In this document: positions 1-64,000 of the stretch, one piece after another
Numbering within the stretch: the stretch's first letter is position 1
How the letters are laid out: each line of letters begins with the position of its first letter
The notes under the pieces: generated by a model
The model's database searches: none
Told to the model about the DNA's origin: nothing
Seen by the model: the letters and a program-made list of their open reading frames with translations, nothing else
NCBI GenBank assembly: GCA_037893245.1
Contig: JBAIAA010000262.1
Location: 62,001 to 126,000, forward strand
Direction of reading: 5' to 3'
DNA length: 64,000 nucleotides
Source: Crossaster papposus
Lineage: Eukaryota > Echinodermata > Asteroidea > Velatida > Solasteridae
Translations under genes and position numbers: made by a program

Positions 1-1
1 G

Positions 2-145
2 GACAAATTAGAATGGGCAAAACTGTCTAAGATATTTATGAATGTACTAAATTATCACATTGCTGTCTTTGAGGACAATACACAAACAAATGGGGAAGTT
101 GCAGAAAAATCTGACAATTTGTTTTTAAAGAACATTTTTAACTAA
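2..145 (+). CDS. Possible C-terminal exon of an unidentified protein (partial)
   Basis: An open frame enters from the left edge and runs 47 codons to a TAA at 143-145. The peptide starts DKLEWAKLSKIF, is mixed hydrophobic and charged in its first half, and is polar and acidic in the middle (FEDNTQTNGEVAEKSDN). It ends LKNIFN. An AATAAA polyadenylation-type hexamer follows the stop at 173-178, and the DNA after it is very AT-rich and non-coding, as in a 3' UTR. I do not recognise the family. The frame is short enough to be chance, so the call rests on the amino-acid composition and the nearby AATAAA. Confidence 0.3.
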   Translation, partial: DKLEWAKLSKIFMNVLNYHIAVFEDNTQTNGEVAEKSDNLFLKNIFN

Positions 146-634
146 TTTATTTCATCTTCAAATAATTTACGAAATAAATATAATATAAATATAATGTATA
201 TATGTATGTAATAAAATTTATGTTTAGAGAATAAATAATGTTTAGAGAAACACAACTGTGTTGTTTGAATGATTGAATGTGCCAGGGTCGTATATCGTAG
301 CTTCTGTACTTTTTAGAGATCTTTTCCTGCAAAGGAACATGTTGCTTCAGTTATTCCCTCAAAATATAGCAACACTGTATATTCTGCTGTCGTACACCAT
401 TTGTCAGTTGTGCATTTTCATCGTTGAAACAGAAAAAATGTAAAAAAAGGAGCATGACGCCAAACCTGATGAAGTTTTAGCTCTGTGATTGCTATAGGAC
501 TAACAATTTAAAAAAGTCTGGCTGTAATATTACACAGTCTCGACCAATCAAAAGCCATCAACTCTCCTAGGTATTTATTAATATGAAATATTGGCACACT
601 CGCAAAATCGATCGAAAAAGTCCGAGCAGAACTG
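146..634. other. AT-rich intergenic stretch, no gene seen
   Basis: Both strands were read. The sequence is AT-rich with short chance reading frames only. No coding signature, RNA gene or clear repeat is visible apart from the hexamer at 173-178. Confidence 0.5.
173..178 (+). promoter_or_regulatory. Candidate polyadenylation signal AATAAA
   Basis: AATAAA lies 28 nt after the stop of the possible terminal exon at 2-145. Such hexamers are common by chance in DNA this AT-rich, so the assignment depends on that exon being real. Confidence 0.25.
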
Positions 635-783
635 TGTTGCATTTGAATGTGTGAATAACGTTGCGTGCATCGTAACAGAAACTAGACTAGTAAGTCACCG
701 ATTAGTAAGTCAGTAAGTCACCGATTAGGCATGTTACGTCGCGTAATTATGCAAGCAGCGTCACACACGCATTTAAATGCAAC
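635..783. mobile_element. MITE-like imperfect inverted-repeat element
   Basis: The arm at about 635-676 (core GTTGCATTTGAATGTGTG) is matched in inverse orientation by about 741-783 (CACACGCATTTAAATGCAAC). The similarity continues inwards with small gaps (GTGCAT / ATGCAAGC, CGTAAC / GTTACG). The loop contains two direct copies of a 17-mer. There is no coding sequence. A foldback or MITE-type non-autonomous DNA transposon is the simplest reading, but I could not establish a target-site duplication. Confidence 0.4.
689..728. repeat. 17-bp direct repeat, two copies
   Basis: AGTAAGTCACCGATTAG occurs at 689-705 and again at 712-728, a 23-bp period. It sits in the loop of the inverted-repeat element at 635-783 and is probably a local slippage duplication. 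Confidence 0.7.
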
Positions 784-908
784 AAAATTGAAAAAGCATG
801 GACACAGTACATACACCAACTTTAAATCACTAATGCAACACAAGAAATCTCTATGCGCACGCAACTGTTATGTGAGGAAAATCAGTCAATAAAATAGTAT
901 GTATTGAC

Positions 909-1039
909 TGCTTCAAGTGGTGTAGTAAAAATTAGCATCCAAGGTAATTCATGGGCCTTCTATTCCCCCTCCCAGGCTTTGCATTTGGAAAATAGAATGC
1001 TCCATGGATCATAGTTTTACTACACTTAGAGGTGAAGCA
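909..1039. mobile_element. Small foldback element (about 131 bp)
   Basis: TGCTTC plus GTGTAGTAAAA on the left (909-930) is mirrored by TTTTACTACAC plus GAAGCA on the right (1015-1039). The weaker inverse match continues inwards (left ATGGGCCTTCTATT, right AATAGAATGCTCCAT). There is no reading frame. It lies directly before the longer element at 1053-1422, so the two may be nested or adjacent insertions. Confidence 0.45.
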
Positions 1040-1052
1040 GACAACATTTGTT

Positions 1053-1422
1053 TTATAACACCTCGTCCACAGATTCTGCTCTATTTGTGAACTTGATTAA
1101 TTTAATCTAAATACAGTGGTACTAATATCTCAATACGAAAATAGTTGAAATTTTACATTCTTTCAATACCACCACTTTACACAATATTTGAACCCAGCAC
1201 TGAAGTGGTACCCTGCCAATACATATCCTGCAATGCATGATAATGTGCAATGTGTGTACTTGGTTGGTTTGTGTAGATTTGCACACAATAAACGATCAAT
1301 GGGTATAGTACAGATTTAGTACTTTCAGTCGTGCACAGGTAGATAGTAAAAAATAACAAATGCCACGACGTAACTTGCTCTCGGCCAATCACGAAACAGA
1401 ATCTGTGGGCGAGGTGTTATAA
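1053..1422. mobile_element. MITE-like element with 26-bp terminal inverted repeats
   Basis: The left end at 1053-1078 begins TTATAACACCTCG and ends CACAGATTCTG. The right end at 1397-1422 is its reverse complement except for one base (T/C at position 14). The element is 370 bp and has no convincing coding sequence. The TTATAA at each end is itself palindromic, so the duplication is ambiguous; TA is the simplest reading and would suggest a Tc1/mariner-like mobiliser. It lies 52 bp beyond the stop codon of the HARBI1-like gene, in its probable 3' UTR or flank. Confidence 0.6.
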
Positions 1423-1473
1423 TAAGTAAGGTTAGCACACTGAGTTTTCTGCTATGGCAGACAAAAAACAATG

Positions 1474-2829
1474 CTATTGTTCTGGTATGGCGAAGTACTC
1501 GTGATCAACGAGATGATCTGGGCAATGGCGAGGAGCAGATATCATCGCAGCTATCCTTGCTCTCATTGGCGCACCTTCATCAAACACACCACCATCATGG
1601 CGTGCATAGTCCTGATCAAGTGCTCCATCATCATCTTCATCGAGATATCCATCCTCCACTTCCAAAATGTCACCTGTTTAAATGAATCAGTACAAATGAA
1701 TCAAAAGTGTTTGCTTTTGCTAAGATGCTGTACATATATTCACTTCACCTCAGGTAAACTGACACTAACATTTGCAGTGACTTGACAGTACAATTTGGAA
1801 AAGACCTTTGTCACATTGGTAAATCTAAACACAAGTGCAACTTACAGATGGAAATTTGATTATTAACAAATGGTCTTCTCTACTTTTAGTATTAACCCTA
1901 CCACCCCTCTCAAATTACTTATTAATTAAAAATATAATAGCAAAATGATTATGCGTACCAGCGGCATGGCACAAGTTGTGCATAGCACAACAGGCAGCAA
2001 TCACAGACGGGGCAGATTTTGACCGTAGCTCAAGATCCTTTGTGAAAATACTGCGCCAACGGGTCTTCAGCTGGCCAAATGTGCGCTCAACAATGTTCCT
2101 TGCCTTGCTGTGATGCAGGTTGAATCTAGCATTTCCTGGGTTAGCAGCCTCCGGAAACTTGAAAGGGGTCAACAATGATTGTGACCCAGGGTATGCTGAA
2201 TCTCCCAACAGGTAGTAACCCCTTGGAGGAAAATCAGGATCCCTGTACACTGGACTGTTACGATACACTCTTGCATCGTGAACTGATCCTGGAAAGCCAG
2301 TGAAAACATCTACGAACACACCTTCATGGTTGCAGATGGCTTGTAGCTGTATGGAGTACTGGTTTTTGCGATTATGGTAGTCCTGTTTAAATTGTGATGG
2401 GGGGATAATTCTAATATGTGTGCCATCTATCGCACCAATGGCTCTGTCGATGAAACGTGTGCCCGACAGGGTTACAAAACCAGCCGAGATTGTATCATAC
2501 TGCTCTGGATGAGGGTGATGTACAAAATTCTTAAGATGTTTAAGGACAGCATTAAGCTGTCTATGCACGATACAACAGACAGTCATCAATGGTAACCCAC
2601 AAGCTCTCTTCACAACTCGGTAGGAACAGCCTGTTGCCAGCCAGAAAAGAAACACCAATGCTTCAACTTCAGGCTGCCAGCCATGGTGTTTAGGGCATTC
2701 AACCATGTTCACCAGCTTCAGAAATGCCCTTCGCGTTACACGGAAATCCTTCCTCAGATTGATGCGACCATCCTGCAGTATTGCCAAGAGGAAATCTGTA
2801 CCAACTCTGCAGTATGGCCCACGAATAAC
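1474..2829 (-). CDS. HARBI1-like PIF/Harbinger nuclease (two exons visible, 5' end missing)
   Basis: This encodes a PIF/Harbinger-superfamily DDE nuclease. Such proteins are either transposases or domesticated HARBI1-type proteins. The large exon is 2829-1959 and the terminal exon is 1673-1474, with TAG at 1476-1474. The triad is visible as AIGAIDGTHIRI (first Asp), YYLLGDSAYPG (second Asp) and NIVERTFGQLKTRWRSI (Glu), in normal order and spacing. A helix-turn-helix-like stretch (YRVVKRACGLPLMTVCCIV) lies before them. The join gives CCAMHNLCHAAG followed by DILEVEDGYLDEDDD, the usual HN-C-GD end and acidic tail of this family. The two exons encode about 356 residues, close to the family length. 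The large exon opens in phase 0 after a clear acceptor (TTTTGCTTTAG), so a short upstream exon with the start codon is missing and I could not find it. No stops or frameshifts are seen. Whether it is a transposon gene or host gene is open; no flanking terminal repeats were found. Confidence 0.85.
1674..1958 (-). other. Intron of the HARBI1-like gene (285 bp)
   Basis: On the minus strand the donor is G|GTACGC (GT at 1958-1957) and the acceptor is TTTAAACAG|GTGAC (AG at 1675-1674). The upstream exon ends with one codon base (G) and the downstream exon supplies GT, so the junction codon GGT (Gly) and the frame are both restored. Reading through instead gives an unlike tail (THNHFAIIFLINK), which is intronic. 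Confidence 0.75.
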
Positions 2830-3118
2830 CTAAAGCAAAAATAAAAGAGTAGACATTACTTGTTGTATCAATACATACAATTTATGCCCACAACCCTTAT
2901 CCTTTATGGGTTTCTAATATGCTTGCCAAAAAATCAACCTATAGTGAACATGTTCTGAATTTGTTATTGGTGACATACTGTACATGTATTTGGCAAATTT
3001 ATAAGTCTAACTGTGAACTGAGCTGAGCGCATGCTGTACACGTACACAGTACGTAAAATAGGGGGGTCCTTAATTAACTGCAGTACTAGTACTAGTAGTA
3101 TAAAGCAACGTTGTGTTG
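2830..3118. other. Upstream intron/5' flank of the HARBI1-like gene
   Basis: It begins on the minus strand with a good 3' splice site (pyrimidine-rich tract, then TAG at 2832-2830), so at least the first part is intron. I looked for an upstream coding exon and found none I could defend. The rest is AT-rich with a short TACTAG-type microrepeat near 3084-3100. Confidence 0.45.
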
Positions 3119-3530
3119 CCTCAACTATAGCGTCCGTTTTAACTATACTGCTACAGTTGGGTCATCTCAACTGTAGTTAGAATGATCAAGCGTGTTCAAG
3201 ATCGCCGCAGGGTGATCATGGCCATATTATTGTTAGTTCGGCACTGGGACGGTCTAATGATGTGTTTCACAGATCTATTTGAAGAAAACGCACTGGCACG
3301 TGACCTACAGTTCACAGGTCACACAAAATCTATTGTTCAAACATGTTCATCAGAGCTCAAAGCGTCAGACTTCCTTGACTTCAAAGTCAAACTATTTTTA
3401 ATTTTAGGCCAGCCAAACTGCAGAACTATACGGGCAGTTTAGACCGTCCCAGCCTATACATGTAGTTGGCTACAGGCTAGCCCAACTGCAGAACTACAGT
3501 TGGGACCGTATAGTTCGTTGGAACGACCAT
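3119..3530. repeat. Inverted-repeat-rich segment, probable MITE remnant
   Basis: CTGGGACGGTCTAA at 3244-3257 is perfectly mirrored by TTAGACCGTCCCAG at 3439-3452. GAACTATACGG (about 3423-3433) is mirrored by CCGTATAGTTC (about 3507-3518), and the CAACTATAGCGTCC stretch near 3122 resembles that right-hand arm in inverse orientation. The motif ACTGCAGAACTA occurs twice (about 3418 and 3484). This pattern fits one or two degraded terminal-inverted-repeat elements. A chance 86-codon frame inside it has no family resemblance. Confidence 0.45.
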
Positions 3531-3669
3531 GACGATCCTATCCTAATTATGTATTATTAGTTTAGAATATAGTTGGGGCATAACATTCAATTAACATCGC
3601 TTTAATAGTACAACTTACGAGGACTAGAGCCTTGCCGGCCTAGAGAGCTAGAGGCACGCCACTATTTTG

Positions 3670-3870
3670 TATTAAGTATTAATTATTACGCTGTGGCTAT
3701 TCTTACGTGACCGTAACCCTACGTACTTTTTCTATATAGGGACTGTATACAAAAAACTAGGGACTGCGCGTGCGCTAGTACCGGAACTCACGTAAGAATA
3801 ACAAAAAGTACGTAGGATTACGGTCACGTAAGAATAGCCATGCCCATGGTGTAATTATTAATATTAATTA
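3670..3870. mobile_element. Foldback/MITE-like element with 38-bp arms
   Basis: The arm 3694-3731 (starting TGGCTATTCTTACGTGACCG) is the reverse complement of 3803-3840 with a single mismatch. Outside it, ATTAATTATTAC near 3680 and GTAATTATTAAT near 3852 extend the symmetry more weakly. The 71-bp loop carries an extra direct copy of CACGTAAGAATA (3789-3800). There is no coding potential. It would form a strong hairpin if single-stranded or transcribed. Confidence 0.6.
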
Positions 3871-4452
3871 TGCCATAAAATTACCTAACAATATCATGAA
3901 TATTGAATATGCCTGACGCTACTTTACTTACGTTGTTGTTGTGATAACGTCGAATTCGCCGACTCCAGTAATACATCAGTATTCGCTGGCGTCTAGAAGA
4001 AATATGCCTGTTCATTACATTCAACATGCTAATTATCGCATGGAATACAGCAACCATTTCCAGTGGATTCATTTTTGCTCAAAAAAAGTCAAAAACCGAC
4101 TACCGAGTGATATAATTAGATAAATGCCAGTATTATTTTAAGCAGTATTCTAGTTAGACCATGGACTGGAGCAGGACTGGAGCAGGACTAGGTTCTTTGG
4201 TAAACATAAATTGTAACGTCAGAGAGCATAACATAAAGCAAAGGATGCAACAAAAAGGCCTAAAATTAAGTCACCAAACACAAAGTTAAACACTAAGCAG
4301 AGTGAGCAGACGACAGACGACAGACAAAAACACGAAGATTAACTGCGCACGCGTATTAACCCTACATCACGTGTTATCAGAGAACAACTCGAAGCCGAAG
4401 CCTCCCGAAGCCTGACCGTACGAATCGTTTTGGCCGCCATTTTGCTTTGTGA
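3871..4452. other. Non-coding stretch with short tandem motifs
   Basis: No gene is supported. GGACTGGAGCA is tandemly duplicated at 4163-4184 and followed by a partial third copy. A short GACGACA-type repeat lies near 4309-4325. Two overlapping opposite-strand frames around 3881-4123 have no recognisable features. Confidence 0.45.
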
Positions 4453-4520
4453 TGAAGCCTGAGCCTAGCCAAGCCCAAGCCAAGCCCGAGCCTAGCCCCA
4501 AGCCTCAAGCCTCAAGCCCC
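4453..4520. repeat. Degenerate AAGCC/GAGCC microsatellite-like tract
   Basis: Repeated AAGCC, GAGCC and TAGCC pentamers and hexamers (e.g. CCAAGCCCAAGCCAAGCCC) fill this tract, and similar GAAGCC units occur just upstream at 4391-4412. It is a low-complexity repeat that probably arose by slippage. Confidence 0.65.
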
Positions 4521-5141
4521 GTTTGGTAAACGCCCTACGGCTCTGGCCTACGGCTAGTTATTGCGCCCCCAAGCGATGTTTGAATAAAGTTAATGCATAT
4601 GATGTCACACGCACGTCGCACTTCACGACAGCGCCCCCAAGGAGGTCTAGTTGCGTAATCACGGCATATACGGGTGCATATATGCCACTAAATCTCTGAA
4701 AATCACTGCGCGCGAGCTCATTAATATTTTGTGATCTCTCCGGTAATTTTGATTAAGAGGTCCCTGGAGGCTATAAACTGGACTGATTGTAGAAATATCT
4801 GTGGAAATCAAGAATTGGTGACCTGTGGCTTCCAACTCGGGGGATCGCGTTCACAAAAAGACCAATAAGTGGGTCTATTTTGCATAGAGGCGGGGGGCTA
4901 CATTTAGACCTGGGCCCAGAGCTGGGCCACCATTTTAGGGGTGGTTTGTGGGAAGGGGAGTATACACAAAATTCATTCGGTCAACCCCCCTAAATTTGAA
5001 AACGAAAATTATTCTAGGAGTCTTAATCTTCAATTTCCAGTCAACAAAATATTGCCACCCTACTCCTGAGCGTTACCAGGCGGCGCTCTTTCTTTCTATT
5101 TTTGCGTTGGTTACAATGAGCCCCGTATTTAGTGAGTGGAA
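4521..5141. other. Non-coding flank before the satellite
   Basis: No gene is supported. GCGCCCCCAAG occurs at about 4564 and 4631. The last part (from 4940) contains a 73-codon frame that runs straight into the satellite edge and has no family features, so it is taken as chance. Confidence 0.45.
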
Positions 5142-5169
5142 CCCGATGACCAAAACCTCGCTCTGCTAA
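5142..5169 (+). repeat. Left edge of the tRNA-iMet satellite (3' end of one module)
   Basis: These 28 bases match the 3' end of satellite module B at 26 of 28 positions: T-arm, acceptor strand CTCTGCT, then AA. They match module D at 25 of 28. The DNA to the left is not satellite-like. The satellite resumes at 5907 after the inserted element, so this is the same array continued across an insertion. Confidence 0.7.
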
Positions 5170-5178
5170 CCTTTTGCA

Positions 5179-5245
5179 TGCTATAGGCGCATATTTGCGC
5201 CCGCACCTTGTATTCCCACACTGCTATAGGCGCATATTTGCGCCC
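5179..5245. repeat. Two copies of a hairpin-forming 24-mer near the element's left end
   Basis: A 24-bp sequence starting TGCTATAGGCGCATATTTGC occurs at 5179-5202 and again at 5222-5245. Each copy contains GGCGCA-TATT-TGCGCC, a perfect 6-bp stem with a 4-nt loop. The position just inside the terminal repeat suggests subterminal transposase-binding repeats. Confidence 0.65.
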
Positions 5246-5370
5246 AGATAGTATGCAGCATTTAGTGTCCAAATAAAATACGTCATCATAACCCCTGACC
5301 TGATGGGGTATTGTATGACATTGTCAATCCATAGACTGAATTTTCAACGTGTAATCAGCGAAACTTTTCT

Positions 5371-5598
5371 TTGTATGTTGTATGTTCTGCACCTGATTTA
5401 CCCAATAATGTCTTGGATGCCGATGATGCTTTAAGGGAGATTTTTGGGGACGGAGAATTGGACTTTTTAGAGGTTTTGGCAGGGAGTGAAATCGGCGATT
5501 GTGATGACAATCACTGTATGTACATGTCGCATGTCTTAGTGGTGGATTCAGTCCTGGCCGGCACCGGCGGACAACAACGGATCACGGGCGGGTGGTAA
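5371..5598 (+). pseudogene. Possible N-terminal remnant of a piggyBac-type transposase
   Basis: The frame reads LPNNVLDADDALREIFGDG and then ELDFLEVLAGSEIGDCDDN before becoming unremarkable. An acidic N-terminus with a D-ALREIF-type motif is common in piggyBac-like transposases, and the frame points inward from the left end of the element. There is no ATG at its start and no DDE core, so it cannot encode a working enzyme as it stands. The family match is weak; an unrelated or chance frame remains possible. Confidence 0.3.
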
Positions 5599-6007
5599 TG
5601 ATCGCCAAGCGGCCGCAAATAATGCAAGATGGCGGAGATGCTGCTTTTCATCGTAAACAACCATGGATTAAAAAAATTGGTAACTTACACAATAAAAAAT
5701 GGCTTAGACATCATGATTGAATCAATATATTGGAAATCTGTTATTCTACAAATAATTAATTTTGGGTTTCGTGATACAAAAACATCTTCAATGAGAAAAA
5801 AGCAATTTAATGAACAGAACAGATGCCTATTTTGAGTATGTACACACAAACAATCCAGCAGGGAGGGACTACTCAGTACACTGATTCGTAGCGTGCAAAG
5901 GGCTAAAAAGGTATTTTTGCTTCACTGCTATTCACATTTAATAAATATTGTAGAATGTTTTTAGAATGTCTGCTTTAATTTTGTTTGCATTTTCAAAATT
6001 TACATGA

Positions 6008-6079
6008 GGCATAGTGGCGCAGTTGAAGCGTGCTGGGCCCATAACCCAGAGGTCCGAGGATCGAAACCTCGCTCTTCTA
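6008..6079 (+). tRNA. Module A: tRNA-iMet(CAT)-like
   Basis: The module aligns gap-free over 72 nt to animal initiator tRNA-Met. D-arm is GCGC/GCGT. Anticodon arm is CTGGG-CCCATAA-CCCAG, with the three consecutive G-C pairs and C33 of initiators. T-arm is CGAGG-ATCGAAA-CCTCG, a perfect stem with the initiator loop carrying A54 and A60. A box TGGCGCAGTTG fits TRGYNNARNNG, and the B box GGATCGAAACC is intact. A T5 run at 6085-6089 could end Pol III transcription. The acceptor stem GGCATAG/CTCTTCT has two mismatches (3-70, 5-68) and G1-U72 instead of A1-U72. It could be transcribed, but use in initiation is doubtful. The same module recurs about 77 times in the window. Confidence 0.6.
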
Positions 6080-6084
6080 ACAAG

Positions 6085-6089
6085 TTTTT
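6085..6089 (+). terminator. T5 Pol III-type terminator after module A
   Basis: Five T start 6 nt after the discriminator base of module A. This is normal tRNA-gene spacing, and it recurs in every unit. Confidence 0.55.
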
Positions 6090-6110
6090 GGTATGACATG
6101 AGGTACTCGA

Positions 6111-6182
6111 CTCGGAGTGACAAAGTAGACACTTTCTTGGTCAGTACCCGAGAGTTTGGTTGACCACAACCTCGGTCTGCTC
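6111..6182 (+). pseudogene. Module E: decayed tRNA-iMet-derived copy (AGT in anticodon place)
   Basis: This 72-nt stretch between A and B aligns without gaps to the initiator tRNA: GGAGTG for AGAGTG near the 5' end, GTACCCGAGAG for ATAACCCAGAG after the anticodon, ACAACC for GAAACC in the T-arm and GTCTGCT at the 3' acceptor strand. The anticodon stem CTTGG/CCGAG still pairs fully with one T-G wobble, around loop TCAGTAC (anticodon position AGT). The D-stem, T-stem (2 of 5 pairs) and acceptor stem are broken, and the A and B boxes are lost. A TTTT run follows at 6193-6196. It is a relic, not a functional gene. Confidence 0.65.
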
Positions 6183-6231
6183 AGGATAATTATTTTCTTG
6201 AAAGTGATTTCATTTTCATTACAAATAGTTA

Positions 6232-6303
6232 CGCAGAGTGGTGCCGTGGGAGCGTGATGGGCCCATAACCCAGAGGCCCGAGGACCGAAACCTCGCTCTG
6301 CTA
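6232..6303 (+). tRNA. Module B: tRNA-iMet(CAT)-like, best acceptor stem in the unit
   Basis: The acceptor stem CGCAGAG/CTCTGCT pairs at six of seven positions; only 1-72 (C-U) fails. The D-stem GTGC/GCGT pairs with wobbles. Anticodon arm is ATGGG-CCCATAA-CCCAG, with an A-G mismatch at 27-43 but the three initiator G-C pairs kept. T-arm is CGAGG-ACCGAAA-CCTCG, with a perfect stem and A54/A60. The A box TGGTGCCGTGG has one deviation (C for the conserved A), and the B box reads GGACCGAAACC. T5 follows at 6312-6316. Together with A it is the most tRNA-like module, but the missing A1-U72 pair argues against normal initiator function. Confidence 0.55.
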
Positions 6304-6311
6304 AAGAGGTA

Positions 6312-6316
6312 TTTTT
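6312..6316 (+). terminator. T5 Pol III-type terminator after module B
   Basis: Five T start 9 nt after module B within AGGTATTTTTGC, a sequence also found after module D. Confidence 0.5.
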
Positions 6317-6407
6317 GCTTCACTGTTATTCAAATTTAATAATTATTTTAGAATGTTTTTAGAATGTCTGCTTTTATTTTGTTTGTTGTTTTTCTAAATT
6401 TACATGA

Positions 6408-6479
6408 GGCATGGTGGCGCAGTGGAAGCTTTCTGGGCCTATAACCCAGAGTGCCGAGGATCAAAACCTCGTTCTGCTG
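6408..6479 (+). pseudogene. Module C: tRNA-iMet-derived, anticodon changed to TAT
   Basis: This is the partner of A in the second half of the unit. The anticodon loop is CCTATAA, so the anticodon reads TAT (isoleucine AUA codon) on an otherwise initiator-type CTGGG/CCCAG stem. The D-stem 3' strand is GCTT instead of GCGT. The T-loop is ATCAAAA, so the B box has lost its invariant G. The acceptor stem GGCATGG/TTCTGCT has one mismatch and three G-U pairs, and the discriminator is G. The first copies have GCTTTCTGGG and later ones mostly GCTTGCTGGG. T5 follows at 6488-6492. The broken B box makes efficient Pol III transcription unlikely. Confidence 0.6.
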
Positions 6480-6513
6480 CTAATAAGTTTTTGGTATGAC
6501 TTGAAGTACTCGA

Positions 6514-6585
6514 CTCAGAGTGACAAAGTAGACCCTTTCTTGGTCAGTAACCGAGAGTTCGGATGATCACAACCTCGGTCTGCTC
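6514..6585 (+). pseudogene. Module F: decayed tRNA-iMet-derived copy, partner of E
   Basis: Same position and decay as E: CTCAGAG at the 5' acceptor, anticodon arm CTTGG-TCAGTAA-CCGAG (stem intact with one wobble), GGATG-ATCACAA-CCTCG where the T-arm should be, and GTCTGCT at the 3' acceptor. Four of seven acceptor pairs remain, and TTTT follows at about 6592-6595. F keeps slightly more tRNA-like bases than E (CAGAG, GGATGATC). Sharing these losses with E dates them before the doubling from about 400 to 801 bp. Confidence 0.65.
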
Positions 6586-6634
6586 AGGATAATTTTGTAT
6601 TTGATAGGGATTTCATTTTCATTAAAAATAGTTA

Positions 6635-6706
6635 CGCAGAGTAGTGCAGCGGGAGCGTGATGGGCCCATAGCCCAGAGGTCCGAGGACCAAAACCTCGCT
6701 TTGCTA
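6635..6706 (+). pseudogene. Module D: tRNA-iMet(CAT)-like with degraded B box
   Basis: The acceptor stem CGCAGAG/CTTTGCT pairs at six of seven positions with one wobble. The A box TAGTGCAGCGG fits the consensus exactly. Anticodon arm is ATGGG-CCCATAG-CCCAG, with CAT kept and position 38 changed to G. The T-stem CGAGG/CCTCG is perfect, but the loop ACCAAAA has lost the conserved TCGA core, so TFIIIC binding should be weak. T5 follows at 6715-6719. D corresponds to B in the other half. Confidence 0.6.
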
Positions 6707-9700
6707 ACTAGGTATTTTTGCTTCACTGCTATTCACATTTAATAAATATTGTAGAATGTTTTTAGAATGTCTGCTTTAATTTTGTTTGCATTTTCAAAAT
6801 TTACATGAGGCATAGTGGCGCAGTTGAAGCGTGCTGGGCCCATAACCCAGAGGTCCGAGGATCGAAACCTCGCTCTTCTAACAAGTTTTTGGTATGACAT
6901 GAGGTACTCGACTCGGAGTGACAAAGTAGACACTTTCTTGGTCAGTACCCGAGAGTTTGGTTGACCACAACCTCGGTCTGCTCAGGATAATTATTTTCTT
7001 GAAAGTGATTTCATTTTCATTACAAATAGTTACGCAGAGTGGTGCCGTGGGAGCGTGATGGGCCCATAACCCAGAGGCCCGAGGACCGAAACCTCGCTCT
7101 GCTAAAGAGGTATTTTTGCTTCACTGTTATTCAAATTTAATAATTATTTTAGAATGTTTTTAGAATGTCTGCTTTTATTTTGTTTGTTGTTTTTCTAAAT
7201 TTACATGAGGCATGGTGGCGCAGTGGAAGCTTTCTGGGCCTATAACCCAGAGTGCCGAGGATCAAAACCTCGTTCTGCTGCTAATAAGTTTTTGGTATGA
7301 CTTGAAGCACTCGACTCAGAGTGACAAAGTAGACCCTTTCTTGGTCAGTAACCGAGAGTTCGGATGATCACAACCTCGGTCTGCTCAGGATAATTTTGTA
7401 TTTGATAGGGATTTCATTTTCATTAAAAATAGTTACGCAGAGTAGTGCAGCGGGAGCGTGATGGGCCCATAGCCCAGAGGTCCGAGGACCAAAACCTCGC
7501 TTTGCTAACTAGGTATTTTTGCTTCACTGCTATTCACATTTAATAAATATTGTAGAATGTTTTTAGAATGTCTGCTTTAATTTTGTTTGCATTTTCAAAA
7601 TTTACATGAGGCATAGTGGCGCAGTTGAAGCGTGCTGGGCCCATAACCCAGAGGTCCGAGGATCGAAACCTCGCTCTTCTAACAAGTTTTTGGTATGACA
7701 TGAGGTACTCGACTCGGAGTGACAAAGTAGACACTTTCTTGGTCAGTACCCGAGAGTTTGGTTGACCACAACCTCGGTCTGCTCAGGATAATTATTTTCT
7801 TGAAAGTGATTTCATTTTCATTACAAATAGTTACGCAGAGTGGTGCCGTGGGAGCGTGATGGGCCCATAACCCAGAGGCCCGAGGACCGAAACCTCGCTC
7901 TGCTAAAGAGGTATTTTTGCTTCACTGTTATTCAAATTTAATAATTATTTTAGAATGTTTTTAGAATGTCTGCTTTTATTTTGTTTGTTGTTTTTCTAAA
8001 TTTACATGAGGCATGGTGGCGCAGTGGAAGCTTTCTGGGCCTATAACCCAGAGTGCCGAGGATCAAAACCTCGTTCTGCTGCTAATAAGTTTTTGGTATG
8101 ACTTGAAGTACTCGACTCAGAGTGACAAAGTAGACCCTTTCTTGGTCAGTAACCGAGAGTTCGGATGATCACAACCTCGGTCTGCTCAGGATAATTTTGT
8201 ATTTGATAGGGATTTCATTTTCATTAAAAATAGTTACGCAGAGTAGTGCAGCGGGAGCGTGATGGGCCCATAGCCCAGAGGTCCGAGGACCAAAACCTCG
8301 CTTTGCTAACTAGGTATTTTTGCTTCACTGCTATTCACATTTAATAAATATTGTAGAATGTTTTTAGAATGTCTGCTTTAATTTTGTTTGCATTTTCAAA
8401 ATTTACATGAGGCATAGTGGCGCAGTTGAAGCGTGCTGGGCCCATAACCCAGAGGTCCGAGGATCGAAACCTCGCTCTTCTAACAAGTTTTTGGTATGAC
8501 ATGAGGTACTCGACTCGGAGTGACAAAGTAGACACTTTCTTGGTCAGTACCCGAGAGTTTGGTTGACCACAACCTCGGTCTGCTCAGGATAATTATTTTC
8601 TTGAAAGTGATTTCATTTTCATTACAAATAGTTACGCAGAGTGGTGCCGTGGGAGCGTGATGGGCCCATAACCCAGAGGCCCGAGGACCGAAACCTCGCT
8701 CTGCTAAAGAGGTATTTTTGCTTCACTGTTATTCAAATTTAATAATTATTTTAGAATGTTTTTAGAATGTCTGCTTTTATTTTGTTTGTTGTTTTTCTAA
8801 ATTTACATGAGGCATGGTGGCGCAGTGGAAGCTTTCTGGGCCTATAACCCAGAGTGCCGAGGATCAAAACCTCGTTCTGCTGCTAATAAGTTTTTGGTAT
8901 GACTTGAAGCACTCGACTCAGAGTGACAAAGTAGACCCTTTCTTGGTCAGTAACCGAGAGTTCGGATGATCACAACCTCGGTCTGCTCAGGATAATTTTG
9001 TATTTGATAGGGATTTCATTTTCATTAAAAATAGTTACGCAGAGTAGTGCAGCGGGAGCGTGATGGGCCCATAGCCCAGAGGTCCGAGGACCAAAACCTC
9101 GCTTTGCTAACTAGGTATTTTTGCTTCACTGCTATTCACATTTAATAAATATTGTAGAATGTTTTTAGAATGTCTGCTTTAATTTTGTTTGCATTTTCAA
9201 AATTTACATGAGGCATAGTGGCGCAGTTGAAGCGTGCTGGGCCCATAACCCAGAGGTCCGAGGATCGAAACCTCGCTCTTCTAACAAGTTTTTGGTATGA
9301 CATGAGGTACTCGACTCGGAGTGACAAAGTAGACACTTTCTTGGTCAGTACCCGAGAGTTTGGTTGACCACAACCTCGGTCTGCTCAGGATAATTATTTT
9401 CTTGAAAGTGATTTCATTTTCATTACAAATAGTTACGCAGAGTGGTGCCGTGGGAGCGTGATGGGCCCATAACCCAGAGGCCCGAGGACCGAAACCTCGC
9501 TCTGCTAAAGAGGTATTTTTGCTTCACTGTTATTCAAATTTAATAATTATTTTAGAATGTTTTTAGAATGTCTGCTTTTATTTTGTTTGTTGTTTTTCTA
9601 AATTTACATGAGGCATGGTGGCGCAGTGGAAGCTTTCTGGGCCTATAACCCAGAGTGCCGAGGATCAAAACCTCGTTCTGCTGCTAATAAGTTTTTGGTA

Positions 9701-12700
9701 TGACTTGAAGTACTCGACTCAGAGTGACAAAGTAGACCCTTTCTTGGTCAGTAACCGAGAGTTCGGATGATCACAACCTCGGTCTGCTCAGGATAATTTT
9801 GTATTTGATAGGGATTTCATTTTCATTAAAAATAGTTACGCAGAGTAGTGCAGCGGGAGCGTGATGGGCCCATAGCCCAGAGGTCCGAGGACCAAAACCT
9901 CGCTTTGCTAACTAGGTATTTTTGCTTCACTGCTATTCACATTTAATAAATATTGTAGAATGTTTTTAGAATGTCTGCTTTAATTTTGTTTGCATTTTCA
10001 AAATTTACATGAGGCATAGTGGCGCAGTTGAAGCGTGCTGGGCCCATAACCCAGAGGTCCGAGGATCGAAACCTCGCTCTTCTAACAAGTTTTTGGTATG
10101 ACATGAGGTACTCGACTCGGAGTGACAAAGTAGACACTTTCTTGGTCAGTACCCGAGAGTTTGGTTGACCACAACCTCGGTCTGCTCAGGATAATTATTT
10201 TCTTGAAAGTGATTTCATTTTCATTACAAATAGTTACGCAGAGTGGTGCCGTGGGAGCGTGATGGGCCCATAACCCAGAGGCCCGAGGACCGAAACCTCG
10301 CTCTGCTAAAGAGGTATTTTTGCTTCACTGTTATTCAAATTTAATAATTATTTTAGAATGTTTTTAGAATGTCTGCTTTTATTTTGTTTGTTGTTTTTCT
10401 AAATTTACATGAGGCATGGTGGCGCAGTGGAAGCTTTCTGGGCCTATAACCCAGAGTGCCGAGGATCAAAACCTCGTTCTGCTGCTAATAAGTTTTTGGT
10501 ATGACTTGAAGTACTCGACTCAGAGTGACAAAGTAGACCCTTTCTTGGTCAGTAACCGAGAGTTCGGATGATCACAACCTCGGTCTGCTCAGGATAATTT
10601 TGTATTTGATAGGGATTTCATTTTCATTAAAAATAGTTACGCAGAGTAGTGCAGCGGGAGCGTGATGGGCCCATAGCCCAGAGGTCCGAGGACCAAAACC
10701 TCGCTTTGCTAACTAGGTATTTTTGCTTCACTGCTATTCACATTTAATAAATATTGTAGAATGTTTTTAGAATGTCTGCTTTAATTTTGTTTGCATTTTC
10801 AAAATTTACATGAGGCATAGTGGCGCAGTTGAAGCGTGCTGGGCCCATAACCCAGAGGTCCGAGGATCGAAACCTCGCTCTTCTAACAAGTTTTTGGTAT
10901 GACATGAGGTACTCGACTCGGAGTGACAAAGTAGACACTTTCTTGGTCAGTACCCGAGAGTTTGGTTGACCACAACCTCGGTCTGCTCAGGATAATTATT
11001 TTCTTGAAAGTGATTTCATTTTCATTACAAATAGTTACGCAGAGTGGTGCCGTGGGAGCGTGATGGGCCCATAACCCAGAGGCCCGAGGACCGAAACCTC
11101 GCTCTGCTAAAGAGGTATTTTTGCTTCACTGTTATTCAAATTTAATAATTATTTTAGAATGTTTTTAGAATGTCTGCTTTTATTTTGTTTGTTGTTTTTC
11201 TAAATTTACATGAGGCATGGTGGCGCAGTGGAAGCTTTCTGGGCCTATAACCCAGAGTGCCGAGGATCAAAACCTCGTTCTGCTGCTAATAAGTTTTTGG
11301 TATGACTTGAAGTACTCGACTCAGAGTGACAAAGTAGACCCTTTCTTGGTCAGTAACCGAGAGTTCGGATGATCACAACCTCGGTCTGCTCAGGATAATT
11401 TTGTATTTGATAGGGATTTCATTTTCATTAAAAATAGTTACGCAGAGTAGTGCAGCGGGAGCGTGATGGGCCCATAGCCCAGAGGTCCGAGGACCAAAAC
11501 CTCGCTTTGCTAACTAGGTATTTTTGCTTCACTGCTATTCACATTTAATAAATATTGTAGAATGTTTTTAGAATGTCTGCTTTAATTTTGTTTGCATTTT
11601 CAAAATTTACATGAGGCATAGTGGCGCAGTTGAAGCGTGCTGGGCCCATAACCCAGAGGTCCGAGGATCGAAACCTCGCTCTTCTAACAAGTTTTTGGTA
11701 TGACATGAGGTACTCGACTCGGAGTGACAAAGTAGACACTTTCTTGGTCAGTACCCGAGAGTTTGGTTGACCACAACCTCGGTCTGCTCAGGATAATTAT
11801 TTTCTTGAAAGTGATTTCATTTTCATTACAAATAGTTACGCAGAGTGGTGCCGTGGGAGCGTGATGGGCCCATAACCCAGAGGCCCGAGGACCGAAACCT
11901 CGCTCTGCTAAAGAGGTATTTTTGCTTCACTGTTATTCAAATTTAATAATTATTTTAGAATGTTTTTAGAATGTCTGCTTTTATTTTGTTTGTTGTTTTT
12001 CTAAATTTACATGAGGCATGGTGGCGCAGTGGAAGCTTTCTGGGCCTATAACCCAGAGTGCCGAGGATCAAAACCTCGTTCTGCTGCTAATAAGTTTTTG
12101 GTATGACTTGAAGTACTCGACTCAGAGTGACAAAGTAGACCCTTTCTTGGTCAGTAACCGAGAGTTCGGATGATCACAACCTCGGTCTGCTCAGGATAAT
12201 TTTGTATTTGATAGGGATTTCATTTTCATTAAAAATAGTTACGCAGAGTAGTGCAGCGGGAGCGTGATGGGCCCATAGCCCAGAGGTCCGAGGACCAAAA
12301 CCTCGCTTTGCTAACTAGGTATTTTTGCTTCACTGCTATTCACATTTAATAAATATTGTAGAATGTTTTTAGAATGTCTGCTTTAATTTTGTTTGCATTT
12401 TCAAAATTTACATGAGGCATAGTGGCGCAGTTGAAGCGTGCTGGGCCCATAACCCAGAGGTCCGAGGATCGAAACCTCGCTCTTCTAACAAGTTTTTGGT
12501 ATGACATGAGGTACTCGACTCGGAGTGACAAAGTAGACACTTTCTTGGTCAGTACCCGAGAGTTTGGTTGACCACAAACTCGGTCTGCTCAGGATAATTA
12601 TTTTCTTGAAAGTGATTTCATTTTCATTACAAATAGTTACGCAGAGTGGTGCCGTGGGAGCGTGATGGGCCCATAACCCAGAGGCCCGAGGACCGAAACC

Positions 12701-15700
12701 TCGCTCTGCTAAAGAGGTATTTTTGCTTCACTGTTATTCAAATTTAATAATTATTTTAGAATGTTTTTAGAATGTCTGCTTTTATTTTGTTTGTTGTTTT
12801 TCTAAATTTACATGAGGCATGGTGGCGCAGTGGAAGCTTTCTGGGCCTATAACCCAGAGTGCCGAGGATCAAAACCTCGTTCTGCTGCTAATAAGTTTTT
12901 GGTATGACTTGAAGTACTCGACTCAGAGTGACAAAGTAGACCCTTTCTTGGTCAGTAACCGAGAGTTCGGATGATCACAACCTCGGTCTGCTCAGGATAA
13001 TTTTGTATTTGATAGGGATTTCATTTTCATTAAAAATAGTTACGCAGAGTAGTGCAGCGGGAGCGTGATGGGCCCATAGCCCAGAGGTCCGAGGACCAAA
13101 ACCTCGCTTTGCTAACTAGGTATTTTTGCTTCACTGCTATTCACATTTAATAAATATTGTAGAATGTTTTTAGAATGTCTGCTTTAATTTTGTTTGCATT
13201 TTCAAAATTTACATGAGGCATAGTGGCGCAGTTGAAGCGTGCTGGGCCCATAACCCAGAGGTCCGAGGATCGAAACCTCGCTCTTCTAACAAGTTTTTGG
13301 TATGACATGAGGTACTCGACTCGGAGTGACAAAGTAGACACTTTCTTGGTCAGTACCCGAGAGTTTGGTTGACCACAACCTCGGTCTGCTCAGGATAATT
13401 ATTTTCTTGAAAGTGATTTCATTTTCATTACAAATAGTTACGCAGAGTGGTGCCGTGGGAGCGTGATGGGCCCATAACCCAGAGGCCCGAGGACCGAAAC
13501 CTCGCTCTGCTAAAGAGGTATTTTTGCTTCACTGTTATTCAAATTTAATAATTATTTTAGAATGTTTTTAGAATGTCTGCTTTTATTTTGTTTGTTGTTT
13601 TTCTAAATTTACATGAGGCATGGTGGCGCAGTGGAAGCTTGCTGGGCCTATAACCCAGAGTGCCGAGGATCAAAACCTCGTTCTGCTGCTAATAAGTTTT
13701 TGGTATGACTTGAAGTACTCGACTCAGAGTGACAAAGTAGACCCTTTCTTGGTCAGTAACCGAGAGTTCGGATGATCACAACCTCGGTCTGCTCAGGATA
13801 ATTTTGTATTTGATAGGGATTTCATTTTCATTAAAAATAGTTACGCAGAGTAGTGCAGCGGGAGCGTGATGGGCCCATAGCCCAGAGGTCCGAGGACCAA
13901 AACCTCGCTTTGCTAACTAGGTATTTTTGCTTCACTGCTATTCACATTTAATAAATATTGTAGAATGTTTTTAGAATGTCTGCTTTAATTTTGTTTGCAT
14001 TTTCAAAATTTACATGAGGCATAGTGGCGCAGTTGAAGCGTGCTGGGCCCATAACCCAGAGGTCCGAGGATCGAAACCTCGCTCTTCTAACAAGTTTTTG
14101 GTATGACATGAGGTACTCGACTCGGAGTGACAAAGTAGACACTTTCTTGGTCAGTACCCGAGAGTTTGGTTGACCACAACCTCGGTCTGCTCAGGATAAT
14201 TATTTTCTTGAAAGTGATTTCATTTTCATTACAAATAGTTACGCAGAGTGGTGCCGTGGGAGCGTGATGGGCCCATAACCCAGAGGCCCGAGGACCGAAA
14301 CCTCGCTCTGCTAAAGAGGTATTTTTGCTTCACTGTTATTCAAATTTAATAATTATTTTAGAATGTTTTTAGAATGTCTGCTTTTATTTTGTTTGTTGTT
14401 TTTCTAAATTTACATGAGGCATGGTGGCGCAGTGGAAGCTTGCTGGGCCTATAACCCAGAGTGCCGAGGATCAAAACCTCGTTCTGCTGCTAATAAGTTT
14501 TTGGTATGACTTGAAGTACTCGACTCAGAGTGACAAAGTAGACCCTTTCTTGGTCAGTAACCGAGAGTTCGGATGATCACAACCTCGGTCTGCTCAGGAT
14601 AATTTTGTATTTGATAGGGATTTCATTTTCATTAAAAATAGTTACGCAGAGTAGTGCAGCGGGAGCGTGATGGGCCCATAGCCCAGAGGTCCGAGGACCA
14701 AAACCTCGCTTTGCTAACTAGGTATTTTTGCTTCACTGCTATTCACATTTAATAAATATTGTAGAATGTTTTTAGAATGTCTACTTTAATTTTGTTTGCA
14801 TTTTCAAAATTTACATGAGGCATAGTGGCGCAGTTGAAGCGTGCTGGGCCCATAACCCAGAGGTCCGAGGATCGAAACCTCGCTCTTCTAACAAGTTTTT
14901 GGTATGACATGAGGTACTCGACTCGGAGTGACAAAGTAGACACTTTCTTGGTCAGTACCCGAGAGTTTGGTTGACCACAAACTCGGTCTGCTCAGGATAA
15001 TTATTTTCTTGAAAGTGATTTCATTTTCATTACAAATAGTTACGCAGAGTGGTGCCGTGGGAGCGTGATGGGCCCATAACCCAGAGGCCCGAGGACCGAA
15101 ACCTCGCTCTGCTAAAGAGGTATTTTTGCTTCACTGTTATTCAAATTTAATAATTATTTTAGAATGTTTTTAGAATGTCTGCTTTTATTTTGTTTGTTGT
15201 TTTTCTAAATTTACATGAGGCATGGTGGCGCAGTGGAAGCTTTCTGGGCCTATAACCCAGAGTGCCGAGGATCAAAACCTCGTTCTGCTGCTAATAAGTT
15301 TTTGGTATGACTTGAAGTACTCGACTCAGAGTGACAAAGTAGACCCTTTCTTGGTCAGTAACCGAGAGTTCGGATGATCACAACCTCGGTCTGCTCAGGA
15401 TAATTTTGTATTTGATAGGGATTTCATTTTCATTAAAAATAGTTACGCAGAGTAGTGCAGCGGGAGCGTGATGGGCCCATAGCCCAGAGGTCCGAGGACC
15501 AAAACCTCGCTTTGCTAACTAGGTATTTTTGCTTCACTGCTATTCACATTTAATAAATATTGTAGAATGTTTTTAGAATGTCTGCTTTAATTTTGTTTGC
15601 ATTTTCAAAATTTACATGAGGCATAGTGGCGCAGTTGAAGCGTGCTGGGCCCATAACCCAGAGGTCCGAGGATCGAAACCTCGCTCTTCTAACAAGTTTT

Positions 15701-17961
15701 TGGTATGACATGAGGTACTCGACTCGGAGTGACAAAGTAGACACTTTCTTGGTCAGTACCCGAGAGTTTGGTTGACCACAAACTCGGTCTGCTCAGGATA
15801 ATTATTTTCTTGAAAGTGATTTCATTTTCATTACAAATAGTTACGCAGAGTGGTGCCGTGGGAGCGTGATGGGCCCATAACCCAGAGGCCCGAGGACCGA
15901 AACCTCGCTCTGCTAAAGAGGTATTTTTGCTTCACTGTTATTCAAATTTAATAATTATTTTAGAATGTTTTTAGAATGTCTGCTTTTATTTTGTTTGTTG
16001 TTTTTCTAAATTTACATGAGGCATGGTGGCGCAGTGGAAGCTTTCTGGGCCTATAACCCAGAGTGCCGAGGATCAAAACCTCGTTCTGCTGCTAATAAGT
16101 TTTTGGTATGACTTGAAGTACTCGACTCAGAGTGACAAAGTAGACCCTTTCTTGGTCAGTAACCGAGAGTTCGGATGATCACAACCTCGGTCTGCTCAGG
16201 ATAATTTTGTATTTGATAGGGATTTCATTTTCATTAAAAATAGTTACGCAGAGTAGTGCAGCGGGAGCGTGATGGGCCCATAGCCCAGAGGTCCGAGGAC
16301 CAAAACCTCGCTTTGCTAACTAGGTATTTTTGCTTCACTGCTATTCACATTTAATAAATATTGTAGAATGTTTTTAGAATGTCTGCTTTAATTTTGTTTG
16401 CATTTTCAAAATTTACATGAGGCATAGTGGCGCAGTTGAAGCGTGCTGGGCCCATAACCCAGAGGTCCGAGGATCGAAACCTCGCTCTTCTAACAAGTTT
16501 TTGGTATGACATGAGGTACTCGACTCGGAGTGACAAAGTAGACACTTTCTTGGTCAGTACCCGAGAGTTTGGTTGACCACAACCTCGGTCTGCTCAGGAT
16601 AATTATTTTCTTGAAAGTGATTTCATTTTCATTACAAATAGTTACGCAGAGTGGTGCCGTGGGAGCGTGATGGGCCCATAACCCAGAGGCCCGAGGACCG
16701 AAACCTCGCTCTGCTAAAGAGGTATTTTTGCTTCACTGTTATTCAAATTTAATAATTATTTTAGAATGTTTTTAGAATGTCTGCTTTTATTTTGTTTGTT
16801 GTTTTTCTAAATTTACATGAGGCATGGTGGCGCAGTGGAAGCTTTCTGGGCCTATAACCCAGAGTGCCGAGGATCAAAACCTCGTTCTGCTGCTAATAAG
16901 TTTTTGGTATGACTTGAAGCACTCGACTCAGAGTGACAAAGTAGACCCTTTCTTGGTCAGTAACCGAGAGTTCGGATGATCACAACCTCGGTCTGCTCAG
17001 GATAATTTTGTATTTGATAGGGATTTCATTTTCATTAAAAATAGTTACGCAGAGTAGTGCAGCGGGAGCGTGATGGGCCCATAGCCCAGAGGTCCGAGGA
17101 CCAAAACCTCGCTTTGCTAACTAGGTATTTTTGCTTCACTGCTATTCACATTTAATAAATATTGTAGAATGTTTTTAGAATGTCTGCTTTAATTTTGTTT
17201 GCATTTTCAAAATTTACATGAGGCATAGTGGCGCAGTTGAAGCGTGCTGGGCCCATAACCCAGAGGTCCGAGGATCGAAACCTCGCTCTTCTAACAAGTT
17301 TTTGGTATGACATGAGGTACTCGACTCGGAGTGACAAAGTAGACACTTTCTTGGTCAGTACCCGAGAGTTTGGTTGACCACAACCTCGGTCTGCTCAGGA
17401 TAATTATTTTCTTGAAAGTGATTTCATTTTCATTACAAATAGTTACGCAGAGTGGTGCCGTGGGAGCGTGATGGGCCCATAACCCAGAGGCCCGAGGACC
17501 GAAACCTCGCTCTGCTAAAGAGGTATTTTTGCTTCACTGTTATTCAAATTTAATAATTATTTTAGAATGTTTTTAGAATGTCTGCTTTTATTTTGTTTGT
17601 TGTTTTTCTAAATTTACATGAGGCATGGTGGCGCAGTGGAAGCTTGCTGGGCCTATAACCCAGAGTGCCGAGGATCAAAACCTCGTTCTGCTGCTAATAA
17701 GTTTTTGGTATGACTTGAAGTACTCGACTCAGAGTGACAAAGTAGACCCTTTCTTGGTCAGTAACCGAGAGTTCGGATGATCACAACCTCGGTCTGCTCA
17801 GGATAATTTTGTATTTGATAGGGATTTCATTTTCATTAAAAATAGTTACGCAGAGTAGTGCAGCGGGAGCGTGATGGGCCCATAGCCCAGAGGTCCGAGG
17901 ACCAAAACCTCGCTTTGCTAACTAGGTATTTTTGCTTCACTGCTATTCACATTTAATAAAT

Positions 17962-20900
17962 GTTGTAGAATGTTTTTAGAATGTCTGCTTTAATTTTGTT
18001 TGCATTTTCAAAATTTACATGAGGCATAGTGGCGCAGTTGAAGCGTGCTGGGCCCATAACCCAGAGGTCCGAGGATCGAAACCTCGCTCTTCTAACAAGT
18101 TTTTGGTATGACATGAGGTACTCGACTCGGAGTGACAAAGTAGACACTTTCTTGGTCAGTACCCGAGAGTTTGGTTGACCACAACCTCGGTCTGCTCAGG
18201 ATAATTATTTTCTTGAAAGTGATTTCATTTTCATTACAAATAGTTACGCAGAGTGGTGCCGTGGGAGCGTGATGGGCCCATAACCCAGAGGCCCGAGGAC
18301 CGAAACCTCGCTCTGCTAAAGAGGTATTTTTGCTTCACTGTTATTCAAATTTAATAATTATTTTAGAATGTTTTTAGAATGTCTGCTTTTATTTTGTTTG
18401 TTGTTTTTCTAAATTTACATGAGGCATGGTGGCGCAGTGGAAGCTTGCTGGGCCTATAACCCAGAGTGCCGAGGATCAAAACCTCGTTCTGCTGCTAATA
18501 AGTTTTTGGTATGACTTGAAGTACTCGACTCAGAGTGACAAAGTAGACCCTTTCTTGGTCAGTAACCGAGAGTTCGGATGATCACAACCTCGGTCTGCTC
18601 AGGATAATTTTGTATTTGATAGGGATTTCATTTTCATTAAAAATAGTTACGCAGAGTAGTGCAGCGGGAGCGTGATGGGCCCATAGCCCAGAGGTCCGAG
18701 GACCAAAACCTCGCTTTGCTAACTAGGTATTTTTGCTTCACTGCTATTCACATTTAATAAATATTGTAGAATGTTTTTAGAATGTCTGCTTTAATTTTGT
18801 TTGCATTTTCAAAATTTACATGAGGCATAGTGGCGCAGTTGAAGCGTGCTGGGCCCATAACCCAGAGGTCCGAGGATCGAAACCTCGCTCTTCTAACAAG
18901 TTTTTGGTATGACATGAGGTACTCGACTCGGAGTGACAAAGTAGACACTTTCTTGGTCAGTACCCGAGAGTTTGGTTGACCACAACCTCGGTCTGCTCAG
19001 GATAATTATTTTCTTGAAAGTGATTTCATTTTCATTACAAATAGTTACGCAGAGTGGTGCCGTGGGAGCGTGATGGGCCCATAACCCAGAGGCCCGAGGA
19101 CCGAAACCTCGCTCTGCTAAAGAGGTATTTTTGCTTCACTGTTATTCAAATTTAATAATTATTTTAGAATGTTTTTAGAATGTCTGCTTTTATTTTGTTT
19201 GTTGTTTTTCTAAATTTACATGAGGCATGGTGGCGCAGTGGAAGCTTGCTGGGCCTATAACCCAGAGTGCCGAGGATCAAAACCTCGTTCTGCTGCTAAT
19301 AAGTTTTTGGTATGACTTGAAGTACTCGACTCAGAGTGACAAAGTAGACCCTTTCTTGGTCAGTAACCGAGAGTTCGGATGATCACAACCTCGGTCTGCT
19401 CAGGATAATTTTGTATTTGATAGGGATTTCATTTTCATTAAAAATAGTTACGCAGAGTAGTGCAGCGGGAGCGTGATGGGCCCATAGCCCAGAGGTCCGA
19501 GGACCAAAACCTCGCTTTGCTAACTAGGTATTTTTGCTTCACTGCTATTCACATTTAATAAATATTGTAGAATGTTTTTAGAATGTCTGCTTTAATTTTG
19601 TTTGCATTTTCAAAATTTACATGAGGCATAGTGGCGCAGTTGAAGCGTGCTGGGCCCATAACCCAGAGGTCCGAGGATCGAAACCTCGCTCTTCTAACAA
19701 GTTTTTGGTATGACATGAGGTACTCGACTCGGAGTGACAAAGTAGACACTTTCTTGGTCAGTACCCGAGAGTTTGGTTGACCACAACCTCGGTCTGCTCA
19801 GGATAATTATTTTCTTGAAAGTGATTTCATTTTCATTACAAATAGTTACGCAGAGTGGTGCCGTGGGAGCGTGATGGGCCCATAACCCAGAGGCCCGAGG
19901 ACCGAAACCTCGCTCTGCTAAAGAGGTATTTTTGCTTCACTGTTATTCAAATTTAATAATTATTTTAGAATGTTTTTAGAATGTCTGCTTTTATTTTGTT
20001 TGTTGTTTTTCTAAATTTACATGAGGCATGGTGGCGCAGTGGAAGCTTTCTGGGCCTATAACCCAGAGTGCCGAGGATCAAAACCTCGTTCTGCTGCTAA
20101 TAAGTTTTTGGTATGACTTGAAGTACTCGACTCAGAGTGACAAAGTAGACCCTTTCTTGGTCAGTAACCGAGAGTTCGGATGATCACAACCTCGGTCTGC
20201 TCAGGATAATTTTGTATTTGATAGGGATTTCATTTTCATTAAAAATAGTTACGCAGAGTAGTGCAGCGGGAGCGTGATGGGCCCATAGCCCAGAGGTCCG
20301 AGGACCAATACCTCGCTTTGCTAACTAGGTATTTTTGCTTCACTGCTATTCACATTTAATAAATATTGTAGAATGTTTTTAGAATGTCTGCTTTAATTTT
20401 GTTTGCATTTTCAAAATTTACATGAGGCATAGTGGCACAGTTGAAGCGTGCTGGGCCCATAACCCAGAGGTCCGAGGATCGAAACCTCGCTCTTCTAACA
20501 AGTTTTTGGTATGACATGAGGTACTCGACTCGGAGTGACAAAGTAGACACTTTCTTGGTCAGTACCCGAGAGTTTGGTTGACCACAACCTCGGTCTGCTC
20601 AGGATAATTATTTTCTTGAAAGTGATTTCATTTTCATTACAAATAGTTACGCAGAGTGGTGCCGTGGGAGCGTGATGGGCCCATAACCCAGAGGCCCGAG
20701 GACCGAAACCTCGCTCTGCTAAAGAGGTATTTTTGCTTCACTGTTATTCAAATTTAATAATTATTTTAGAATGTTTTTAGAATGTCTGCTTTTATTTTGT
20801 TTGTTGTTTTTCTAAATTTACATGAGGCATGGTGGCGCAGTGGAAGCTTGCTGGGCCTATAACCCAGAGTGCCGAGGATCAAAACCTCGTTCTGCTGCTA

Positions 20901-23900
20901 ATAAGTTTTTGGTATGACTTGAAGTACTCGACTCAGAGTGACAAAGTAGACCCTTTCTTGGTCAGTAACCGAGAGTTCGGATGATCACAACCTCGGTCTG
21001 CTCAGGATAATTTTGTATTTGATAGGGATTTCATTTTCATTAAAAATAGTTACGCAGAGTAGTGCAGCGGGAGCGTGATGGGCCCATAGCCCAGAGGTCC
21101 GAGGACCAAAACCTCGCTTTGCTAACTAGGTATTTTTGCTTCACTGCTATTCACATTTAATAAATATTGTAGAATGTTTTTAGAATGTCTGCTTTAATTT
21201 TGTTTGCATTTTCAAAATTTACATGAGGCATAGTGGCGCAGTTGAAGCGTGCTGGGCCCATAACCCAGAGGTCCGAGGATCGAAACCTCGCTCTTCTAAC
21301 AAGTTTTTGGTATGACATGAGGTACTCGACTCGGAGTGACAAAGTAGACACTTTCTTGGTCAGTACCCGAGAGTTTGGTTGACCACAACCTCGGTCTGCT
21401 CAGGATAATTATTTTCTTGAAAGTGATTTCATTTTCATTACAAATAGTTACGCAGAGTGGTGCCGTGGGAGCGTGATGGGCCCATAACCCAGAGGCCCGA
21501 GGACCGAAACCTCGCTCTGCTAAGGAGGTATTTTTGCTTCACTGTTATTCAAATTTAATAATTATTTTAGAATGTTTTTAGAATGTCTGCTTTTATTTTG
21601 TTTGTTGTTTTTCTAAATTTACATGAGGCATGGTGGCGCAGTGGAAGCTTGCTGGGCCTATAACCCAGAGTGCCGAGGATCAAAACCTCGTTCTGCTGCT
21701 AATAAGTTTTTGGTATGACTTGAAGTACTCGACTCAGAGTGACAAAGTAGACCCTTTCTTGGTCAGTAACCGAGAGTTCGGATGATCACAACCTCGGTCT
21801 GCTCAGGATAATTTTGTATTTGATAGGGATTTCATTTTCATTAAAAATAGTTACGCAGAGTAGTGCAGCGGGAGCGTGATGGGCCCATAGCCCAGAGGTC
21901 CGAGGACCAAAACCTCGCTTTGCTAACTAGGTATTTTTGCTTCACTGCTATTCACATTTAATAAATATTGTAGAATGTTTTTAGAATGTCTGCTTTAATT
22001 TTGTTTGCATTTTCAAAATTTACATGAGGCATAGTGGCGCAGTTGAAGCGTGCTGGGCCCATAACCCAGAGGTCCGAGGATCGAAACCTCGCTCTTCTAA
22101 CAAGTTTTTGGTATGACATGAGGTACTCGACTCGGAGTGACAAAGTAGACACTTTCTTGGTCAGTACCCGAGAGTTTGGTTGACCACAACCTCGGTCTGC
22201 TCAGGATAATTATTTTCTTGAAAGTGATTTCATTTTCATTACAAATAGTTACGCAGAGTGGTGCCGTGGGAGCGTGATGGGCCCATAACCCAGAGGCCCG
22301 AGGACCGAAACCTCGCTCTGCTAAAGAGGTATTTTTGCTTCACTGTTATTCAAATTTAATAATTATTTTAGAATGTTTTTAGAATGTCTGCTTTTATTTT
22401 GTTTGTTGTTTTTCTAAATTTACATGAGGCATGGTGGCGCAGTGGAAGCTTTCTCGGCCTATAACCCAGAGTGCCGAGGATCAAAACCTCGTTCTGCTGC
22501 TAATAAGTTTTTGGTATGACTTGAAGCACTCGACTCAGAGTGACAAAGTAGACCCTTTCTTGGTCAGTAACCGAGAGTTCGGATGATCACAACCTCGGTC
22601 TGCTCAGGATAATTTTGTATTTGATAGGGATTTCATTTTCATTAAAAATAGTTACGCAGAGTAGTGCAGCGGGAGCGTGATGGGCCCATAGCCCAGAGGT
22701 CCGAGGACCAAAACCTCGCTTTGCTAACTAGGTATTTTTGCTTCACTGCTATTCACATTTAATAAATATTGTAGAATGTTTTTAGAATGTCTGCTTTAAT
22801 TTTGTTTGCATTTTCAAAATTTACATGAGGCATAGTGGCGCAGTTGAAGCGTGCTGGGCCCATAACCCAGAGGTCCGAGGATCGAAACCTCGCTCTTCTA
22901 ACAAGTTTTTGGTATGACATGAGGTACTCGACTCGGAGTGACAAAGTAGACACTTTCTTTGTCAGTACCCGAGAGTTTGGTTGACCACAACCTCGGTCTG
23001 CTCAGGATAATTATTTTCTTGAAAGTGATTTCATTTTCATTACAAATAGTTACGCAGAGTGGTGCCGTGGGAGCGTGATGGGCCCATAACCCAGAGGCCC
23101 GAGGACCGAAACCTCGCTCTGCTAAAGAGGTATTTTTGCTTCACTGTTATTCAAATTTAATAATTATTTTAGAATGTTTTTAGAATGTCTGCTTTTATTT
23201 TGTTTGTTGTTTTTCTAAATTTACATGAGGCATGGTGGCGCAGTGGAAGCTTGCTGGGCCTATAACCCAGAGTGCCGAGGATCAAAACCTCGTTCTGCTG
23301 CTAATAAGTTTTTGGTATGACTTGAAGTACTCGACTCAGAGTGACAAAGTAGACCCTTTCTTGGTCAGTAACCGAGAGTTCGGATGATCACAACCTCGGT
23401 CTGCTCAGGATAATTTTGTATTTGATAGGGATTTCATTTTCATTAAAAATAGTTACGCAGAGTAGTGCAGCGGGAGCGTGATGGGCCCATAGCCCAGAGG
23501 TCCGAGGACCAAAACCTCGCTTTGCTAACTAGGTATTTTTGCTTCACTGCTATTCACATTTAATAAATGTTGTAGAATGTTTTTAGAATGTCTGCTTTAA
23601 TTTTGTTTGCATTTTCAAAATTTACATGAGGCATAGTGGCGCAGTTGAAGCGTGCTGGGCCCATAACCCAGAGGTCCGAGGATCGAAACCTCGCTCTTCT
23701 AACAAGTTTTTGGTATGACATGAGGTACTCGACTCGGAGTGACAAAGTAGACACTTTCTTGGTCAGTACCCGAGAGTTTGGTTGACCACAACCTCGGTCT
23801 GCTCAGGATAATTATTTTCTTGAAAGTGATTTCATTTTCATTACAAATAGTTACGCAGAGTGGTGCCGTGGGAGCGTGATGGGCCCATAACCCAGAGGCC

Positions 23901-26900
23901 CGAGGACCGAAACCTCGCTCTGCTAAAGAGGTATTTTTGCTTCACTGTTATTCAAATTTAATAATTATTTTAGAATGTTTTTAGAATGTCTGCTTTTATT
24001 TTGTTTGTTGTTTTTCTAAATTTACATGAGGCATGGTGGCGCAGTGGAAGCTTGCTGGGCCTATAACCCAGAGTGCCGAGGATCAAAACCTCGTTCTGCT
24101 GCTAATAAGTTTTTGGTATGACTTGAAGTACTCGACTCAGAGTGACAAAGTAGACCCTTTCTTGGTCAGTAACCGAGAGTTCGGATGATCACAACCTCGG
24201 TCTGCTCAGGATAATTTTGTATTTGATAGGGATTTCATTTTCATTAAAAATAGTTACGCAGAGTAGTGCAGCGGGAGCGTGATGGGCCCATAGCCCAGAG
24301 GTCCGAGGACCAAAACCTCGCTTTGCTAACTAGGTATTTTTGCTTCACTGCTATTCACATTTAATAAATATTGTAGAATGTTTTTAGAATGTCTGCTTTA
24401 ATTTTGTTTGCATTTTCAAAATTTACATGAGGCATAGTGGCGCAGTTGAAGCGTGCTGGGCCCATAACCCAGAGGTCCGAGGATCGAAACCTCGCTCTTC
24501 TAACAAGTTTTTGGTATGACATGAGGTACTCGACTCGGAGTGACAAAGTAGACACTTTCTTGGTCAGTACCCGAGAGTTTGGTTGACCACAACCTCGGTC
24601 TGCTCAGGATAATTATTTTCTTGAAAGTGATTTCATTTTCATTACAAATAGTTACGCAGAGTGGTGCCGTGGGAGCGTGATGGGCCCATAACCCAGAGGC
24701 CCGAGGACCGAAACCTCGCTCTGCTAAAGAGGTATTTTTGCTTCACTGTTATTCAAATTTAATAATTATTTTAGAATGTTTTTAGAATGTCTGCTTTTAT
24801 TTTGTTTGTTGTTTTTCTAAATTTACATGAGGCATGGTGGCGCAGTGGAAGCTTGCTGGGCCTATAACCCAGAGTGCCGAGGATCAAAACCTCGTTCTGC
24901 TGCTAATAAGTTTTTGGTATGACTTGAAGTACTCGACTCAGAGTGACAAAGTAGACCCTTTCTTGGTCAGTAACCGAGAGTTCGGATGATCACAACCTCG
25001 GTCTGCTCAGGATAATTTTGTATTTGATAGGGATTTCATTTTCATTAAAAATAGTTACGCAGAGTAGTGCAGCGGGAGCGTGATGGGCCCATAGCCCAGA
25101 GGTCCGAGGACCAAAACCTCGCTTTGCTAACTAGGTATTTTTGCTTCACTGCTATTCACATTTAATAAATATTGTAGAATGTTTTTAGAATGTCTGCTTT
25201 AATTTTGTTTGCATTTTCAAAATTTACATGAGGCATAGTGGCGCAGTTGAAGCGTGCTGGGCCCATAACCCAGAGGTCCGAGGATCGAAACCTCGCTCTT
25301 CTAACAAGTTTTTGGTATGACATGAGGTACTCGACTCGGAGTGACAAAGTAGACACTTTCTTGGTCAGTACCCGAGAGTTTGGTTGACCACAACCTCGGT
25401 CTGCTCAGGATAATTATTTTCTTGAAAGTGATTTCATTTTCATTACAAATAGTTACGCAGAGTGGTGCCGTGGGAGCGTGATGGGCCCATAACCCAGAGG
25501 CCCGAGGACCGAAACCTCGCTCTGCTAAAGAGGTATTTTTGCTTCACTGTTATTCAAATTTAATAATTATTTTAGAATGTTTTTAGAATGTCTGCTTTTA
25601 TTTTGTTTGTTGTTTTTCTAAATTTACATGAGGCATGGTGGCGCAGTGGAAGCTTTCTGGGCCTATAACCCAGAGTGCCGAGGATCAAAACCTCGTTCTG
25701 CTGCTAATAAGTTTTTGGTATGACTTGAAGTACTCGACTCAGAGTGACAAAGTAGACCCTTTCTTGGTCAGTAACCGAGAGTTCGGATGATCACAACCTC
25801 GGTCTGCTCAGGATAATTTTGTATTTGATAGGGATTTCATTTTCATTAAAAATAGTTACGCAGAGTAGTGCAGCGGGAGCGTGATGGGCCCATAGCCCAG
25901 AGGTCCGAGGACCAATACCTCGCTTTGCTAACTAGGTATTTTTGCTTCACTGCTATTCACATTTAATAAATATTGTAGAATGTTTTTAGAATGTCTGCTT
26001 TAATTTTGTTTGCATTTTCAAAATTTACATGAGGCATAGTGGCACAGTTGAAGCGTGCTGGGCCCATAACCCAGAGGTCCGAGGATCGAAACCTCGCTCT
26101 TCTAACAAGTTTTTGGTATGACATGAGGTACTCGACTCGGAGTGACAAAGTAGACACTTTCTTGGTCAGTACCCGAGAGTTTGGTTGACCACAACCTCGG
26201 TCTGCTCAGGATAATTATTTTCTTGAAAGTGATTTCATTTTCATTACAAATAGTTACGCAGAGTGGTGCCGTGGGAGCGTGATGGGCCCATAACCCAGAG
26301 GCCCGAGGACCGAAACCTCGCTCTGCTAAAGAGGTATTTTTGCTTCACTGTTATTCAAATTTAATAATTATTTTAGAATGTTTTTAGAATGTCTGCTTTT
26401 ATTTTGTTTGTTGTTTTTCTAAATTTACATGAGGCATGGTGGCGCAGTGGAAGCTTGCTGGGCCTATAACCCAGAGTGCCGAGGATCAAAACCTCGTTCT
26501 GCTGCTAATAAGTTTTTGGTATGACTTGAAGTACTCGACTCAGAGTGACAAAGTAGACCCTTTCTTGGTCAGTAACCGAGAGTTCGGATGATCACAACCT
26601 CGGTCTGCTCAGGATAATTTTGTATTTGATAGGGATTTCATTTTCATTAAAAATAGTTACGCAGAGTAGTGCAGCGGGAGCGTGATGGGCCCATAGCCCA
26701 GAGGTCCGAGGACCAAAACCTCGCTTTGCTAACTAGGTATTTTTGCTTCACTGCTATTCACATTTAATAAATATTGTAGAATGTTTTTAGAATGTCTGCT
26801 TTAATTTTGTTTGCATTTTCAAAATTTACATGAGGCATAGTGGCGCAGTTGAAGCGTGCTGGGCCCATAACCCAGAGGTCCGAGGATCGAAACCTCGCTC

Positions 26901-28567
26901 TTCTAACAAGTTTTTGGTATGACATGAGGTACTCGACTCGGAGTGACAAAGTAGACACTTTCTTGGTCAGTACCCGAGAGTTTGGTTGACCACAACCTCG
27001 GTCTGCTCAGGATAATTATTTTCTTGAAAGTGATTTCATTTTCATTACAAATAGTTACGCAGAGTGGTGCCGTGGGAGCGTGATGGGCCCATAACCCAGA
27101 GGCCCGAGGACCGAAACCTCGCTCTGCTAAGGAGGTATTTTTGCTTCACTGTTATTCAAATTTAATAATTATTTTAGAATGTTTTTAGAATGTCTGCTTT
27201 TATTTTGTTTGTTGTTTTTCTAAATTTACATGAGGCATGGTGGCGCAGTGGAAGCTTGCTGGGCCTATAACCCAGAGTGCCGAGGATCAAAACCTCGTTC
27301 TGCTGCTAATAAGTTTTTGGTATGACTTGAAGTACTCGACTCAGAGTGACAAAGTAGACCCTTTCTTGGTCAGTAACCGAGAGTTCGGATGATCACAACC
27401 TCGGTCTGCTCAGGATAATTTTGTATTTGATAGGGATTTCATTTTCATTAAAAATAGTTACGCAGAGTAGTGCAGCGGGAGCGTGATGGGCCCATAGCCC
27501 AGAGGTCCGAGGACCAAAACCTCGCTTTGCTAACTAGATATTTTTGCTTCACTGCTATTCACATTTAATAAATATTGTAGAATGTTTTTAGAATGTCTGC
27601 TTTAATTTTGTTTGCATTTTCAAAATTTACATGAGGCATAGTGGCGCAGTTGAAGCGTGCTGGGCCCATAACCCAGAGGTCCGAGGATCGAAACCTCGCT
27701 CTTCTAACAAGTTTTTGGTATGACATGAGGTACTCGACTCGGAGTGACAAAGTAGACACTTTCTTGGTCAGTACCCGAGAGTTTGGTTGACCACAACCTC
27801 GGTCTGCTCAGGATAATTATTTTCTTGAAAGTGATTTCATTTTCATTACAAATAGTTACGCAGAGTGGTGCCGTGGGAGCGTGATGGGCCCATAACCCAG
27901 AGGCCCGAGGACCGAAACCTCGCTCTGCTAAAGAGGTATTTTTGCTTCACTGTTATTCAAATTTAATAATTATTTTAGAATGTTTTTAGAATGTCTGCTT
28001 TTATTTTGTTTGTTGTTTTTCTAAATTTACATGAGGCATGGTGGCGCAGTGGAAGCTTTCTCGGCCTATAACCCAGAGTGCCGAGGATCAAAACCTCGTT
28101 CTGCTGCTAATAAGTTTTTGGTATGACTTGAAGTACTCGACTCAGAGTGACAAAGTAGACCCTTTCTTGGTCAGTAACCGAGAGTTCGGATGATCACAAC
28201 CTCGGTCTGCTCAGGATAATTTTGTATTTGATAGGGATTTCATTTTCATTAAAAATAGTTACGCAGAGTAGTGCAGCGGGAGCGTGATGGGCCCATAGCC
28301 CAGAGGTCCGAGGACCAAAACCTCGCTTTGCTAACTAGGTATTTTTGCTTCACTGCTATTCACATTTAATAAATATTGTAGAATGTTTTTAGAATGTCTG
28401 CTTTAATTTTGTTTGCATTTTCAAAATTTACATGAGGCATAGTGGCGCAGTTGAAGCGTGCTGGGCCCATAACCCAGAGGTCCGAGGATCGAAACCTCGC
28501 TCTTCTAACAAGTTTTTGGTATGACATGAGGTACTCGACTCGGAGTGACAAAGTAGACACTTTCTTT
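17962..28567 (+). repeat. Higher-order duplication: seven-unit blocks of 5607 bp
   Basis: Five otherwise rare variants recur exactly 5607 bp (7 x 801) apart: ATGTTGTAG at 17962 and 23569; GGCACAG at 20437 and 26044; TAAGGAGG at 21524 and 27131; TCTCGGCC at 22455 and 28062; TTCTTTGTC at 22960 and 28567. A sixth, ACCAATACC at 20304 and 25911, shares the spacing and reappears six units later at 30717. A seven-unit block was therefore copied in tandem after the 801-bp unit had spread. Confidence 0.85.
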
Positions 28568-31500
28568 GTCAGTACCCGAGAGTTTGGTTGACCACAACCT
28601 CGGTCTGCTCAGGATAATTATTTTCTTGAAAGTGATTTCATTTTCATTACAAATAGTTACGCAGAGTGGTGCCGTGGGAGCGTGATGAGCCCATAACCCA
28701 GAGGCCCGAGGACCGAAACCTCGCTCTGCTAAAGAGGTATTTTTGCTTCACTGTTATTCAAATTTAATAATTATTTTAGAATGTTTTTAGAATGTCTGCT
28801 TTTATTTTGTTTGTTGTTTTTCTAAATTTACATGAGGCATGGTGGCGCAGTGGAAGCTTGCTGGGCCTATAACCCAGAGTGCCGAGGATCAAAACCTCGT
28901 TCTGCTGCTAATAAGTTTTTGGTATGACTTGAAGTACTCGTCTCAGAGTGACAAAGTAGACCCTTTCTTGGTCAGTAACCGAGAGTTCGGATGATCACAA
29001 CCTCGGTCTGCTCTGGATAATTTTGTATTTGATAGGGATTTCATTTTCATTAAAAATAGTTACGCAGAGTAGTGCAGCGGGAGCGTGATGGGCCCATAGC
29101 CCAGAGGTCCGAGGACCAAAACCTCGCTTTGCTAACTAGGTATTTTTGCTTCACTGCTATTCACATTTAATAAATATTGTAGAATGTTTTTAGAATGTCT
29201 GCTTTAATTTCTTTTGCATTTTCAAAATTTACATGAGGCATAGTGGCGCAGTTGAAGCGTGCTGGGCCCATAACCCAGAGGTCCGAGGATCGAAACCTCG
29301 CTCTTCTAACAAGTTTTTGGTATGACATGAGGTACTCGACTCGGAGTGACAAAGTAGACACTTTCTTGGTCAGTACCCGAGAGTTTGGTTGACCACAACC
29401 TCGGTCTGCTCAGGATAATTATTTTCTTGAAAGTGATTTCATTTTCATTACAAATAGTTACGCAGAGTGGTGCCGTGGGAGCGTGATGGGCCCATAACCC
29501 AGAGGCCCGAGGACCGAAACCTCGCTCTGCTAAAGAGGTATTTTTGCTTCACTGTTATTCAAATTTAATAATTATTTTAGAATGTTTTTAGAATGTCTGC
29601 TTTTATTTTGTTTGTTGTTTTTCTAAATTTACATGAGGCATGGTGGCGCAGTGGAAGCTTTCTGGGCCTATAACCCAGAGTGCCGAGGATCAAAACCTCG
29701 TTCTGCTGCTAATAAGTTTTTGGTATGACTTGAAGTACTCGACTCAGAGTGACAAAGTAGACCCTTTCTTGGTCAGTAACCGAGAGTTCGGATGATCACA
29801 ACCTCGGTCTGCTCAGGATAATTTTGTATTTGATAGGGATTTCATTTTCATTAAAAATAGTTACGCAGAGTAGTGCAGCGGGAGCGTGATGGGCCCATAG
29901 CCCAGAGGTCCGAGGACCAAAACCTCGCTTTGCTAACTAGGTATTTTTGCTTCACTGCTATTCACATTTAATAAATATTGTAGAATGTTTTTAGAATGTC
30001 TGCTTTAATTTTGTTTGCATTTTCAAAATTTACATGAGGCATAGTGGCGCAGTTGAAGCGTGCTGGGCCCATAACCCAGAGGTCCGAGGATCGAAACCTC
30101 GCTCTTCTAACAAGTTTTTGGTATGACATGAGGTACTCGACTCGGAGTGACAAAGTAGACACTTTCTTGGTCAGTACCCGAGAGTTTGGTTGACCACAAC
30201 CTCGGTCTGCTCAGGATAATTATTTTCTTGAAAGTGATTTCATTTTCATTACAAATAGTTACGCAGAGTGGTGCCGTGGGAGCGTGATGGGCCCATAACC
30301 CAGAGGCCCGAGGACCGAAACCTCGCTCTGCTAAAGAGGTATTTTTGCTTCACTGTTATTCAAATTTAATAATTATTTTAGAATGTTTTTAGAATGTCTG
30401 CTTTTATTTTGTTTGTTGTTTTTCTAAATTTACATGAGGCATGGTGGCGCAGTGGAAGCTTTCTGGGCCTATAACCCAGAGTGCCGAGGATCAAAACCTC
30501 GTTCTGCTGCTAATAAGTTTTTGGTATGACTTGAAGTACTCGACTCAGAGTGACAAAGTAGACCCTTTCTTGGTCAGTAACCGAGAGTTCGGATGATCAC
30601 AACCTCGGTCTGCTCAGGATAATTTTGTATTTGATAGGGATTTCATTTTCATTAAAAATAGTTACGCAGAGTAGTGCAGCGGGAGCGTGATGGGCCCATA
30701 GCCCAGAGGTCCGAGGACCAATACCTCGCTTTGCTAACTAGGTATTTTTGCTTCACTGCTATTCACATTTAATAAATATTGTAGAATGTTTTTAGAATGT
30801 CTGCTTTAATTTTGTTTGCATTTTCAAAATTTACATGAGGCATAGTGGCGCAGTTGAAGCATGCTGGGCCCATAACCCAGAGGTCCGAGGATCGAAACCT
30901 CGCTCTTCTAACAAGTTTTTGGTATGACATGAGGTACTCGACTCGGAGTGACAAAGTAGACACTTTCTTGGTCAGTACCCGAGAGTTTGGTTGACCACAA
31001 CCTCGGTCTGCTCAGGATAATTATTTTCTTGAAAGTGATTTCATTTTCATTACAAATAGTTACGCAGAGTGGTGCCGTGGGAGCGTGATGGGCCCATAAC
31101 CCAGAGGCCCGAGGACCGAAACCTCGCTCTGCTAAAGAGGTATTTTTGCTTCACTGTTATTCAAATTTAATAATTATTTTAGAATGTTTTTAGAATGTCT
31201 GCTTTTATTTTGTTTGTTGTTTTTCTAAATTTACATGAGGCATGGTGGCGCAGTGGAAGCTTGCTGGGCCTATAACCCAGAGTGCCGAGGATCAAAACCT
31301 CGTTCTGCTGCTAATAAGTTTTTGGTATGACTTGAAGTACTCGACTCAGAGTGACAAAGTAGACCCTTTCTTGGTCAGTAACCGAGAGTTCGGATGATCA
31401 CAACCTCGGTCTGCTCAGGATAATTTTGTATTTGATAGGGATTTCATTTTCCTTAAAAATAGTTACGCAGAGTAGTGCAGCGGGAGCGTGATGGGCCCAT

Positions 31501-34500
31501 AGCCCAGAGGTCCGAGGACCAAAACCTCGCTTTGCTAACTAGGTATTTTTGCTTCACTGCTATTCACATTTAATAAATATTGTAGAATGTTTTTAGAATG
31601 TCTGCTTTAATTTTGTTTGCATTTTCAAAATTTACATGAGGCATAGTGGCGCAGTTGAAGCGTGCTGGGCCCATAACCCAGAGGTCCGAGGATCGAAACC
31701 TCGCTCTTCTAACAAGTTTTTGGTATGAAATGAGGTACTCGACTCGGAGTGACAAAGTAGACACTTTCTTGGTCAGTACCCGAGAGTTTGGTTGACCACA
31801 ACCTCGGTCTGCTCAGGATAATTATTTTCTTGAAAGTGATTTCATTTTCATTACAAATAGTTACGCAGAGTGGTGCCGTGGGAGCGTGATGGGCCCATAA
31901 CCCAGAGGCCCGAGGACCGAAACCTCGCTCTGCTAAAGAGGTATTTTTGCTTCACTGTTATTCAAATTTAATAATTATTTTAGAATGTTTTTAGAATGTC
32001 TGCTTTTATTTTGTTTGTTGTTTTTCTAAATTTACATGAGGCATGGTGGCGCAGTGGAAGCTTGCTGGGCCTATAACCCAGAGTGCCGAGGATCAAAACC
32101 TCGTTCTGCTGCTAATAAGTTTTTGGTATGACTTGAAGTACTCGACTCAGAGTGACAAAGTAGACCCTTTCTTGGTCAGTAACCGAGAGTTCGGATGATC
32201 ACAACCTCGGTCTGCTCAGGATAATTTTGTATTTGATAGGGATTTCATTTTCATTAAAAATAGTTACGCAGAGTAGTGCAGCGGGAGCGTGATGGGCCCA
32301 TAGCCCAGAGGTCCGAGGACCAAAACCTCGCTTTGCTAACTAGGTATTTTTGCTTCACTGCTATTCACATTTAATAAATATTGTAGAATGTTTTTAGAAT
32401 GTCTGCTTTAATTTTGTTTGCATTTTCAAAATTTACATGAGGCATAGTGGCGCAGTTGAAGCGTGCTGGGCCCATAACCCAGAGGTCCGAGGATCGAAAC
32501 CTCGCTCTTCTAACAAGTTTTTGGTATGACATGAGGTACTCGACTCGGAGTGACAAAGTAGACACTTTCTTGGTCAGTACCCGAGAGTTTGGTTGACCAC
32601 AACCTCGGTCTGCTCAGGATAATTATTTTCTTGAAAGTGATTTCATTTTCATTACAAATAGTTACGCAGAGTGGTGCCGTGGGAGCGTGATGGGCCCATA
32701 ACCCAGATGCCCGAGGACCGAAACCTCGCTCTGCTAAAGAGGTATTTTTGCTTCACTGTTATTCAAATTTAATAATTATTTTAGAATGTTTTTAGAATGT
32801 CTGCTTTTATTTTGTTTGTTGTTTTTCTAAATTTACATGAGGCATGGTGGTGCAGTGGAAGCTTTCTGGGCCTATAACCCAGAGTGCCGAGGATCAAAAC
32901 CTCGTTCTGCTGCTAATAAGTTTTTGGTATGACTTGAAGTACTCGACTCAGAGTGACAAAGTAGACCCTTTCTTGGTCAGTAACCGAGAGTTCGGATGAT
33001 CACAACCTCGGTCTGCTCAGGATAATTTTGTATTTGATAGGGATTTCATTTTCATTAAAAATAGTTACGCAGAGTAGTGCAGCGGGAGCGTGATGGGCCC
33101 ATAGCCCAGAGGTCCGAGGACCAAAACCTCGCTTTGCTAACTAGGTATTTTTGCTTCACTGCTATTCACATTTAATAAATATTGTAGAATGTTTTTAGAA
33201 TGTCTGCTTTAATTTTGTTTGCATTTTCAAAATTTACATGAGGCATAGTGGCGCAGTTGAAGCGTGCTGGGCCCATAACCCAGAGGTCCGAGGATCGAAA
33301 CCTCGCTCTTCTAACAAGTTTTTGGTATGACATGAGGTACTCGACTCGGAGTGACAAAGTAGACACTTTCTTGGTCAGTACCCGAGAGTTTGGTTGACCA
33401 CAACCTCGGTCTGCTCAGGATAATTATTTTCTTGAAAGTGATTTCATTTTCATTACAAATAGTTACGCAGAGTGGTGCCGTGGCAGCGTGATGGGCCCAT
33501 AACCCAGAGGCCCGAGGACCGAAACCTCGCTCTGCTAAAGAGGTATTTTTGCTTCACTGTTATTCAAATTTAATAATTATTTTAGAATGTTTTTAGAATG
33601 TCTGCTTTTATTTTGTTTGTTGTTTTTCTAAATTTACATGAGGCATGGTGGCGCAGTGGAAGCTTGCTGGGCCTATAACCCAGAGTGCCGAGGATCAAAA
33701 CCTCGTTCTGCTGCTAATAAGTTTTTGGTATGACTTGAAGTACTCGACTCAGAGTGACAAAGTAGACCCTTTCTTGGTCAGTAACCGAGAGTTCGGATGA
33801 TCACAACCTCGGTCTGCTCAGGATAATTTTGTATTTGATAGGGATTTCATTTTCATTAAAAATAGTTACGCAGAGTAGTGCAGCGGGAGCGTGATGGGCC
33901 CATAGCCCAGAGGTCCGAGGACCAAAACCTCGCTTTGCTAACTAGGTATTTTTGCTTCACTGCTATTCACATTTAATAAATATTGTAGAATGTTTTTAGA
34001 ATGTCTGCTTTAATTTTGTTTGCATTTTCTAAATTTACATGAGGCATAGTGGCGCAGTTGAAGCGTGCTGGGCCCATAACCCAGAGGTCCGAGGATCGAA
34101 ACCTCGCTCTTCTAACAAGTTTTTGGTATGACATGAGGTACTCGACTCGGAGTGACAAAGTAGACACTTTCTTGGTCAGTACCCGAGAGTTTGGTTGACC
34201 ACAACCTCGGTCTGCTCAGGATAATTATTTTCTTGAAAGTGATTTCATTTTCATTACAAATAGTTACGCAGAGTGGTGCCGTGGGAGCGTGATGGGCCCA
34301 TAACCCAGAGGCCCGAGGACCGAAACCTCGCTCTGCTAAAGAGGTATTTTTGCTTCACTGTTATTCAAATTTAATAATTATTTTAGAATGTTTTTAGAAT
34401 GTCTGCTTTTATTTTGTTTGTTGTTTTTCTAAATTTACATGAGGCATGGTGGCGCAGTGGAAGCTTGCTGGGCCTATAACCCAGAGTGCCGAGGATCAAA

Positions 34501-34946
34501 ACCTCGTTCTGCTGCTAATAAGTTTTTGGTATGACTTGAAGTACTCGACTCAGAGTGACAAAGTAGACCCTTTCTTGGTCAGTAACCGAGAGTTCGGATG
34601 ATCACAACCTCGGTCTGCTCAGGATAATTTTGTATTTGATAGGGATTTCATTTTCCTTAAAAATAGTTACGCAGAGTAGTGCAGCGGGAGCGTGATGGGC
34701 CCATAGCCCAGAGGTCCGAGGACCAAAACCTCGCTTTGCTAACTAGGTATTTTTGCTTCACTGCTATTCACATTTAATAAATATTGTAGAATGTTTTTAG
34801 AATGTCTGCTTTAATTTTGTTTGCATTTTCAAAATTTACATGAGGCATAGTGGCGCAGTTGAAGCGTGCTGGGCCCATAACCCAGAGGTCCGAGGATCGA
34901 AACCTCGCTCTTCTAACAAGTTTTTGGTATGACATGAGGTACTCGA

Positions 34947-35030
34947 CTCGGAGTGACAAAGTAGACACTTTCTTGGTCAGTACCCGAGAGTTTGGTTGAC
35001 CACAACCTCGGTCTGCTCAGGATAATTTTG
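34947..35030 (+). repeat. E/F crossover creating a 398-bp half-unit
   Basis: Module E begins normally, but the DNA after it (GATAATTTTGTATTTGATAGG) is the spacer that normally follows F, and it leads into D. About 403 bp (B, C and parts of E and F) are missing. The same structure recurs at 38958-39041, consistent with later block duplication. Confidence 0.85.
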
Positions 35031-37868
35031 TATTTGATAGGGATTTCATTTTCATTAAAAATAGTTACGCAGAGTAGTGCAGCGGGAGCGTGATGGGCCC
35101 ATAGCCCAGAGGTCCGAGGACCAAAACCTCGCTTTGCTAACTAGGTATTTTTGCTTCACTGCTATTCACATTTAATAAATATTGTAGAATGTTTTTAGAA
35201 TGTCTGCTTTAATTTTGTTTGCATTTTCAAAATTTACATGAGGCATAGTGGCGCAGTTGAAGCGTGCTGGGCCCATAACCCAGAGGTCCGAGGATCGAAA
35301 CCTCGCTCTTCTAACAAGTTTTTGGTATGACATGAGGTACTCGACTCGGAGTGACAAAGTAGACACTTTCTTGGTCAGTACCCGAGAGTTTGGTTGACCA
35401 CAACCTCGGTCTGCTCAGGATAATTATTTTCTTGAAAGTGATTTCATTTTCATTACAAATAGTTACGCAGAGTGGTGCCGTGGGAGCGTGATGGGCCCAT
35501 AACCCAGAGGCCCGAGGACCGAAACCTCGCTCTGCTAAAGAGGTATTTTTGCTTCACTGTTATTCAAATTTAATAATTATTTTAGAATGTTTTTAGAATG
35601 TCTGCTTTTATTTTGTTTGTTGTTTTTCTAAATTTACATGAGGCATGGTGGCGCAGTGGAAGCTTGCTGGGCCTATAACCCAGAGTGCCGAGGATCAAAA
35701 CCTCGTTCTGCTGCTAATAAGTTTTTGGTATGACTTGAAGTACTCGACTCAGAGTGACAAAGTAGACCCTTTCTTGGTCAGTAACCGAGAGTTCGGATGA
35801 TCACAACCTCGGTCTGCTCAGGATAATTTTGTATTTGATAGGGATTTCATTTTCATTAAAAATAGTTACGCAGAGTAGTGCAGCGGGAGCGTGATGGGCC
35901 CATAGCCCAGAGGTCCGAGGACCAAAACCTCGCTTTGCTAACTAGGTATTTTTGCTTCACTGCTATTCACATTTAATAAATATTGTAGAATGTTTTTAGA
36001 ATGTCTGCTTTTATTTTGTTTGCATTTTCAAAATTTACATGAGGCATAGTGGCGCAGTTGAAGCGTGCTGGGCCCATAACCCAGAGGTCCGAGGATCGAA
36101 ACCTCGCTCTTCTAACAAGTTTTTGGTATGACATGAGGTACTCGACTCGGAGTGACAAAGTAGACACTTTCTTGGTCAGTACCCGAGAGTTTGGTTGACC
36201 ACAACCTCGGTCTGCTCAGGATAATTATTTTCTTGAAAGTGATTTCATTTTCATTACAAATAGTTACGCAGAGTGGTGCCGTGGGAGCGTGATGGGCCCA
36301 TAACCCAGAGGCCCGAGGACCGAAACCTCGCTCTGCTAAAGAGGTATTTTTGCTTCACTGTTATTCAAATTTAATAATTATTTTAGAATGTTTTTAGAAT
36401 GTCTGCTTTTATTTTGTTTGTTGTTTTTCTAAATTTACATGAGGCATGGTGGCGCAGTGGAAGCTTGCTGGGCCTATAACCCAGAGTGCCGAGGATCAAA
36501 ACCTCGTTCTGCTGCTAATAAGTTTTTGGTATGACTTGAAGTACTCGACTCAGAGTGACAAAGTAGACCCTTTCTTGGTCAGTAACCGAGAGTTCGGATG
36601 ATCACAACCTCGGTCTGCTCAGGATAATTTTGTATTTGATAGGGATTTCATTTTCATTAAAAATAGTTACGCAGAGTAGTGCAGCGGGAGCGTGATGGGC
36701 CCATAGCCCAGAGGTCCGAGGACCAAAACCTCGCTTTGCTAACTAGGTATTTTTGCTTCACTGCTATTCACATTTAATAAATATTGTAGAATGTTTTTAG
36801 AATGTCTGCTTTAATTTTGTTTGCATTTTCTAAATTTACATGAGGCATAGTGGCGCAGTTGAAGCGTGCTGGGCCCATAACCCAGAGGTCCGAGGATCGA
36901 AACCTCGCTCTGCTAACAAGTTTTTGGTATGACATGAGGTACTCGACTCGGAGTGACAAAGTAGACACTTTCTTGGTCAGTACCCGAGAGTTTGGTTGAC
37001 CACAACCTCGGTCTGCTCAGGATAATTATTTTCTTGAAAGTGATTTCATTTTCATTACAAATAGTTACGCAGAGTGGTGCCGTGGGAGCGTGATGGGCCC
37101 ATAACCCAGAGGCCCGAGGACCGAAACCTCGCTCTGCTAAAGAGGTATTTTTGCTTCACTGTTATTCAAATTTAATAATTATTTTAGAATGTTTTTAGAA
37201 TGTCTGCTTTTATTTTGTTTGTTGTTTTTCTAAATTTACATGAGGCATGGTGGCGCAGTGGAAGCTTGCTGGGCCTATAACCCAGAGTGCCGAGGATCAA
37301 AACCTCGTTCTGCTGCTAATAAGGTTTTGGTATGACTTGAAGTACTCGACTCAGAGTGACAAAGTAGACCCTTTCTTGGTCAGTAACCGAGAGTTCGGAT
37401 GATCACAACCTCGGTCTGCTCAGGATAATTTTGTATTTGATAGGGATTTCATTTTCATTAAAAATAGTTACGCAGAGTAGTGCAGCGGGAGCGTGATGGG
37501 CCCATAGCCCAGAGGTCCGAGGACCAAAACCTCGCTTTGCTAACTAGGTATTTTTGCTTCACTGCTATTCACATTTAATAAATATTGTAGAATGTTTTTA
37601 GAATGTCTGCGTTAATTTTGTTTGCATTTTCAAAATTTACATGAGGCATAGTGGCGCAGTTGAAGCGTGCTGGGCCCATAACCCAGAGGTCCGAGGATCG
37701 AAACCTCGCTCTTCTAACAAGTTTTTGGTATGACATGAGGTACTCGACTCGGAGTGACAAAGTAGACACTTTCTTGGTCAGTACCCGATAGTTTGGTTGA
37801 CCACAACCTCGGTCTGCTCAGGATAATTATTTTCTTGAAAGTGATTTCATTTTCATTACAAATAGTTA

Positions 37869-37940
37869 CGCAGAGTGGTGCCGTGGGAGCGTGATGGGCC
37901 CATAACCCAGAGGTCCGAGGACCAAAACCTCGCTTTGCTA
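37869..37940 (+). pseudogene. B/D hybrid module from unequal exchange
   Basis: The 5' part is B (GTGGTGCCGTGG, CCCATAACCC) and the 3' part is D (AGGTCC, ACCAAAACC, CTTTGCT). The switch lies between 37905 and 37914. The next module A follows 398 bp after the previous one, so C and F are absent here. Confidence 0.85.
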
Positions 37941-38384
37941 ACTAGGTATTTTTGCTTCACTGCTATTCACATTTAATAAATATTGTAGAATGTTTTTAGA
38001 ATGTCTGCTTTAATTTTGTTTGCATTTTCAAAATTTACATGAGGCATAGTGGCGCAGTTGAAGCGTGCTGGGCCCATAACCCAGAGGTCCGAGGATCGAA
38101 ACCTCGCTCTTCTAACAAGTTTTTGGTATGACATGAGGTACTCGACTCGGAGTGACAAAGTAGACACTTTCTTGGTCAGTACCCGAGAGTTTGGTTGACC
38201 ACAACCTCGGTCTGCTCAGGATAATTATTTTCTTGAAAGTGATTTCATTTTCATTACAAATAGTTACGCAGAGTGGTGCCGTGGGAGCGTGATGGGCCCA
38301 TAACCCAGAGGCCCGAGGACCGAAACCTCGCTCTGCTAAAGAGGTATTTTTGCTTCACTGTTATTCAAATTTAATAATTATTTT

Positions 38385-38406
38385 AGAATGTTTTTAGAAT
38401 GTTTTT
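38385..38406 (+). repeat. 11-bp slippage expansion in the B-C spacer
   Basis: AGAATGTTTTT is present twice (38385-38395, 38396-38406) before AGAATGTCTGC, where other units have it once. This accounts for the single 812-bp unit step. Confidence 0.9.
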
Positions 38407-41400
38407 AGAATGTCTGCTTTTATTTTGTTTGTTGTTTTTCTAAATTTACATGAGGCATGGTGGCGCAGTGGAAGCTTGCTGGGCCTATAACCCAGAGTGC
38501 CGAGGATCAAAACCTCGTTCTGCTGCTAATAAGTTTTTGGTATGACTTGAAGTACTCGACTCAGAGTGACAAAGTAGACCCTTTCTTGGTCAGTAACCGA
38601 GAGTTCGGATGATCACAACCTCGGTCTGCTCAGGATAATTTTGTATTTGATAGGGATTTCATTTTCCTTAAAAATAGTTACGCAGAGTAGTGCAGCGGGA
38701 GCGTGATGGGCCCATAGCCCAGAGGTCCGAGGACCAAAACCTCGCTTTGCTAACTAGGTATTTTTGCTTCACTGCTATTCACATTTAATAAATATTGTAG
38801 AATGTTTTTAGAATGTCTGCTTTAATTTTGTTTGCATTTTCAAAATTTACATGAGGCATAGTGGCGCAGTTGAAGCGTGCTGGGCCCATAACCCAGAGGT
38901 CCGAGGATCGAAACCTCGCTCTTCTAACAAGTTTTTGGTATGACATGAGGTACTCGACTCGGAGTGACAAAGTAGACACTTTCTTGGTCAGTACCCGAGA
39001 GTTTGGTTGACCACAACCTCGGTCTGCTCAGGATAATTTTGTATTTGATAGGGATTTCATTTTCATTAAAAATAGTTACGCAGAGTAGTGCAGCGGGAGC
39101 GTGATGGGCCCATAGCCCAGAGGTCCGAGGACCAAAACCTCGCTTTGCTAACTAGGTATTTTTGCTTCACTGCTATTCACATTTAATAAATATTGTAGAA
39201 TGTTTTTAGAATGTCTGCTTTAATTTTGTTTGCATTTTCAAAATTTACATGAGGCATAGTGGCGCAGTTGAAGCGTGCTGGGCCCATAACCCAGAGGTCC
39301 GAGGATCGAAACCTCGCTCTTCTAACAAGTTTTTGGTATGACATGAGGTACTCGACTCGGAGTGACAAAGTAGACACTTTCTTGGTCAGTACCCGAGAGT
39401 TTGGTTGACCACAACCTCGGTCTGCTCAGGATAATTATTTTCTTGAAAGTGATTTCATTTTCATTACAAATAGTTACGCAGAGTGGTGCCGTGGGAGCGT
39501 GATGGGCCCATAACCCAGAGGCCCGAGGACCGAAACCTCGCTCTGCTAAAGAGGTATTTTTGCTTCACTGTTATTCAAATTTAATAATTATTTTAGAATG
39601 TTTTTAGAATGTCTGCTTTTATTTTGTTTGTTGTTTTTCTAAATTTACATGAGGCATGGTGGCGCAGTGGAAGCTTGCTGGGCCTATAACCCAGAGTGCC
39701 GAGGATCAAAACCTCGTTCTGCTGCTAATAAGTTTTTGGTATGACTTGAAGTACTCGACTCAGAGTGACAAAGTAGACCCTTTCTTGGTCAGTAACCGAG
39801 AGTTCGGATGATCACAACCTCGGTCTGCTCAGGATAATTTTGTATTTGATAGGGATTTCATTTTCATTAAAAATAGTTACGCAGAGTAGTGCAGCGGGAG
39901 CGTGATGGGCCCATAGCCCAGAGGTCCGAGGACCAAAACCTCGCTTTGCTAACTAGGTATTTTTGCTTCACTGCTATTCACATTTAATAAATATTGTAGA
40001 ATGTTTTTAGAATGTCTGCTTTAATTTTGTTTGCATTTTCAAAATTTACATGAGGCATAGTGGCGCAGTTGAAGCGTGCTGGGCCCATAACCCAGAGGTC
40101 CGAGGATCGAAACCTCGCTCTTCTAACAAGTTTTTGGTATGACATGAGGTACTCGACTCGGAGTGACAAAGTAGACACTTTCTTGGTCAGTACCCGAGAG
40201 TTTGGTTGACCACAACCTCGGTCTGCTCAGGATAATTATTTTCTTGAAAGTGATTTCATTTTCATTACAAATAGTTACGCAGAGTGGTGCCGTGGGAGCG
40301 TGATGGGCCCATAACCCAGAGGCCCGAGGACCGAAACCTCGCTCTGCTAAAGAGGTATTTTTGCTTCACTGTTATTCAAATTTAATAATTATTTTAGAAT
40401 GTTTTTAGAATGTCTGCTTTTATTTTGTTTGTTGTTTTTCTAAATTTACATGAGGCATGGTGGCGCAGTGGAAGCTTGCTGGGCCTATAACCCAGAGTGC
40501 CGAGGATCAAAACCTCGTTCTGCTGCTAATAAGTTTTTGGTATGACTTGAAGTACTCGACTCAGAGTGACAAAGTAGACCCTTTCTTGGTCAGTAACCGA
40601 GAGTTCGGATGATCACAACCTCGGTCTGCTCAGGATAATTTTGTATTTGATAGGGATTTCATTTTCATTAAAAATAGTTACGCAGAGTAGTGCAGCGGGA
40701 GCGTGATGGGCCCATAGCCCAGAGGTCCGAGGACCAAAACCTCGCTTTGCTAACTAGGTATTTTTGCTTCACTGCTATTCACATTTAATAAATATTGTAG
40801 AATGTTTTTAGAATGTCTGCTTTAATTTTGTTTGCATTTTCTAAATTTACATGAGGCATAGTGGCGCAGTTGAAGCGTGCTGGGCCCATAACCCAGAGGT
40901 CCGAGGATCGAAACCTCGCTCTGCTAACAAGTTTTTGGTATGACATGAGGTACTCGACTCGGAGTGACAAAGTAGACACTTTCTTGGTCAGTACCCGAGA
41001 GTTTGGTTGACCACAACCTCGGTCTGCTCAGGATAATTATTTTCTTGAAAGTGATTTCATTTTCATTACAAATAGTTACGCAGAGTGGTGCCGTGGGAGC
41101 GTGATGGGCCCACAACCCAGAGGCCCGAGGACCGAAACCTCGCTCTGCTAAAGAGGTATTTTTGCTTCACTGTTATTCAAATTTAATAATTATTTTAGAA
41201 TGTTTTTAGAATGTCTGCTTTTATTTTGTTTGTTGTTTTTCTAAATTTACATGAGGCATGGTGGCGCAGTGGAAGCTTGCTGGGCCTATAACCCAGAGTG
41301 CCGAGGATCAAAACCTCGTTCTGCTGCTAATAAGGTTTTGGTATGACTTGAAGTACTCGACTCAGAGTGACAAAGTAGACCCTTTCTTGGTCAGTAACCG

Positions 41401-42386
41401 AGAGTTCGGATGATCACAACCTCGGTCTGCTCAGGATAATTTTGTATTTGATAGGGATTTCATTTTCATTAAAAATAGTTACGCAGAGTAGTGCAGCGGG
41501 AGCGTGATGGGCCCATAGCCCAGAGGTCCGAGGACCAAAACCTCGCTTTGCTAACTAGGTATTTTTGCTTCACTGCTATTCACATTTAATAAATATTGTA
41601 GAATGTTTTTAGAATGTCTGCTTTAATTTTGTTTGCATTTTCTAAATTTACATGAGGCATAGTGGCGCAGTTGAAGCGTGCTGGGCCCATAACCCAGAGG
41701 TCCGAGGATCGAAACCTCGCTCTGCTAACAAGTTTTTGGTATGACATGAGGTACTCGACTCGGAGTGACAAAGTAGACACTTTCTTGGTCAGTACCCGAG
41801 AGTTTGGTTGACCACAACCTCGGTCTGCTCAGGATAATTATTTTCTTGAAAGTGATTTCATTTTCATTACAAATAGTTACGCAGAGTGGTGCCGTGGGAG
41901 CGTGATGGGCCCATAACCCAGAGGCCCGAGGACCGAAACCTCGCTCTGCTAAAGAGGTATTTTTGCTTCACTGTTATTCAAATTTAATAATTATTTTAGA
42001 ATGTTTTTAGAATGTCTGCTTTTATTTTGTTTGTTGTTTTTCTAAATTTACATGAGGCATGGTGGCGCAGTGGAAGCTTGCTGGGCCTATAACCCAGAGT
42101 GCCGAGGATCAAAACCTCGTTCTGCTGCTAATAAGTTGTTGGTATGACTTGAAGTACTCGACTCAGAGTGACAAAGTAGACCCTTTCTTGGTCAGTAACC
42201 GAGAGTTCGGATGATCACAACCTCGGTCTGCTCAGGATAATTTTGTATTTGATAGGGATTTCATTTTCATTAAAAATAGTTACGCAGAGTAGTGCAGCGG
42301 GAGCGTGATGGGCCCATAGCCCAGAGGTCCGAGGACCAAAACCTCGCTTTGCTAACTAGGTATTTTTGCTTCACTGCTATTCACAT

Positions 42387-43962
42387 TTAATAAATATTGT
42401 AGAATGTTTTTAGAATGTCTGCTTTAATTTTGTTTGCATTTTCTAAATTTACATGAGGCATAGTGGCGCAGTTGAAGCGTGCTGGGCTCATAACCCAGAG
42501 GTCCGAGGATTGAAACCTCGCTCTTCTAACAAGTTTTTGGTATGACATGAGGTACTCGACTCGGAGTGACAAAGTAGACACTTTCTTGGTCAGTACCCGA
42601 TAGTTTGGTTGACCACAACCTCGGTCTGCTCAGGATAATTATTTTCTTGAAAGTGATTTCATTTTCATTACAAATAGTTACGCAGAGTGGTGCCGTGGGA
42701 GCGTGATGGGCCCATAACCCAGAGGCCCGAGGACCGAAACCTCGCTCTGCTAAAGAGGTATTTTTGCTTCACTGTTATTCAAATTTAATAATTATTTTAG
42801 AATGTTTTTAGAATGTCTGCTTTTATTTTGTTTGTTGTTTTTCTAAATTTACATGAGGCAGGGTGGCGCAGTGGAAGCTTGCTGGGCCTATAACCCAGAG
42901 TGCCGAGGATCAAAACCTCGTTCTGCTGCTAATAAGTTTTTGGTATGACTTGAAGTACTCGACTCAGAGTGACAAAGTAGACCCTTTCTTGGTCAGTAAC
43001 CGAGAGTTCGGATGATCACAACCTCGGTCTGCTCAGGATAATTTTGTATTTGATAGGGATTTCATTTTCATTAAAAATAGTTACGCAGAGTAGTGCAGCG
43101 GGAGCGTGATGGGCCCATAGCCCAGAGGTCCGAGGACCAAAACCTCGCTTTGCTAACTAGGTATTTTTGCTTCACTGCTATTCACATTTAATAAATATTG
43201 TAGAATGTTTTTAGAATGTCTGCTTTAATTTTGTTTGCATTTTCTAAATTTACATGAGGCATAGTGGCGCAGTTGAAGCGTGCTGGGCTCATAACCCAGA
43301 GGTCCGAGGATTGAAACCTCGCTCTTCTAACAAGTTTTTGGTATGACATGAGGTACTCGACTCGGAGTGACAAAGTAGACACTTTCTTGGTCAGTACCCG
43401 ATAGTTTGGTTGACCACAACCTCGGTCTGCTCAGGATAATTATTTTCTTGAAAGTGATTTCATTTTCATTACAAATAGTTACGCAGAGTGGTGCCGTGGG
43501 AGCGTGATGGGCCCATAACCCAGAGGCCCGAGGACCGAAACCTCGCTCTGCTAAAGAGGTATTTTTGCTTCACTGTTATTCAAATTTAATAATTATTTTA
43601 GAATGTTTTTAGAATGTCTGCTTTTATTTTGTTTGTTGTTTTTCTAAATTTACATGAGGCAGGGTGGCGCAGTGGAAGCTTGCTGGGCCTATAACCCAGA
43701 GTGCCGAGGATCAAAACCTCGTTCTGCTGCTAATAAGTTTTTGGTATGACTTGAAGTACTCGACTCAGAGTGACAAAGTAGACCCTTTCTTGGTCAGTAA
43801 CCGAGAGTTCGGATGATCACAACCTCGGTCTGCTCAGGATAATTTTGTATTTGATAGGGATTTCATTTTCATTAAAAATAGTTACGCAGAGTAGTGCAGC
43901 GGGAGCGTGATGGGCCCATAGCCCAGAGGTCCGAGGACCAAAACCTCGCTTTGCTAACTAGG
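42387..43962 (+). repeat. Two adjacent near-identical variant units
   Basis: Consecutive units share a private set of changes: GGGCTCATAAC and GGATTGAAACC in module A, CGATAGTTTGG in E and AGGCAGGGTGG in C. A one-unit tandem duplication is recent here. The A variant changes the T-loop (ATTGAAA) and the base before C33 of the anticodon loop region (GCTCATAA). Confidence 0.75.
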
Positions 43963-46900
43963 TATTTTTGCTTCACTGCTATTCACATTTAATAAATATT
44001 GTAGAATGTTTTTAGGATGTCTGCTTTAATTTTGTTTGCATTTTCAAAATTTACATGAGGCATAGTGGCGCAGTTGAAGCGTGCTGGGCCCATAACCCGG
44101 AGGTCCGAGGATCGAAACCTCGCTCTTCTAACAAGTTTTTGGTATGACATGAGGTACTCGACTCGGAGTGACAAAGTAGACACTTTCTTGGTCAGTACCC
44201 GAGAGTTTGGTTGACCACAACCTCGGTCTGCTCAGGATAATTATTTTCTTGAAAGTGATTTCATTTTCATTACAAATAGTTACGCAGAGTGGTGCCGTGG
44301 GAGCGTGATGGGCCCATAACCCAGAGGCCCGAGGACCGAAACCTCGCTCTGCTAAAGAGGTATTTTTGCTTCACTGTTATTCAAATTTAATAATTATTTT
44401 AGAATGTTTTTAGAATGTCTGCTTTTATTTTGTTTGTTGTTTTTCTAAATTTACATGAGGCATGGTGGCGCAGTGGAAGCTTGCTGGGCCTATAACCCAG
44501 AGTGCCGAGGATCAAAACCTCGTTCTGCTGCTAATAAGTTTTTGGTATGACTTGAAGTACTCGACTCAGAGTGACAAAGTAGACCCTTTCTTGGTCAGTA
44601 ACCGAGAGTTCGGATGATCACAACCTCGGTCTGCTCAGGATAATTTTGTATTTGATAGGGATTTCATTTTCATTAAAAATAGTTACGCAGAGTAGTGCAG
44701 CGGGAGCGTGATGGGCCCATAGCCCAGAGGTCCGAGGACCAAAACCTCGCTTTGCTAACTAGGTATTTTTGCTTCACTGCTATTCACATTTAATAAATAT
44801 TGTAGAATGTTTTTAGAATGTCTGCTTTAATTTTGTTTGCATTTTCAAAATTTACATGAGGCATAGTGGCGCAGTTGAAGCGTGCTGGGCCCATAACCCA
44901 GAGGTCCGAGGATCGAAACCTCGCTCTTCTAACAAGTTTTTGGTATGACATGAGGTACTCGACTCGGAGTGACAAAGTAGACACTTTCTTGGTCAGTACC
45001 CGAGAGTTTGGTTGACCACAACCTCGGTCTGCTCAGGATAATTATTTTCTTGAAAGTGATTTCATTTTCATTACAAATAGTTACGCAGAGTGGTGCCGTG
45101 GGAGCGTGATGGGCCCATAACCCAGAGGCCCGAGGACCGAAACCTCGCTCTGCTAAAGAGGTATTTTTGCTTCACTGTTATTCAAATTTAATAATTATTT
45201 TAGAATGTTTTTAGAATGTCTGCTTTTATTTTGTTTGTTGTTTTTCTAAATTTACATGAGGCATGGTGGCGCAGTGGAAGCTTGCTGGGCCTATAACCCA
45301 GAGTGCCGAGGATCAAAACCTCGTTCTGCTGCTAATAAGTTTTTGGTATGACTTGAAGTACTCGACTCAGAGTGACAAAGTAGACATTTTCTTGGTCAGT
45401 AACCGAGAGTTCGGATGATCACAACCTCGGTCTGCTCAGGATAATTTTGTATTTGATAGGGATTTCATTTTCATTAAAAATAGTTACGCAGAGTAGTGCA
45501 GCGGGAGCGTGATGGGCCCATAGCCCAGAGGTCCGAGGACCAAAACCTCGCTTTGCTAACTAGGTATTTTTGCTTCACTGCTATTCACATTTAATAAATA
45601 TTGTAGAATGTTTTTAGAATGTCTGCTTTAATTTTGTTTGCATTTTCAAAATTTACATGAGGCATAGTGGCGCAGTTGAAGCGTGCTGGGCCCATAACCC
45701 AGAGGTCCGAGGATCGAAACCTCGCTCTTCTAACAAGTTTTTGGTATGACATGAGGTACTCGACTCGGAGTGACAAAGTAGACACTTTCTTGGTCAGTAC
45801 CCGAGAGTTTGGTTGACCACAACCTCGGTCTGCTCAGGATAATTATTTTCTTGAAAGTGATTTCATTTTCATTACAAATAGTTACGCAGAGTGGTGCCGT
45901 GGGAGCGTGATGGGCCCATAACCCAGAGGCCCGAGGACCGAAACCTCGCTCTGCTAAAGAGGTATTTTTGCTTCACTGTTATTCAAATTTAATAATTATT
46001 TTAGAATGTTTTTAGAATGTCTGCTTTTATTTTGTTTGTTGTTTTTCTAAATTTACATGAGGCATGGTGGCGCAGTGGAAGCTTGCTGGGCCTATAACCC
46101 AGAGTGCCGAGGATCAAAACCTCGTTCTGCTGCTAATAAGTTTTTGGTATGACTTGAAGTACTCGACTCAGAGTGACAAAGTAGACCCTTTCTTGGTCAG
46201 TAACCGAGAGTTCGGATGATCACAACCTCGGTCTGCTCAGGATAATTTTGTATTTGATAGGGATTTCATTTTCATTAAAAATAGTTACGCAGAGTAGTGC
46301 AGCGGGAGCGTGATGGGCCCATAGCCCAGAGGTCCGAGGACCAAAACCTCGCTTTGCTAACTAGGTATTTTTGCTTCACTGCTATTCACATTTAATAAAT
46401 ATTGTAGAATGTTTTTAGAATGTCTGCTTTAATTTTGTTTGCATTTTCAAAATTTACATGAGGCATAGTGGCACAGTTGAAGCGGGCTGGGCCCATAACC
46501 CAGAGGTCCGAGGATCGAGACCTCGCTCTTCTAACAAGTTTTTGGTATGACATGAGGTACTCGACTCGGAGTGACAAAGTAGACACTTTCTTGGTCAGTA
46601 CCCGAGAGTTTGGTTGACCACAACCTCGGTCTGCTCAGGATAATTATTTTCTTGAAAGTGATTTCATTTTCATTACAAATAGTTACGCAGAGTGGTGCCG
46701 TGGGAGCGTGATGGGCCCATAACCCAGAGGCCCGAGGACCGAAACCTCGCTCTGCTAAAGAGGTATTTTTGCTTCACTGTTATTCAAATTTAATAATTAT
46801 TTTAGAATGTTTTTAGAATGTCTGCTTTTATTTTGTTTGTTGTTTTTCTAAATTTACATGAGGCATGGTGGCGCAGTGGAAGCTTGCTGGGCCTATAACC

Positions 46901-49900
46901 CAGAGTGCCGAGGATCAAAACCTCGTTCTGCTGCTAATAAGTTTTTGGTATGACTTGAAGTACTCGACTCAGAGTGACAAAGTAGACCCTTTCTTGGTCA
47001 GTAACCGAGAGTTCGGATGATCACAACCTCGGTCTGCTCAGGATAATTTTGTATTTGATAGGGATTTCATTTTCATTAAAAATAGTTACGCAGAGTAGTG
47101 CAGCGGGAGCGTGATGGGCCCATAGCCCAGAGGTCCGAGGACCAAAACCTCGCTTTGCTAACTAGGTATTTTTGCTTCACTGCTATTCACATTTAATAAA
47201 TATTGTAGAATGTTTTTAGAATGTCTGCTTTAATTTTGTTTGCATTTTCAAAATTTACATGAGGCATAGTGGCGCAGTTGAAGCGTGCTGGGCCCATAAC
47301 CCAGAGGTCCGAGGATCGAAACCTCGCTCTTCTAACAAGTTTTTGGTATGACATGAGGTACTCGACTCGGAGTGACAAAGTAGACACTTTCTTGGTCAGT
47401 ACCCGAGAGTTTGGTTGACCACAACCTCGGTCTGCTCAGGATAATTATTTTCTTGAAAGTGATTTCATTTTCATTACAAATAGTTACGCAGAGTGGTGCC
47501 GTGGGAGCGTGATGGGCCCATAACCCAGAGGCCCGAGGACCGAAACCTCGCTCTGCTAAAGAGGTATTTTTGCTTCACTGTTATTCAAATTTAATAATTA
47601 TTTTAGAATGTTTTTAGAATGTCTGCTTTTATTTTGTTTGTTGTTTTTCTAAATTTACATGAGGCATGGTGGCGCAGTGGAAGCTTGCTGGGCCTATAAC
47701 CCAGAGTGCCGAGGATCAAAACCTCGTTCTGCTGCTAATAAGTTTTTGGTATGACTTGAAGTACTCGACTCAGAGTGACAAAGTAGACCCTTTCTTGGTC
47801 AGTAACCGAGAGTTCGGATGATCACAACCTCGGTCTGCTCAGGATAATTTTGTATTTGATAGGGATTTCATTTTCATTAAAAATAGTTACGCAGAGTAGT
47901 GCAGCGGGAGCGTGATGGGCCCATAGCCCAGAGGTCCGAGGACCAAAACCTCGCTTTGCTAACTAGGTATTTTTGCTTCACTGCTATTCACATTTAATAA
48001 ATATTGTAGAATGTTTTTAGAATGTCTGCTTTAATTTTGTTTGCATTTTCAAAATTTACATGAGGCATAGTGGCGCAGTTGAAGCGTGCTGGGCCCATAA
48101 CCCAGAGGTCCGAGGATCGAAACCTCGCTCTTCTAACAAGTTTTTGGTATGACATGAGGTACTCGACTCGGAGTGACAAAGTAGACACTTTCTTGGTCAG
48201 TACCCGAGAGTTTGGTTGACCACAACCTCGGTCTGCTCAGGATAATTATTTTCTTGAAAGTGATTTCATTTTCATTACAAATAGTTACGCAGAGTGGTGC
48301 CGTGGGAGCGTGATGGGCCCATAACCCAGAGGCCCGAGGACCGAAACCTCGCTCTGCTAAAGAGGTATTTTTGCTTCACTGTTATTCAAATTTAATAATT
48401 ATTTTAGAATGTTTTTAGAATGTCTGCTTTTATTTTGTTTGTTGTTTTTCTAAATTTACATGAGGCATGGTGGCGCAGTGGAAGCTTGCTGGGCCTATAA
48501 CCCAGAGTGCCGAGGATCAAAACCTCGTTCTGCTGCTAATAAGTTTTTGGTATGACTTGAAGTACTCGACTCAGAGTGACAAAGTAGACCCTTTCTTGGT
48601 CAGTAACCGAGAGTTCGGATGATCACAACCTCGGTCTGCTCAGGATAATTTTGTATTTGATAGGGATTTTATTTTCATTAAAAATAGTTACGCAGAGTAG
48701 TGCAGCGGGAGCGTGATGGGCCCATAGCCCAGAGGTCCGAGGACCAAAACCTCGCTTTGCTAACTAGGTATTTTTGCTTCACTGCTATTCACATTTAATA
48801 AATATTGTAGAATGTTTTTAGAATGTCTGCTTTAATTTTGTTTGCATTTTCAAAATTTACATGAGGCATAGTGGCGCAGTTGAAGCGTGCTGGGCCCATA
48901 ACCCAGAGGTCCGAGGATCGAAACCTCGCTCTTCTTACAAGTTTTTGGTATGACATGAGGTACTCGACTCGGAGTGACAAAGTAGACACTTTCTTGGTCA
49001 GTACCCGAGAGTTTGGTTGACCACAACCTCGGTCTGCTCAGGATAATTATTTTCTTGAAAGTGATTTCATTTTCATTACAAATAGTTACGCAGAGTGGTG
49101 CCGTGGGAGCGTGATGGGCCCATAACCCAGAGGCCCGAGGACCGAAACCTCGCTCTGCTAAAGAGGTATTTTTGCTTCACTGTTATTCAAATTTAATAAT
49201 TATTTTAGAATGTTTTTAGAATGTCTGCTTTTATTTTGTTTGTTGTTTTTCTAAATTTACATGAGGCATGGTGGCGCAGTGGAAGCTTGCTGGGCCTATA
49301 ACCCAGAGTGCCGAGGATCAAAACCTCGTTCTGCTGCTAATAAGTTTTTGGTATGACTTGAAGTACTCGACTCAGAGTGACAAAGTAGACCCTTTCTTGG
49401 TCAGTAACCGAGAGTTCGGATGATCACAACCTCGGTCTGCTCAGGATAATTTTGTATTTGATAGGGATTTCATTTTCATTAAAAATAGTTACGCAGAGTA
49501 GTGCAGCGGGAGCGTGATGGGCCCATAGCCCAGAGGTCCGAGGACCAAAACCTCGCTTTGCTAACTAGGTATTTTTGCTTCACTGCTATTCACATTTAAT
49601 AAATATTGTAGAATGTTTTTAGAATGTCTGCTTTAATTTTGTTTGCATTTTCAAAATTTACATGAGGCATAGTGGCGCAGTTGAAGCGTGCTGGGCCCAT
49701 AACCCAGAGGTCCGAGGATCGAAACCTCGCTCTTCTAACAAGTTTTTGGTATGACATGAGGTACTCGACTCGGAGTGACAAAGTAGACACTTTCTTGGTC
49801 AGTACCCGAGAGTTTGGTTGACCACAACCTCGGTCTGCTCAGGATAATTATTTTCTTGAAAGTGATTTCATTTTCATTACAAATAGTTACGCAGAGTGGT

Positions 49901-50171
49901 GCCGTGGGAGCGTGATGGGCCCATAACCCAGAGGCCCGAGGACCGAAACCTCGCTCTGCTAAAGAGGTATTTTTGCTTCACTGTTATTCAAATTTAATAA
50001 TTATTTTAGAATGTTTTTAGAATGTCTGCTTTTATTTTGTTTGTTGTTTTTCTAAATTTACATGAGGCATGGTGGCGCAGTGGAAGCTTGCTGGGCCTAT
50101 AACCCAGAGTGCCGAGGATCAAAACCTCGTTCTGCTGCTAATAAGTTTTTGGTATGACTTGAAGTACTCGA

Positions 50172-50243
50172 CTCAGAGTGACAAAGTAGACCCTTTCTTG
50201 GTCAGTACCCGAGAGTTTGGTTGACCACAACCTCGGTCTGCTC
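50172..50243 (+). pseudogene. F/E hybrid module (403-bp C-F/E-B repeat)
   Basis: The 5' part is F (CTCAGAG, GACCCTTTC) and the 3' part is E (GTACCCGAGAGTTTGG, TTGACCAC). It is followed by an E-type spacer and a B module. C therefore recurs after 403 bp (50066, 50469), the reciprocal product of the exchange that makes 398-bp half-units. Confidence 0.8.
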
Positions 50244-50695
50244 AGGATAATTATTTTCTTGAAAGTGATTTCATTTTCATTACAAATAGTTACGCAGAGT
50301 GGTGCCGTGGGAGCGTGATGGGCCCATAACCCAGAGGCCCGAGGACCGAAACCTCGCTCTGCTAAAGAGGTATTTTTGCTTCACTGTTATTCAAATTTAA
50401 TAATTATTTTAGAATGTTTTTAGAATGTCTGCTTTTATTTTGTTTGTTGTTTTTCTAAATTTACATGAGGCATGGTGGCGCAGTGGAAGCTTGCTGGGCC
50501 TATAACCCAGAGTGCCGAGGATCAAAACCTCGTTCTGCTGCTAATAAGTTTTTGGTATGACTTGAAGTACTCGACTCAGAGTGACAAAGTAGACCCTTTC
50601 TTGGTCAGTAACCGAGAGTTCGGATGATCACAACCTCGGTCTGCTCAGGATAATTTTGTATTTGATAGGGATTTCATTTTCATTAAAAATAGTTA

Positions 50696-50758
50696 CGCAG
50701 AGTAGTGCAGCGGGAGTGTGACTGACCAAGAAAGTGTCTACTTTGTCACTCCGAGTCG
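50696..50758. other. Inversion junction: broken D module joined to broken inverted E
   Basis: Module D starts at 50696 in plus orientation and stops after about 26 nt (GGGAG-T-GTGA, with C to T at 50717). From 50721 the sequence is the reverse complement of module E, beginning at the anticodon (ACTGACCAAG). Only one base (A at 50721) is shared between the two sides. No spacer or foreign DNA lies between them, and all further units are inverted. Confidence 0.9.
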
Positions 50759-53700
50759 AGTACCTCATGTCATACCAAAAACTTGTTAGAAGAGCGAGGT
50801 TTCGATCCTCGGACCTCTGGGTTATGGGCCCAGCACGCTTCAACTGTGCCACTATGCCTCATGTAAATTTAGAAAATGCAAACAAAATTAAAGCAGACAT
50901 TCTAAAAACATTCTACAATATTTATTAAATGTGAATAGCAGTGAAGCAAAAATACCTAGTTAGCAAAGCGAGGTTTTGGTCCTCGGACCTCTGGGCTATG
51001 GGCCCATCACGCTCCCGCTGCACTACTCTGCGTAACTATTTTTAATGAAAATGAAATCCCTATCAAATACAAAATTATCCTGAGCAGACCGAGGTTGTGA
51101 TCATCCGAACTCTCGGTTACTGACCAAGAAAGGGTCTACTTTGTCACTCTGAGTCGAGTACTTCAAGTCATACCAAAAACTTATTAGCAGCAGAACGAGG
51201 TTTTGATCCTCGGCACTCTGGGTTATAGGCCCAGCAAGCTTCCACTGCGCCACCATGCCTCATGTAAATTTAGAAAAACAACAAACAAAATAAAAGCAGA
51301 CATTCTAAAAACATTCTAAAATAATTATTAAATTTGAATAACAGTGAAGCAAAAATAACTCTTTAGCAGAGCGAGGTTTCGGTCCTCGGGCCTCTGGGTT
51401 ATGGGCCCATCACGCTCCCACGGCACCACTCTGCGTAACTATTTGTAATGAAAATGAAATCACTTTCAAGAAAATAATTATCCTGAGCAGACCGAGGTTG
51501 TGGTCAACCAAACTCTCGGGTACTGACCAAGAAAGTGTCTACTTTGTCACTCCGAGTCGAGTACCTCATGTCATACCAAAAACTTGTTAGAAGAGCGAGG
51601 TTTCGATCCTCGGACCTCTGGGTTATGGGCCCAGCACGCTTCAACTGCGCCACTATGCCTCATGTAAATTTTGAAAATGCAAACAAAATTAAAGCAGACA
51701 TTCTAAAAACATTCTACAATATTTATTAAATGTGAATAGCAGTGAAGCAAAAATACCTAGTTAGCAAAGCGAGGTTTTGGTCCTCGGACCTCTGGGCTAT
51801 GGGCCCATCACGCTCCCGCTGCACTACTCTGCGTAACTATTTTTAATGAAAATGAAATCCCTATCAAATACAAAATTATCCTGAGCAGACCGAGGTTGTG
51901 ATCATCCGAACTCTCGGTTACTGACCAAGAAAGGGTCTACTTTGTCACTCTGAGTCGAGTACTTCAAGTCATACCAAAAACTTATTAGCAGCAGAACGAG
52001 GTTTTGATCCTCGGCACTCTGGGTTATAGGCCCAGCAAGCTTCCACTGCGCCACCATGCCTCATGTAAATTTAGAAAAACAACAAACAAAATAAAAGCAG
52101 ACATTCTAAAAACATTCTAAAATAATTATTAAATTTGAATAACAGTGAAGCAAAAATACCTCTTTAGCAGAGCGAGGTTTCGGTCCTCGGGCCTCTGGGT
52201 TATGGGCCCATCACGCTCCCACGGCACCACTCTGCGTAACTATTTGTAATGAAAATGAAATCACTTTCAAGAAAATAATTATCCTGAGCAGACCGAGGTT
52301 GTGGTCAACCAAACTCTCGGGTACTGACCAAGAAAGTGTCTACTTTGTCACTCCGAGTCGAGTACCTCATGTCATACCAAAAACTTGTTAGAAGAGCGAG
52401 GTTTCGATCCTCGGACCTCTGGGTTATGGGCCCAGCACGCTTCAACTGCGCCACTATGCCTCATGTAAATTTTGAAAATGCAAACAAAATTAAAGCAGAC
52501 ATTCTAAAAACATTCTACAATATTTATTAAATGTGAATAGCAGTGAAGCAAAAATACCTAGTTAGCAAAGCGAGGTTTTGGTCCTCGGACCTCTGGGCTA
52601 TGGGCCCATCACGCTCCCGCTGCACTACTCTGCGTAACTATTTTTAATGAAAATGAAATCCCTATCAAATACAAAATTATCCTGAGCAGACCGAGGTTGT
52701 GATCATCCGAACTCTCGGTTACTGACCAAGAAAGGGTCTACTTTGTCACTCTGAGTCGAGTACTTCAAGTCATACCAAAAACTTATTAGCAGCAGAACGA
52801 GGTTTTGATCCTCGGCACTCTGGGTTATAGGCCCAGCAAGCTTCCACTGCGCCACCATGCCTCATGTAAATTTAGAAAAACAACAAACAAAATAAAAGCA
52901 GACATTCTAAAAACATTCTAAAATAATTATTAAATTTGAATAACAGTGAAGCAAAAATACCTCTTTAGCAGAGCGAGGTTTCGGTCCTCGGGCCTCTGGC
53001 TTATGGGCCCATCACGCTCCCACGGCACCACTCTGCGTAACTATTTGTAATGAAAATGAAATCACTTTCAAGAAAATAATTATCCTGAGCAGACCGAGGT
53101 TGTGGTCAACCAAACTCTCGGGTACTGACCAAGAAAGTGTCTACTTTGTCACTCCGAGTCGAGTACCTCATGTCATACCAAAAACTTGTTAGAAGAGCGA
53201 GGTTTCGATCCTCGGACCTCTGGGTTATGGGCCCAGCACGCTTCAACTGCGCCACTATGCCTCATGTAAATTTTGAAAATGCAAACAAAATTAAAGCAGA
53301 CATTCTAAAAACATTCTACAATATTTATTAAATGTGAATAGCAGTGAAGCAAAAATACCTAGTTAGCAAAGCGAGGTTTTGGTCCTCGGACCTCTGGGCT
53401 ATGGGCCCATCACGCTCCCGCTGCACTACTCTGCGTAACTATTTTTAATGAAAATGAAATCCCTATCAAATACAAAATTATCCTGAGCAGACCGAGGTTG
53501 TGATCATCCGAACTCTCGGTTACTGACCAAGAAAGGGTCTACTTTGTCACTCTGAGTCGAGTACTTCAAGTCATACCAAAAACTTATTAGCAGCAGAACG
53601 AGGTTTTGATCCTCGGCACTCTGGGTTATAGGCCCAGCAAGCTTCCACTGCGCCACCATGCCTCATGTAAATTTAGAAAAACAACAAACAAAATAAAAGC

Positions 53701-54785
53701 AGACATTCTAAAAACATTCTAAAATAATTATTAAATTTGAATAACAGTGAAGCAAAAATACCTCTTTAGCAGAGCGAGGTTTCGGTCCTCGGGCCTCTGG
53801 GTTATGGGCCCATCACGCTCCCACGGCACCACTCTGCGTAACTATTTGTAATGAAAATGAAATCACTTTCAAGAAAATAATTATCCTGAGCAGACCGAGG
53901 TTGTTGTCAACCAAACTCTAGGGTACTGACCAAGAAAGTGTCTACTTTGTCACTCCGAGTCGAGTACCTCATGTCATACCAAAAACTTGTTAGAAGAGCG
54001 AGGTTTCGATCCTCGGACCTCTGGGTTATGGGCCCAGCACGCTTCAACTGCGCCACTATGCCTCATGTAAATTTTGAAAATGCAAACAAAATTAAAGCAG
54101 ACATTCTAAAAACATTCTACAATATTTATTAAATGTGAATAGCAGTGAAGCAAAAATACCTAGTTAGCAAAGCGAGGTTTTGGTCCTCGGACCTCTGGGC
54201 CCATCACGCTCCCGCTGCACTACTCTGCGTAACTATTTTTAATGAGAATGAAATCCCGAATCAAATACAAAATTATCCTGAGCAGACCGAGGTTGTGATC
54301 ATCCGAACTCTCGGTTACTGACCAAGAAAGGGTCTACTTTGTCACTCTGAGTCGAGTACTTCAAGTCATACCAAAAACTTATTAGCAGCAGAACGAGGTT
54401 TTGATCCTCGGCACTCTGGGTTATAGGCCCAGCAAGCTTCCACTGCGCCACCATGCCTCATGTAAATTTAGAAAAACAACAAACAAAATAAAAGCAGACA
54501 TTCTAAAAACATTCTAAAATAATTATTAAATTTGAATAACAGTGAAGCAAAAATACCTCTTTAGCAGAGCGAGGTTTCGGTCCTCGGGCCTCTGGGTTAT
54601 GGGCCCATCACGCTCCCACGGCACCACTCTGCGTAACTATTTGTAATGAAAATGAAATCACATTCAAGAAAATAATTATCCTGAGCAGACCGAGGTTGTG
54701 GTCAACCAAACTCTCGGGTACTGACCAAGAAAGTGTCTACTTTGTCACTCCGAGTCGAGTACCTCATGTCATACCAAAAACTTGT

Positions 54786-54857
54786 TAGCAGAGCGAGGTT
54801 TTGATCCTCGGACCTCTGGGTTATGGGCCCAGCACGCTTCAACTGCGCCACTATGCC
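54786..54857 (-). tRNA. Module A variant with changed T-loop (inverted array)
   Basis: This copy has the better-paired acceptor end AGCAGAG (plus strand) but TTTTGATCC where neighbours read TTTCGATCC, giving T-loop ATCAAAA as in module C. It shows either conversion from C or independent decay of the B box. Confidence 0.45.
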
Positions 54858-55586
54858 TCATGTAAATTTAGAAAAGGCAAACAAAATTAAAGCAGACATT
54901 CTAAAAACATTCTACAATATTTATTAAATGTGAATAGCAGTGAAGCAAAAATACCTAGTTAGCAAAGCGAGGTTTTGGTCCTCGGACCTCTGGGCTATGG
55001 GCCCATCACGCTCCAGCTGCACTACTCTGCGTAACTATTTTTAATGAAAATGAAATCCCTATCAAATACAAAATTATCCTGAGCAGACCGAGGTTGTGAT
55101 CATCCGAACTCTCGGTTACTGACCAAGAAAGGGTCTACTTTGTCACTCTGAGTCGAGTACTTCAAGTCATACCAACAACTTATTAGCAGCAGAACGAGGT
55201 TTTGATCCTCGGCACTCTGGGTTATAGGCCCAGCAAGCTTCCACTGCGCCACCATGCCTCATGTAAATTTAGAAAAACAACAAACAAAATAAAAGCAGAC
55301 ATTCTAAAAACATTCTAAAATAATTATTAAATTTGAATAACAGTGAAGCAAAAATACCTCTTTAGCAGAGCGAGGTTTCGGTCCTCGGGCCTCTGGGTTA
55401 TGGGCCCATCACGCTCCCACGGCACCACTCTGCGTAACTATTTGTAATGAAAATGAAATCACTTTCAAGAAAATAATTATCCTGAGCAGACCGAGGTTGT
55501 GGTCAACCAAACTCTCGGGTACTGACCAAGAAAGTGTCTACTTTGTCACTCCGAGTCGAGTACCTCATGTCATACCAAAAACTTGT

Positions 55587-55658
55587 TAGCAGAGCGAGGT
55601 TTCGATCCTCGGACCTCTGGGTTATGGGCCCAGCACGCTTCAACTGCGCCACTATGCC
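55587..55658 (-). tRNA. Module A, better-folding variant: tRNA-iMet(CAT)-like
   Basis: Compared with A at 6008, the 3' acceptor strand is CTCTGCT rather than CTCTTCT, so pair 3-70 becomes C-G. The acceptor stem GGCATAG/CTCTGCT now has one mismatch (5-68) and G1-U72. D-arm, anticodon arm (CTGGG-CCCATAA-CCCAG), T-arm (ATCGAAA loop), A box and B box are all intact, and T5 follows on the minus strand. This is the module type most likely to be called an initiator tRNA gene. The same variant is present in most copies from 55.5 to 64 kb and in three plus-array copies (A at 36844, 40855, 41656). Confidence 0.6.
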
Positions 55659-58600
55659 TCATGTAAATTTAGAAAATGCAAACAAAATTAAAGCAGACAT
55701 TCTAAAAACATTCTACAATATTTATTAAATGCGAATAGCAGTGAAGCAAAAATACCTAGTTAGCAAAGCGAGGTTTTGGTCCTCGGACCTCTGGGCTATG
55801 GGCCCATCACGCTCCCGCTGCACTACTCTGCGTAACTATTTTTAATGAAAATGAAATCCCTATCAAATACAAAATTATCCTGAGCAGACCGAGGTTGTGA
55901 TCATCCGAACTCTCGGTTACTGACCAAGAAAGGGTCTACTTTGTCACTCTGAGTCGAGTACTTCAAGTCATACCAAAACCTTATTAGCAGCAGAACGAGG
56001 TTTTGATCCTCGGCACTCTGGGTTATAGGCCCAGCAAGCTTCCACTGCGCCACCATGCCTCATGTAAATTTAGAAAAACAACAAACAAAATAAAAGCAGA
56101 CATTCTAAAAACATTCTAAAATAATTATTAAATTTGAATAACAGTGAAGCAAAAATACCTCTTTAGCAGAGCGAGGTTTCGGTCCTCGGGCCTCTGGGTT
56201 ATGGGCCCATCACGCTCCCACGGCACCACTCTGCGTAACTATTTGTAATGAAAATGAAATCACTTTCAAGAAAATAATTATCCTGAGCAGACCGAGGTTG
56301 TGGTCAACCAAACTCTCGGGTACTGACCAAGAAAGTGTCTACTTTGTCACTCCGAGTCGAGTACCTAATGTCATACCAAAAACTTGTTAGCAGAGCGAGG
56401 TTTCGATCCTCGGACCTCTGGCTTATGGGCCCAGCACGCTTCAACTGCGCCCCTATGCCTCATGTAAATTTAGAAAATGCAAACAAAATTAAAGCAGACA
56501 TTCTAAAAACATTCTACAATATTTATTAAATGTGAATAGCAGTGAAGCAAAAATACCTAGTTAGCAAAGCGAGGTTTTGGTCCTCGGACCTCTGGGCTAT
56601 GGGCCCATCACGCTCCCGCTGCACTACTCTGCGTAACTATTTTTAATGAAAATGAAATCCCTATCAAATACAAAATTATCCTGAGCAGACCGAGGTTGTG
56701 ATCATCCGAACTCTCGGTTACTGACCAAGAAAGGGTCTACTTTGTCACTCTGAGTCGAGTACTTCAAGTCATACCAAAACCTTATTAGCAGCAGAACGAG
56801 GTTTTGATCCTCGGCACTCTGGGTTATAGGCCCAGCAAGCTTCCACTGCGCCACCATGCCTCATGTCAATTTAGAAAAACAACAAACAAAATAAAAGCAG
56901 ACATTCTAAAAACATTCTAAAATAATTATTAAATTTGAATAACAGTGAAGCAAAAATACCTCTTTAGCAGAGCGAGGTTTCGGTCCTCGGGCCTCTGGGT
57001 TATGGGCCCATCACGCTCCCACGGCACCACTCTGCGTAACTATTTGTAATGAAAATGAAATCACTTTCAAGAAAATAATTATCCTGAGCAGACCGAGGTT
57101 GTGGTCAACCAAACTCTCGGGTACTGACCAAGAAAGTGTCTACTTTGTCACTCCGAGTCGAGTACCTCATGTCATACCAAAAACTTGTTAGCAGAGCGAG
57201 GTTTCGATCCTCGGACCTCTGGGTTATGGGCCCAGCACGCTTCAACTGCGCCACTATGCCTCATGTAAATTTAGAAAATGCAAACAAAATTAAAGCAGAC
57301 ATTCTAAAAACATTCTACAATATTTATTAAATGTGAATAGCAGTGAAGCAAAAATACCTAGTTAGCAAAGCGAGGTTTTGGTCCTCGGACCTCTGGGCTA
57401 CATCACGCTCCCGCTGCACTACTCTGCGTAACTATTTTTAATGAAAATGAAATCCCTATCAAATACAAAATTATCCTGAGCAGACCGAGGTTGTGATCAT
57501 CCGAACTCTCGGTTACTGACCAAGAAAGGGTCTACTTTGTCACTCTGAGTCGAGTACTTCAAGTCATACCAAAAACTTATTAGCAGCAGAACGAGGTTTT
57601 GATCCTCGGCACTCTGGGTTATAGGCCCAGCAAGCTTCCACTGCGCCACCATGCCTCATGTAAATTTAGAAAAACAACAAACAAAATAAAAGCAGACATT
57701 CTAAAAACATTCTAAAATAATTATTAAATTTGAATAACAGTGAAGCAAAAATACCTCTTTAGCAGAGCGAGGTTTCGGTCCTCGGGCCTCTGGGTTATGG
57801 GCCCATCACGCTCCCACGGCACCACTCTGCGTAACTATTTGTAATGAAAATGAAATCACTTTCAAGAAAATAATTATCCTGAGCAGACCGAGGTTGTGGT
57901 CAACCAAACTCTCGGGTACTGACCAAGAAAGTGTCTACTTTGTCACTCCGAGTCGAGTACCTAATGTCATACCAAAAACTTGTTAGCAGAGCGAGGTTTC
58001 GATCCTCGGACCTCTGGCTTATGGGCCCAGCACGCTTCAACTGCGCCACTATGCCTCATGTAAATTTAGAAAATGCAAACAAAATTAAAGCAGACATTCT
58101 AAAAACATTCTACAATATTTATTAAATGTGAATAGCAGTGAAGCAAAAATACCTAGTTAGCAAAGCGAGGTTTTGGTCCTCGGACCTCTGGGCTATGGGC
58201 CCATCACGCTCCCGCTGCACTACTCTGCGTAACTATTTTTAATGAAAATGAAATCCCTATCAAATACAAAATTATCCTGAGCAGACCGAGGTTGTGATCA
58301 TCCGAACTCTCGGTTACTGACCAAGAAAGGGTCTACTTTGTCACTCTGAGTCGAGTACTTCAAGTCATACCAAAACCTTATTAGCAGCAGAACGAGGTTT
58401 TGATCCTCGGCACTCTGGGTTATAGGCCCAGCAAGCTTCCACTGCGCCACCATGCCTCATGTAAATTTAGAAAAACAACAAACAAAATAAAAGCAGACAT
58501 TCTAAAAACATTCTAAAATAATTATTAAATTTGAATAACAGTGAAGCAAAAATACCTCTTTAGCAGAGCGAGGTTTCGGTCCTCGGGCCTCTGGGTTATG

Positions 58601-58731
58601 GGCCCATCACGCTCCCACGGCACCACTCTGCGTAACTATTTGTAATGAAAATGAAATCACTTTCAAGAAAATAATTATCCTGAGCAGACCGAGGTTGTGG
58701 TCAACCAAACTCTCGGGTACTGACCAAGAAA

Positions 58732-61700
58732 GTGTCTACTTTGTCACTCCGAGTCGAGTACCTCATGTCATACCAAAAACTTGTTAGCAGAGCGAGGTTT
58801 CGATCCTCGGACCTCTGGGTTATGGGCCCAGCACGCTTCAACTGCGCCACTATGCCTCATGTAAATTTAGAAAATGCAAACAAAATTAAAGCAGACATTC
58901 TAAAAACATTCTACAATATTTATTAAATGTGAATAGCAGTGAAGCAAAAATACCTAGTTAGCAAAGCGAGGTTTTGGTCCTCGGACCTCTGGGCTATGGG
59001 CCCATCACGCTCCCGCTGCACTACTCTGCGTAACTATTTTTAATGAAAATGAAATCCCTATCAAATACAAAATTATCCTGAGCAGACCGAGGTTGTGATC
59101 ATCCGAACTCTCGGTTACTGACCAAGAAAGTGTCTACTTTGTCACTCCGAGTCGAGTACCTCATGTCATACCAAAAACTTGTTAGCAGAGCGAGGTTTCG
59201 ATCCTCGGACCTCTGGGTTATGGGCCCAGCACGCTTCAACTGCGCCACTATGCCTCATGTAAATTTAGAAAATGCAAACAAAATTAAAGCAGACATTCTA
59301 AAAACATTCTACAATATTTATTAAATGTGAATAGCAGTGAAGCAAAAATACCTAGTTAGCAAAGCGAGGTTTTGGTCCTCGGACCTCTGGGCTATGGGCC
59401 CATCACGCTCCCGCTGCACTACTCTGCGTAACTATTTTTAATGAAAATGAAATCCCTATCAAATACAAAATTATCCTGAGCAGACCGAGGTTGTGATCAT
59501 CCGAACTCTCGGTTACTGACCAAGAAAGGGTCTACTTTGTCACTCCGAGTCGAGTACCTCATGTCATACCAAAAACTTGTTAGCAGAGCGAGGTTTCGAT
59601 CCTCGGACCTCTGGGTTATGGGCCTAGCACGCTTCAACTGCGCCACTATGCCTCATGTAAATTTAGAAAATGCAAACAAAATTAAAGCAGACATTCTAAA
59701 AACATTCTACAATATTTATTAAATGTGAATAGCAGTGAAGCAAAAATACCTAGTTAGCAAAGCGAGGTTTTGGTCCTCGGACCTCTGGGCTATGGGCCCA
59801 TCACGCTCCCGCTGCACTACTCTGCGTAACTATTTTTAATGAAAATGAAATCCCTATCAAATACAAAATTATCCTGAGCAGACCGAGGTTGTGATCATCC
59901 GAACTCTCGGTTACTGACCAAGAAATGGTCTACTTTGTCACTCTGAGTCGAGTACTTCAAGTCATACCAAAAACTTATTAGCAGCAGAACGAGGTTTTGA
60001 TCCTCGGCACTCTGGGTTATAGGCCCAGCAAGCTTCCACTGCGCCACCATGCCTCATGTAAATTTAGAAAAACAACAAACAAAATAAAAGCAGACATTCT
60101 AAAAACATTCTAAAATAATTATTAAATTTGAATAACAGTGAAGCAAAAATACCTCTTTAGCAGAGCGAGGTTTCGGTTTCGGGCCTCTGGGTTATGGGCC
60201 CATCACGCTCCCACGGCACCACTCTGGGTAACTATTTGTAATGAAAATGAAATCACTTTCAAGAAAATAATTATCCTGAGCAGACCGAGGTTGTGGTCAA
60301 CCAAACTCTCGGGTACTGACCAAGAAAGTGTCTACTTTGTCACTCCGAGTCGAGTACCTCATGTCATACCAAAAACTTGTTAGCAGAGCGAGGTTTCGAT
60401 CCTCGGACCTCTGGGTTATGGGCCCAGCACGCTTCAACTGCGCCACTATGCCTCATGTAAATTTAGAAAATGCAAACAAAATTAAAGCAGACATTCTAAA
60501 AACATTCTACAATATTTATTAAATGTGAATAGCAGTGAAGCAAAAATACCTAGTTAGCAAAGCGAGGTTTTGGTCCTCGGACCTCTGGGCTATGGGCCCA
60601 TCACGCTCCCACGGCACCACTCTGCGTAATTATTTTTAATGAAAATGAAATCACTTTCAAGAAAATAATTATCCTGAGCAGACCGAGGTTGTGGTCAACC
60701 AAACTCTCGGGTACTGACCAAGAAAGTGTCTACTTTGTCACTCCGAGTCGAGTACCTCATGTCATACCAAAAACTTGTTAGCAGAGCGAGGTTTCGATCC
60801 TCGGACCTCTGGGTTATGGGCCCAGCACGCTTCAACTGCGCCACTATGCCTCATGTAAATTTAGAAAATGCAAACAAAATTAAAGCAGACATTCTAAAAA
60901 CATTCTACAATATTTATTAAATGTGAATAGCAGTGAAGCAAACATACCTAGTTAGCAAAGCGAGGTTTTGGTCCTCGGACCTCTGGGCTATGGGCCCATC
61001 ACGCTCCCGCTGCACTACTCTGCGTAACTATTTTTAATGAAAATGAAATCCCTATCAAATACAAAATTATCCTGAGCAGACCGAGGTTGTGATCATCCGA
61101 ACTCTCGGTTACTGACCAAGAAAGGGTCTACTTTGTCACTCTGAGTCGAGTACTTCAAGTCATACCAAAAACTTATTAGCAGCAGAACGAGGTTTTGATC
61201 CTCGGCACTCTGGGTTATAGGCCCAGCAAGCTTCCACTGCGCCACCATGCCTCATGTAAATTTAGAAAAACAACAAACAAAATAAAAGCAGACATTCTAA
61301 AAACATTCTAAAATAATTATTAAATTTGAATAACAGTGAAGCAAAAATACCTCTTTAGCAGAGCGAGGTTTCGGTCCTCGGGCCTCTGGGTTATGGGCCC
61401 ATCACGCTCCCACGGCACCACTCTGCGTAACTATTTGTAATGAAAATGAAATCACTTTCAAGAAAATAATTATCCTGAGCAGACCGAGGTTGTGGTCAAC
61501 CAAACTCTCGGGTACTGACCAAGAAAGTGTCTACTTTGTCACTCCGAGTCGAGTACCTCATGTCATACCAAAAACTTGTTAGCAGAGCGAGGTTTCGATC
61601 CTCGGACCTCTGGGTTATGGGCCCAGCACGCTTCAACTGCGCCACTATGCCTCATGTAAATTTAGAAAATGCAAACAAAATTAAAGCAGACATTCTAAAA

Positions 61701-64000
61701 ACATTCTACAATATTTATTAAATGTGAATAGCAGTGAAGCAAAAATACCTAGTTAGCAAAGCGAGGTTTTGGTCCTCGGACCTCTGGGCTATGGGCCCAT
61801 CACGCTCCCACGGCACCACTCTGCGTAATTATTTTTAATGAAAATGAAATCACTTTCAAGAAAATAATTATCCTGAGCAGACCGAGGTTGTGGTCAACCA
61901 AACTCTCGGGTACTGACCAAGAAAGTGTCTACTTTGTCACTCCGAGTCGAGTACCTCATGTCATACCAAAAACTTGTTAGCAGAGCGAGGTTTCGATCCT
62001 CGGACCTCTGGGTTATGGGCCTAGCACGCTTCAACTGCGCCACTATGCCTCATGTAAATTTAGAAAATGCAAACAAAATTAAAGCAGACATTCTAAAAAC
62101 ATTCTACAATATTTATTAAATGTGAATAGCAGTGAAGCAAAAATACCTAGTTAGCAAAGCGAGGTTTTGGTCCTCGGACCTCTGGGCTATGGGCCCATCA
62201 CGCTCCCACGGCACCACTCTGCGTAATTATTTGTAATGAAAATGAAATCACTTTCAAGAAAATAATTATCCTGAGCAGACCGAGGTTGTGGTCAACCAAA
62301 CTCTCGGGTACTGACCAAGAAAGTGTCTACTTTGTCACTCCGAGTCGAGTACCTCATGTCATACCAAAAACTTGTTAGCAGAGCGAGGTTTCGATCCTCG
62401 GACCTCTGGGTTATGGGCCCAGCACGCTTCAACTGCGCCACTATGCCTCATGTAAATTTAGAAAATGCAAACAAAATTAAAGCAGACATTCTAAAAACAT
62501 TCTACAATATTTATTAAATGTGAATAGCAGTGAAGCAAACATACCTAGTTAGCAAAGCGAGGTTTTGGTCCTCGGACCTCTGGGCTATGGGCCCATCACG
62601 CTCCCGCTGCACTACTCTGCGTAACTATTTTTAATGAAAATGAAATCCCTATCAAATACAAAATTATCCTGAGCAGACCGAGGTTGTGATCATCCGAACT
62701 CTCGGTTACTGACCAAGAAAGGGTCTACTTTGTCACTCCGAGTCGAGTACCTCATGTCATACCAAAAACTTGTTAGCAGAGCGAGGTTTCGATCCTCGGA
62801 CCTCTGGGTTATGGGCCTAGCACGCTTCAACTGCGCCACTATGCCTCATGTAAATTTAGAAAATGCAAACAAAATTAAAGCAGACATTCTAAAAACATTC
62901 TACAATATTTATTAAATGTGAATAGCAGTGAAGCAAAAATACCTAGTTAGCAAAGCGAGGTTTTGGTCCTCGGACCTCTGGGCTATGGGCCCATCACGCT
63001 CCCGCTGCACTACTCTGCGTAACTATTTTTAATGAAAATGAAATCCCTATCAAATACAAAATTATCCTGAGCAGACCGAGGTTGTGATCATCCGAACTCT
63101 CGGTTACTGACCAAGAAAGGGTCTACTTTGTCACTCTGAGTCGAGTACTTCAAGTCATATCAAAAACTTATTAGCAGCAGAACGAGGTTTTGATCCTCGG
63201 CACTCTGGGTTATAGGCCCAGCAAGCTTCCCCTGCGCCACCATGCCTCATGTAAATTTAGAAAAACAACAAACAAAATAAAAGCAGACATTCTAAAAACA
63301 TTCTAAAATAATTATTAAATTTGAATAACAGTGAAGCAAAAATACCTCTTTAGCAGAGCGAGGTTTCGGTCCTCGGGCCTCTGGGTTATGGGCCCATCAC
63401 GCTCCCACGGCACCACTCTGCGTAACTATTTGTAATGAAAATGAAATCACTTTCAAGAAAATAATTATCCTGAGCAGACCGAGGTTGTGGTCAACCAAAC
63501 TCTCGGGTACTGACCAAGAAAGTGTCTACTTTGTCACTCCGAGTCGAGTACCTAATGTCATACCAAAAACTTGTTAGCAGAGCGAGGTTTCGATCCTCGG
63601 ACCTCTGGCTTATGGGCCCAGCACGCTTCAACTGCGCCACTATGCCTCATGTAAATTTTGAAAATGCAAACAAAATTAAAGCAGACATTCTAAAAACATT
63701 CTACAATATTTATTAAATGTGAATAGCAGTGAAGCAAAAATACCTAGTTAGCAAAGCGAGGTTTTGGTCCTCGGACCTCTGGGCTATGGGCCCATCACGC
63801 TCCCGCTGCACTACTCTGCGTAACTATTTTTAATGAAAATGAAATCCCTATCAAATACAAAATTATCCTGAGCAGACCGAGGTTGTGATCATCCGAACTC
63901 TCGGTTACTGACCAAGAAAGTGTCTACTTTGTCACTCCGAGTCGAGTACCTCATGTCATACCAAAAACTTGTTAGCAGAGCGAGGTTTCGATCCTCGGAC
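58732..64000 (-). repeat. Half-unit-rich end of the array
   Basis: Seven of the ten module-A steps here are 398 bp. Four carry F/E hybrids (between A copies 58785-59183, 59183-59581, 62376-62774 and 63575 to the edge). Three carry D/B hybrids, where GGGCTATGGGCCCATC is followed by ACGGCACC and then the B-side spacer (near 60600, 61800 and 62200). Most of this region thus lacks modules C and one of E/F and B/D. Confidence 0.85.

Follow-up and report, generated by a model that had tools for sequence, protein, structure and literature searches.

The closest described counterparts of the array reported here are tandem repeats of amphibians that are related in part to a tRNA gene, and most of them are treated in a single account (PMC10702118). 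In Xenopus OAX, or satellite I, the tandem repeat includes sequence derived from a tRNA (PMC10702118, PMC9659126), of which one segment is mentioned, in a central position, compared with six in the unit analyzed here; the OAX unit is considered too long for a proper satellite (PMC10702118). Cynops PolIII/TAN is a tandem repeat of ~360 nt with a tRNA-like sequence, not much shorter than the ~400-bp trimer described below, and has been transcribed in vitro (PMC10702118), although the title of the original paper names tRNA-Glu retroposition and a dimeric unit is not mentioned. For Rana/polIII and Hydromantes Hy/polIII, also tandem repeats, a relation to tRNA has been proposed, but the similarity of the former is 64% over 64 nt and the tRNA origin of the latter, which is without box B, is deemed questionable (PMC10702118). 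In squamates, parts of tRNA-headed SINEs have turned into satellite-like tandems (sSats), but their parent SINEs are known and their amplification stays below that of typical satellites (PMC10702118), whereas the present array is without a known parent SINE.

Tandem or dense tDNA also occurs in Entamoeba arrays, in the human 1q23.3 repeat and in large clusters of Nematostella and teleosts (PMC2652664, PMC4041453, PMC2888827). The Entamoeba units hold up to five tRNA genes (PMC2652664), and the human unit measures 7.3 kb, with genes for four amino acids and less than 6% tRNA sequence (PMC4041453), whereas here the relics of one tRNA make up 54% of the unit. A first-pass annotation of this DNA had suggested that a satellite of this kind was previously unknown, which the repeats of Xenopus, Cynops, Rana and, doubtfully, Hydromantes contradict. 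The combination of an initiator source, a dimeric unit and three modules that have decayed to different degrees nevertheless appears to be a new variant: no initiator-tRNA satellite was found by title or abstract opening in the literature searched, which covers few subscription papers, and passages of a study of scallop repeats (PMC5874043) contained nothing relevant. Exact matching of an E/F stretch against IMG/VR and of a module stretch against GTDB contigs gave no hit, although an animal satellite is hardly to be expected in either.

Layout of the array and its six modules

Within the window (the whole 64,000-nt stretch of DNA analyzed), 58 kb are taken up by a long head-to-tail array of near-identical 801-bp units with a single orientation switch, which continues past the window end (Table 1). 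The left edge is anchored in other sequence, and the flank encodes a HARBI1-type transposase with 557 protein matches; the best among the 120 listed is an ENA protein (80% identity over 61% of the query), and the named matches among those listed, at 38-56%, come mostly from fish, with a sea star, ticks and insects also represented. This transposase makes an animal source of the DNA probable. Each unit is a dimer of two ~400-bp trimers and carries its modules in the order A E B / C F D, separated by AT-rich spacers of 31, 49, 104, 34, 49 and 102 nt. As in OAX and PolIII/TAN, the unit includes a tRNA-derived region.

Table 1. Positions of the array, its first modules and its irregularities in the window
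Feature	Position	Strand	Description
Lone tRNA-iMet 3' end piece	5142..5170	+	Lies 0.7 kb from the array, outside it; 93% match to B and D across 28 nt
Satellite array	5902..64000	+ from 5902 to ~50720, - from ~50721	801-bp unit
Module A, first unit	6008..6079	+	tRNA-iMet relic with recognizable A and B boxes and a CAT anticodon; RF00005 44.2 bits
First AT-rich spacer	6080..6110	+	31 nt
Module E	6111..6182	+	Strongly decayed relic, 42/72 to iMet, without tRNA model match
Module B	6232..6303	+	tRNA-iMet relic, 32.1 bits
Module C	6408..6479	+	tRNA-iMet relic, anticodon TAT, 33.5 bits; ARAGORN label Ile
Module F	6514..6585	+	Decayed relic that matches E at 66/72 and iMet at 45/72
Module D	6635..6706	+	tRNA-iMet relic that matches B at 65/72; 32.1 bits
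Two successive 7-unit (5607-bp) blocks	17622..28835	+	Shared rare variants
Region with three chimeric 398-bp half-units	34844..39252	+	34844-35241, 37645-38042, 38855-39252; each with one trimer-type switch
Chimeric 403-bp half-unit	50066..50468	+	Switch in the opposite direction
Inversion junction	50696..50756		Initial 25 nt of a plus-strand D module fused to a reversed E module at ~50720/50721
Stretch with six chimeric 398-bp half-units	58857..62845	-	Minus arm

The relation of the modules to tRNA-iMet was assessed by ungapped alignment to a eukaryotic reference, pieces of which occur in eight papers, including one about human methionyl-tRNA synthetase. Identity over 72 positions is 61 for A, 58 for B, 54 for C, 57 for D and, for E and F, as given in Table 1; when one unit was scanned at 1602 offsets on both strands, these six came out on top and the next-best offset reached 31/72. 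None of 10,000 dinucleotide shuffles per module attained the observed identity, so that even E, F, C and D align better with tRNA-iMet than shuffled sequence does, and the tRNA-iMet ancestry of all six modules is supported. In gapped local alignment, module E scored 13 against a maximum of 22 among 2,000 shuffles and module F scored 25, equal to the maximum of its 2,000 shuffles (25); because neither exceeds the shuffles, the case for E and F rests on their ungapped full-length match and their position.

The Rfam tRNA covariance model (RF00005) recognizes modules A to D of the first unit (Table 1); the E stretch alone gave no match at E<=10, and none of the 16 tRNA matches in the first 9 kb falls at any E or F position. 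Across the window, 207 matches reach the Rfam cut-off, and ARAGORN with the bacterial code makes 31 tRNA calls. Its tRNA-Ile(tat) calls were rejected as real genes, being module C with an altered anticodon. Module A is also matched over 67 bases by seven Campylobacter phage records, two of them annotated as tRNA-Met; tRNA-Met sequences of viral contigs, taken as a control, reach at most 47/72 to module A, a weak comparison in that it is ungapped and many such tRNAs have a longer D loop.

These results bear on several points of the first-pass annotation. Its six offsets (0, 103, 224, 400, 506 and 627) are exact and its count of about 430 modules agrees with the 435 positions found at >=36/72 to any of the six, but the array begins five nucleotides before the proposed 5907, and the annotation overlooked the strand switch near 50720, the chimeric half-units and the duplication of a seven-unit block. 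Nor is the unit built entirely from modules, which make up 432 of its 801 bp, the remaining 46% being spacer. Six modules in every unit is correct as the general layout, but 10 of 143 half-units are chimeric and three more deviate by indels (395, 395 and 411 bp instead of the normal 400/401). The proposed nested ancestry (tRNA, trimer, dimer, array) holds in so far as the two halves can be aligned end to end, spacers included, at 88% identity, and E-F and B-D are clear sister pairs; the pairing of A with C is not clear, with A at 61/72 to C and 62/72 to B, and the dimer step therefore rests on the whole halves and their spacers.

Probable origin of the repeat and possible Pol III signals

The array combines six modules per unit, homologous trimers, near-identical units, chimeras, a duplicated block and one inversion. 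On balance we favor an animal satellite that is inert, was spread by unequal exchange and had an initiator-tRNA gene as its seed; the 3' flank and Pol III terminator of that gene were probably copied along with it. Local duplication of a tRNA-iMet gene would have given rise to the trimer, whose middle copy would be the most decayed or the oldest; the ~400-bp trimer would then have doubled and its halves diverged, before the 801-bp dimer was amplified and presumably homogenized through unequal exchange and conversion.

A rather unlikely alternative, drawn from the analogy with squamates, is that a composite retroposon with at least one tRNA-iMet head turned tandem, as in the SINE-derived satellites described for reptiles (PMC10702118). 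The lone tRNA-iMet 3' piece outside the array speaks for this reading, as does the long AT-rich spacer of 102-104 nt, which could correspond to a SINE body, but the lone piece may instead mark a former edge of the array, and no poly-A or simple-repeat tail was noticed in the 801-bp unit. An element with three tRNA heads would, moreover, be unusual.

Each of the six modules of the first unit is followed by a T4-T5 run that begins 5-10 nt downstream, and T4 lies within 20 nt of 427 of the 431 modules that score >=66/72. T-runs alone were rejected as proof of terminators: T4 is present in 67% of 20-nt spacer windows, and a test of their position (spacer rate 0.24, three independent lineages, chance ~0.014) is moderate and suggestive only. 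The A and B boxes are recognizable in module A, whose B box retains the letters GGATCGAAACC found in the iMet reference, and are altered in the other modules. Given these boxes and the downstream T-run, module A may still bind TFIIIC or yield short Pol III transcripts.

Whether such boxes give the array a structural role, which the first-pass annotation suggested might be centromeric, heterochromatic or boundary, is a further question, and we regard this as improbable. In that case dense B boxes would recruit TFIIIC and Pol III and the array would act as a heterochromatin boundary, a clustering site or a centromere; it is similarly improbable that hundreds of half-decayed relics form a platform of TFIIIC-binding boxes that would organize chromatin or be a source of short initiator-tRNA-like RNAs. 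Barrier activity of tRNA genes is described for yeasts and mammals, and CTCF binds to a tandem tRNA repeat in humans (PMC4041453), which, together with the B box of module A, is consistent with such a role. However, every module other than A has an altered B-box stretch, the sole CENP-B-box-like site lies outside the array, and the modules vary no less than the spacers (34 variable sites in 432 and 26 in 369, respectively; Fisher p = 0.69, with little power in so uniform an array). CpG sites are too few to gauge CpG decay.

Probable exchange between units and the inversion

Half-units are 99.5-99.6% identical within a type and 88% between types (130 of 143 compared, the 13 most deviant being omitted). 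They alternate 1-2-1-2 with few exceptions: neighbors of the same type make up 4 of the 110 adjacent pairs on the plus arm and 6 of the 31 on the minus arm. When all 143 were examined, the ten h1/h2 chimeras proved to comprise eight with one switch and two with one switch and one extra site, and three further half-units carry a single foreign site. The switch points of the ten lie in module E or B or straddle the end of E; since modules occupy more than half of each unit and a single event seems to have been copied into several chimeras, we do not claim a crossover hotspot in these modules. A seven-unit block is duplicated within the array: of the seven rare-variant pairs exactly 7 units apart, six lie inside the two successive blocks of Table 1. 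Separately, an 11-bp motif occurs three times at 38381-38413, inside the region of the three plus-arm chimeras.

The inversion junction, which has no spacer between the D piece and the E module, raises the possibility that collapsed or fold-back long reads created the inversion or the array itself. Long arrays of 99.5% identical units are difficult to assemble, and the 3 kb of the minus arm next to the junction are 99.8% identical to a plus-strand register 0.9 kb from it, tied with two distant registers. After an exact fold-back, however, the two arms would terminate in one and the same module, whereas here a D piece abuts E, and identity to the nearest register in phase is only 95.2%. Farther from the junction, two variants common to three minus half-units are absent from the plus arm, and the minus-arm chimeras lie at other locations and are more frequent (6/32 vs 4/111). 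At 5902, moreover, the array borders on other sequence that anchors it; we therefore consider an assembly artefact very improbable.

Decay of the modules and its significance

Stem pairs were counted on the commonest copy of each module, with G-T accepted as a pair. The acceptor stem keeps five of seven pairs in A, six in B, C and D, and four in E and F, and the D stem one of four in E and F; in A-D the T stem is complete (5/5) and the anticodon stem has 4-5 of 5 pairs. The anticodon is changed in C, E and F, and the intact cloverleaf and anticodon expected of most copies in a functional tRNA gene array are not seen. Among the 150 matches listed of the 207, the top score is 49.8 bits, 12 A modules score 49.7-49.8 and most of the 150 do not exceed 44.2. 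By comparison, 26 tRNA matches in 9 of 15 viral contigs score 47.1-69.4 bits, 25 of them above 50, the one at 47.1 falling below the best module A copies. In 12 of 66 type-1 half-units, module A has a G at position 69, which re-forms an acceptor pair and is also carried by B, C and D. Pairing is better than free decay might leave, which could reflect inheritance from the founder or copying from B, C and D. Minimum-energy folding gave no cloverleaf for any module (seven sequences) and was rejected as a test of function, as human iMet itself forms none.

That the array is a working amplification of initiator-tRNA genes, after the manner of Entamoeba, is scarcely credible in spite of its many Rfam matches, the T-runs after nearly all modules and the twelve better A copies, given the acceptor mismatches in all six module types, the altered anticodons, the mostly low scores among those listed, and the fact that the study of the Entamoeba arrays reports no clear evidence of pseudogenes in them (PMC2652664). 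The base sequence suggests instead that the modules are pseudogenes that most likely provide no working initiator tRNA, and the array is probably without a selected product now.

An essential small-RNA gene can thus seed satellite DNA, an outline already known from amphibians, and here the source of the satellite can be read from its own sequence, which makes it a clear case. The differing decay of the modules, the doubled unit, the chimeras, the duplicated block and the inversion form a record of successive steps in the birth of a satellite, and the array offers a test case for an influence of inherited Pol III promoters on the chromatin of satellites.

Initiator-tRNA modules in an 801-bp unit

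The satellite array consists of 801-bp units, each split into a 400-bp and a 401-bp half that carry three 72-nt modules apiece, arranged A-E-B (type 1) or C-F-D (type 2). The six module offsets of the first-pass annotation (0, 103, 224, 400, 506, and 627) are borne out, and its figure of about 430 modules agrees with the 435 positions counted in the window when scanning with the six module sequences at a threshold of at least 36/72. Modules make up 432 of the 801 bp, and AT-rich spacers (46% T, 30% A) fill the rest.

The reference sequence was taken to be that of the human initiator-tRNA (tRNA-iMet) gene, and pieces of it occur in papers. Against it, the six modules are the top six of 1602 offsets in the unit, with identities, in descending order, of 61, 58, 57, 54, 45, and 42 of 72 (runner-up offset 31/72). 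For each module, none of its 10,000 dinucleotide shuffles reached the observed identity, so in ungapped comparison the claim that C, D, E, and F resemble tRNA-iMet more than shuffled sequence does holds. In covariance-model searches, modules A-D of the first unit match Rfam tRNA at 32.1-44.2 bits (up to 49.8 bits across the window, among the matches listed), and the module E stretch has no match. Gapped local scores of E and F against tRNA-iMet were not above those of 2,000 shuffles, and we regard these two modules as relics, recognizable by ungapped sequence and position only. Module A reaches at most 47/72 against 15 tRNA-Met stretches from viral contigs, a control made weak by D loops that differ in length.

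Features of the array and its flank
Feature	Position	Strand	Details
MITE-like inverted repeat	1053-1422		starts TTATAACACC; 26-nt arms, 96% complementary, 318 nt between
PIF/Harbinger (HARBI1-type) transposase ORF	1915-2787	-	290 aa; DDE_Tnp_4, E=3.6e-39
MITE-like inverted repeat	3694-3840		38-nt arms, 97% complementary, 71 nt between
Lone tRNA-iMet 3' end	5142-5170		outside array
Two identical 24-nt copies of TGCTATAGGCGCATATTTGCGCCC	5179-5245		palindromic core each; start-to-start 43 nt
Tandem array	5902-64000 (window end)
Two 5607-bp blocks	17622-28835		marked by six of seven rare-variant pairs
Inversion junction	~50720/50721		first 25 nt of plus-strand D module joined to reversed E, no spacer

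Probable nested history, exchange and inversion

The closest modules are sisters from opposite halves (E-F 66/72, B-D 65/72), and A is about equally near B (62/72) and C (61/72). Given this pairing, together with identities of 88% between halves (spacers included) and 99.5-99.6% among half-units of one type, the order of events was most likely trimer, then dimer, then array. Chimeric half-units, which switch between the two trimer types, and rare variants shared at a distance are marks of unequal exchange. Chimeras number 10 among all 143 half-units (eight with one switch, two with one switch and one extra site), and three further half-units have a single foreign site only. Seven pairs of shared rare variants show a spacing of exactly seven units; the variant of the seventh pair occurs at 7209 and 8811 as well. 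With deviant half-units omitted, bins up to 53901 show 0.5-1.2 departures from consensus per half-unit (0.54 in the bin over the inversion junction), and bins past 53901 show 2.5-2.6. Two minus-strand D modules (54158-54229 and 57363-57434) score only 47/72 and lie in half-units shortened by 6 bp to 395 bp; a single deletion may have been copied from one place in the array to another.

The inversion, absent from the first-pass description, is probably real. In favour of an assembly artefact, the 3 kb of minus arm at the junction match the plus arm at 99.8% in a register that lies 0.9 kb from the junction; however, two distant plus-arm registers fit these 3 kb equally well, and the nearest in-phase register reaches only 95.2%. 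Also against an artefact, two variants common to three minus half-units farther from the junction are missing in the plus arm, and chimeras are commoner in the minus arm (6/32 vs 4/111; Fisher p = 0.009). Some rare variants are present in both arms, at non-mirrored places.

In the flank, the best match to the transposase among those listed is an unnamed ENA protein (80% over 61% of the query), and the MITE-like element at 1053-1422 lies 0.5 kb from this gene. The TGCTATAGGCGCATATTTGCGCCC pair is located between the array and the lone tRNA-iMet piece, which may mark a former edge of the array or be a dispersed SINE-like fragment.

Probable relic genes, putative Pol III signals and likely origin

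Judged by their sequence, the modules are probably not working tRNA genes. Acceptor-stem pairs number 5 of 7 in A, 6 each in B, C, and D, and 4 each in E and F, which also retain 1/4 D-stem pairs; the anticodon of C is TAT. Among tRNA controls from nine viral contigs, 25 of 26 matches exceed 50 bits (the remaining one, 47.1), compared with 49.8 for the best array copies. At position 69 of module A, G replaces T in 12 of 66 type-1 half-units, re-forming an acceptor pair; since B, C, and D have G at the corresponding position, conversion is as good an explanation of the change as selection is. Counts of variable sites are 34/432 in modules vs 26/369 in spacers (Fisher p = 0.69; 13 of 143 half-units, those <98.5% to either type, omitted).

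Module A has putative promoter boxes (A box TGGCGCAGTTGAA, B box GGATCGAAACCT), and the corresponding stretches of the other modules deviate more. A TTTT run starts 5-10 nt past every module of the first unit and lies within 20 nt of 427 of the 431 modules scoring at least 66/72. As the first-unit placement has a chance of ~0.014 (three independent lineages, spacer rate 0.24, cubed), the founder was probably copied together with its Pol III terminator.

The first-pass annotation took a pure tRNA-iMet hexamer satellite with nested ancestry to be unfamiliar. PMC10702118 catalogues OAX/satellite I (Xenopus), PolIII/TAN (newt), Rana/polIII, and Hy/polIII, and PMC9659126 includes Xenopus satellite 1 and Hy/Pol III, so a tRNA-related part of Pol III type is already known from tandem repeats. 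For the initiator-tRNA source, the three differently decayed modules, and the dimeric unit, no counterpart was found in the titles and abstract starts searched. PMC10702118 judges the SINE link of these tandem families inconclusive; for the present array a SINE origin ranks next after direct seeding by a gene, which is the likeliest origin.
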